64,000 nucleotides of DNA, from the NCBI GenBank assembly GCA_000310025.1, contig FN649738.1, forward strand, positions 2,113,556-2,177,555. The letters run 5' to 3'. The position numbers and the translations under genes were made by a program. Each line of letters opens with the position of its first letter. Within the stretch, counting starts at the first letter, position 1. The notes beneath the pieces are model-generated. The model was not told where the DNA came from and made no database searches. It was given only the letters and a program-made list of their open reading frames with translations. The stretch is from Ectocarpus siliculosus (taxonomy: Eukaryota > Sar > Phaeophyceae > Ectocarpales > Ectocarpaceae). Shown piece by piece: positions 1 through 64,000 of this stretch.

Positions 1-307
1 CCCCGCAAAGCGCAAGCGCTGCACTCTGAAGTCGAGCAGTCCTGAACAGTGCCAAGCCGGCACTATAGAGGTATTTTCAGGCCCTGAATAGTGTTGGCAC
101 TATTCAAGCAGAATTCTGAATAGTGCCGGTGCCCGGTATAGTGCCGGTCAAATCGCCTGGATACATACCGGCACTATATCGGGACACCTACTGTATATCG
201 TCCCACATATTTTGCAGTAAATCAACCGAAGACAATTCGAGAGCACGACTTCACCACCTTAGAATAACAAAATGTCTAGACCGGTATTGAGAAGTCGGCA
301 GTTACAG
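1..307. other. 3' flank of the TTLL gene with nested hairpins
   Basis: No coding exon was recognised here; the TTLL stop codon is at 308-310 on the minus strand, so this is its 3' flank or UTR. The stretch holds a cluster of the decamer-like motif TATAGTGCCGG and its reverse complement, listed as a separate repeat. Confidence 0.5.
57..179. repeat. cluster of inverted TAGTGCC/GGCACTA motifs
   Basis: At least six copies of ATAGTGC or its reverse complement fall in 123 bases: CCGGCACTATA at 57-67, TGAATAGTG/CACTATTCA at 85-106 (9-bp stem, 4-base loop), GAATAGTGCCGGT at 118-130, TATAGTGCCGGT at 137-148 and ACCGGCACTATA at 167-178. The last two form a perfect 12-bp stem with an 18-base loop. It could be a 3' UTR structure of the TTLL transcript or the end of a small inverted-repeat transposon cut by the window edge. 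Confidence 0.7.
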
Positions 308-3300
308 TTACAGCTTCACGGCATGAGGCGACGATCGCGTGCGCTTGCTATGTGCGATGCGAGTTCCCTTGAGCGCGAGGTCCGTTCCAAACGACGCGAC
401 GGGGAAGGGAACAAAGCTCCCCTTGTACAAAAGCCTCCACAGCCCGGTGTCGGGTGGGGTATCCCCTCTCCCTTCCGCGGCTCCTTTCCGCCCCTGCACC
501 CCCCCGTCCTCTCTTTCAGCAGCAACGGGGTCACCCTCCGCACCCAAACCTGCGGAAGTGGTATTATCTTCCCGGCTACTCCCGCAGCTGTCGCCACCCG
601 GTGTTACCGAAGCATTCACTGCTCTGTCGGTTTCAGGTGCCGGTGTTGCAGATGCCGACGACGTCGTGCCGCCGACGAAAGTCGGGGCCTCGTGCCTCTC
701 CTTCTCAGCGACGGCCGCTGCGCTGTCGGCCGCGACCAGTTTTGTCGCAACCGCAACCCCATCCCCTCGTGGTTGCTGCTGCTGTTGGTCCTGAGTCTGC
801 GAGTCCGATGCCGAAGGAGCGGACGAGGCTTGAGGCTGCGACGCTCTGCTCCTGCTCTTGTTCCTTTGGTTTGCCTCCCACGCGGGCAGGTCTATGGTGA
901 CCTTGAGAAGGTCCGTCAGGGCGGCCTGCACGTACTGCTCGGTCACCTGCGGTTGGAAGGAACGTTCGCGATAGTATGGTTGGTAGGCATGCGAGTGCCC
1001 AGAAAAACTGTCTGAGAGACCTTGACAATGCCGGAGGGGAAGAAGCGACATCACCATATGATGCTCAGATGTTTGTATATCGGGTTCGCACCCTCGCTAC
1101 GGACCACAACGGGACGACTTTTTAAGACCGGAGGTTTGCTACAGGTCGGTCTTCACGTCTACGTAAGCGATCGGCTAGTTTGAAGCGTTGAAGAGGGATC
1201 CGAGGCCGCTTCCTTTAGCATGAGGCAGGCAGAGGCGGGGCTTGGGAGGGGCGGATTGAGTCCATGCCTTCTGCACGCCTAGGGATGGTTGGAACTTTGA
1301 ACCGGCAGTCCATTTGTGACTAGGTACGAACTTTAGATACTTGTTATTCCTTTCGGCTGTGTGCGGAAGGAGACCGGCGGCCGGGAGTCATATTAACTCC
1401 GATGCCGCCGTACCATGAGTGACATCGATACATCCACTACTCCTCGCTACCTTACTGTCTAAGTAACCATGCAGGACAAGCGGTTGCCCCTCACTCAATT
1501 CACCACGAAATAGGCGCGACCGTAGAAAACAATTTTTCACTGTTCGAATCATTGCTCTCAATCCCACGCTCGACGAACATGTTGTGATATGTTCGTAAGA
1601 AGGCGGCGTCCAGCTTGATTCGTACGAATGTACCTTGGTGCTGTAGTCGCAGGCAGGGCTGGAGTTTATCTCTATCAGCCACGGCTTGTATTGATCGTCT
1701 ACCATGAAATCGTAGCCGTAGAGCTCCCAAGATTTCTTGCGGTGTTCCACCAGGTCCTGGGACGTGGTTAAAAACAAGCAAGAAAAAATATCGGAAAACG
1801 TTAACAGACCATTGGACATCGGCTTACCGACCACACACACAACAATGTTAATTGAAATCTTCATGTAGGCCGGGGGAATGGAGTCAGTTCCAGTTCCAGC
1901 CACGGTCTTTGCGTGTGCTAATCTTCGTGATTTTTCCCCCGAGGTCTTGTTCCAAACGGATGTTAACCCCGAACAAGGTACTTGCTCCAATTCTAGCTCC
2001 TTTGGTAACGAGCGGGTGTATTTTTCTTGGTTTTCAAGTCCAGAGTGCAGAGCAAGAACCCCAAATACGGCCACGCGCGTTATCCCCGGTGTGGTATCTC
2101 ACGAACAAAAGTACAGACAATTTTTCTCACAAAGTAGGCCGACCACCGGATAGAGGCTCGGTGCACTCTTGTTCTTACGGTAGTAATCGCCGTAGAATGA
2201 ACCAAATGTGCATCTCACTTGGGCGCAGAGCAGGCTCCACGTGACGATCTGCTCCATCCTTGGCTGCATCCTCTTTCTCCAGCAGCCCTTCCCTGCCACC
2301 TCGTCCACATAAGCCGTGAACACCTCGTTTGACCACATGTGCTCGTGCACCTCAATCCCGTTGTCGGCAACCGACACCTAGTTTTGGACGTACATTTTAG
2401 TTTATGCATGGCCGAGATCAGTGACACGTTACGAGCAAGCTGTAATACACACACATAAAGGTACGCATGAACATACGTTGTTTAAGCAGCATCTCTCGTC
2501 TGTGTGCTCTTGTCGCACACATATGCTTGCGTGGGGGACTGCGGAATGCACTACAGACAAAATTGATACAGAGAGCAGGACACATCATTTCTTGGTCATT
2601 TCTGCTGGACTGTACATGTAAAATGTGTAAATCTTGCACGCAACGGTAGTGTAGCAGGGCGGGTGTCGTTACCTTTCCGAAGTTGTCGGACTTCTTGCAG
2701 ATACTGTTGTTCACGAGGTGGACGAAGTTGTTCCCGATGTTGCTGCCCGACGTCGTGTACTAGATAGTATTGAGATAGCGATGAAAGAAACGAAAACAGA
2801 TGATAACTGAACTGCACATTTGGCGAGGCAGAGACAGGTTCGTTGATGCGGCGACTGCTGGTGCGGGACACGAATCACCCACCTGAAATTAACCACACCA
2901 ATTGTAACGACAGCAGCCCGGAGTTCATTTAGAGAAACTCTCCTCTCGGTTGGCAAAATGCACATTCTCCTGAATTTCGGGTCGACCGCAACAACCTGAA
3001 CGAAAACAAAGGTCGCTCTAGCATGTGGTACGGGAGGCAGGGAACGCGGTAATACGTTACGACCGCGGAACTGGTATGTATACGGGGAGAGCTCGATCGA
3101 TGCTTACGGGCGGACGCGGCATCGACATTCTTGGAGAACGTACAACAAGAGAGTTGAGCAGGACGTTGTGTAGATATGTAGAGCATGCTGTTTGCACACA
3201 AACGCCTGGTACACAATCGGGGGAGCACGCGCACCCTCGCAAGACACCATGACACCATCGTGCCCGCTTTTGGAATGTGACATTCTTGGTTTCGTTTTTT

Positions 3301-6300
3301 CTATAAACTTGATCTCTCTCTTGTTGTTCCGCGGTTGTTTGCTCATAAGAAAACATGTTTGAAAAATACCTCCTCGACTCCAAAGCGAACGTAGCAGCGG
3401 TCGTAGAACCACACCGTCAGAGGATTCCAGTCTGTTACCAGCACCCACTGCCTCATGTCGAACTTGCGCCGCGCGATGATCAAGGGGTTCTGCAACCAAG
3501 ACAACGCAACACGGAAGGGACACACAAGAACCGTCCGCGTGGTAGAACTGCAAATGACACCAGCATTCACTGCCTGCTGTCGAGCTCGTGTCCCGCGGGA
3601 GTGAGAGGGGTGCGCGACACATTCAAGCTGAAAAACAAGGTTAGCCTCATACTTAGCAAATGCCATCACGGTCTCTCCCGCGAGCGGTTGTATGGCTTGC
3701 CACTGTCAACTCACACGTAGCTTTTGCTTCAAACGCGAAACGGTGCATCGAAAACGTCGTTAAGATGGGATGGTACAACATTTTAGGTCCCCTAAGGAAG
3801 GGGTAGGGGGGGCATCCAAGTCTCTGTGAAAGTCGTGATCACTACCTCGGGCAACTTGAAGTATACCAAACGACCCCACACGTCGAAGACAGATGATACA
3901 AACCGTATGTCTTCAAAACACGAAGCCATGCGCTTCGTGCCTTGCACTTACAGAGTAGCCGTCACCCGGCCCCCCAGGCACAATAACAAGCGGTCGAGAT
4001 GAACCGTACGGCAAGCAGCTGTGAACTGTGTACTCGTAACTCTTGAAACGATGTGGAGATTCACTTGTATCACCACATACCGGAGGGCAACGGCGATGTC
4101 GAGGGCACACCATGAACGAAACGTCGCGCCTCCTACAAAGTCTCAGCTCGGCGTGTCTACAAGCAGCAAAACGAGTAAAAACAAAATGGCTGGCTGTGGT
4201 CCAAACCCTGGATAAATCGCATCGTCGTTTAAAACAAAACCACAACTTCCCTACAAAGCGAACCCAGCGCCAAGGTACACACGGTCACAGCAGTACACCA
4301 TACCTCGATGTACTTGTGTACTACCCACTGGGACACGGCCTGGGGCTGCTTGGATTCCGTGTAGTTCAGAAGCCTATCCAACTCCGTAAAACACTCGATA
4401 CCCCGACCTCGAGACTTGGCCGCCTGTGGTGTGTTCAGAACGGGGTAAATACGTGGGGGGGACTCATGGAGTTGCGGAGAGGTCTTGACAAATTGCGTCA
4501 ATTGGTTGGCTGTGACTGACTATCGATTGATACTTCGTTGTGTGAACCAAACCAAGACGATTACTCACTAAAAGGTACAACAGCCGTTCACTGCCTTTTA
4601 GGTGGCTCGTGAAAACGGGATGTTGGTGAAGTATCCTCGGACCAAGTGGAAACTACGCACGGACACGTACCGGCTTGACAATCCACATGTTCTGGCAGAA
4701 GTCCCCGTTGAGGTCGAACTGCGAACGCGAAGCCATAGCCGCTCTCTGTTTGCGTTTGGAGCAGGATGTGCAGCCAACAGATAGAGGGGAAGCTGTCGTG
4801 TTGGGTGATGGGAAACAATACACCTTCGTCTGGACAGTGCGGTGTTTATGGGAAACGATGGTTTCAGCCCGTGACCAGCCGCTGCTAGCAAAACGCCTTT
4901 CGTGTGGCTGGAGTATTTTCCAGCTCCGTAAGCTGGGTGAACGATACTAGGGTAGATGGAAGAGACATGAAAGAAAGCGCCCCCGAGGCGGCGAGCTGAA
5001 TATAAAATGTTTACATGTGTTGCTAGGCATCCCATATTCGGCATGCTGAACGATGTCTGTGTTGCTGGGCATCCCATATTCGGCATGCTGAACGATGTCT
5101 GTGGACATGCGGAACCGCTGATGGGGTCATAATCATGGGTTGTAGTCAAAAGGGATCGGAGATGTATCCTTTTAGGGGTACATCGATCTATCCTGAGGTA
5201 CGGAGAAAACTAGTCCGACCTCCCACGACGCGGGCGAACGGGTGGTAAAGGGACGAGCAGCGGAAACAACCTCTAGGGTACTAGTTTCTCCATCATAGCA
5301 CATAACCATCACGGATTAAGGGTCCCCCCCCATCCGCCTTCACGGCCTCACTCTTCATCCCCTTAACCCCCAGTCAAGCTAAAACAAAAAAATTCTCTTT
5401 TTCTTGCCTCGAGCACGGCTTCGACCTCTTGGAGCATGGCGTCCCCCAAAGGGACGACCGTCCGGACTCTCTCCGTACACGCCGCGCGGAGGTCGTCTTG
5501 TTGTTTTTGCTTTCGCCGTCCCTCACGGGTGCCACTTTTAGAGGACGCCTGTTGTTGTTGGTGGTGGTGGTGGTCGCGATAGGGAGACGTCAGCTAAAAG
5601 TGAGCGAGACCGCTGATCATGATCGGACGAGGAGGAAAGGAGGGGTCGACGGAATGTCAACATGGCAAACTCTGAAAATACCATCAAGGGGAGCACAACC
5701 TCACACCGATCACTCACAAGACAACCTTCGTCCGACAATGAAATACAGCTTGCTAGAGCACCCGCACACCCCGCTTGCAATGTTTACACGCGCGCATGAG
5801 TTTCACATACACCACTTCCAATAGTTCGCGTAAATATTGCACAACATTCCACAACCCCTGTTCAATCTCACTTCTTTCTCGGCCTGAGTCTGAATGAAAG
5901 CCTCTAGTGGAGTTGCAGGCCTGGAAGGGAGGGGATGCGGCCTGTACAGCCCCGGCATATCCGGGTGCGGCGCCCCCCCTCCTGTGCCAAGCCCTATCAG
6001 CTCCCACTCCAGCTCGCTGCACAGGGCCTCCGCTGGTCCCCCGGAGTCCAACCCGCCTTCTCCTTCTCCTACGCGAGCCTGTTTGTCGGTTTCGTAGACA
6101 TGTTGGAGGGGCGAGGGGGGACGTTTCGTGTGCCACGCACGGGGGAGAGGGTCGGTGTGGTGTACCACATATTGGTGGTGGAGGGAGGATGCGTGTATTT
6201 GGGTTTTATTTTCGCGTTGGTGGTACTGGGGTTTTGCCAAATACACACACAGGCGTTGCAGGCATGTACATCGTGGCCTATCTACTTTTTCCTTCAAGTA

Positions 6301-8951
6301 ACTGATGTTTCCATTTCACGATCCTAGGGCGTCCAACAGGCGTCGCGTCCATCGGTGCAGAAGAAAAGTGAGACACGCTTTACCTTGTCGATTGCAACTG
6401 CACATGTGAATGTTAGCACCCCTCCGCCGTACGACACCGAGAGACGACCGAGGCGCGTTTCGGACTTCGGAGCGGTACCGCACTTCTGTGTGCCACTCTT
6501 TGTGCCGTTCTTTGTCTCGTTTATGTTTACACACCACGTCCAATCGTCGCTCGCAGTGGTTTCCCGCCCTACGGTAACCGGCACCCTTCAATACAGATAT
6601 ATTATTGTGGAGTGTACAAACAACAGGGGTGTCGGGGACGCACGTGTTTCCTTCGGCAGACCGCCAGAGCGGCACCGATGATCTCTGCGTTGACTTGGAT
6701 CCCTGCCCCTTCCGGCTCCCATGGCCGTCTGCCACATGAGGGAATGGAAGAAGAGAGTCAGGGGTTGATTCGCCCATCCCTTACACAGTGTGTGGTTTGT
6801 TCATGGTCGGCTGTAGATCGATCGAACATACTATGTAGTTTTGCGTCAACAAACGCCTACAACACAGGTTTACGACATGTCACCAAGTGCTGCGTATTCT
6901 AGCATCTTTTGCCGATTCGATGACAGAAGACACAGGTGGTAAAGATAGCGGCTTGTGCGGTATTTGCACTTTTCCTACATGTAGTTTCGGTCGATTGTTG
7001 GCAACAAACAAAGGAAATACTGAGCATCTCGTCGCTCTTCATCCGCCACTCATAGGCATTCATTAACCTTATTTAGTTACGTCCAGCTTTTAGGTGCCTC
7101 ATACTGGCAACCAAATGCGAAACAGCCCACGCGGGAGCGGGAAGAGTTTCCTGGGTCGCATCTCTAGCTAGCCGTGGACAAGGATTGTTACAGGGTGTAC
7201 CCTTGCTGGAATGCTGTACATCTTAACACCCTCTACACAGAGATATCGCTCACAATCCTCACCTTCGAGCGGATACCGGCGGCATCTGTCTTCGCAACTT
7301 CGCGCCACCGCCACCGTCACTTCCGTCGCCCTTCCCGATAGTACCGTCTGTCGCCTGAGCAGCCCGGCCTTTCTGGTCAGTCGAAGCATCATTCTCTCGT
7401 CCGGCTTCTTTTCCTACCATCGACGATGACAATGATCCCGTCGTCGTCGTCGTCGTCTTCGACGAGCGCACCGCGGGGGGTGGGACGGGCACCCCGGAAG
7501 GCTGTTGATGCTGTTGTCGAAGGCCCTGCTCCGAATCTTCGGGTACCAGCGATGATGGTCCTGTTTGGGCTGATGGTGGCGGTGCTGTCATCGGCGTTCC
7601 TACCTCCGCTGTACCAACCGCTCCAACCTCAACCGGCTTGCTCGGAGCCACAGCAGGCGTTGCAGCACTAGCAGCAACAACAGAACCAGCAGCAGAGACA
7701 GGACCGAGATCGGCCGTCTGCTTGAACGCCGCTCGTGATTCCGTCTGTGTACCTCCCACCACACCATCATCCGTGGGTGAAACAGCACCCTCTGCTGCTA
7801 ATGATTTTGCTCCTCGTGATGATTCTGGCGGTGTTGTCATGGCACCGCCCGGGTCGGCGGCGGCATTTCGAGCTGTCACGCGGTCATCGACGGATGAAAC
7901 CGACGGCGGAGCTGTTGCACCGGTGGTGGAAACGACTGTCGGCGTAGCTGTCTTGGGCGAAACCATAGAGGGCGACGATCCCGATCGTGGCGGTGGCCTG
8001 GGGACCGCTTCTTCTCCTTCTTTTTCGTCGTCGACGCTGCTGTCGTCGAACGCGTCGTCTTCGTCGTCGTACACGTCATTTTCGTCGCTATCCATGCCGC
8101 CATCGCAGCCCCGCGAGGGAGATGATTTGGCCTCCGCTTTTGGACAACCGACAGCAGAAGAGCCGAGACGCCGTAGCGCAACGCGGCCCTTTGCCCTGAG
8201 GAAGACGTGCTTCAGGAGAGACTCGGCGGCCGTGGCACAGTAGTCGTCCAGAAACCCCTGAAAACAAAAAAGAGAGGATTTTAAAGGTAGATCCCCAGGT
8301 TCGTGTCACATGAAAAAGAAGTTTCTTTTTGCCTCGGGGTACGACATCGCATTCGTGAACATGAACGGAAGAACTAATGATCTCCGGCGGTGTCCTTTCC
8401 GTGCCTCGACCCATTGCCATCTCACCAGCACGTCGGTGTCGATGGAGAGGTCGTAGCCCCTCGGCAGGATCTCGCTGCAGTCGCAGTCGGCGAACCACTT
8501 GAGGTTGCGAAGGTTTCCGAGCAGGCCCGCCTTGGTCGTGATGGCCACGTTCTGAGACAAGTCCATCAGTCGGCACATCGGTCGGTCGAGGGAGACAGGA
8601 TGGGAGGGACAAAGGGACGCGTTGGGCTCGATCGTGGACTTTGGAACAGGCAGTTTACAGCGGAATCACTTCGTTTAGCTAGGTGTTGTCGGATCACAGG
8701 GAAACGGTGTTGCGGCCACCGGTGGCTCTTGTTATCCATGCCAAGCTTTAGGTATGAGCCTCTAAAACCATAAGTACCTTGAAAAAGTGGTTGCAGAGTT
8801 GCCACGGCTCTATGTCCGTGGTGCGGATGTCCTGGCTGTGCAGGGTCCACTTGAGGTCGAAGAACGGAGAGTCTCGGTCATGGTTCTGCGTCCATCCCCT
8901 CTCGATCAAGGCCTTCTTTACGCATGGGTACCATCCCGTCATCACGAACAC
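308..8951 (-). other. TTL catalytic region of the TTLL gene
   Basis: Conserved blocks appear in family order. TGWYPCVKKAL (8951 exon) and TTKAGLLGNLRNLKWF (8551 exon) are typical of the TTLL3/8 N-terminal part. WIVKP (4718 exon) followed by AAKSRGRGI (4423 exon) is the ATP-binding stretch. WVVHKYIE then KFDMRQWVLVTDWNPLTVWF (3489 exon) and HLVNNSI (2759 exon) follow. HMWSNEVF (2377 exon) and YGYDFMVDDQYKPWLIEINS (1756 exon) close the fold, with the metal-binding D and the EIN motif intact. The wording of these blocks fits TTLL3/8 better than glutamylases or true tubulin tyrosine ligase. An acidic insert sits in the 8257 exon. The last exon adds about 190 residues of Gln/Ser/Ala-rich tail. Confidence 0.85.
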
Positions 8952-11900
8952 CTAATGAACAAGTGTGTTTGTACACGAGGGTGGAATACCGAATAACGAA
9001 CGTGTGTCCTTGTTGCGCGATGCTTTGCGATTCGTTCATATCTTGAAAACCTCCTGTGCAATTCACAAACGTGGCAAACACACAAGCGGACAAGCACGGC
9101 CCGGCTTCTGTTTTCTTGTTTCATTTTTTCTTGACCGCCACGCCCGTCTCTGGAAGAGCGCTTTACCCGCTGATCGATTACCGAACGAACCAAGGGAAGG
9201 AAGGCTTGGCCCGCAAATAAACGGGAGGGGAGGGGGGGTCTGAGAAACGCCTGACGTTCTTGCATACATATCCATCCACCGTATTTCTAAACCACCAGTG
9301 CTTAAACACGTCCCTCGATCGCCAATGCGCTATACTTGCGGTGTACCTTAGTTTCGGGGGCAACCTTGTGCTTGCGCTTCCAGTCGTTGAAGTCGCGGGC
9401 GCTCGCTGTGATCACGCCCCCGCCCTTGCGCTGCTGAGTCAGGCGCTCCACGCTCGTCTGTAGTTCCTCGTCCGTCAACCTCGGTGGCTCCGCCACCCTG
9501 GCGGTGTTGCCGTTGCCGCTCTTTTCTTCCTGTTTCGCGTTGTGTCGATGATACCATTTCATGTCACTATGGGGTAATAGTGTGATATTCGGTCATAACA
9601 ACACGATCGGGTAGGACGCACTGGACCCCCGACAGAGCGGAGAGGGGTGCGGGGGGCCAGATTGAAGTCGTGAGCGGGAGCGTGTTGTAATTGTCGGTGG
9701 GCGGTGCCGTGATCTTAGTTCAGTTGGCCCCCTCTTGGAGCGAAGTGCCTAGTGGGAGATAAGAGGTGGGTAGGTGTGGGGGGGGGAGGCTGGCGGGGCC
9801 CGTCACCGTACTGGTTATATACAAGCCTCTATCCCACGCCCGTGGATACGGAAATTGCAGTACTTCCATGCACATGTGGCAACCTGGGCAACACCGGATC
9901 CCTGCGCGATCTAAGAGATTCACGGGGCACCACCGACCATCTTCGGAATTTGAATGGTACCATAGTATATCTTCCCCCGGTTGTCGCGCCCATGACCAGG
10001 GGCCTGAGCGAAAAAGACTTTCGTGCGAGACTCAAAGGCACACATCTACTTCGCAAAACCGGGGTGGGCGTCCGCGAGATGGTAATAGGATGTGTGTATT
10101 CCCCTGGTCGACCCTGGAATGTGCCTACTTATGCCTTCACCTCGCCGCTTTCAGCCCCCGTTTCTGGGCATTGTCCGGCCTTGGAGGGATCGCCACTCTG
10201 CCGTAGCTCCTTGGCCATGAAGAGGACCTTGTCTCGAAGGATTCGCATCCTTCTTGTCTGCCTTCGTTTGGCGTTTTCCTCCTGTGTGTCACGTATACGT
10301 GCATCGATCACACTTAATATTGATGCGAAGAATAAAAAAGTGCTGTTTGTCAGTACTCTGCCGTTATTGTCCAAACGATAGAATTATCTATGTACGTGCG
10401 GTGAATTGCTCGCTAACGTGTGGATGAACAATTTTTCAATCGTACATGAATGAATGACGACAGAAATGCAAACGGCTCAGAAGTTTCGAATCAGCCGACT
10501 AACAACAAACATCGAAATGAAATCACCTCGTCCTCCTTCTCCTTCTTTTTCTTCACGAGGCTCTCCAGGTGCCGCTGCGCCTTCTCCCTGGCCAATTTCA
10601 CCTCAAAGAAACGCCGCCGTCTCTCTTCCTTGTCCAAACCCTCCACCGCCCTCGCTGTCTTTTCAAGCTCTTCAGCGCTTGTGCCAGCCATGGTGGTTGA
10701 GGCTTGCGCGTCTCCTCCTTCGCCTTCTTGATTCTCGCTGTTGTTGTTGCGAAACAAAGTTCGGAATTGGTGTGAGACGCACGTTTTAGGGGTTTTAGGA
10801 CCAGGGGCGTATGAGGGAGGATGTCACAGGTTGTGGACAGTGTGGTTTGTGGTCGTGGTTACACGGACGGTTTCAAATAACGTTTGTCTGACTCTAATGG
10901 GGAAAGCCAACCTCACGACAACATCTATCTGCTCGATCGATTCCGTTTCATGTGGTACAAATATTGTAGTCACCTGATCGAAAACAAACGTGGATACATG
11001 GCATAACGCTTGGAACCACGTTGGGAAGAGCTCCGGAAATGTACGATGCACAAAACGAGGTCACTTGCTGTCTATGTCGCCCCCGTACGCCTCGAGGGAA
11101 CGTGAAGAGGTAAATTTGTGAAGTATTGAAATCAACCCACCCACACTACGTTTGGCACTCTGTGCTCCGATCGATCGCTTCAAGAAAATTCTCATCTGTG
11201 CAGATAGGGATTGCAGCGCTAGCGCAGCAGGTCTCACCAAAAAAACAACTTGCCACATGGTGAAATGATCCGTGCCGACGAAGACAATACACGGGTGTAT
11301 CATATGACAACCGCTCACGGAAACGAACGCCTTTTGCCCCCCTTGCCCCCCGCCTCTTCACCACTTCGTGCGGTCCCTTGTGGCCGAACCTGTGTCAGTT
11401 GTTTCTGCGCTGTGCGCAACCTACCCGATGTCCAGCACCGAGAAAGGCTCACCTCCGTGAGTGAGCGCTTCGTATCGCGTTCAACCCACTTCCGGCGACA
11501 CCTTCGGTAGCTGTCGCCGCCGCTCCCTCCCCGTCTACCCCTTCTCTGGCCCCGTCTCCGCCGTCGCTACTGCCGCGGCCGCCCACCCACTTGTTGTGCC
11601 CGGGTGCTGTCGTTACTGCTGCCGCAGACAGGTGTTCAGTATCGCCACCGCCGGCAGCTTTCTGCGTCTAATTTCCCCCACACCAAAACCGGACATGATT
11701 GTTTTATTGGTTTGCAACGAGTCAGTCACATAGTTGGAGCAGCAGGGTGGGCGCAGCCGCAGCCGTAGCAGCAGTAGCAGCAAGCAGTAAGGAAATTCAT
11801 GCTGATACGCCGCCCTTGAAAACGCACCTTTAGATAGTTTGGTGCGTCAGTGTTTTTCTTTTTACTTGCGGCGGTTGTTCTAACTATTTAGCTGGTCTCT

Positions 11901-14900
11901 TGTGAGGAATGTCGGGCTACTCGCCCGACCGGTGCCAGGTCATCCAGCGGTCGAGTGTAGTATACATCTGTTGAAGGCCCATAACCAGTACGGTCGTACC
12001 TTCTGGAGCCTTCGTTCCGCCCACATCTTTACGTTACACCGCTTTTCGGCTTCCTTGCGCTCGTGAAGAAGCCGATCCTCCTGGGGATGATGAGGGAAAA
12101 TAATAAGACAAACGCATCAAGCGGATTCCAAGACGCAGTTTGCGCTTGTTCATGTGGTGGGGGTGGTACTGAGAGCAAAGGTTGGAACAGCGCGTTGTAT
12201 CGTGGAGCTTTTAAGCGTCAGCAACTTCGGGAAAAACAAAAGCACACACACAGCAACTATTCTTGCCGATACCCTGCAACACCTAGTTCTTATTCACACG
12301 CTTCTCTACGTCCGTTTCAACATGCACCATCAGCAGGAACTACTTCCTCTGGTATCAATACCGAAAGGTAGCTGACCTCTTCTTGGACCCTTTTGGCCTT
12401 GAGAGCGGCCAGGAAGCGCTTGTGGTGCTCTTTTTGCCGCCGCCGAGTTGCTGCGATGCGCTCGAACCTCTCCTGGAGAATCAAACCGGAAAAAAGCAAT
12501 TCAGACATTGTCCCAAGTTCGACGTCGCACACAAACAACACGTGGTTACTTCACGCGGGAGATGTGAGGTGCCATAAAGAAATTACAGTACCAGGTACTT
12601 TGACGAGTGATACAATATGTGAATACAAAATCTTGCAACAGTTTTCAAAACCGCGGGTTCTCTTGTTCTTGATTGGGTTAATTATCATTTCAAGGCGAGA
12701 AGCGCGCTACCGCCGGGACAGGTGGTCTATTTAAGTCAAGGAGCTCTCGATATGAGCGCGAGAGCTGACCCAACTTGATCGGTCACACATAACCCGGTAG
12801 ATATTGTCGTAGACGTTGGTGTAGTGTTGACTTAACTCCATGCTGCCGGTGTCAACAAATTGGCAAAGGTGGGTCACCGTTTGTTTTGCGAAGGCATGGC
12901 GGCTACGTTTCGGCAAGTGGGGCTCTGTCCGGTTCGTTCTTCTGCCGTTTATCACGGTTGACATCATTTCTTTTCTTTCGAAACAAGGCACGTACGAAAC
13001 TACGTAGTTCGTCCTAGCCGTATCTGGCCGATGTGATACACACAGACAGACACGATCCTCGTATCGTGGTGTCTACCTTTTCGAGCTTCTTTCTTTCTTC
13101 GGGCGTGACGTCGTCCTTGTTCCCTTTTCGCTCCACCTGCTCTCGCGTTGAAATGAGGGAGAAAAAGCATTTTCGTCGAAATATCGTCTGGCGTGTAGCT
13201 ATGACGAGGTGATGTAGCTGTGCCTAGGTTCATGCATTGGTGGAATCCTTTTCCAAGTCCGATCTGTCAACCGCAAGCAAAGTGCTGAGGTCGAGCTACA
13301 CATTTAAGGTTCGAAACATTGTCGGGCAGGTAGATTTTTTCGGCCCCAGATGATCTGTTTTAGGCCTCTTCCTCCGGAGTTGTTCAGAAATTGGTGTGGA
13401 GGAGGGCGACGCTCGCGCTCCCTCGTTTGGATCTCCGGTATCATCGTCGCCATAGAACATCGCACGCGCAAAGCCCAACAGACGAATGCTGAACTCAGGA
13501 CTTACGCACGCTACCCTCGACAACTGCGAGCTCCTCCCAATCCGCGCTGTACCGCTAGGGCCTAAAACACTTCAGCACCTCGCGCTCTATTCCGAATGCC
13601 GAAGAGTACGGACGGGGCTTGTGGGTGGCACACCCGACTGCTGTAATCCCCTTTGCAAACCTTGCTGTGTCGGGCCGCCCAGGTCTCCTGGGCATAAAGC
13701 GGAACTCCCGCCGACATGGCGGCCATCGTCATTGCCGCCGCCGCTGCTACCGCTACCCCTGCCCCCCCCTCGCATGATGCCGTCGGCGTCGGGACACCTT
13801 GCCCCGCCCCGCCCCGAGCTTGGTGCGATGCCTCCCTCGCCGCTGTTGAGATTTTCACGCCGTCACCACCTTCGTCTGCTGATAAGTCATGGCCTGCGCG
13901 GTCACATCCGCGGAAGCGGCAGGGGTTCGGTATTGAGGAGGCAGGTGTGAGGGGCCCCAAAATACGTGTGTTGGAAGCGTGGTTCATGGCGCTGTGCACA
14001 TCAGGTATTGGGTGCTACAACCGTGGAGTGACACGTGGGCGTGCGACTGGTAGCAGCAATGTAGCAGATGCCGATCAAGGGCCAAATTATGGATTTTGGA
14101 GTCGTCAGAAAGTACGGGTAGACGGCCAATACCGGTGGTTGCGGATGAACCAGCGCCAGAAACACCGGCAGCGGCAGCGGCGACGGCCAGGAGGCGTTGC
14201 TTTGCCCTCTCGAGCAAAAGATCGCGCGTGCGTCGGCGGGCTGCTTCACGACGCTGCGCCTTAGCCTCCTCTTCTTGGCGTTCCATCCGCTTTTCCTGCA
14301 GCGTCGTACGGGGAGGGGAGAAAGGTGAGAAAACGTCGTTTGGCAAAACAGACAGGTGGGTCGTTGATTGTTGCTTGGAGGGGGGGGGGTGGCGCGAGTC
14401 CAGCCGCTACACTTGCCACCCCGACTCCCTCAGCCCTCACGTCTCGTCCTCATGTTGGTGAAGTCCGACAAGCTCAGGGAGGAGATAGCAAGGGCATGGC
14501 AGGTACAGCAACAAAATTTATTTGTTGAAAGGGTTTGCTGCTGTACGCATCATCGCTATCTTGCACAGTTTTCCACGGTGGTTGTAGTGACTGGTTGACG
14601 GGTACACAGAGTATATACATCATGGTCAAAACCGTTTGACCCATCTTAGAGGTATGTGTCAGGCACCAGTGACGACTGGAGAACATGAACATTGTCCCGA
14701 CCCCACCATCTTACCTCTCCAAACTTATCGAGCCACTCCTGATGCCGTTTCTGGTGCCCTCCAGCACCTCTGCCACCGTTACAACTTCCCCGACGGCGCC
14801 CTGAAGCTCCATGGGTGATGCTTCCGCTTGGTCCAAGGTCGTCAACTACATTGGTGGTGGTGGAATTGCTCATGTTTCTCTTTCTTCTCTCTTCGTCCTC

Positions 14901-17900
14901 GCCCATCTCTGCAGACCGCTCAGGCGGCTGGTCTCGACTCTGGGTATGAGCTTGATTTGCACCAACGAAGAACCTGCTTGTAGGCGAAGAGGAATGGAGA
15001 GAGGGATGGGAATTTGCAGGAAAGAACACGTAGGACCGCGAGGTTTACCTGATGTTAGATCTACGGGTCATGATCGCGTGTGGGTAAAAAGTATGGATGC
15101 AGATACATACACCGCGCCACCGTCTTAGAGACACAGCACGCAAGTGTCATGCAGTGGCACCCAAACACCGTAAAATAAATGTCGTGTCTTGGAATCACAA
15201 GTGTGTCCAGCACGCGGACTACAGGTCTGTGGCGGCGCAGCCTGGTGCCTCACCTTCCGCGCCGAGGAATGGAATTTCTCCGGGCAGCAGTTGCGGTGGT
15301 AGCACTGCTGGTGGTGCTGGTGCTGACGACGCCAGGCCTTTCCATACGGAAAGAACCTCTTTTGTTTCCTCGCTGCTGCTGTTGCTGCTGCTGCTGTTGT
15401 TGGTCTCCCCTCCTGTTGTCGACGTCATCGGCCTTCATACGACCATTAGCACCGTGGTAGGAGAAGCTCTCTGCCGGAGTGGGCTTGCCGTCCTTACTGT
15501 TCCACCCCTGTCGCAAGCAACGCATACACACGTAACACATGGCGTCGAGGGAATAACGGGAGCACGGTTGGAGTGGGCAAAAGGAGGAAATGGGCAGGCA
15601 CGCCGTCTATGTACCCCTCTCTGTGCTTTCCACGGCCATTATTTGTGTATCCTGGGCTCACCCGGGACGAAATATGCGATGAATGAGCAGGCAATGGTTA
15701 CGACAAACACGGACTAGTCATACGAGCGGTTTCTCGAACAGTACCATGTACGAGGTTCATCCCAGCAACGGCTTTCGAGGCGGGCTCAGGCAGAGAGCAA
15801 AGAGATGATGCGGCAGGGTGCTGGGTAGGACTTGGTTTACTGTGTGACATATGTCAGCCGTATGGAGTTAGTTTCAGCTGTCTCCAACTACATCCCCGAC
15901 TGTGCATTCTCGCCGAGAAGAACAATCTAAGCCCCATGGCTAAATCGCCATATGCGCGGTAGATGTATGTTCTCCTTTACCGCTGATGGCTTCGGTGCAG
16001 CCTCGTGGCTATCGCTGCCGCCGTTGCCGCCACCACCCGAACCACTTCCAAAACTCCACGTGCTTAGTCCGTACAGCGCCCTGCCCTCGAGAGGGGGAGA
16101 CGGGAACAGCGGAGATCCGTCCATCCCCCCGTCGAAAGGGGGCGGCAAAAGCTGCCCCTCCAAGGGGGGTGCGGTAGCCTGACGGGGGTATGGGGTGCAA
16201 TGGCAGGTCGTGGGCCACGTGGAGGGACGGTCTTAGTACGCTCAATACGGACTGTTGATATCGTGGTTGCTGTGTTCGCTAACGAAAGAAACAAGAAGAG
16301 TTGTTCCCTCCTCCACATGAAGAAAATTGTCAACGGGATCATTATGTCCCGGGGCATCTCAACAAAAACAAAACAATTCGAGAGCCGCAACCAAAAGTAG
16401 TGGTGAGTACTGACCACACCTGCCCGCGGAAGTAATCATCAAGTCGAGGAGTGTCGTCGGCTCCCCAAGCATCGTCACTCGCTTCCGAGTCGGGCAACCC
16501 AAGAAACAGACTAGTGAATGCCGCCGCAAGAGAAAAACAAGCAGGATTAATCGCGAGAAGTTGACGAGTGTTGTGGTTAGTACGGCTGGAAGAGGGCCGG
16601 GGGGGGGGGGAGGGGTACCATGGTCGTCTTGGTAGCACGCGGCAACCGAAAGGGGCCTTTCGAGCCTTCGCGATCTGACTGCCCAACCTGGCGTATGCGC
16701 AATGACCATGCCCTAGCGTACATTCGTAACTTGCTGGGCATTTCATGTTGTATCCTATCAAGCGGCCGATAGAATTTCAGCGTGATTCGCAATCAGGGAT
16801 AAAGTTCAGGTCTTGCAACTCTTAGGGGGGGCGACATATTTGCTGCTCACCCCCCCGGTCGGATTGCATTCAGCGGACCTTCCATTTGTTGGTTTGTTGC
16901 ATGCACCCAGGTTCCCCTCATACCTCGTGGCGGACCCTCGTGCTTGCCCTGAAACGGGAGAATCTCCCACACTATTTTTCTCAGGAGGAGCAGCAGCAAC
17001 AGCAACAGCAGCTCCCCTGCTTCCCCCATCGGGGAAGCTAAGCTCTTCGTGTCGCCTCCTCTTTGGGTCCTTTTCCTCCGCCCTAGCCTCCTCATGCGTT
17101 TTCCCCCATGTTTCTCCTCTCGGCGTGCCCTTCTCATCATCCTCTTCCTCTGCCACTTCCATGTTGTCCGACTCGTCCTCCGGGGTCTCCTCGTGAACTC
17201 CATCATCCTTACCCCTTATCATTTGAACGTCCTCCTCCTCCTCCTCCTCCTCTTCCTCACCCCAAGCACCGATTCTCTTTGAGTCAGTCTCCTCTCCGTC
17301 GTCATTCAAGCACAGCGACGACGCCGTCTGAACCGAAGCGGCGCCGGGGGACGCGACCGACCCGTTCCCCCAGGTCCTACCACAAACCGGAGACGTCGCA
17401 TCGAAGGCCGACAAAATTGATTGTTCCGCCACAGTCGATGGGTGCTGCGAGTTCGGATAGGGGGAGCGGAACTTTGCTGCGTAGGTGTCTTGACCAGGGC
17501 CGGGGCTTAGCCCTTGCAGCCCCCCCGCGCTGCTCTTGTCCTCTGCGTAGGGCGCGAGCGACATCGACCCCGGGAGTAGAGGTGGTGGAAGGTTCTGGTT
17601 TTGGTCGCCGTAGTCGCCGCTATCGTCGCTGTTGTGGTTTGCGTCCTGTAGTCGTCGATTGTCAGTGCCGGAACCACCAGCAGCGTAACACCCCAACGTC
17701 GAGTTGTAATGGTCCTGCTCGCTGGTTGTCGATGATTTACCCTTGATGAAATAGGTTCGAAAGGAGGCGTGTTGACACGGAAATGGTGAGGATGTGTTGT
17801 ACTTGGCTAAGTATACTGCGGCTGCTGTGGTGGTGTTAACGTTCAAGTGGTAGGACCAGATGATAGAGGGGCATCGGGAAGTCCAAGTAGACAAGGGGCA

Positions 17901-20043
17901 CGATCCTTCGGTTCATTGGGACAACGCGACATCCTCTACATCGATCCGCTCGTCTGCGGTCTTCGGTGTGCTCGGTAAAAAATGCGACAATAGGTTGGCG
18001 GCATGCCCTTTGCAACACCATCGCAAAGGGGTTGGGGAAGTACAGCGAAAGTTCGTGATTGTGACATCTTCATGTGGATTGCAGTCTGAATGACGAGGAA
18101 CCCTTTCACTCTCACTGGTTAAAATGACAAGACACTGCCGTGAGGGTTTGTCTTGTGGGATTGACCAATACTTGAACGTGCTTTTAGCACACCTCCCAAC
18201 GTGGGTACACCACAATCCGACTATTCAAGGAAACAGGAAATCTCGATTATCACGGAATACACCATTGAGCATTTGACTAAACTGGGCTGAGCAGCAGTGT
18301 TGCCAACCGCCTGCTTTGAAAAGTGTGGTAAAGTACTCCCCAAAAATGAGTGGGGTAAAGAGCTCCGCACTTTTTCTCTGGCTTTGACTGACGGCTTTGA
18401 CTGACGGCTTTGTTAGGTAGAGCCCTGTGTTGCTGTTCAGAAGGGGATCTGCTGTAAGTGGTAACATAATCAAGACCAAAATTGAAGTAGAAAAAATCAT
18501 ATAGAAGTATATCAGAGAGGTTTTGGTTTCGGAAACCAAACAAGATCATTCGGTGGACTTGGATAGATTCCCACAGATAAATGCTATAATATGCGTGCCG
18601 CGGTCCTAGCCGTGAAGGGCATTTTACCCACATTGTTACTGGTCATACTTGTACCTTTTGATCCTCCTTGAGCCACTCGTCAATACTAGAGAATGTCGGT
18701 GGTGCTTTTCTCTCCTTGCCCTCTCCTTTTCCCTCGTGTTTTGAAGTGGCTAACGCCAGACTTGGCGCAAGGGATGCCGGTGAACTGGGGCTGCTGCTAA
18801 CTGCGTCACACCTGATCGATGCGCAGATAGGTTAATGGTGGCTTGTCACATCGAGTCCATAAATGCGCGATCGCCAAGATACAGCACCTGTAAAAACTGT
18901 TACTGTTGAGTGATTACCGTACACAGGTACTGTAACCACTAATAGAAAACACGGTAGCAAGTTCGTCTTGCTCTCTGTAGTAGGATAAATTTCCCATGGA
19001 CAGCACCGCTGTGCACATTTTGGCGCTGCTGTGATGCAAGTACGCGAAAAAAATGGGTACCTGATGGTGCCCGCGGTAGACACCGACACAAGACCAACGT
19101 CGGTCCCGGTATCTCGGTCGTCTTGTGGTAGATTCATGGCAGGTGGTTTCCTGCCAACCTTGGCAGGATTCTTGTCGGCATGGGTGACAAAGTTCCCGTT
19201 GTCGAACCCCTCCCCGTCGAAACCCCAGGCCAAGCCGTCCGCACAGGGTGCAGCTCCATCAGGTTGTAGATACTGCCGTGGCGAGGTGTACCCCAGACCT
19301 TCTACCTTAGTAGTACCGCTCCCACTGTCGCCTTTGGCGTACGCTCCACGATGGTGCTTTGTGTCCAGTGAGGCAAGAGAACGCAAGAGGCGTTCGTTCG
19401 TAAAGTTTTTGGGATCCGCCTATCTCGCGATGAAAACCAACTTTAAAATATGTTGGCCTAGCCTAAACCTACGCTTACATGACTTGGTCGGTGAACTTTC
19501 GGCAGGTCTACAGAGCTGAGGCGACAACGAGTTCATCAATGTATCGATACGAACAGTACGGGCGGGGCGTGTGTGGCTTTCGCTACAGTAAACACTTTAG
19601 AACGGAGTACGGCGTGTCTCGAATGATCTTCGTGGGTGCCGTCGAAGTCGGTTTGGCAATACAACAACAAATAGATATGGGTCCTACTGCTGTCCCATGT
19701 ACTCCGCCACCGGCGAAGACCTGTGTATTACAATATACTGAATGAAGCACACAGAGAGAACGCACGCCGAACCAAGCCGGCAGGGGGACACCCTGAAAAG
19801 ACAAGAGAAACAGCAGGTTATCTTGCCAAGTCCAATGGCGTATCTGCTTCCTTTGACACGTGATAAACACAATCCTGGGCTCTGCCTCGTCGATCGTCCA
19901 ACCCACCCTCCTATCGAGTCTTGTAGAACAGCTGACAGTTGAAATCTGTAACCTACCCAATCCTCCCGATTTGCGGCATCCTCTGCCTCGTTGTTGTCAG
20001 GAGTTGGTCTGCGCCAACGCCCACCAGAACCAGCCCAGAACAT
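308..20043 (-). CDS. TTLL3: TTLL3/8-type tubulin ligase (putative tubulin glycylase), about 27 exons
   Basis: Predicted ATP-dependent tubulin amino-acid ligase that adds side-chain residues (glycine in the TTLL3/8 subgroup) to tubulin tails, acting on cilia or flagella. The start is the ATG at 20043, whose first exon ends in a GTAGGT donor at 19957. Exons in phase: 20043-19957, 19419-19061, 18811-18655, 17645-16851, about 16509-16421, 15507-15254, 14973-14715, 14295-14116, 13139-13077, 12472-12377, 12080-12000, 11661-11453, 10737-10527, 10281-10141, 9529-9347, 8951-8778, 8551-8426, 8257-7277 (or 7263), 6078-5872, 4718-4671, 4423-4304, 3489-3370, 2759-2673, 2377-2219, 1756-1634, 946-308. The total is about 1,980 codons, far above the usual 600-900 of the family. 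The joins at 16509 and after 7277 are the least certain, and an extra exon may exist there. A split into two genes is possible but the phases agree throughout. Confidence 0.82.
5016..5099. repeat. 42-bp direct tandem duplication in a TTLL intron
   Basis: Two adjacent copies of a 42-base unit beginning TGTGTTGCT differ at a single base (A/G). They lie between the 6078-5872 and 4718-4671 exons, so they should not affect the protein. Confidence 0.85.
9347..20043 (-). other. acidic and coiled-coil N-terminal half of the TTLL gene
   Basis: Fifteen exons precede the catalytic half. The 17645-16851 exon encodes 265 residues with a run of nine Glu and many Asp/Glu. Exons from 14973 to 10141 are rich in Arg, Lys, Glu and Gln and look helical, for example KRMERQEEEAKAQRREAARR at the 14295 exon and ERFERIAATRRRQKEHHKRF at 12472. 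A short motif, S-I-D-E-W-L-K, in the 18811 exon resembles H-Q-E-W-L-D-K in the 14973 exon. No known enzyme domain was recognised. A microtubule-binding or targeting role is inferred from charge and helicity only. Confidence 0.65.
18380..18412. repeat. 14-bp short tandem repeat, about 2.5 copies
   Basis: The unit GGCTTTGACTGAC(G) is repeated head to tail in the intron between the 18811 and 17645 exons of the TTLL gene. It has no visible function. Confidence 0.7.
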
Positions 20044-20264
20044 CCACCACGTCGATTTCGGGCTGTCGATACTCTAATCCCTACTCTGAATCCCCGGGGA
20101 AGGTTGTCGTGAAATATCGGTTAAATCCTGATGGGTTGAGCTCATCAGAGAGCGACCGTTGTGTGCGTGTGTGCGGCGCAACCTCATGAGGTCAGGTTCC
20201 GGTTCGGGATAGTGGACCTACAAAAAATTCGGCCGCATATCACATGTGCACGTGTTGTGATGTT

Positions 20265-20313
<49 letters not shown>

Positions 20314-21446
20314 CTGTGTGTGTCTTTCTCTCACTGCAACCCGTGTCTCGGTACACAAATTTCAAGAGAGCGGGCTCATGTGGAGCTACAAGTACACGAG
20401 TTCAGCATCTGTGTTCGTTGATCAGTGCAGAGTGGGGACGAGGTTGGAGACCGTGACGCCCGTCAGTCAACTGGTCGAACTATTTACTGCTGTGTCTAGA
20501 GACCAGGTACGACGGCAGATAGGATAGTGTTGTGCACGTCTGTCAGTCGAATCCATGGATGCACGTACGCCTATGGGACATGGGTGATGACTCGTATACG
20601 AGATGCAACGAAAAGAGAGAAAGAGCAGAGTCTAGTTGTTCAGCTCTTGCACGACTGAAGCAGCCGAAGTAGTGCGATACTCGATGTTGGTGCAGCTCCA
20701 ACCAAGAGCGTGTAGCATTTGCACATTCCACTCTTTCAACCAGTCCGAGGCAAAGGTAAAGCCCGTCACAAGCGCCACAGGAGAGAAGTACAATTGTACG
20801 TACAAGCAATGCTTCGCCGAACATCTGTCCATCGATAGCGCCGGTACCCTGCTGTACATGCTCTTCCACAGAGGCTTATCATAAACGACTTGCCCAATGA
20901 ATGCATACGTCGCATTAGTGTACCCGGGCGAGTCACCACCAGCATGTACAAGGCGTTATCACATGCGCGATAGTAGGTTAACCGCCAACCACGCCCCTCT
21001 ATCCAAAAGTAAGTGGTGGGGCATGATCGCGTCGAGCGTGGCTCGATAGGGCATGGAGTTCCAGCGGTAAGTCTTCTAGACAGAACGTTGTGAAGACAGG
21101 GTTCACGACCTAAACCAAGTGATCAGGAGACTGATGCCTGCGACGGAGTACAAACTGCAGCTACTTTCTATGCATCCGGTTCTGGTTACCAGCTAGCAGG
21201 TTCTTCCACCGTCTCTAGTCAGGAAAATAGCACTGGTTACTACGACGTCTCACAGTTTAACAACAATGGTATCTTTGATAATTAGCATACAGCACATCAT
21301 TATTGGTTTCTCATTGCCCACCCAAAAGCAGCACGCATGGAGTATCTCTTTCCAATAGCGCTAATTGACCTGCAACAGACCCCACGCGTATTTCTGTTTC
21401 TCGCTTTCCTTGCGTTTCTCTCGTGGTCGGCTACCGTACACCATAG
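20044..21446. other. divergent spacer between TTLL and the AKR-fold gene
   Basis: The spacer lies between the TTLL start codon (minus) and the first recognised AKR exon (plus). It must contain the TTLL promoter and the unidentified first exon(s) and promoter of the AKR gene. Short plus-strand reading frames exist, for example an ATG at 21134 followed by 16 codons before a GT, but none could be tied to the AKR model. A (CT)n tract lies at 20267-20311. Confidence 0.5.
20267..20311. repeat. (CT)n microsatellite upstream of TTLL
   Basis: About 45 bases of uninterrupted CT dinucleotides lie roughly 225 bp upstream of the TTLL start codon. On the TTLL sense strand the tract is (GA)n. Confidence 0.95.
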
Positions 21447-24400
21447 CGATGCAAGTGCTTCTTCTTCGACGCCGGAACCGAGAAGCACCTGGCCTCTTCG
21501 TTCAAGACGCTGCTCGCGAGGCCGGATCGCGACCGGAAGAGCGTCTTCGTCGGGCTGACGTTTCCCGCAGACTTTCCTTGCCACCGATCGACAAAGGCCA
21601 TCCCACAGCGAGTCGCCAGCTTCGTCCACGGTATGGTTTCACCCGTCAACACAGCCTTTCTCCTACAGCGGTGACGAAATTATGTGCCACCTCCACAGCA
21701 GTAGGTCCTTCCCGAATTGTTCTCTGTTCTACTGAAAAACGTGATCCAACCCCCCGAGCCCAGTACCCGTGAACGAGTCCCTCTCTGCACCCCCCCCCCC
21801 CCCCCCCCCAATTCCCTGCTAGCTCTTTTGCAAATAGGTGGTTGTCGCCTGGGGGTTTCCTTGCCGTTTCTTGCATTCCGCGATGTGAAGGGAGGTCGCG
21901 CTATCCAAGCCGGGCTTTGCACGGGATACGGATGACAGCGTCTTTTGTGTTCACGACACAGACAGAGTAACAACAGCATTACCGCTGGCCGCTAGATCCC
22001 CCCCCCCCTCCCCCAAGCTCTCTCGAGAAGAGGCCCGGGACCCTTCAGAATGGCGTCCCTAAAATGGCACCAAAAGAGCGAGAGTGAGAGCAGAAGACGA
22101 CTGCCATGTGAGAGTGTGGGTCTCCTGATATCTCGAGAACAAACAAGGGGCTGATACGATACATGTACCCTTGACAGAAAAACAACACGCTTCTGATATC
22201 GTGCCTACCCTTTCTTCAGGTGATACCGGAACACAGGACGGCCGCTTGGGAGGTGATGAGCGACGACGGCCAGGGGCTGGTCATGTGGCAGAGACAGGCG
22301 CCCTTCGCGCCTTCCTGGACTGCGGGGGGTAGGAGGGGCAGAGGTGGCGGGGGGGTCGGGCAAAACGGCGGCGGTGCCGCCGGCGATGGCGGCGGCGGCA
22401 GCGGCGGTGGCAGTGGTGGCGGGGGCGGCGAGGGCGGCGGGGGCTACAATGGCTTCCGATTAACCGCTCCGGTGTTTGTGCCTGAACAAGTGCGTCGACG
22501 TATACATGTTTTCCGTGGGGGGGGGGGNNNNNNNNNNNNNNNNNNNNNNNNNNNNNNNNNNNNNNNNNNNNNNNNNNNNNNNNNNNNNNNNNNNNNNNNN
22601 NNNNNNNNNNNNNNNNNNNNNNNNNNNCCCCCCCCCCCCCCCCCCCCTCCAATCGTCGTTCTGTCGTCGTAGCGTCGACATTAGAAGCGATCATATCTCA
22701 CCAGTTATTTTTCTTCGACTTGATGCGTCGCGCGCTATTCCAGTAAAACAAGCACGCACAATTGACGAGGAACTGCTGGAGAGCATTGTTGTCCGTATTT
22801 TTCCAAGGGTTTCAAATAGAGAGACTCGCCATTTCGAGATCATCGTTGACCTATAACGTTGCTGCACATCAAACGGATCCAAATTCAGCACGATCCCAAT
22901 GACGAAACGTTTTCTGACACACCAAACGCAAAGGACATCAACACAAAGAATGCGGATCTTCCTCGCCCTTGAATGGGTTCTGGAGTCTGTCGCCGTAAGG
23001 CACCACCCCTGCCTCCACCCTTGCCGCCGTCCCCTCGCCTCTTTCGCTCCCGTCCTTTATTCACAGCCCGACAGCCATCGGCCCCCCTGCTCTGATCTTG
23101 TTGAAATTACTCCTTTCCCACCTCTCACGACCCCTCCTGTAGGTCATTCCCTCCTCTCCCGCCTCACTCCCCCTCCCCCCTGACACCTAGTCTCAACCAT
23201 CTGTCGTCCAATTCTTGGATAGCCAGCGATGGATTCAATTGTTGACAAAGCTCACATATGTGGAAATTCTCGAGCGCACCGACTACCACCTACACTCCCG
23301 GCCGGCCCCTCCCCCCGTGCTCCTTCCCCTTCGTCCGAAAACTCATCAGCGATGGGCCTCGATTCTCTTGACCTCTTGGTCGTGCCCTGGCCGTCGGGAA
23401 CACAGGGTCACCGAGCGTTGTCGGACCGAGGAGAGCGGCAGCGCGACGGAGACCTTTTCCTCAAGACCTGGAAGGCGTTGCAGAGGCTTGTGGACGCCGG
23501 GACCGTCCGTGCATTAGGTGGGTCCGAGCACGGGTTCTCGTTTCTTTTTTATTTTTTCATTTCGTATATTGTGCTGTGCCGGGACGATCTTCTGGTTGTT
23601 TTGTCTATCACGTTTTGTGTTGATGTTGCTGGTTCTTTCTAATTTTATTTGTTACGTTGTTTCTCCTTTTGGATAGTTATCATGTGGCCACGGAAGGCTT
23701 CCACGTCGGTTGGGTCCGAAGGTATGTTGTAAGGTGCTGGGCAGACGTCGGAATGTTTTCTTAACGTGAAGATAGCAACAACTAACAACGAGATATCAAC
23801 AACGCTCTTACGTTGTTGCCGGTGCTTCACCCCATGCTGCTAAATTCAGGTGTGGATCGTTTCTTTCCGTGGCAGCTGGATTTTGTCATCGCGCAACCGG
23901 GACCGCGACCAGCCGTTAATTTTCTGCACGTCAGGTAAGAGTAGCTTGGAGCGGGCGGCAAGCACTTTGGAGAACAAGACAAAACTCGCAACTTGTTTGA
24001 AGCGCATGCAGCGGGGAGCTTTCGAAGGGCAAGTGGAAATCAAAGTTGAGACAAGTAAGCCTTTCCTAGATCTCATCATCGTCAACAACAACATCAACAG
24101 CAAACAACATACCAACACTACTCCGTGAGTTACACGCAAAGAACAAGATAGATCGTACTCTAGCTTCACTAGGACTGTGGCACATTCTGATCCCGTGGGG
24201 TCATGTCATACATCACCCTATGATACAGGAGAGTACCATAACGGTAACAAAGAAGAGCTGGCCCACTCCTTTCGTGAAGTCTTCCGCTTCCCTTCTGTGA
24301 CTACAGTTCGCTCTTCCCGAAACAGGCTCTTCCAATGTAACCCCCTCGAACCCCTCCCCGCTCCCCACCCTTCTCCTCTCCATCTCCTCCGCACACCGTA

Positions 24401-26199
24401 ACGTTGTCATGCCACGCCACATCGCAATCCGCGCGAGCAGCCTGACGAGTCACCAAGAAACAATGGCAAGCTATAGCCACGCCCGCCAGGTTGAGGTTGT
24501 CGCTAGCCTTGACACGGCCGAAGCCGAAGCTGGAGCGGGAACATCAGGTACTCACAGACAGGGTAATTGTTGCTCGAATCATCCGTCGATTGGGAAATAT
24601 TGCGAAAGGTTCCCAGGTCGTCCGTGCAATCGACCAACAAGCTGGCGAATGTTAGCAAATCGTTTGAAGAGGAACACCGACCTCGTCGTCGTTGCAAAAA
24701 TGGTGCGCTCTATAGCATGCAACACCGTGGATACCTGGACTCAAGTGTTACGGATGGAGGTGATTGTTTCCAAACTGCTGCTGTGCCGAGCAACTCAAGA
24801 AAATCGGTCCGCGCTCGCACCCCGTTCGGAACCTCATGTCGCATGTTTGATTACGGTGGGATGGAAACCAAATACATCACCAGACGATGATGACGATGAA
24901 GCAGCAGCAGCAGGAGCAGCAGCAGGTGTTGAAGAAGAAAGCGGAGGCAGCGATCAAGACGCCGGTAGCAAGACAGCAGGCGGTGATGCACGCAAGGTCG
25001 CTCTGTCCACAATAGCGTCGGACACCGAAATGGTGAGCTCCTTGTGAACTGCCAGCTTGAACTCGCTTCAACACCGCGGAAATTGTTGTACAAGGCGTTG
25101 TTCTCTGGAAATCGTCGCACCAAAGGTCGAGAACAATTCCACACAGCCGCCATACCGTCTGCAGGTCCCCGAAGAAAGCGAGGGACAAGTTCCCAACATA
25201 GCTAGCACTGTTGAGGCCATCAATCAGACAAATCCAAGTCATTTTCCGCGTGACACACGTACTGACCGATTGTTGCATGTTTTTCTGACAATCAACGAAA
25301 CACTCAAGACTCCGGCGCAAGTCATGACATCTTGGTCTTTGCACCGCGGCCTCGTCACTCTTCACACCGCCGGGAGCCTGGGCTTGAGCGCCGCCACAAC
25401 ACCGACCGATGCCCCGAAGCCGGTTTCGGCGACTGCCGCACGTCGGGGCTCCTACGCCGGAAATAACTCTGAGCTATGTGAGCGAGCTTTCCCAATCCCT
25501 CTCCAGAACGTCACCTTGCGCCGAATTCAAGAACTATGCGCACCGAGCTTTGGGAGGGGGGGGGTCAGTACCTGAGGGCAGAAGAGGGGTTTCTGCGTCT
25601 CCCCCTGAGGTGGTCAAATTGTCGGGCAGACTGAAGAACCCATTGTAGTCTAATTGTTTGTTGCACTGATCAACGCCAGATAATAGGCGTTGTATTGTGC
25701 AGCTCAAGCGAGGACGTACGGTCTAAGGTTAACAGTCTAAGAACAGCACGCCGCGACCACATTCATGCTCACGCCCTCTTTCATGTCTTGTGGGTTTCTT
25801 TTGGTCGTTCATGGATGATCAAGATACCCACGTTTGCTTGTGGTACAACATCGTTTGGGACAAGTTGCTCGGTACTTCGAAGGATTGCACTTAAAAATGA
25901 TAGATGAGTCGGAAAATGAATATTCACGCGTTCATTAGTGTTCCCTCGTTCTGGTTCCGATTGGGCCGTGCGGGGTTTTTGTTTGCTCGTCCATGCATGC
26001 GCTATATCCCTCAGGCACCAGGGTCAGGGAGGTGTTTGCGCTGCTCCACCCCCTCGCCTCCCGGCCATCGTTCTACTCCCCTAACAAGAGGTTTGGCTTC
26101 TCTCTTGGGCCTGAAAGCCTGGAGACAATCGAGGCGCTCGATACAGGCAAGGACTGTGCATCGCCACTCCCAAGTTCTCGATCTCTAGGCGAGCTCTAA
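21447..26199 (+). CDS. aldo-keto reductase-fold protein, catalytic residues degenerate, 5' incomplete
   Basis: Exons recognised: 21447-21630, 22220-about 22328, about 23356-23517, 23850-23934, 24441-24547, a possible acidic exon ending near 25030 at ATG|GTGAGC, and a last exon ending in TAA at 26197-26199. Joins 21630/22220, 23517/23850 and 23934/24441 keep phase. Family signatures are GLDSLDLLVVPWP (strand 4 region), LKTWKALQRLVDAGTVRALG, PAVNFLHV, HQETMASYSHARQVEVVASL and the tail LETIEALDTGKDC. Where active AKRs have Tyr, Lys and His, this protein has Lys (FFFDAGTEK), Thr (FVGLTF) and Pro (VVPWP); only the Asp is kept. It may be a non-catalytic AKR-fold protein, as in the glutamate-cysteine ligase modifier subunit, or a diverged enzyme. 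The first exon and the joins around 22328-23356 and 24547-26088 are unresolved. Confidence 0.58.
22528..22627. other. assembly gap of 100 N inside an AKR intron
   Basis: Exactly 100 N are flanked by a G run on the left (22517-22527) and a 20-base C run on the right (22628-22647). A length of 100 usually marks a gap of unknown size. The opposing homopolymers suggest sequencing failure in a G/C tract. A separate C run at 21788-21810 lies in the preceding intron. Confidence 0.95.
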
Positions 26200-27980
26200 T
26201 AGTGTTCAGGTCTACTACGTACTCCGACACCCGATCATTGGGTTCTTGGTACACCTTCGCATTCTCTACATCTAGGCTAATACATCATGGAGATTAATTT
26301 GTGGTCAATCTCGTCTGTCTGGTTTATTTACGTCTTCAGTTGGTCGTTGTGCTCCACATCTTCAATGTTTCCTATGCAATCGAGGGTGGGCCCGGATCGG
26401 CGGACGAAACCCATTTGCTCCTTCTTCGTCGGTAGTTTTCAGGCCTCCACGTTTTGTTTCTTCTGCTTCGTTTGGTTGGTTAGCAAAGCGTTGTTTCTCT
26501 GACGTGTCGTACACAACACGCCATTCTTGTGCTTGTCGACGGGTCAACTTCCTTTTGAGCCGAGCCGTGAGATATATGTATGTAAATAAACAGGGAGGGG
26601 GGGGACGAGAAATGGGCCTTTGCTTGAGATTGAGAGTGCATGCATACAAATCGAATTTGATGGCGAGTGTACGGGGGCGGAGGCAGCACAACACTGGAAA
26701 TAGAACTTGAATCAAGACGAAAAGAGAGTAATCGGCAACCTTCGCCCGCTCCACCCCTCACCGCTCGCTCGAACAGACGTCACGCCAACTTTGGCGTCTC
26801 TTCCTGGATAGGAGTATCAGGCGGGCCGAGAATGATTCCCCGGCTTATCGTCAACTCAGAAACCTGCGGCATGCTACAGGTCACGTCCGTCGAGAACGTC
26901 GAATTTTTAAGGTGCTTCGACCGCCGCTCACTGTCGTGCGAAACCTTGGGGTACACTTTCCTTATGTTTTTATCTTGGTATTCAGGCATCAGCAGCGTTT
27001 TTACGGTTGGTTGAGTTCACGCCACAGACGTGCAGCCGCTGGTGCAGCGGTTTTTTCGTGTTCAACGGGCAGTGGGGTCACGGTCTTGTCTGTACGTCGG
27101 ACCAACTATTTCGCCGAGGACACCTCTCCACGGGTGGACGCAAACAAACGTGCAATCGTTGGGTCCTAGTGAGAAGGGATAGTGGGAATGTCAACCTCGC
27201 CGCTGGAAGGACGAAGCCACGACCGAGAGGAACATTGTCCCGCGCGAGAAGTCTTCTTCGATTTGTGGTTTTCAAGATGGTGTGCTGTGATCTAATCCCA
27301 GAGTTGAACCCCATCATTCGGCGTCACATCGGAGGGGAACCATGAGCGATGGGGTTGAGCCATGCGCGCTGTGATGTTGACACAACGTGCAGGTGCTCAA
27401 AAGGAGTGCTTGAACAACTCGGGGACAGAAATGCAACATCTACGCGTGTGAGGGTATGTGCCAACTTTTGCAGTCCTCATGGTTCCTGCAAAGAAAGTCT
27501 GCTCGCTTGAAAAAACTCGAGAGCCTGTTGCAAATTACAGGCCCTATATAGAGGGTTGGCACATGCCTGAATTTGCTAGTTAAAATCTCGTGAGTTAGTT
27601 ATAGCTCATTTCATTCTTGGTATTGACAAATTTACATCACGGTATGACGAATACCGTATTTGCCTCCCCGATGCCGTTTGCTATTTTCTGCCTCTCCGAC
27701 AAGCAGCCAGTCCAGAGAAACAAAAAAACGACACCAGCAACACCCACTAGTACCCGCTGCAACAAAGTCACCGAAGCTACGCAAAGCTGCTAGGCACAAT
27801 TCATAGCCAAAAACAAAGTTGAAACGACTCAGAATGACCCACACAGCGCAAAACGGCGACAACCAGCATCCGCAAAAAACCAAGATCCTTCAACATAGCG
27901 GCACGGTCGTACATCGATGATACTTCATCTCCGGATATGGGAAATAGTGCGGTGACGATCTCCGACGAAACTCCTCAAAT
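26200..27980. other. convergent spacer between the AKR-fold gene and alpha-tubulin
   Basis: Both neighbouring genes end here. Open frames of 70-130 codons occur on both strands (for example 26912-27345 plus and 26362-26754 minus), but none shows a known motif or a convincing splice structure. The part next to 27980 should be the alpha-tubulin 3' UTR. Confidence 0.45.
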
Positions 27981-31191
<3,211 letters not shown>

Positions 31192-32693
31192 GGTTACAGG
31201 TCGATTGGGGTGTTAAAGCGAAGGGGAATGGTGAGGGAGGCTTACGCTTTGGGGTTATCGGGCGAGTCGTCACGCGATGCAACGGCAGGTCCGAGAAGTG
31301 AACAACACCCAACAAGCTCGGACGCACCGAGGCAACCAATGTGGAACATCATTCGAAGAGGCGTTCCTCAACGGCTTTCTTTTCTGTTTTTTTACCGGCA
31401 AGAGACCTGAAACGGCGAAAAGATTTTTTTTGCCTTTCGTCCTTCGTCTCGTGTACATACGACGACAACGTGACAAGACGACGACGACGAACATCTTCGA
31501 AGTCACCCTCGCGATTACCCCGCTTGTTCCTACTGTAGCCGTAAGGTATAGTCAGCAAGTGGTTAAGAAGCTTGATACAGCGTACATGAGGGTCGGAGCT
31601 GGTTGTATGTTCAGATTGGTGTTCAATATTCTATTATCTAGTCGGGGTTTTCACGAGTGGACAGCAGGTGAGAGTCGTTCGCCGTAAACCTGAGACCAGA
31701 CTATGTATGTAGAGTACTTCACCATCAAGGACTCGTTTGCCGCTTGCAATAGCAGAAGGTATGTTACTTCACGTGGAAGTTTCTGTTCCTGTTTGCACCA
31801 TACACCAGGTGGTCATATCGACTACAATGAATAATGGTATTGCTGCATACACAGGTGGGCATCGTACCACGTGGTACGGCCTGAGACTATGTACAGCATA
31901 CAGCACGAGGTACAGAGCTCTGCAACTAATGTAGACTACATAGATATACGCAGGTCACCAGGTCACCCTGTGGTGTTGTTGTGTGCTATGTATCATATAT
32001 GTGTGCGTTGAGCATCATGACACATGTTCCAATGCACAGATAATTTTTGAAGGGTTGTGGGAAAGCCCAAAGGTACACTGCCAGGGTGCATGACTTGAAA
32101 ACTTACTTCTGTACGAAATCAGTAATGCTCGAACGGGTAGGGTGAAGTACGGTATGTGTTTTCGCCCCATCTATTCTTGTGCCAGCCTACTGTACCCCTC
32201 TCGGTTGTGTTGGCGTAGTAGCCGGGGTCACACCGGAGGAAGGTAACACCGGGACTTCGCGAGAAGGGTAGTCTATGGCCGTCCCCTCTCGATGAGTACA
32301 CTCACAACTTCATCGACTTGCACCACAGAACTGCAGATTGTCCATTTCCGAGGGCTCGGGCCCACAACCTGCTGCTAATAGGTTTGCGGAGTTACCATTT
32401 ATCCACCAGAGAACTCGTAATATAAATTTGTAGTGTATTGAGACGTGGTCAAGCTGGCAACTCGTACCATAAATAGTGAATTGAGACGTGGTCAAGCCGG
32501 CAGCCCCAGTGGTGGAAACAAAGGAGTGACAATGTGACGCCACCTGTAACAGGTTTGATAACCTCAGCATCGTTTGGGGATCAGCTCGAAAGAGATTGAT
32601 GCAATCCAACACCGCTCATGTGTTGGTTAACCGCCTGTACTTTCCAGGCTTCCTACCCAACAGCGGTGTCACAAAGGGAGCAAGGTCGTCACC
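31192..32693. other. divergent spacer between alpha-tubulin and the ankyrin gene
   Basis: This is the promoter region for both genes. No exon was recognised. It contains a 47-bp tandem duplication at 32412-32503 and several short reading frames without family motifs (for example 31277-31687 plus). Confidence 0.5.
32412..32503. repeat. 47-bp diverged tandem duplication upstream of the ankyrin gene
   Basis: Two copies begin with AACTCGTA and share TTGAGACGTGGTCAAGC; the middle parts have diverged. The duplication lies about 190 bp before the ankyrin start codon. Confidence 0.75.
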
Positions 32694-35365
32694 ATGCGGC
32701 AGTCGACGTCTACGCAACAATCACCCCGACCGACGGAACAATCACCCCGACCAACTGCTAGAAGACCGACTTCATCGTCTCAGGTTGGCGGGCGAACGAG
32801 TTTAGGCGGCAAGACCGCTAGAGGGGCATCTGCAAGGTCGTCCATGCCCTCGGCGCGCGCAGTGGGGCCTCCGCCAACGGTATCAAGCGACGTATTCGAG
32901 ATTGTAGCGGATGGAAACGCGGATGTGCTGGAAGACATGATCGCCTTCTCTGGAGCTCAGCACATGTGCGAGCTGCGAAGCAAGAAGAAGGAGGACTACG
33001 GACGAAATCTTCTCCACTGCGCTGTCGCGAGCGGACAACGGCCGACGCTGCAAGTCTTGCTGAAACATGAAGCTTTCGACGCAAACCAGGCAAGTCCGAA
33101 AGAGTACAACCAGTCGTTAGGAACTACAGCCTAATTTTACAGCTTGTAATGTCAACAACGCACTTTCATGCAGCGTTACGGCAGAGCGCATGTACGCATG
33201 TACCTCCGTCGAAAAGACCATTGATGTTGTGTGAATCAACACAAACCGCGCGTGTGCAAAAGTAAGAGCTGCAGATAGATGGTGTAGTAACAGAGACAGA
33301 CTTAATCGACGTCTAGAATTTGTTGGGTGACATAAAACGTCTGTGATGCCTTCTGTGATCTTGGCTGTAAATCTGTGCAAGGTTGACCGATACGAATGTG
33401 TGGTGTGTAGGAGTTGGCAGGATTGTTGGACGCCGGTTTTGGCTACCGACAGGCCATCCCAACCGATAGGGACAGATCAAGGACTTTCAGGTTTCATCTG
33501 GGTTCTGGTGGTATCATGCGTTTACACATCTCCAGTACTTCTTGCCTTAAAAACAGAGCGGCATCGTACCTGTCAAACGAAAGCCAGGTCGCTACGTCGG
33601 TTTGCACGCCTTGCTTCGGTCCACCTACACGCCAACTAGATACAACCCGCCTGCGACAGGTGGACAGCGTGTACACCAGGAGTACGCCATTGATGGAGGC
33701 CGTCAAGATCGGTCGGCTAGACCTCATCGAGTGTGTAATTGCGGCAGGCGCTCGGCTTAATGTGCAGGTGGGATTCATCTGTCGAGACGTTCCTTCACTT
33801 GATTGATGGCATTGCAATTCCTTTGGTTTTCTTTCTTTTTCGTTCCTTTGATTTGTCGGCAGCCGTAAGTTGTGAGAGACCAAGCTGGTTGGGGTAGGGT
33901 CGACGGAAGATGCATCGAGTATGTTGCTTATGTCAATCTCAGAATAGGTTGTCGGTCGTTTCTACGGACTGTGCGCCCTGTGCCGCGGAACACAAGCAAT
34001 CATCGGGTACGAGCGGCACGGCGACAACGTCCACATTACTGCGTTGCGCGAATCTTGGCCAAAGCCTTACAGTAGGACCCCCACTTTTTATAATTTGAGC
34101 GGAAGAAGACAGGAATACCTTCGCAAGATTTCGAACTTCGTATGCACTGAGCCTGTTTTTCGCTGGAGCAGGACGTAAATGGCGACACCGTTCTTCATTG
34201 GGCTGCGCGGGAAGTTTCCGCGGCGTTTTTGAGGCAGGTTCTGCACTTGGCCCGGAAGCACGGCAGAACGGCGCAACAGATGCTGGCTGCGTTGCAGGTG
34301 CACTTCACTACCGTAACAGTGGTTAACACCCATGCTGAAGAAATATTGAATTGTTTTAGGTCGGGGTTGAAACATTGCGAAGTCCTGCTCTGGACTGAGT
34401 GAGCGTAATGTTATCGTAGTAAAGAAATCCAACTGACTGAAGGACCAAAACGTGCGTTCGTGTTTCGCTTCTTCCTTTCCTCCACTTCGGGGTAATGGCT
34501 CAATTGCTGCTGTACCACACAATCCTGACAACAGCTGAAGAACAACAGCGGGGAGAACGCCGCTGACGTTGGGGCCAATGACGTCGCCCGCGAATCCATC
34601 CGCCGCCTGGTGTCTGGCGAGGAGGCCCCCGGCCTGCCCCCGAAGAAGCACAACTCCTCAAGCGTGAGGGCCAGCCAATCCGGCATCAAGAGTAACGGGC
34701 GTGCATTATACGCAGCAGCACCAGAAGCGGGGGGAGGAGGAGGACTACGGCCGAGCCAATCTGGCCCTGTTGGTTCAAGTTCAGCAGGGTTACGGCCAAG
34801 CCAGTCAGGGCACACGACAGGATCCAGACCGAGCCAATCGGGGACTCCGCCAGGGGCGAGATCGAGCCAATCAGCAGGACGAAACCCGGAAACCAGAAAC
34901 AGCCAGCACCAGCATCACAGTCAGTCTCAAGCGACCAAAAGAAACCACAGACCGGGATCAGCTGCCACGTCGCCGACTCCGCAACCGGCCCCATTGACAA
35001 GACACTCTTCGCCGGGGACACGACCCGGGGTGATGTTGGGGGTGCTGACAGGCGGAGGGGGTAGCACGGCACCAACCCCAGAGGGGGGCATGGCAGTGGC
35101 GATGGCGCAAGGGGGGGCGGCGGCGGTGGTGGGAGAAGGGGTTGCCCGGGGGCAGGAAGGACAACCAACGAAGCCTTTGTTGCTCCCCAAGGTGAATAGT
35201 CTACACCTGGAAAGTGTTGTGCACCCTGCTAAGAATGTTAAACAACGACTAAGGTTGTTCTTCATGTTTTGCTAACAGTTCAAAGGTTGCCAGAAACATG
35301 ATTATACGATCGAAGATGGGAGGCAGCTTCTGACCTCGCGCCCTGTGGATGAAGAGACCGAATAG
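32694..35365 (+). CDS. ankyrin-repeat protein with RPSQSG-repeat tail, 5 exons, about 457 aa
   Basis: The start is the ATG at 32694, first in a long frame. Exons are 32694-33089, 33660-33767, 34172-34297, 34535-35191 and 35279-35365, all joining in phase 0. The first intron has a GC donor (CAG|GCAAGT). Residues 1-66 are Ser/Pro/Arg-rich with a duplicated QSPRPT. Residues 67-210 form about three ankyrin-type repeats: GRNLLHCAVASGQ, STPLMEAVKIGRLDLIECVI and NGDTVLHWAAREVSAAFL. Residues 211-429 are low complexity with five copies of R-[APS]-S-Q-S-[GA], then Pro/Gly-rich. The final exon ends at TAG 35363-35365; if the last intron is retained, the frame ends instead at 35275. The frame continues open after the TAG for about 100 codons. 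Ankyrin repeats bind proteins; no partner can be named. Confidence 0.75.
34669..34882 (+). repeat. coding repeat, five copies of an RPSQSG-like motif
   Basis: Within the fourth ankyrin exon, residues about 255-325, the motif occurs as RASQSG, RPSQSG, RPSQSG, RPSQSG and RSSQSA with 5-21 residue linkers rich in Gly, Ser, Thr and Pro. The DNA core of most copies is CCNAGYCARTCNGG. It looks like repeated short-motif expansion, possibly a phosphorylation or binding array. Confidence 0.8.
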
Positions 35366-36553
35366 ACTACGTCATCCGAAATACCAAATGATCGGCTTGA
35401 ATACGATTGGTACTGGCAGAAGCCTGAACCAAGACCTGTGGTGCTCTGCTTCCCACACTTTGAAACATCAACCACGATACCCCCGAAACCGGATACTACC
35501 GTCGTATCGTTCTTTCCACGGAATTGCTTTGGGAAGGTGAAAGGAGTGGTTAAAAGCTACGCTGCGATCGTTGGAGCAGCAGACGCGAAGAAAAATGAAG
35601 AGGGCATGATTCGAGTGAGAGCATCCTCTACCCCTACATCACCAACAGCTCATGTGCAAGAGACGCCTGGCTGACATTCTATCGGCCTAAAGCCATCCAA
35701 CTCTTGAAGGGAGCCAAGGCAGAACAGCGCTTTGTTACAGCGTTGGAATCCTCTCGGAATGTAAATGCTGTGTTAATAGGGATGAAGTGCTTAGTATGCA
35801 CTGTCGGATGTTGCCTACCGTCTGTAGGGAGGGGACACCATTGATAAGCAAGCCTTTAGCGTTATCGGCCGGCCGTGGTTATGCGCGGTTTCACAACCAA
35901 AACGTTATCTACTCCTTACTGCAAGCTGCTCGTTGGCAGCTGTGACCTACTTCTTCAGAGGCAGGAAGGGTACTCGAGTGAGGCTCCTTTCTACATGGCC
36001 TCTCTCCCCGCCCTCCCCTTAGAATAGATGGTCAGTATAGATATGGGGTTAGATAATGTCTGTTTCCCCCACAATAATTGCTATCGTAATTCATGTAAAA
36101 GAGTGCCTTGCACTATTGTCCTTGGATAATTTTGGCTATACTAGTATTTCATGTGGACAGAGGACAAGGCCCGGGCTTGGCCTGGTGGGCGGGATACCCG
36201 ACAATAGACGCTTTGGCTTCTCAGGGGTGCGGGTTTATGTTTCTTCAGGGCTAGCTCTAGTTGTAGGTGTGCTTCTGTCTTACACTTTCCCTATACTTCA
36301 GCTTCCGATGTTTAGTGATTGGTTTCATGTCCTCTTCGGGGATTTCCGTACTTTATTCTTCATTTTTTCGTGCCGAACTTGAGGCCTCAGGGACGACTGT
36401 CGTATCCTCGAGAGCAATGAGCCTTCTTCGGGTCTTCTTGTTGATTTACGCCCAAGGTTGTGGTTCGCTCGCAAAGTCGCATTTTTTCCTTTTGAGAGGG
36501 TGTGAGAGGACATAATAGATAAGAGAGCTTCAATTGCGAGGACAAGAGCAACA

Positions 36554-36584
<31 letters not shown>

Positions 36585-37744
36585 CGACAACAAGTGGTGC
36601 AGGCGTCAGTCGATGTGACGAAGACTACCGCCGACACACTCCAAACTGGAGCAAAACAGGTGGACAGGTATCTTTTGGCAGGGCCAGAGCTCCTTCCCCC
36701 AAAAACAAGCACCATGTAACCGTATGGGTAGGCGGTACCCCACAGTCACAATAGAACACCGCGCACTTGCGGCACGAATGAAACCTATGCGCCTCTGACT
36801 TGTTATCGCCATTCCCGAGCGAAACCATTACAAGATATGAGCTCAACGAGTTGGATCAGCACGTTCACATTTCTAATCTTCTGGTGTAAGAATATTCTGT
36901 CGGACCTGTTCCTACATTCTCTTGAAGGATAAACAACTGAAAGTAGCGAGTACTGCCTCAGGGACCTTCACAATTGTTTTGACCGACACTAGTTTGAGGT
37001 GGTCTCGGTTGACATTGCTTGGGTGCTGGGTCAAGCGCCATTCGTGGGCCCGCAGTCATCACTTCGACCATAGTGCCCTTGTTTCATGGATGCCCAGACC
37101 ACAACGGGGATAACCAGGTGGCAGCTTGTGGTTCTGGTCGTGAGACTTTCCAGTGAGTGCAAACAACATGCCCTACTCTCAATATCGGCCCAGTCTACTC
37201 ATCCATCGAAGGAAAAGAGGCGAATAGCATCACTGTTCTTCGTACACGTAACAAGCAACACAACGTCGGTTGGGAACTACTCTGTTTTCCGCCTACGAGA
37301 AAAATTATAGGTTTGTGCGCTTCGGTGGATAGACCTCGCCCGGCTTTGCGTCCCGGCCATCCTTGTTCAGGATATGAAACATGCATAGGCGCTTTTGACC
37401 ACATCTTCGCGAGCCAAATAGCTGGTACCAGCGACAGCCGAAACATACCTCAAGCGTTAGAATTGGATTCCCGCGACCCACCCATCATCATCACGGCCGC
37501 CAACCGAAAGTCTATCCAACGTACTAACGCGGCCGACCAATTATTTGAACACAGCTCAGAGTTGTTACCATGGTCTTCAGGTTGGATTTTCTCCAACTTA
37601 GGCGAAACACTGCACGGACGGGTTTCCACGTGCCAGACGTTGCATCAGGTTTCCCCGAGTACCCCAGACACGCGTGCCTTTGCGCACGTATGTTCCCTAT
37701 GGTAGTCAGCTTTCTCCCTGTCCCAGCATCTCACGCCCCTCCCG
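35366..37744. other. convergent spacer between the ankyrin gene and the LRR-IQ-WW gene
   Basis: The neighbouring genes both end here. An in-frame extension of the ankyrin ORF runs to 35674 after one TAG. A CAG-rich tract lies at 36547-36595. A minus-strand stretch at about 36746-36846 reads HRFHSCRKCAVFYCDCG before a GT, and another at about 37318-37440 reads CFGCRWYQLFG and later CMFHILNKDGRDAKPGE. These Cys-rich bits may be exons of an unrecognised minus-strand gene. A 182-codon plus frame at 37157-37705 has no recognisable motif. Confidence 0.4.
36547..36595 (+). repeat. CAG/CAA trinucleotide tract
   Basis: The tract is about nine CAG units followed by CAA units, reading poly-Gln on the plus strand and continuing in frame to a possible donor at CAG|GTGGAC near 36659. 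It could be part of an unrecognised exon, but no gene model supports it. Confidence 0.8.
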
Positions 37745-40700
37745 CTAGCCTCGGGGAGTCTGGAAGCCTTCAGGTCTGTCGTATTGGGTCTCCGATGTCC
37801 TGGGCCACGCCAGACACAGATTCATGAGAAATGGAGGGCGCAGCAAAATGTGGACGATTCTTAGCGCCACCACAGCTCGGCGATTGACTTGATTGGTTCA
37901 ATATTTCCCCGACCTGTACCTTTTCTTTCGGAGGTGTTTGAAAATCAATACAAAAGCAGCACGTGCGTCGTGAGGGCTACATCACAGACGATATTATGGA
38001 GGAGAGTTCGGATGTTTTTCTTTGTCTTCAACAAGACGCGGTACTCGCCTGAAGTTGTGGTAGTAGTCCACAGCGTACTCCGCGTCGTAGTACTTGGTCC
38101 AATCGCCCCAAGAAGTAGTGGACCCCGCCCCGCTTCCCTCCACCATGACGCCACCATAAGTTTGCTCTTCTCCATCCGTATAAGCGCCGTCTCCCTGAAG
38201 GGCTAGCATGGGTTCGCCGCTATAGAAATACGAGGAGTCTCCGGTCACCTGGTCAAGAGTGGTGCGCAGCGGAGTCACCAGAGCGCCGCACGTTTTGCGG
38301 AAGCATCAAAGAGAGGAGAAGAGAGGGAGGGGGGGGGCGTACTCATTGTTGCTTGCCTTAGTCATTTGACCATTGGCCACGCGTGGGAGGGGGGGGGGGG
38401 GGGAAAAAGGAGGAGGTCCAAAATGGTCCTTGGGAAAACTATCATCGTACGCCAAACAGTACGCAAGTTGCTGTGCTTCAAATCGAGATTGAATGCTTGG
38501 AGTTTGCCTCGGTTTCGTTTCATGTTGCAGTTTGAAGTTGGAAAAAAACGCACGAAGGCACGAAAATTGTCGAGGTACAGCAAGATATGCCGTTGAAGGT
38601 ACTTGGCTTGGTATGGAGCAGCTGGAGAAATGATCTTCCATACCCTGCCAATTTCTTGCCAGAGTTGAGAAGAGGAGACTTTGGGCAGCTTTCGTCGCGA
38701 CCAAAAGACTATAGGTACGCTCGCCCCCACCGGCAACGGGCGTTCAACGTCGACCCCCCACCTTCTCGAACGTTGGCTTCGCTAAATATTTGTCTATTCG
38801 TCACGTTGTGTCTCGTGGGAACGAACAGGCTCGCATGCTGGCTGATCAAGAGATCAGGAACGCGAAGCAACGCCATCAACTCACCCTCGCGCGTCGCCGG
38901 GCATTTGCGTCCTGCGAGAGGTACCAAGAGCATTGCTGGGCGTTCTGTGGTAACCTGTACTTCTATCCGGTACACAGTCACCACAAATCTCGCCTGGCTC
39001 ATGTCATTGCTCCAACTGGCGCTGCTGTCATTAGCAGCCTCTTCTGACGGCTCGACGTCGAAGAACGAGGTCTCCAGAGCCTGTGTCTCCAACCAGTCCC
39101 ATTCGGCAGGGGCCTGGTAGGACGATTCGCCTGGGGGAAATCACGGGCGAAACAAAAAGAGACAGAAATGACTTGAGTATTTCGACGCGAAGGCAGGAGT
39201 ACCGCCAGTAGTAGGAAAAGTACCATAAGAGGCGGAGAGATCGCACCCCCCCTAGACCGACTTTCAAAGATCGATTGCTCCACAACCAAGGGGGTTCAGA
39301 AAGAGCCCGATACGTCGACAACAAGCCTTCATGATATGTTTCCAAAAACACAATTTTTCGTTTTTGGAACAGTCTTGTTGATGGAGTAATCGAGCTTTCA
39401 AAATACGTCTAGGGGGGTGCCAAATCTCCGCCTCTTACAGTACGCAGGCGACAAACACCGGGTTTGTGTACCAGCTTGCTGGTTTATCTGGTGGCGCAAG
39501 AAGCAGCAGATACCACGTAATATATAAACGTAGGCGGTCACACGCCGCCGGAGTGTACTTCGACACTCCGAAAAGGCCAGACCAACAGTGAAGCAAACAA
39601 GCAGGTTCCGGGTACTCTTGTGGCTAAACGAGACTGCACGGTTTCACAATGTGCGGGCTTCGGAAAACGACTGCCAGAAAGGCGTGACTTGTCTCAGCTC
39701 CTTCGTCATTCTAGAAGTCCATCCAGGGAGTGTATGGCTATCTTTAGTACCCAGTTATCATGCTGTTGTAAATGCCACAAACACGCCTCGCAGTGTCTTT
39801 AGATAGATAGTGCAAGGTGTTTCCCCAGGACACGGGTTTGTTTGTTCTGAGCCTCAACCACGACCTCGCCGCTCATGGTGTTTATCGCACAAAACACAGT
39901 CAGTAAATGTATGCGCACTGACTGGGTCATTCTCTTTCAAGAGCACCGTTTTCCGATAGAACAACGTGCTGCAGCTGTATGAACGACGCACACGCAGGAT
40001 CTTTCAAACGGGAAAAAGGCGAACACTCGACGACGTTCCGAGCGTTTTCTCACCTGTGACAGCATTGTAGTACAGGTCTTCTCCGGGATAGGCACTCCCG
40101 TCAGCGCTGTCGCCACCAGCCTCCGCCGTGTACCTTGTCCAGTCTCCCCTCTCCTCCGCTGGCTCCCTCTCGGGCGCCACCCGGAGCTGCCATCCATTCT
40201 CGTCGTCCTGACGGAAAAAACAAAAGGAAGGTGCCCGACTGCGGTCAGCGGAAGATCCAAGCGATCGGCTAGCCCTGTTCCGTCCTAGAACGACCAACGA
40301 TACACACGCAAAGATTAGCCAAGTTTGAGCAACAGCACGGACGACGTCCGTAAGAATGCGCGATCATCGTCTTCTGATTTCCCGTGGCACGTGGCAGGTT
40401 TAAAGACGACAATGCAACATGCGATGCTCACCAGGGTAACGTCCTTCTGGTAACCTGTCGCGACGAAGCTTGCGTAAGCTACGACTACAGTCAGTGTCGA
40501 CAAACGCCATTTCCACCGACGGAACCTCGAAAAGAATAGATTGGGGTCAACTGGTTGTTTAACGTAGACACCACTGGTGCGAAAGAAGGGAGTACGGCCA
40601 ACCTGAGCATTACCACAACCCGCTCAGAAGGTTAGTCCCTGCTCGATCCATATCGGACGGCAAAGAAGATCGGAACTCCCTCGCCCCCTACTTCATATAC

Positions 40701-41723
40701 TTACATCTTCGGCGTTGTGTTCGAAAAATGCGAGGAAAGTACAACACAAGATCCACACACAAGCCTCCTTGCCTGTAGCACGTCGGTTGGCCAACAAGAC
40801 GGGAACTCCCCCTCTCCATAGTCGACCCTCTTTCCGTAGTAGTCGTAAAGAGCGCGGAACTCGTGATGGAGTCGTTTTCCTCCCCCATGCACCTTTTGCA
40901 CGTCGTCGACAGGTTCGCCGAAAAGCAGCAGAGAAACAATCAAGTATTTCGTATCGCTCTAATTCCTACTGGCTGGTAGATACTCTCGGCCACGCGACAC
41001 CCAAGGCATCAAAGAGACAACGAATATATAAGGTAGAGGACGAGGGAAGCAGCCGATATATGTTGCGAGGTCTTTTCAGGGGCTTGGGTATTGTTCAGAA
41101 GTAAAGGTGACTCGTGACTGAGGCCTCGCGGTTTGGTTTAGGCGCAGCGGTACACCTGCCGTTGACGCCAATCACAGCTCATACACGATGCTGTCAAACT
41201 TTCAATCCTTACGCTTGGTAGGTTTTTTTTAATTTCGCGCCCTCCAAATGACACGACTCCTTTGTGTCGGTAACACAAGGGTGAGCGGAGTTGCGGATGT
41301 GGAGGTCGACGCCCACCCGCACGCCGTGAAATTGGGCTCTTGATACGCCTGGAGATGTCATTCGGGGCTCTAAGATCGTATCGTAACACCAGATGTACAT
41401 GGATTCAACAAATCTTGTCATAATGCTGATTCTGATTCTGATTCACATTCAACGTTGAACATGTCTGCGTCAATCTACGCAGCGCCGACCCGGATCAGGC
41501 AACAGCATACACCCCCCCCGTGAAGTCGATAGGGCGGGGGGGGGGGATACATTGATGAACTGATGGTTGCTTGACCCACCTTGCGGTAACAAGCGGAGCA
41601 GAAGAATTCTCCACAGTCGGCGCACTCGCTGAAGGCCTCGAATAGGCAGCAATCTCCGCAGGATGGCCGAGGGAGAAGTTCCAAGAAGTCTTGCGGCCGC
41701 CTCCACCGTATCTCTCCAGAAAC
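37745..41723 (-). other. WW and B-box zinc-finger block of the giant gene
   Basis: The 41723 exon begins SGEIRWRRPQDF, the end of a WW domain, then carries a B-box-like finger C-x2-CC...ECADCGEFFCSACYRK that continues in the 40892 exon as VHGGGKRLHHEFRALYDYY. The 40207 exon has GDWTRYTAEAG and later DLYYNAVTG, joined to ESSYQAPAEW (39130 exon), a WW-like unit with an insert. VTGDSSYF begins the 38248 exon, which ends with DWTKYYDAEYAVDYYHNF; after a GC-AG intron the last exon gives RTSETQYDRPEGFQTPRG and stop. WW domains bind proline-rich ligands; the B-box binds zinc. Confidence 0.82.
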
Positions 41724-44700
41724 CTGGTCCCCGCCCCCCGCAATGGTTCCGAAGGACGTAAGGTTGTCGGAGTTAGTTTCGGAATATAAAAAGACAAATT
41801 TGACTTCATCGCATGCATAGGGAGCGGGGAGGAGGTTGCTTGGCTTGAACGAAGAGTTGTTGAGGCATTTGTGGAATCATGGGTTGCCAGGCTTGCACAT
41901 TAAACCACTGAAAGGCTGGGGGTGGTGGAGCGATACCTATGTTCGTGGGAACATGCCACCTCAGTCACGACCATGCTGGCACCATATTCTTGTACTCTCA
42001 TTTCTGTGCGGTTCATGCTTCTAGTCCTCCGGGCCTCTAGTCCAGAGGCTGTACGGCCGATCCTAACGCCCGCGTCTGCGTGTCCTGCAGGGTGACGAGC
42101 TACGGTAGAGGCGATGGATGGCACTACGAGATCCTGTCCTTTCGTACCGAAGGTTTGTGTGGTTTCTTACTTCTTTTTTCGAGAAAAATTGCAGCGGAAA
42201 CGGGCCATTTTTTCCTTGTTTATTGATGGGAGTCTGCGATCGAAAGGAGGACTGCATCAAACAAAAGCAGCCCGGCACGCGGTGTATCACCGTAGTCGAG
42301 GGGAACGCGAACCGGGGTGGGAAGGGGTTGGAGGAGCCCTACGATACTACATTTTTTTTTTTTTGTCTTCACTTCAAATCAGCGCTCACAGCACTACGTA
42401 GTGCCGTTTACTCCAACCCGTGGTCACACAGAAGAGCCCCTCTCTACCCTCCCCTCCTGCGGTACTTTGCCTTCGTTTTTTAATGCGAGAAGAGTTCAGC
42501 ACTCTCTTCCCTCTGTGTACACACGAACTAGCGCTATCCACTAGGCCAGGAGCGGAAGCGAGAGAAAAACTCACTTTGCAAGAAAAGCTCGCTTACGCCG
42601 GGATTCGAACCCCTGACCTGACCTCTAGAAGGTTTCGAGGATACCAACTAGACCACCGGGGCGACCGGCTACTACATGTCGGACGCTGGGTGTCCGCAGC
42701 AAACAAGGTTCCAACGATGATACGAAAGCAACGATTCGTGCAATTACCATCTTTTTGCCATTGATCACGAAACCAGAGCAGATCTTGTTTGATTTCAGCG
42801 AGGCTTCGTCCACAGGCCTTTTGGGATTCTTCTAGCATCTGCCTCTCNNNNNNNNNNNNNNNNNNNNNNNNNNNNNNNNNNNNNNNNNNNNNNNNNNNNN
42901 NNNNNNNNNNNNNNNNNNNNNNNNNNNNNNNNNNNNNNNNNNNNNNNNNNNNNNNNNNNNNNNNNNNNNNNNNNNNNNNNNNNNNNNNNNNNNNNNNNNN
43001 NNNNNNNNNNNNNNNNNNNNNNNNNNNNNNNNNNNNNNNNNNNNNNNNNNNNNNNNNNNNNNNNNNNNNNNNNNNNNNNNNNNNNNNNNNNNNNNNNNNN
43101 NNNNNNNNNNNNNNNNNNNNNNNNNNNNNNNNNNNNNNNNNNNNNNNNNNNNNNNNNNNNNNNNNNNNNNNNNNNNNNNNNNNNNNNNNNNNNNNNNNNN
43201 NNNNNNNNNNNNNNNNNNNNNNNNNNNNNNNNNNNNNNNNNNNNNNNNNNNNNNNNNNNNNNNNNNNNNNNNNNNNNNNNNNNNNNNNNNNNNNNNNNNN
43301 NNNNNNNNNNNNNNNNNNNNNNNNNNNNNNNNNNNNNNNNNNNNNNNNNNNNNNNNNNNNNNNNNNNNNNNNNNNNNNNNNNNNNNNNNNNNNNNNNNNN
43401 NNNNNNNNNNNNNNNNNNNNNNNNNNNNNNNNNNNNNNNNNNNNNNNNNNNNNNNNNNNNNNNNNNNNNNNNNNNNNNNCAACAGAGAGAGAGGGGTTAG
43501 GGTTGAACAGCATAGCTGATATTTTCTTACCTGTATTTGAGTCGCTGCCCAGTCCTCTAGCCTGGACATCGCCCGCACTTCGTCCTCGTGGTTCTTCTTG
43601 CGGGCCTCGGCCTCCACCCTTACCCTGTACCGCCGGTAGTACTGTTTTTTTTGTGAGCGTGACGTGATGCACCCCGGCGGAACGTGTTGTCGACAGGGTG
43701 CGGAGGGCGCACAGGGCGGGGGAGGAGGGAGGGGAGGGGAGCCATTTGGTGATTGTTTGCAGTGGCCCTTTGTCCGGTTGACCAAGCATGTCTTCAGGCC
43801 CGGGAGGGTGTCGGGGGGATGTACCAACGTGTTGGATGTACTCATGTGTTGCGCCTCTTGGCGCTGTGGCTAGAGACTAGCCAGGTATAGTCCCTCCAAC
43901 CTTCTTGTTTTCGTGTTCCGCTTCCAGTAGCAGGGGAAGGATTGGGTGACATCGAACGGGGGGGGATAAATCCCAAGCGTGGTCTTTTTCGAAGCGGTCC
44001 CTCGTCTCCCCACTACTATTGCTGGCATTACCGGTGCATATCAATCCGCAACAGGCTAAACACCAAGTGTGTCGCCTTGGTCCGCGGCTCTACTGTTGTT
44101 GTGGCAGGAATCTTCCACGATTGACCTCAACGTACCATACCGTCGTGTGGGAGGAGGAATTTGTGGCCTGCCAAAAGTTCTTGCTTGAAAAGGTTTCAAC
44201 ATACATGCAAAGATTCACGCTTCCATAGTACGCGCATATGCATCTCAGTGACAAACGCGGCTAAGAGCCTCGCGTCATTTGTCTTTTCAAAACAAAACAA
44301 CCGTTCGTTATTCACAGTTTTCCTATGTCTCATTCTTGATGTAAAAAATATAGCACTTTTTCCTTGGGTCCGGCATATCACAAAGAGATCATCGATACTC
44401 AGTAATCATACTTTGGCGGCCTCTTCTTGATACGCACCCATCCTCGACCACGCTAACGCATAAACACCATTGAAGCACCTGCTGTATTGTCTTAGCTCCG
44501 TTTTGCTCCCGGACCTGCCGAAGCTGCTTGTTCATGGCAAGCACTCCACACAACGCCTTGCTGGTGATCAAGCGCTGCCAGCACTGCAACCTCAGTGCTG
44601 CGCCTTTCTCCCTCTCCACCTGCGGTGCCCCCCGAGCCGGAGGAAGTACGCAACACAACAAAAACACGATAAGACAAACACGGGGAAGATACAGATAGCG

Positions 44701-47700
44701 CCCAAACCTACATTCAAGGGGTCTGGGACAAAGCGTTGGAGAGGTCACGGTTGGGTTGCCGAAGTGATTCCAACCCCCGCTTGTTTCAAGCGATTTCAAC
44801 GCAAAGGCTCCTTTTTCGGTTGAATGTGCGTGTGTCGTACACACTTGCACATCGCCGAACGGCAACCGGGGGGTTAGAGCCTTAGGTTTCGACTAAACTC
44901 CATCGCCATCATGAACAGGTTCTACGGAGTCGGTTTGAGAGCAGGTGATGGCAGGTTACAGGGGACCCAAGCAGAGAGACGGCGGGTTCAATCGCAAGCT
45001 TTTTCAGACAGGAAGGGCCCGTACACGTGTTTGTGTTGGCTACTTGACGTTGGCTGCTGCGGACAACAGCTACGAAAACGCATGATCTCACGCGTCGACC
45101 AACTCTTTATCGCTTGTTCATATGCTGGCATCCGAAGTTTCAACAAGAGCGCTTGTGCCCTTGAGAACGACGATCGCGGTCTATTGTTCGATGAGTTCAA
45201 CACCCTGTTTGATGTAGATCAAACAATCGGCGAGACGCTTTGTTCCCACATACTGTGAGCCAATTTTTAGTCCTAAGAAGGAAGCAAAACAAACCCAACA
45301 GTCTTGACAGACGAGAAGAAAATCAGAAACACACCTGCCGCTTCTCGCAGAGTATCACGTAGTGCACCCTTGCAATTACCCCGCGATAGTGCCGCTGGAT
45401 AGTAGTTGTGGAGGCGTGCCTGTGCGCCCGCTCTCTGCGCTTCTGCTCCAGGAGTTTTCTGGAGATATTCGGAGTCGTGTATTCAAGACACGCGCGAGAT
45501 AGCCAACCAAACGGAAAAGGTCGCGGAGCAAAACGATTCGAAGATGCGTCTTAGGGGAGGAGGAAGTGGGTTCTCTTCTATCTTCAGTAAATAGAAATGA
45601 TCCCGGTTGGTATGGCGACATTAGGCGACAAGATATCACAAGGAACAGAAGAAAGCGTCTTTGTTCTCAAACTTCGTCGTTTTGTCGATTACCGAGTTCA
45701 CTTTGTCTTCATCATCGTCAGCAACCACAGCAGAAACAACCCGATAGTGTGCTATGTACTCCCACGAGCTTCGTAGGGTCTCGCATTGTCACCGCCTGTG
45801 TTCGCACCCCCCGGCCTCTGCCATGACGAGCACAGTTTTCGGGGTGACACCCATCCACCCTTCATGGTGATCGCCGCACAACACATGAAGTTGAATCACG
45901 TGCTGAGTTGCCATCAAGGCCTACCGGAATTATTGGTGTAGGTCGACGAAAACTGGGGTGGTTGTTTGTGCCAGACCAGGTTGGTGGGGATGCGAGAGGT
46001 TAAGATCCCGGGTACTACGTTAGGGCCATGCACCACAAAGAACTTGCAAATCCCGCGCCAACCTTGTTACCATGCACTTCCCTCGACACACGCTACTGGT
46101 TTCTCCTTTTTTGGCTGCAAGGAACAGGTACCAGACAATTCGATGAGCTCGGATGCTCGGATGCGTACGCGCGGCGTGGTTGATGATTTGAGGTTACCAC
46201 GCCCCCTGTCCCTCCCTGCTCCCGCGCCACCTGCGACCCTTCCCCAGTCTCTTGAGGAGTTCCTCGACAGAAAAAACACCATCCGTCAAGCAAGCAAGGC
46301 TAAGGCTGCACCTCCGACGTACCCCACCGCAGCACATGGCGATTTTCTGGCTCACATGGAGATAACCAGGCGGATTTTGTAGTACACGATGTGGTCTCGT
46401 CATGCGGCCCCCCCTTTTGCGTGCGTCACCCACACGGACCCAGGGGGGGAGGGGTAGTCCCCACCCAAATCTTGGTGGATCTTCGCCCTCTCTACTAGTC
46501 TCCTGGGAGAAACTTCTATGCGCGCACCCGCGTACAACGAGACGCCCTGCTTCTTGCCGTGTTCCTTCCTCACCTACAGCGAGACACCCTCACGAACTTC
46601 TGTATGCACGTGGCGGCGGCCTTCTTCCTGGCCTTCTCGAGCCGCAGGAGGTGCTTCAGCCTCTCCAGCTCCTGTCTGGCGCGGTAGGACCGCCATCGCC
46701 GCTGCAGCACCCTCGTGCTCTTGTCTCGCTTTCTTCGGAGGCGCTCCGCTTGCTCGCGGAGCGTGGTACACTTTACCTTTGCCCTGCAGCATTTGTTTTT
46801 TAGGAGGACGCAAGTCGGGACTAACATGGTGCACTGTTTTATTTTTTCAAGCCTTTACGTGCGTCCTTCATTGTTTTTCTTATCGATGTCGTCGTGTCAG
46901 GAGGCGTCAAGAGAGGAGTAGGGGGGAGTGGTGGGTGCGACTGATGCGTCTGATCTACCTGCGAGAGACATGACGACGCTGCAAGCCGTTTCCTTCAGGG
47001 ACAAATCTCGTCCTTCCACCATCTCGCTTGACAGAGTACTGGAGCATGGTACTGCTGTACAGTAGTAAGGGGTTTCTTTTGTTCAGGGTCTTTTTTGTGA
47101 CAGAAAGAAAGCTGTGGAATTCCTTGTATCTCATGGTTGCTGTTGGCGGTGCAGAAGGGCGTGGCGACAACTCACCTTACACGCTCTCAAAGGGTTCGAA
47201 CGGCACTAAATGGTTCAAATCGTAAAAATGACGGGAGAGAGGGATGTGCGACTTTAGTGGACGAGGTTTGTGGATGTGCGACGAAGATTTTCGGACTCAA
47301 GCGAGCCAACGGGAGAGGGGGTATCATCAAGGGGTATCAGGAAACCGTACGTTTGGCGTCTGGGAGAACCCTAAGGTGACGTAGAAGTTGAGAAGTCCCC
47401 GGCAAGCTTAAGTCGAACCACATTTCAGGTTAGAAAACTATTCTCCGTCACGCGTGGGATGTTGGTACACACTGCGTCCGCGAAGAGAAGTCCAACTCAC
47501 GTTATCGTAGTTGGTAAATATAGTTGAACTTTCTTTGGCACTGCCATATCACCGTACCCTTCGTGCTACCTCAGCCAACGCTCGTTCGTCTTTTTGATTT
47601 CAGATTTTAGTTTGTCTGCCGATGCGGGCATGATCGTCGTTGGTTCAGTCCTGCAGTGCCACGTCCAGTATCACCGGCGGAGTAAAATATGTTTTCTTCC

Positions 47701-50700
47701 GTTCCGTGGTCGAGTTTTCTGTTCAAAGCTTGAACTATTTTGAGTTTCACTTCGCGAATACAGCATCCAAACAACTCGCGAGGAACCCCACCTCGTTGCT
47801 CTCCCTTCGCCAGCCTGCGATACGGCGCCACGATACTACGACAAACGATCAGCAAACAAGAGCAAAATACAACAATACAAGCAGACGACAGCGAAAAGTT
47901 CCTCACCTGTGCATCCTAAACCTCTGCTGAATCATGCGCGAAGCCGCCACCTCCCTCTTCCTCTGCTCCGCCCTCTCCACTCGTCGACGGCATGCCTTCC
48001 TCCTTCCTAGCACGCCCCGATATCTCCGCTGGATTGTGGTTGCTCGGCGTGCTCGCTCGCGCTCTTCCCTCTCTCTAAGAACAAGGTCGACAAGAAATTC
48101 TAGGCTAAGGTTCTGGGGGCAGCGCGAGGTGATCTTGGTACCCCAAACGAACTGTATTTTAGATTTCGGGCGGGGGGTGACTATATACAATATGTATGAG
48201 AATACACTCAGCCATGTTTATTTTTTAGGGACTCCGTGCGATTCCACCGCTGACGTGCCGTACCTCTTAGACGAGCTATATTTAAAACAGTCTTGTTTGG
48301 CGGGGCCCAATTGATTGAAAAACGACGGTGCACCTCGGAACCACCTTGGCATGCCGGTTGCGCATTTGGTCTGTGTCACGTGCACGTGAGAGTTTTGTTT
48401 TCGTGGAGCAAACATACTCGTGGCCCGACTGTGCACCGCCATGCGTGTTTTTTGTTCTTTGACGACGATCGTGTGTACCTTTGTTTCCTCTCTGTTGTGC
48501 GCCCGCTCTCTTTCTCTCTGGCTCTCTCTCTCTCTCTCTCGCATTTTCTTGCAAGCTTCCCAAAGGTATCTACACTTGAATACGCGTAGGTCGTCAGGAT
48601 AGGCTCTTGAAAACGGCAAGCCTAAAGTGTGACCCCGTTTCTTGCTAAACCAGACCAGAACGTGAGACCGAATCAGCGTACCCCGACCAATCAAGCTTCA
48701 TTTTCTGCAATCGACATTATTGGTGCAAAATGTGATGTTTAAGCGCCCACTGGCAGCACGCAATGATTCAAGCCCACGTATTTGTGCTTTTGGGGAACAG
48801 TGATGCTACACCCACCTTCTAAGACGACTCGCGCACATCCTTGCAATAGCTTTTCTCCAGAGTTTCTGCAACACTATAGCGGCGCTAGCTTCGCGGTTCT
48901 TGAGCAACCGTAGCGCCTTGACACGAGAACAAGTACATAGTATCCCGGAAGCAGGATGGAGTCAAAAGTACACATACAACACTCGGAGCGCAATAAGGGG
49001 ACAGTGTTCGTTTGAGAAACACCCACCAACGATCGCGCGGGGTATCAGCAAGAATTGCTCTGCCATTTCTTTGTGGTCGATTCAGCTACGCTGGTATATC
49101 ACGTTCTGTAAGGAGGTCTGAGGAGGTTGGCTGTGTGCGCTCCTTTCGACTCAAGAGTTTGTTGGGCATAGGGAATGTGTGCAACCCAAACGTGCGTGGT
49201 CGAAGTATCTCTTTCTTTGTTCAGGGTCCAACTCTACTCAATGCTGCCATCGGTACCTGCAGCTTGGCCTTGCCCTGCTTTCTGCGCAGCGCTCTGGTGA
49301 CCATGCGTGCAGCCTTTTCTTCTTGTGCACGGACCCGTCGGGCCCTCACCTCCTTCCTCGCCTTCATCGTCCTGAACATCGTACGGGGAAGGGGCCGTTC
49401 TAGAGATTAGTTCTGGACATGTCACTAGCATTGATATTGTTGTTTCTTGCCCCTTCGTAGTAGGCACCCTGCCCTACCATCCATGTTCACTTTTGCATCC
49501 TATCAGAGGCGCGGGCGCGCTCGCTATTCCCGCCGTGTCTTGAGGGGGCCGAAAATTCATTTGATTACCTGTAGTCCTTGCGTATAGGGCTCAATTCCGT
49601 GCGTCATCGTGCGAGAAACGAATGCAACCTACTGAACGAGGCACCCACACACAAGCCTGTCGAGCTCTGCGCTGTACTCTTGGCTCTTTCTTCTTTTAAT
49701 GTCCCCCATTCTCGAAATTGGTGTGGAGTTGTTGCAATGGTCAATTTACGAGAGCCAGAAAAGACAGTTCCCAACGCAGGTTATCGATTCAGCCAACCTC
49801 TCTTTTTTCAGAAAATACAACACTGAAGGAGGCAAAGCTCAAGGTCGATTCTATTCTAAACATGTCGCAAATTATGAGAACGACCTTGACGGTTTACCGA
49901 TTGTGCAGACGACCTTTCTCTACCACTTGCAGTTCTACCGTACCCAGCAACTACGAACCCCGCCGCCAGATCGGACATCATGGCCAGAATGTCACGATGC
50001 GATAACGCCACGATGTCACAAATCGAAAGCCAATTCCTGTCTTGCCTGAAACAACCTTGTATCTTCCTAGCCCCCATGTGCAGCGAGGCGTACTCCTTTA
50101 TCGCGATTCGCTCCCTCATCTTGGGTAGGGGAGACAATCCGAAGAACTTGTCTCCGACCTGTCAAACATAAGAAGACGTGAGTCATGAAAGTGTTTGATA
50201 AAAGCTCCTTTTTTCGTTGAACCGACGTAATCCGAAGCGTTTCCGCCCACGTCTTCTTCAAGTCGCATCAAGTATTTGTTGCCGTCGAGGTACGATTCAC
50301 ACCAACAACCACTTTGACAAAACCAAAAGGTTCTCTTGATGGGTACAACTTTTGTCCTAAACAGTAGGATGATAGTACTTTAACAACGTTCGCATGTCCC
50401 CCCGACGTGGATTCCGGCGCTCTAAAATCAAGTAGTTCGCTACGTACGTTACCAAAAGCACCGAGAAAACAAAGTACCAGCGTGTCTGACCCGCCTCACC
50501 CCTCCAGCATCGTCGATGCGCGCCTCCCTGCCCCCATATCACAGCCTGTTAATACTCGCCCATGAATGCCTCCTCAATGGGGTTTCTTGTAGAATCAAAT
50601 GAAGATGCGTAATGCATGTTTTCGGTTTGAATTGCCGACGGAGAAGTGGCGCACACTAATATTTAGCGGTGCTCGTACTAAGGGGTATAAAGAAGTCTGT

Positions 50701-53700
50701 CTCCTCACGGAGTCTGCCAACAAAAAAAAACTGGATCCTAAGACGGAATATCACCGTGCGAAGAACACCTGTCCTGCGTACTTGCGTCATTCCGGTCAGC
50801 ATACACTCAGCGAGGTTTGTAACCACACGCATTATCCTCTAGTTGGCTCAATGTATTCTTGCCTTTATGCGGCTGTACGGGTAGCGCTCCTTGATGATGT
50901 TGAGCGCCGTAAGCGTGGCCTTGGTGCCCTTCAGGTTAAGAGAGGACAACGCCGGGCATCCCGCCACCAGCCACTGCACCCCGGCTCCGGTGATCTTGGG
51001 ACAATCCATCAGGACGACCTGTGGATGTGAGACAAATAAGATTCAAGGAGAAAGGGTCAAGTTTTTCGAAACGTTGCGAGACTTTTGAAGAAAAAAAACG
51101 TCCTATCCGAGATCCCGGTCGCCATTGCTGGTTCGCAAGGTACTTGAATCTGGGAAGATTGGTCAGACTCCCCATCCCCCCTAGACGCTTTCTCACGCAG
51201 GGCGGACGAGGGACTTCAGCATCACGGGTAAAGCCTTCTTGTACTCAAAGTGTATAGGTAGACAGGATGAGGATATGTTTTTACGTGGGAGGGGGGGGTT
51301 CGTGCGTAGCCGTTGGGAATAGAGACGAGTTTTGTTGTTTTTTCTCTGCCTCTCTGGTGGTGTACGCCCCACCTCGCCGTGCTGGGTTCATATCGGTCGG
51401 ATGAATTTGTTGCGATTGCCACGAGCCACACACCCACGCGTGGTGTGACACTCCATAGAATTATCATCGATAAAAACATGCTCACATTTCTCTGGCCGCA
51501 TCTACTCCGTAAGCGCGGTGTCGACATGCTGGTGTACACTAACTCAGCGTCACCCCGTTTCCTTACCATTAACATTCTTCATGGATCCACACGCTTGTTC
51601 AAGGCGAGACTGCGTACTGCGTACCACTCACTTTCTCAAGCTTCTCCATCTGGTGGTCGTGGAACCCGACCAGGGCCGAATCTTCCAGGCTCAACACCTC
51701 TCGAAGGTCCAACAGTTCCAGGTCTCGACAGAGGCTGCACACGGCAAGGATTCCTGGCGCGCCGAGGGGGGGTGGTACGCCTACAACTCCCCTCAGGCAC
51801 AGCCTTCGAAGGCGTCGACAACCCCTCGCGAACGACGCAACGGCAGCGTCGGTCACTGCGCTCCCGCAACTGCAACCGACCGAAGCCACGACTCGGTGTC
51901 AAGGTACGCTTGTTTGCCATCATTATAGTATTGTGCTTTCGGGATAAACGTGGCGGTTGAGATAGGTTTTGAAGGACGTTTGTCTTGCCGAGTGTGTGCT
52001 GTCACTCCTGCTCTGATCTGCACTGCGATAGCAGCAGTGCCGCGCTGGATGCTTTTCCCTACTGCCGACCCAACGCCCACCTCTCTAGCTTATCTTTTCT
52101 TGCGCGTCTCACCAGACGTGTGTATTGCCCTCTTTGTGCTTCGTGTTACAACGCAAACAGCAATAGGTGGGCAACGCGTACCAAACATTCCAAAAACAAT
52201 GTACGTTATGTCTTCGCTGCCACCCCTGTTGATGATATTGAGAGGCACGTTGGATGATGGGGAAGCCGATGTACTGCTATGGACTCTGTTCTGGACTACT
52301 CAACGGTACTATCCAGCAGCGGAATTTATATGCTCGGCCGCGGGCATCAATAGAGAGAGAAAACGGATCGAAATGCCAACTAGATGTGCTCCGAATCTGC
52401 ACCCCAGCGAAACTAACACCAACCTTTCTGACCAGAATCGCACGCTGTAATTCTCTGCTTCCCACCCGCTGCCCAGCCTCACCCTCTCCCGCTAAGGGAG
52501 TGACACAAAAAGCAAAGGTGGGGTACTCCCGCAATACATCTGCCTAAGCTTTATCCCTCCTCGTTCCAGCGAAACTTGTTTACAATACGAATACCACTCA
52601 CTTAGGGAGGTTCAGTTCCGTTAAGTTTGGGCAACCTTTCGCCACAGCAGCCATGCCTTCCTGGGAAAGACCCGGACACCGGGCCAGAGACAGCCGCTTG
52701 AGTGAGCGCAGCCCGCCGCCCACAGACCGGAGCGCGGTCTTGGAGATCTGGAAGCACCCGTCTAGGACTAGCGTTTGCAGTCCTGTGCAGCCTTTTGCGA
52801 GTGCCTGGTTGTTTTATGGTCGACCGTTGGTTTTCAAGTTCGAGAAATCAGTATGTGCATATAGCTCCCGGTTTTTCACGAGACGGGGGCTAACGCCCAA
52901 GAGCGTAGCGCAATGCGGACGATTCTGGGCGGACAAAGAACTAGCCTCATTTTAGAGAGAAGACTGGCTGTACGTACAGAGTAGCGGGTTCGTGTTGCTG
53001 CAAACCACTTGTATAGGGTGCCCACATGGCGCCAACCACAGAACTTGTTAGGAGAAGTTGCTGTTTCGTTAGCGAAACCGTCAGCTACTACGCTGTTGCC
53101 GGCTACAGAAGCACTAACTCCAAACGAACTCCCGAGGTCTTCACCATGCTAGCCAACAAGACAGAACGTCGGGGCCTCCGTAGCGGCCAAGAAAAACTCT
53201 TTGTATGCCATCCAAACAAAAAACTAATCGAGACGAGCGGAATTATGTTTTCAAATGGCAGGCACACCCCGATTTGCCGCGGAACGATCCGTATTTCCCC
53301 TCCCTTCGGCGGCAGATCAAAGCACGGCCAGACGAAACGACAGAAGACGTTGTCAGGTGGTTGAGCAGGCGTGCACGTTGCGTGACTGGTCATCACCTGG
53401 ACCCCCGTGAGGGCGAAGTCTCTCTGCATGCCGTCGGAAAGGTTGACGATCCCGGACAAGTCCAGGTGTGTCAGCCTCGTGCACGAGCTACCGAGCCTGG
53501 CCACGCCGATGTCGGTGACGTGCTTCAGGGACGCCATCCCGAGATGCTCGAGCAGGGGGCACCTCTCGCAGAGGCTTGTGACTCCCGCGTTTGAAACCTT
53601 AAGGCGTCCAGCAACCAAGTTGATGGGGAGATTACGTGCCTCTTGCACTAGGGTTACAAACGGCAGGGAATAATTCTTGGGATCAATTGGGAAATATACC

Positions 53701-56700
53701 CGCTAGTATAGTCCCGCGGCACAAAAAACAGATGATCTTCCTTTTCGCGATTGAAACGGCATGGTAGGCATGGTACGTACCAACATACCCGATCCTTGGT
53801 AAAATTGGTACGACACCCTTTACCCGATCCATTGGTGACCTCGGTACGATATTCCGTACCGTACCACAGGTATCCGTACATTACCAAACGCAAACATGGA
53901 TAATGGATGGGAAATTTTGACATCATAATCCCGCGATGGGAGCCTCTTTTTGAGTCCCGACCATGCACACAGCGAGGTGAAAAAATAGGACGTGGTGGGA
54001 TATATTTATCAAGGAAAAAGTAGCAGGTTCCTGGGTTTGAAATCTGATGCAATGCTACGCTGGTGTAAATTTACTAAGGCAGATATGCACGTTATTCTCA
54101 AATGAATCCGTAGCGTGTGAGTGGGACTCCTTGCTACGTAGTCGAAGGTACTTGTATCACAAGACAGCCCTTGGTCGTATTTCCAACACCGTTTGTATCG
54201 AGCACAAGCAATGCCATCGGAAGTCTAAAACCAGCAACCTAGCTTTGCAAACCTTGACGCAACCAGACACATCCAGATATTCCAGCGCAGGGCAGCCGCT
54301 GGACATCCACGCAAGGCCAACATCCGTTACACCGTCGCAACCCTTCACGCTAAGCCACTGGAGTTCGGGGCAACCCTCACCCAGAGCCTGAGCTCGGCCG
54401 GGTACGAAGAAGGACGGAAAAGCAATGAATGGTTGGGTCGGATCAGATTGGGTCAGAGCAACATGGCAAAGAGAGACTTGTATTGGGTCCTGTGCTTTTT
54501 ATTCATCGACAACTTGTCGCTGATCTCCATGGCCCAGAATCCTGGCAAACAAGGTGGTTTACTTCGCAATTCAATATGCTATCTGTTTCGCGACAATGGC
54601 TTCAGTCAATGGCTTGCTTCAGTCGAGGGCTTCAGGTGGTCAACAACGCCGAGGAGAAAGCGAGTTCGGGTTCTATGGTGTTACGAACTGAAGACTCCTC
54701 TGCTTCGCTTCTCACCATCAGCGTAACATCGCCAACCTTGAAGGGCAGCTCTGAACGTGACAACTCCAGGACGGTCAGCGAACTGCAACGCCTTGCCACC
54801 TCCAGCAGGCCGGTATCGGACACCTTATATTTATTGCGCACACCAAGGCAATGCACGCGGTTGCGGGTGGATACCGCAAAGCAACCGGGAAATCGCCGTC
54901 CAAGGCGAGGGTCAGCAGCTGTCGTACAGAGGGAAGGGTTTAAACCATCCAGGTTACGTTGAGTTCCGTGCTGGAGACAACGGAGGATCATTCCCCAACT
55001 GCAGGACCACCTTCGCGAGAAAAAACAATCATGAGTAAATAGAACAGGGAGGGGGTACGCATCCCTAATCCTAACCCCAACCCAACTTCCCCGATTGCAT
55101 GCTTTATCCAACATGTTTACTTGGTACAAAAACCCTACGAAGGCTACTGAAACTCCACCAACGGGTGAAACCATTTTTCCTTGCAGCACTACTGTTCCCG
55201 ACAAGAAGATGGGGGCAGATACCTGGTTGCAGTCTTTCAGGTCTAGGCGTACGAGTCCGCGGCACCCCACCCCGAGCTCTTTGAGCTCCTCGTCTCCCAC
55301 CCGGGAGCAGCGCGCCAGCGACAGCGTCTCGAGCGCACGGCACCCCCGAAACAGTCTCGTCAGAACCCAGTGCCCAATCTGGCGTTCCGTTCGTTCCCGT
55401 CGCATTCCACGCCGTTGCGGCACCCAGTCAGTGACGAAGGGAGTGGCGAGAAGAGTGTGCAGTTGCTCTTGCTGTACGGGATCAGGGCTGCTACCGCAGA
55501 CTCATTGGATGTGGTGGTTCAGCCGTCGTCTCCCGCTACCTATTGGGGAAGCTACGGGCGCAAACCTGTATGCCCCTCTCTGCTAGAATGGACGAACAAA
55601 GCTCGCTTGAACACACACAGACGAAAAAGTGAAACTTCCATTAGATTAACTTGGCGCCATTCGTTGGGGGAAAGGGTGAAGCCAACTCTCACGCTCTCAA
55701 ACGAGCCACCCTTGCTTCCTTCCTCTACCGCCCTCCTAATTACCTACGTCGTGAAGCGGTAAAATCCATTCAGAACCGAAGCAGTGTCTTTGAAGCACGG
55801 CACCAGGAGAAGCAACAACAACAACACATATATTACTCAGCAGAGAAGGAATTCGGACCGCCCCTAGCTCGGTGGGTTGCCGAAAAAAAGAGAGTGTCCC
55901 GAAACGGAGGGCGTTGCCTTGTTTCGTTTGAGCTACCGTGCTCCTCGCCTGCTTGCAATCGGATAAATCGAGGTGCACCAGTTTCGGGCAGCACTCTCCC
56001 ACGGCCGCGAGTCCAGGTCCACAGATCGCGAGGCACCCGCTGAGGTTGAGCTGGGTTAATCCGGTGCAATTCACGGCGAGGGAGCCTGGCACACATGGAA
56101 AAAATATGAGGGCACATGGAAAAAATCGATTTGCATGGCGAGCATGTAGCAAGGGGGCAGGCAATCAAGCAAGCATCCCCCGACGCCGTTTTGGTATCGG
56201 AACAAAAAATGAAGGGCACCTAAAGACTTCGCAATACTCTGCTGGACGGATCAGACAAGTAGTTGGTGTGGGGCTAATAAAAGAAGGCGTTGTCACAAAG
56301 GGTTGGGTGTGGGGGCGTTCTAGGGCACCCAGTCTATCTCAATGACACCAGGAAGCTTGGACGAATATCATGGGTCTGACTAACATCTCCCTTTGCTGCT
56401 ATTTTTTGCATGTGCAAGTCAACCCTGCCGTTTGACGAGCCCGACTACAGTAATTTGGAACGACGTAAGGTGAGCGCATGTTGGACTAGCGTCAATGGTA
56501 TCACAAGAAAGATGCCAAACAAGCAGTACGTCCAATTCGCATAGATCGTTTTGAAACGACTTCAAAAACACACGAATACGTGTGACCTCTCCCCTCCCCT
56601 GCCCGCCCCCCCGCCCAAAAAAAGCGACATATCAAGGTACTGTGGAGTCCTCACGGATGGCAACGTCTGTGACCCGAGAGGCACCGGACATATTTAAGGA

Positions 56701-59547
56701 CTGCAGGCGGCGGCACTGTGCGGTCAGCACGGCGACCCCGCTGTCTCCCACCCCCTGCGCTCCTGAAATATCGAGGGATGTGAGGCCTTCTTGGTCGGTG
56801 AAGCGGTCCTGTGTGGCATTGTAGGTGAGCCAGGTTCGATCCGTGGTGTTTTATTGTTGGAGCGAACACCAGCAGGTGATCAAAAGTTGTTCGGCATTAT
56901 GTACAATGTTGCAGAGCGAAGCAAACACTCAGTGCCTTCTATCTAGGTTACATGTGATTGTGTTGGGGTAAGTGAGAGAGTTTCGGGCAGGGCACCTCGA
57001 GAAGACGTGATGCTGGAAAACTGTATTGTAATCGCTTCGGAGTGGATCATAGAGCAGACAGACACAAGCAGCCCGCAAGGTCTTGTCTCCGCTTATCACA
57101 AGTTCCTCTTGTTCAAAACAACACGAGACGACGTACAAGAAAGAGCAATCGCACTGCATTCCTTCCTTCTGCCGGGCGCCACAATGACATGCATGGTGCC
57201 AACATTTCTTGCATCTATCTGCAAGGAGACTTTTTGCCCGCCTTGCCTTTTGGTTCAAAGTATTAGTGTATCAAGGAAGGGCACAACCTCGCTTTTCCTC
57301 TTCGCCGTACATCCATCTTTTAGTACATGTCACGTCCAATTGTAAGTACAGAGTCGCGACAACATCTTCAACGTTCATCTGAATCCAATATCGACTACGC
57401 TGTGTTGCGAATAGTTGTGCAGGTGTGTGTGTGTGTTTTCTACGGAATCACGCCCGCTAAAAATAAACAAGAAAACAGGGTAGCTCTAGTGCAGAGATCA
57501 CAGTACACGATACCGACTTCTCTCTGCTACTTCGGAACAAAGGAAAACGTGGCACTCTCCAAATGCAATATGTCATGAGTTTTGTGGCAAACTTACGAAT
57601 AAAGACGATTCCGAGCATGGTTGGTGTGTTTTCCCAAGAGTGCCTGGTACACCTCGACGCCCAACAACAGGACGAGAGGGGACTCGCGCTATGGCGAAAC
57701 TCCTGACCCTAGAATGCCACTCTATTCCGTACATACGGCGTCACCACACCAATTCTAATGGTTCATGAATTTTGAGAAGAGGCGCTGGGCAAAAGGAAAG
57801 CGTACAACAAATATGACGCCGACATATCACCTGGGCACGCTCAATTTCCTCCGATTTCATCCGCTCTAGGGTCTGCTTTTCCCTCCAGGCCACCATGGAA
57901 GAAGCGTCGAATTGAGCCACCCCCGAAGGGTCCATTCCTTTGAACGCGGCTGTGAGCCCCATCGCATCAATGTGGCAACCAACCTACACGTTCCCCACAG
58001 GTACGTTTGTCAGTGTTTGTTCATCGTGGCGCCAGTGCTTGAGTGAGTTCTCGGGGTTCGTTCAGTTGATAGGGGTGTTGACGCGGGGCGTATGTTTCGT
58101 TTACTGTGAACTCTGATAATGCTCCCGTGCCGTGAATTCATGGTGCCGTGGTTATGCCGGGCTTCGTATGCCAGACGCTAGACCCACTCACGTTGATGTT
58201 GCTCTTCAAGGGCCTGCTTTCAGGCATTCGCGTCCAAGCTCCCTCTCCACGAGAGTTGCACAATTTTGGTCGAACGAAGATCGTCGACGCTAAGCACGAG
58301 AAACAGACAACTGCTGTTCCGACAATAGCCACACGGCACGACAACAGTCCTGTCGCCTACCCACGTTATGTCGCCGTGCTGCGGTGGAGCACGTACGTCT
58401 CAAAATGGCAGAGAAAATTGTGAATGGGTACACAATAATACCTTGTTAACGCTGCTCTGACGGGCAAGCTTGTCGATTCGGTCCCGATCTCCTGCTGCTA
58501 TGCATCTCAAGGCATCGTCATCCACAAGCAACGACCATGCTGCGAGGTCGATGGACTTGGTCCCATCCCTAGCCCGGCATACTTCTGGCGGGACGCTGTC
58601 GTACGGCAGGATTGTGGTGTGCTCGTAAGCTTTGATGGCGCTTTTGACACTTTCTGCTACCCTGTAAGATGGTCGATGCGCGCGCGAAGTGGACGGGGAT
58701 GAGCCAAGAACAAAGCCATTTTCGACAAAAGAAATCATTTAGATACCCCGTTCCGTGTTTGATTGATTTTATCATAGCACGTTCTCGAACACGCGGCCAT
58801 GCCTCATCATTCATGGTATAGATAATATCAGCGGCAATCAAATCGGAAAAATCCACGCAAAGGTACGCCTTTGCTTGAAGATTGAAAGGTCCTCCAGATT
58901 GCTGAGAGATCGACGATGCTGTTAATACAGACACTCATTGTGTGCCACTGCAACGTTACCCATGTTGGCCGCGTTGAAAATCTGCGATGCTGACCAGGCC
59001 TGGTCGAGCACCGACGGGCACTAAATAACTGATCGTTGCATCCGATATAAACAATTAGGGGTTCCATCAGAAATAATGCAAATTGTGTTTACACGACTGC
59101 TGGGTTGTCCAGCCAATGTGCACATGCATAGCGCGGTGTGTAGATTGTGCACCAAGTTTAGAACAACGGACAGCAGTAGTAGATACGTCTGCTGCTGTAA
59201 CCTTCAGACTAGCGCAGGCGGGCTTCTACAGTATGTAACAGGAGTCTCAGTACGGTATACGACCGGCTCCGAGAGCAGTTTAATACCAGCACGCCATTAT
59301 ACCCGGCGAGAGTGGCTGCAACGGCATCGGCCGGGGCAGAGCCGCTCAACCCTGATCCGTTTTCCGCTGAAAAGGTGACGCTTGGCTCGTGTGCTGCCGG
59401 GGAGCCACCACGCTCGCCGCCGTTGCTGATGTCATCACAGCTACCGTCTGGAGTTCCTCTTCCGAAAGCTGCCACGGGAGCGCGCGGGTTGGATTGAAGC
59501 GGGGCCAATGATTGTTTTCTCTTAAGAAAGTTTGGATCAGCCGCCAT
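37745..59547 (-). CDS. giant LRR - IQ - WW/B-box - WW protein, at least 24 exons
   Basis: The start is the ATG at 59547. Exons that join in phase: 59547-59303, 58661-58442, 57983-57831, 56808-56655, 56085-55949, 55378-55223, 54970-54716, 54387-54253, 53597-53397, 52804-52602, 51869-51632, 51018-50863, 50158-50046, 49371-49257, 48916-48816, 48104-47907, 46783-46588. Then about 45457-45335, 44630-about 44440, 43641-43531, (gap), 42847-about 42737, 41723-41580, 40892-40773, 40207-40054, 39130-38994, 38248-38049 and 37799-37745 with stop TAG. The model exceeds 1,450 residues; one or more exons may lie in the 42848-43479 gap and near 46000. Calmodulin binding through the IQ motifs and a flagellar or scaffold role are inferences from domain content. 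No close named homologue was recognised. Six introns use GC donors. Confidence 0.83.
42593..42665 (-). pseudogene. tRNA-like Pol III element with intact A and B boxes
   Basis: On the minus strand a tRNA-like sequence has an A box TGGTCTAGTTGG (42655-42644), a perfect B box GGTTCGAATCC (42611-42601) and a T5 terminator about 35 bases downstream (near 42565). The anticodon-loop position would read CTA. The acceptor stem does not pair over seven bases and the T stem pairs at only three positions, so a working tRNA is unlikely. A second A-box-like TGGCCTAGTGG lies at about 42549-42539. It sits in an intron of the giant gene, on the same strand. It is a tRNA pseudogene, a SINE head or a small Pol III RNA. 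Confidence 0.55.
42848..43479. other. assembly gap of 632 N inside the giant gene
   Basis: The gap interrupts the coding region: the exon on its left side (42847 down to about 42737, reading ERQMLEESQKACGRSLAEIK on the minus strand) is cut by it. At least part of one exon is therefore missing. Long frames spanning the N run are artefacts. Confidence 0.95.
43531..50158 (-). other. IQ-motif block of the giant gene
   Basis: At least nine IQ-like calmodulin-binding motifs were read across nine exons: ARKIQGCFR continuing into TMKARKEVRARR across the 50046/49371 join, IVLQKLWRKAIARM, TTIQRRYRGVLGRRKACRRR and MIQQRFRMHR (48104 exon). Others are RVLQRRWRSYRARQELER and CIQKFVR (46783 exon), TTIQRHYRGVIARVHYV (45457 exon), LRLQCWQRLI and AKTIQQVLQ (44630 exon), and ATQIQ at the 43531 donor. 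Basic and acidic linkers look alpha-helical, so the region is probably a long calmodulin-loaded rod. The joins 46588/45457 and 44440/43641 are not fully phased. Confidence 0.8.
48518..48541. repeat. (CT)n microsatellite in an intron
   Basis: A short CT run lies in the intron between the 48816 and 48104 exon edges of the giant gene. Confidence 0.8.
50863..56808 (-). other. leucine-rich repeat block (AMN1/LRR_CC type) of the giant gene
   Basis: Nine exons encode about 12-13 cysteine-containing LRRs of the F-box/AMN1 kind. Examples are SLDISGAQGVGDSGVAVL (56808 exon), LTQLNLSGCLAICGPGL (56085), LETLSLARCSRVGDEEL (55378), LSVKGCDGVTDVGLAWM (54387), LTHLDLSGIVNLSDG (53597), LKRLSLARCPGLSQEGMAAV (52804) and LMDCPKITGAGVQWL (51018). 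Intron positions vary within the repeat, so it is not a simple one-exon-per-repeat array. The three exons before it (59547-57831) encode about 206 residues with no known domain, one of them helical and charged. No F-box was seen. Confidence 0.88.
53760..53890. repeat. diverged tandem and palindromic repeats in an LRR intron
   Basis: ACCCGATCC followed by TTGGT and then GGTACGA occurs twice, and a near-palindrome CGGTACGATATTCCGTACCG follows. The intron lies between the 54253 and 53597 exon edges. It may be a remnant of a small inverted-repeat element. Confidence 0.5.
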
Positions 59548-60145
<598 letters not shown>

Positions 60146-61136
60146 ATGGGCGCGGCAGCTTCTGTGTCGGCCGAGGCGGAACTGACCACGTTTAAGGAGA
60201 TGCGGTCGAAATTCGAGGCGAGTCGGGATCTGAACCACTTCTACAGTAGAACTCTATATATGCTCTTCTCTCCACATGTACATCACGATGGTATCAAACA
60301 ACAATTGGAAAACAGAGCTTGAGCCCTTGCGTTCACTACAATGCAATACTACAGGGACACTCGCTCTAGGCTGGCAAACTCTTTGATGTTGAATCACGTA
60401 CCAATGCCCTGTCGGGATGTATTCGTGTAGAGACATTTCACTTCACATGCGGACCAATGTTTACCCTAGACAGCAGTTCCATTCGTTGACTCAGCTATTC
60501 GTGTGACATGTGCATTGTATTGCGCATACGGTTGCCGTTGTGTTCGTCGTCATCGGAACCGTCCCTCGTAGTATCTGCTCACGCACTGCCAATCAAACGG
60601 TCCTGCCTTGTCTGCTAAACGACCTTCAATTTACAATTTACGCTATCCATGGACATATTAGGGAAGTACGGTGAAGATGAAGGGCATGCGTACTTGTTGT
60701 CAACGCTTCCAGCACGCCCTACGTATAGTGTCGGTTGTTTTGCGTTGACATAATGGGTGTTAGACGCATCTTCTTCCGTGCTGGCATGTTTCCGAAACTA
60801 GAATCAAGTGGGCTTGATCCACTCGACACAACACAACCTCAGGCGTTGAAAGAGGAGGGAAAAACGGACGAGGACATCTATGCCGAGCTCAAGACCTTGT
60901 ACAACACCGCAGTCGGCACCGCCAGTGGCGACGCCCCCCCCGATGGTGCTGGTGCCGACGCGGAGAAGCCAACAGCTGCCGCTGAGGCTACCCCCGATGG
61001 CGCAGCCGACGCAGCACCGCCGGCAAGCGACGCAACAGCAGCGGAGCCTGTTGCAGCGCCTACAGAGGCCGCACCGGCGCCAGCCGTGACGGAAACACCA
61101 ACGGCCGACGCGGAGGCGGCTGCTACTGCGGAGTAG
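60146..61136 (+). CDS. small Ala/Pro-rich protein, probably N-myristoylated, 2 exons, 121 aa
   Basis: Exon 1 is 60146-60217 (24 codons) and exon 2 is 60843-61136 (97 codons and TAG). The intron has a GC donor, GAG|GCGAGT, and a CTCAG acceptor; the join restores the helix FKEMRSKFE-ALKEEGKTDEDIYAE. The start MGAAASVS fits the N-myristoylation consensus (Gly2, Ser6), which would anchor the protein to a membrane. Residues 1-50 are helical and charged; residues 50-121 are Ala/Pro/Thr/Glu-rich and probably disordered. I do not recognise a named family. An alternative start in exon 2 (60735) would remove the Gly2 signal and is less likely, because the exon 1 join is so clean. Confidence 0.75.
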
Positions 61137-61926
61137 TCAGAGGATATAGCTACAGGTGGCAGACCATCGTGCATGGGAGCGCGCAGAGAGTATATGGTGG
61201 CGCGGAAAAGAGAGCGAAAACAAACCATTACGATGTGCACTGTTGCAACATAGAGTGCCCTTCGTTCAGATGTAAAGCCCGGTGGGTACATATTGGCTAC
61301 TCGATCGGGTATGGAACCGGAATATTTGTGAGGTCAACCATGACGTGATTGTAGGTGAAGTGGTTTGGTCCCAAAATTTTCCAGCAACAGGGATGGAGGG
61401 GAGATAAGGTACGCCGTAGGGGTCCTTGGGTCTGACGTTGAAGCACGTACCTGTCTGGGGGGGGGTGATGTTGTATCTCTTGCCGATGTTTTGTTTCGCG
61501 TTGAAAATCTGAGTCAACTACGAGTGAGTGTAGGCTAGCGGTTAACTTTGTCATCGTTTCAAAGTTCCATACAATATGGTAGGCTAATCTAGGTCCCCAC
61601 ACCTCGATTGTATCTGAATCTCGTTCCCCGTAAGCGATTAGGTGAAGTACTGCAGTCACGGGCGTCAAGTCAGGTCAAGTAAATGCACCAGCCGGCTCCT
61701 GGCTTGTGTCTTACTTTGAATCGATAACATGTTACTCGAATCAAAAACGGCACGATCAATAACGGTTGAATCGTTGTATCAACCACGTGAAACGTCATTT
61801 TGTTTCGCACGTGTTCTGGTGGCTTGACCTTCGCACGCAACTTCTGCTGTGGTCTCTGCTGCCTATTATCCTGACCGCGAAACTCGCAATATAACACATG
61901 ACACACCAAGACATGAAAAAGAAAGA
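61137..61926. other. 3' flank of the small gene
   Basis: No exon was recognised. Frames of about 80-120 codons on the minus strand (for example 61297-61668) lack family motifs. The region should contain the 3' UTR of the small gene. Confidence 0.5.
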
Positions 61927-62680
61927 GCAGTGGCCAAAATCGGGTACACCCGGTCCAAACACGGCCATCATCGGGTACCCCCTCAAGATGCTGCTGGGGA
62001 CGACCGCATGACACCATCTGATTGGCCGATGCCCGCCCCTACCCGACCTTGACCGTCCTTCCACCGGGTGCACCCGATCTTGGCTACTCGCCCCCCTGAG
62101 GGGTACCCGGTTTTTCTTTCCCCTACCCGAAAATAGCTGGGCTGTTCGGCCAAACCCCATGCACACAAGTAAGGCCTTGCCCTCGATTCGGACGTTCTGA
62201 CCGCCAGCGGGGGCAGAGCCACCGCCGGCGGTGAAACTCTCGCGTGGGGGAAACGGCATCAGGCAGGCGGTCGGTGCAAATGATCGACAAAAGAGCTGTG
62301 GATGAATGCCTCACTCACGAGATGCAACACACACGACACGCATCTAACGAATAGACAGACAGAGATGTTCTCTGCTTCTGCTGCTTTCTCATTGGCGACA
62401 AACGAGCGGCCAGCGGTGTGCGTCCTAACCGTGTGATTGTGTGCATGTGGGGTTTGGCCGAACAGCCCAGTCATTTTCGGGTAGGGGAAAAAAAAAACGG
62501 GTACTCCTCCGGGGGGTGAGTAGCCAAGATCGGGTGCACCCGGTGGAAAGACGGTCAAGGTCGGGTAGGGGCGGGCGTCGACCAATCAGATGGTGTCATG
62601 CGGTCGTCCCCAGCAGCATCTTGTGGGGGTACCCGATTATGGCCGTGTTTGGACCGGGTGTACCCGATTTTGGCCACTGC
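61927..62680. mobile_element. fold-back (long inverted repeat) element, about 754 bp
   Basis: Two arms of about 240 bases are inverted copies: 61927-62168 and 62439-62680, separated by about 270 bases. The outer ends are GCAGTGGCCAAAATCGGG in both arms. The arms contain CGGGTACACCCG and CCGGGTGCACCCG palindromes. They differ by small indels and substitutions. No transposase frame was found, so it is non-autonomous (MITE or fold-back type). The CAGTG end recalls hAT elements, but no 8-bp target duplication was visible: the flanks are purine-rich on the left and A-rich on the right. Confidence 0.72.
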
Positions 62681-64000
62681 AAAAAAAAAAAATCAAAACG
62701 ATTTGAGTATCAAACCACACTTATAAAGTCTTTGCATCACACGTTACGACGGGGGATTGATTCAGTATTGCGAACACGATACGATGCACACACACCTTAG
62801 ATACATCAATCATCGGAGAGAAACATGCTATGCGAACAACACCCCAATACTTCCGGGCACAGCCGGATACATAACACACAGGAAGGTTTTGTCGTGATGC
62901 CACACACACGAAAGCGCCTCCAACGACCGTTCAGCAAACTCGGCCGGTCAACGCATACCCCCCCTCTCCCCGCACAGCAACGAAACAGCCAACGGTCCAC
63001 GCCGCCATCGCCAGCTTCAGCCTCTGGTTCGACGGTTGGTTTCTCAATCCGACATTCATTCCAACTTCGAACAAAACAAACAACACGGCGAAGAGAGCGC
63101 CTTATAAACGGAACCGCTCGCTACAGTTAATATTTACAACCTGCTTGCTGCTCACACCGCACCCAAAGTGCTGATTCGACAGAGAGTCCGCCGCAGGGGT
63201 GCATGGAAGGAGCAGCTAACCGTCTCGATGCACCTGCACTTTTCCCCGCACAGTCAAGTGACACGTCGGGCCCTGCACCCCCAGCAGCGACAGCAGTGGC
63301 ACAACAAGCTAAAAATAGTGTTCCATTTCGCGCACACATACGACCAGAACACAACCAACAAATAATTTTTTTCATTCATCTCGAACGGTGCTCAAGCTCT
63401 TTTTGACGAATTGAAGACGCTATCTCGGGTCAATGGGAAAAAGCACACACACACACACAAAATAATGAATCGCAGCTAGTACAACGGACCACCGCCAACA
63501 AAACCAGCACCAAAACGCTCCACTCCGCAAGGTTCCCAAAACATTTTTCCCGCTTGGAACGACAAAATTCGAACCCTAACACACCCGAGTGAAGCAAGCA
63601 AACAAAGCTCCAAACAACACCGACTGTTATGAATAAATACGCAGCAAAGCGCCACCACGCCAAACCACAAATCGGAACACCCCATCAAACGAAAAAAACT
63701 CTTGCGCAGACCCAACGCAAGGAAGCGCAGCCGCCCTAGCGACCCGCCCCCCGCGTACGCAACCGCCTCTACCCGGTCTTGCCGCTACCATCGAACCATC
63801 CAACCGCCAGCAGCACGGCCAACTATTACCGTGCAGGCGTCGACCTTCCCCTCCTCTTCATATGCCGAAGGCATGGTGCCGTTTGCCACAGGACATTTCC
63901 GTGTCCGGAGAAAGAAAAAAAGGGGGGGGGGGGGGGGGGGGGGGGGGGGAAAAAAAATGGCGGCGGACCGAGGGGAGGGAACCCCCATCCCCCCCCAAAA
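62681..64000. other. right end of window, no confident gene
   Basis: There are short frames only. A plus-strand stretch at about 63150-63360 reads Ala/Pro-rich (for example PAPPAATAVAQQAKNS) and could be part of an exon, but no start, donor or family match supports it. An ACACAC run is at 63446-63460. Confidence 0.4.
63918..63950. repeat. G homopolymer run
   Basis: About 30 G are followed by an A run at the edge of the window. The length is likely to be unreliable for technical reasons. Confidence 0.9.

What the first reader, a model, noticed from the sequence alone, without database searches (positions are those of the whole stretch)
33087..60220. Unusually many GC-AG introns, concentrated in one gene
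At least eight introns need a GC donor to keep the protein in frame. Exon ends are 33089 (CAG|GCAAGT), 38049 (CAG|GCGAGT), 38994 (CAG|GCGAGA), 40773 (CAG|GCAAGG), 50046 (CAG|GCAAGA), 50863 (AAG|GCAAGA), 55949 (CAG|GCGAGG) and 60217 (GAG|GCGAGT). In each the next exon continues the domain (LRR, IQ, WW, ankyrin or helix) in the right phase, and the rest of the donor is near perfect. This is roughly 8 of about 60 introns, well above the about 1% usual in many eukaryotes, and six are in one gene. No GC donor was needed among the resolved introns of the TTLL gene. It may reflect a U1/donor preference of the lineage or a way to regulate splicing.
Basis: partly seen in the sequence, partly recalled or inferred. 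Interest (0 to 1): 0.75.

Follow-up and report, generated by a model that had tools for sequence, protein, structure and literature searches.

The report
Ordinary GC-AG introns, clustered in one gene
Eight introns in this stretch appear to begin with the rarer letters GC instead of GT; they look like the known, ordinary kind of GC intron, six of them fall in one gene by what may be chance, and whether the whole genome is rich in them could not be settled here.

Summary
All eight GC donors are where stated. Support is best at 33089 (ankyrin), 38049 (WW), 50046 (IQ-like) and 55949 (LRR period), fair at 40773, 50863 and 60217, weak at 38994, where a GT rival is nearly as good. With 15 decoy dinucleotides GC scored best for WW, IQ and ankyrin, but not for the LRR stretch.

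All six U1 genes found have the canonical 5' end. Elsewhere in the window and its 100 kb flanks, 2 of 51 homologue-anchored introns are GC; the LRR-IQ-WW gene model has 6 of 28 (p 0.02, post hoc).

GC donors carry both halves of the donor consensus (10 of 11), anchored GT donors rarely (3 of 48): the known compensation rule, sharply drawn.

The genome-wide share was not obtained: the genome server did not answer. Verdict: ordinary U2-type GC-AG introns, perhaps locally enriched.

The parts
33090..33659 (+). GC-AG intron of the ankyrin gene, donor CAG|GCAAGT
   Evidence: best pair; GC best of 15 non-GT dinucleotides (18.2, next 9.7); Pfam Ank on the joined protein
37800..38048 (-). GC-AG intron of the LRR-IQ-WW gene inside a WW motif, donor CAG|GCGAGT, phase 2
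   Evidence: 27.3, next 16.7; joined WW 21.8 bits, under the Pfam cut-off
38249..38993 (-). GC-AG intron of the LRR-IQ-WW gene, donor CAG|GCGAGA; least certain of the eight
   Evidence: best pair, but GT rival 38885 scores 4.1 against 4.8; GT 38982 chosen by one parse
40208..40772 (-). GC-AG intron of the LRR-IQ-WW gene, donor CAG|GCAAGG
   Evidence: best pair (5.0; best GT 2.7); no conserved domain across the junction
49372..50045 (-). GC-AG intron of the LRR-IQ-WW gene inside an IQ-like motif, donor CAG|GCAAGA, phase 2
   Evidence: 8.2, next 2.7; Pfam reports no IQ there
50159..50862 (-). GC-AG intron of the LRR-IQ-WW gene after the last LRR, donor AAG|GCAAGA; acceptor not certain
   Evidence: no GT pair with the anchors used, four acceptors fit
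55379..55948 (-). GC-AG intron of the LRR-IQ-WW gene between LRR exons, donor CAG|GCGAGG
   Evidence: only GT/GC pair with the exact 26-residue period; chosen, though AG and CA decoys gained more over the whole LRR stretch
60218..60842 (+). GC-AG intron of a small alanine-rich protein gene, donor GAG|GCGAGT; acceptor 60843 or 60855
   Evidence: best donor; no Pfam match
   Evidence: protein upstream is not covered by the alignment to 5vlq
37645..57962 (-). LRR-IQ-WW gene, model of 29 exons and 28 introns, six GC
   Evidence: gene finder; Pfam LRR_4, LRR_6 and IQ; a 632-base gap lies inside
27995..31191 (-). alpha-tubulin gene, three introns, all GT, used as comparison
1634..9529 (-). conserved core of the TTLL3-like gene, used as comparison
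   Evidence: 5vlq E 3.9e-72; introns

Best explanation
These are ordinary U2-type GC-AG spliceosomal introns. The +2C makes one mismatch with U1; the rest of the donor (AG at -2,-1 and RAG at +3 to +5) is close to fully complementary, so that U1 pairing stays in the range of the GT donors. U1 itself is canonical. GT donors here usually carry only one of the two halves of the consensus; donors with both halves are those that can tolerate a change of T to C. A few percent of introns outside the LRR gene appear to be GC; the six in the LRR-IQ-WW gene are a nominal cluster that may be chance or a mild local bias. Shown: sequence, frame and domain continuity, compensation, U1 sequence. Inferred: splicing in RNA, and the history of T to C changes.
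For: Best donor is the GC site in 8 of 8. GC best among 15 decoys for WW, IQ and ankyrin. Two GC donors in a flanking dihydroxyacetone kinase gene, one (contig 2043889) the only GT/GC pair at the length of the gap-free alignment to 1un9. Both halves of the consensus in 10 of 11 GC and 3 of 48 GT donors, p 5e-8; predicted U1 pairing -6.1 (GC) and -7.4 (GT) kcal/mol, and -10.6 for the GC sites with T. Six of six U1 copies found have the canonical 5' end. None of the eight donors has an ATCC in its first eight bases, so none looks U12-type. Closer fit of the other donor bases to the consensus in GC sites is the known rule (PMC2490688, Findings section read).
Against: No RNA. Ab initio decoys are nearly as frequent as GC. 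38994 has a good GT rival. In the LRR stretch AG and CA decoys gain more than GC.
Confidence: 0.72

Rival explanations
1. The lineage is GC-AG-rich genome-wide (5-10% or more), as in Aureococcus or Micromonas pusilla, through a U1 snRNP protein, RNA modification or base composition; the window is a typical sample.
For: Two GC introns in the flanking dihydroxyacetone kinase gene; Aureococcus (39.6%), M. pusilla (22.2%) and Chlorella (7.7%) show that such genomes exist, the first two with an unchanged U1 5' end (PMC3033335, passages).
Against: 0 of 42 introns in BLMH, CCD, PPCS, TTLL3 core and two tubulins; 2 of 51 with the kinase. G+C is about 53%, well below those of Aureococcus (69.5%) and M. 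pusilla (65.9%).
Confidence: 0.25
2. The LRR-IQ-WW gene, or this stretch, is specially enriched in GC donors, for regulated or alternative splicing or through a local mutation bias.
For: 6 of 28 against 2 of 51, p 0.02. Predicted donors with both halves of the consensus: 9 GC to 6 GT in the window, 2 to 18 in the flanks (p 0.003).
Against: Gene and window chosen after looking; with TTLL 5408 counted, p is 0.06. The eight introns share no detectable sequence similarity. Nothing tests regulation.
Confidence: 0.2
3. Most of the GC donors are gene-model artefacts, as in the first Heterorhabditis annotation (8.9% GC-AG, later 0.8%).
For: PMC5906903 (passages). High decoy rate of the ab initio model, shifting parses, and a GT rival at 38885 for site 38994.
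Against: Domain-guided splicing with decoys at 33089, 38049 and 50046, the exact LRR period at 55949, and the kinase junction at contig 2043889.
Confidence: 0.1
4. A U1 variant complementary to GC donors recognises these introns.
For: None found.
Against: Six of six U1 genes found with RF00003 begin ATACTTACCTG. Diverged copies below the search threshold could be missed.
Confidence: 0.03

Closest known systems
U2-type GC-AG introns (0.8% of introns of human coding genes, PMC7242645; about 1.2% in plants, PMC6310983; passages read)
   Same: GC donor, AG acceptor, rest of the donor close to the U1-complementary consensus, canonical U1
   Different: Locally denser (6 of 28 in one gene model); not shown in RNA
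GC-AG-rich algal genomes: Aureococcus anophagefferens 39.6%, Micromonas pusilla 22.2%, Chlorella 7.7% (PMC3033335, passages read)
   Same: Many GC-AG introns with a canonical U1 5' end (in Aureococcus and Micromonas)
   Different: G+C here about 53%; anchored share elsewhere 2 of 51; genome-wide share unknown
Heterorhabditis bacteriophora first annotation, 8.9% GC-AG, later 0.8% (PMC5906903, passages read)
   Same: High apparent share from gene models without direct RNA proof
   Different: Here single junctions are held by protein domains and decoy controls
Negative coupling of the exonic and intronic halves of donors (PMC4671708, abstract; PMC10599564, abstract and passages)
   Same: Consensus bases in the two halves of GT donors tend not to co-occur
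   Different: Here nearly exclusive in a small set (3 of 48 with both), and GC donors are the exception (10 of 11)

Membership tests
U2-type GC-AG introns | GC at the intron start and AG at its end are needed to join the coding exons | tested here: met
   best pair in 8 of 8; decoy-controlled for three; 38994 uncertain
U2-type GC-AG introns | rest of the donor closer to the consensus than in GT donors | tested here: met
   both halves in 10 of 11 GC and 3 of 48 GT donors, p 5e-8; possible ascertainment bias
U2-type GC-AG introns | not U12-type | tested here: met
   no ATCC within the first eight intron bases in 8 of 8; branch points not examined
U2-type GC-AG introns | spliced at these sites in RNA | not testable with these tools
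GC-AG-rich genome (Aureococcus or Micromonas kind) | GC-AG share far above 1% genome-wide | tested here: inconclusive
   2 of 51 anchored introns outside the LRR gene, interval 0.5-13%; genome search not answered in 28 tries
GC-AG-rich genome (Aureococcus or Micromonas kind) | canonical U1 5' end | tested here: met
   six of six copies found
Gene-model artefact (Heterorhabditis kind) | GC junctions not needed once independent evidence is used | tested here: not met
   independent protein evidence needs GC at 33089, 38049, 50046 and 55949; not shown for 38994

The most novel reading that the evidence does not exclude
In this lineage over-strong donors are avoided: GT donors hold only one half of the U1 match, and donors that hold both halves tend to carry +2C, so that, by gene or region, GC is the usual state of a fully matched donor and the C-A mismatch keeps U1 pairing under a ceiling. 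In the anchored sets the fully matched donors are 10 GC to 3 GT; gene-finder predictions give 9 to 6 in the window but 2 to 18 in the flanks, which speaks against a genome-wide rule. Whole-genome motif counts (MAGGTRAGT 3105, MAGGCRAGT 4883) do not decide it, since background models give similar numbers.
Probability: 0.15. Interest if true: 0.6.

Novelty: new member of a known kind. Interest (0 to 1): 0.3.

Why it matters
If GC-AG introns are common here with a canonical U1 and moderate G+C, gene finders that forbid GC donors would break many genes of this lineage, and base composition could not be the whole explanation of GC-AG-rich genomes. If they are only locally dense, this is a caution for annotation and no more.

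Tried and rejected
U1 variant with a 5' end matching GC donors: not seen in the six copies found; diverged copies could be missed.

Genome-wide motif counts as an estimator: dropped. The counts in the 227 kb at hand differ in pattern, and observed/expected for the GT motif runs from 0.65 to 1.31 with the order of the background model. A note of mine that calls the GT donor motif depleted is not supported.

Ab initio gene finder alone: kept for gene models, not for a rate, because of the decoys. The first version made zero-length exons and was changed.

Spread of GC introns by a common sequence: no similarity among the eight beyond self-matches, and one short match of the 38994 intron elsewhere in the flank.

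Spliced alignment of the dihydroxyacetone kinase (DAK) to 1un9: unreliable at that divergence (6 GC introns against 2-5 for each decoy). The DAK tally uses the junctions within the range aligned. In TTLL3 the aligner placed one GC intron at 8195 at the seam of two pasted homologue segments, across an unalignable insert; it is not counted. Decoys gained nothing in BLMH and CCD, up to 7.0 in PPCS (AG) and up to 7.9 in TTLL3 (TC).

The tally of 51: BLMH 11, CCD 11, PPCS 6, TTLL3 8, two alpha-tubulins 3 each, DAK 9 (7 GT, 2 GC). Dropped from DAK: two introns outside the aligned range and one judged spurious (residue 500, donor score -1.0). TTLL 5408 is outside the 51.

The 48 GT donors: BLMH 11, CCD 8, PPCS 5, TTLL3 8, one tubulin copy 3, DAK 7, LRR gene 6. 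Dropped: three CCD donors and one PPCS donor on which the two methods disagree (for one, the gene finder's choice, at window coordinate -51305, has both halves, so dropping it favours my reading), the second tubulin copy, and the TTLL donor at 9347. An earlier table (54 GT, 10 GC) gave the same picture.

The organism was not identified; a guess of a brown alga was from recall and not tested. In the held library, 'GC-AG introns' with 'brown alga' gave one paper, with 'stramenopile' one, and 'GC-AG' with Ectocarpus two; none has this subject in its title. That says nothing about papers not held.

Full report
Setting. The window is C13:2113556-2177555 of a genome of 189.5 Mb in 492 contigs, about 53% G+C, CpG observed/expected 0.98. 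The species was not identified. Genes seen: a TTLL3-like glycylase (best PDB hit 5vlq, E 3.9e-72), an alpha-tubulin, an ankyrin gene, an LRR-IQ-WW gene and a small alanine-rich protein.

Check of the eight sites. The GC dinucleotides stand exactly where stated. For each site I fixed a peptide anchor on either side and listed donor/AG-acceptor pairs that keep the frame without a stop, donors of any dinucleotide allowed. Only the stretch inward of the anchors was scanned. The strongest cases are 55949 (exact 26-residue LRR period), 38049 (WW, phase 2), 50046 (IQ-like, phase 2) and 33089 (ankyrin). At 50863 no GT pair exists with those anchors, but four acceptors do. At 38994 a GT pair (38885 with 38238) is nearly as strong, so that site is uncertain. 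The 60217 protein has no Pfam match, and Pfam reports no IQ motif in the protein that holds the 50046 junction.

Decoy control. A spliced aligner was run with GT plus one other dinucleotide at a time and the same context score for all, against domain consensus strings. In the LRR stretch the GC at 55949 was chosen, but AG (16.5) and CA (17.7) gained more than GC (8.4), and a second GC chosen there (53428) is probably spurious. The WW, IQ and ankyrin strings were written after seeing the joined sequence and resemble it in places, which favours a join of the right length but not GC as such.

Rate elsewhere. Against PDB homologues, bleomycin hydrolase (BLMH), a carotenoid cleavage dioxygenase (CCD), phosphopantothenate-cysteine ligase (PPCS) and TTLL3 give 36 counted introns, all GT (one GC at a seam left out). 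Two alpha-tubulin genes add six GT. The flanking dihydroxyacetone kinase has nine, two of them GC: contig 2043889 (CCG|GCGAGT) is the only GT/GC pair at the length of the gap-free alignment to 1un9; contig 2045234 (AAG|GCAAGC) lies in a loop of variable length, with no GT pair among those listed. So 2 of 51. The LRR gene model has 28 introns, six GC; not every predicted intron is verified, and another setting gives other exons. Fisher p is 0.02, or 0.06 if TTLL 5408 is counted, for a gene picked because it looked rich. In gene-finder predictions, donors with both halves of the consensus are 9 GC to 6 GT in the window and 2 to 18 in the flanks (p 0.003), again post hoc and unverified.

Compensation. 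Of 48 anchored GT donors 28 have AG at -2,-1, 21 have RAG at +3 to +5, three have both and two neither (p 3e-8). Larger, unverified sets from the gene finder show the same direction more weakly (odds ratios 0.15-0.37); choosing donors by a summed score can itself create part of such a pattern. Of 11 GC donors ten have both. Negative coupling of the two halves is known in mammals (PMC4671708, abstract) and in almost all of 30 eukaryotes (PMC10599564, passages). A strong context that lets GC be fixed neutrally has been proposed for mammals (PMC2490688, Findings section).

U1. RF00003 finds six genes, all over the cut-off, all beginning ATACTTACCTG. This matches Aureococcus and Micromonas pusilla, whose GC-AG shares are high with the same U1 5' end and whose authors call the origin an enigma (PMC3033335, passages).

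What failed. The count in conserved families genome-wide could not be made: the server did not answer in any of 28 tries. Motif counts cannot replace it. Of eight genomic CAGGCGAGT sites at hand, one parses as a donor, by a small margin. Heterorhabditis is the warning: 8.9% GC-AG in the first models, 0.8% after re-annotation (PMC5906903, passages).

Conclusion. Probably real GC-AG introns of the known U2 kind. Local density is high and its cause open. A lineage-wide excess is unproven and a U1 change unlikely.

Noticed in passing
L018:334 and L018:1679 (contig C13 2043889 and 2045234, minus strand): Two GC donors, CCG|GCGAGT and AAG|GCAAGC, in a dihydroxyacetone kinase gene about 70 kb left of the window.
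   Followed up: yes
window 27995-31191 and contig C13 about 2208000-2212664 (L028): Two alpha-tubulin genes with the same three intron positions; the predicted proteins look the same over the part printed.
   Followed up: partly
window 1634-57962: Alpha-tubulin, a TTLL3-like glycylase and an LRR-IQ-WW gene lie side by side, all plausible parts of a flagellum (function inferred).
   Followed up: no
anchored GT donors of the window and flanks: GT donors carry AG at -2,-1 or RAG at +3 to +5 but rarely both (3 of 48).
   Followed up: partly
window 42848-43479: A 632-base run of N inside the LRR-IQ-WW gene, so its exon count may be incomplete.
   Followed up: no
window 59935-60041: A (AG)n microsatellite of about 53 copies just upstream of the 60217 gene; the gene finder reads part of it as coding, probably wrongly.
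   Followed up: no
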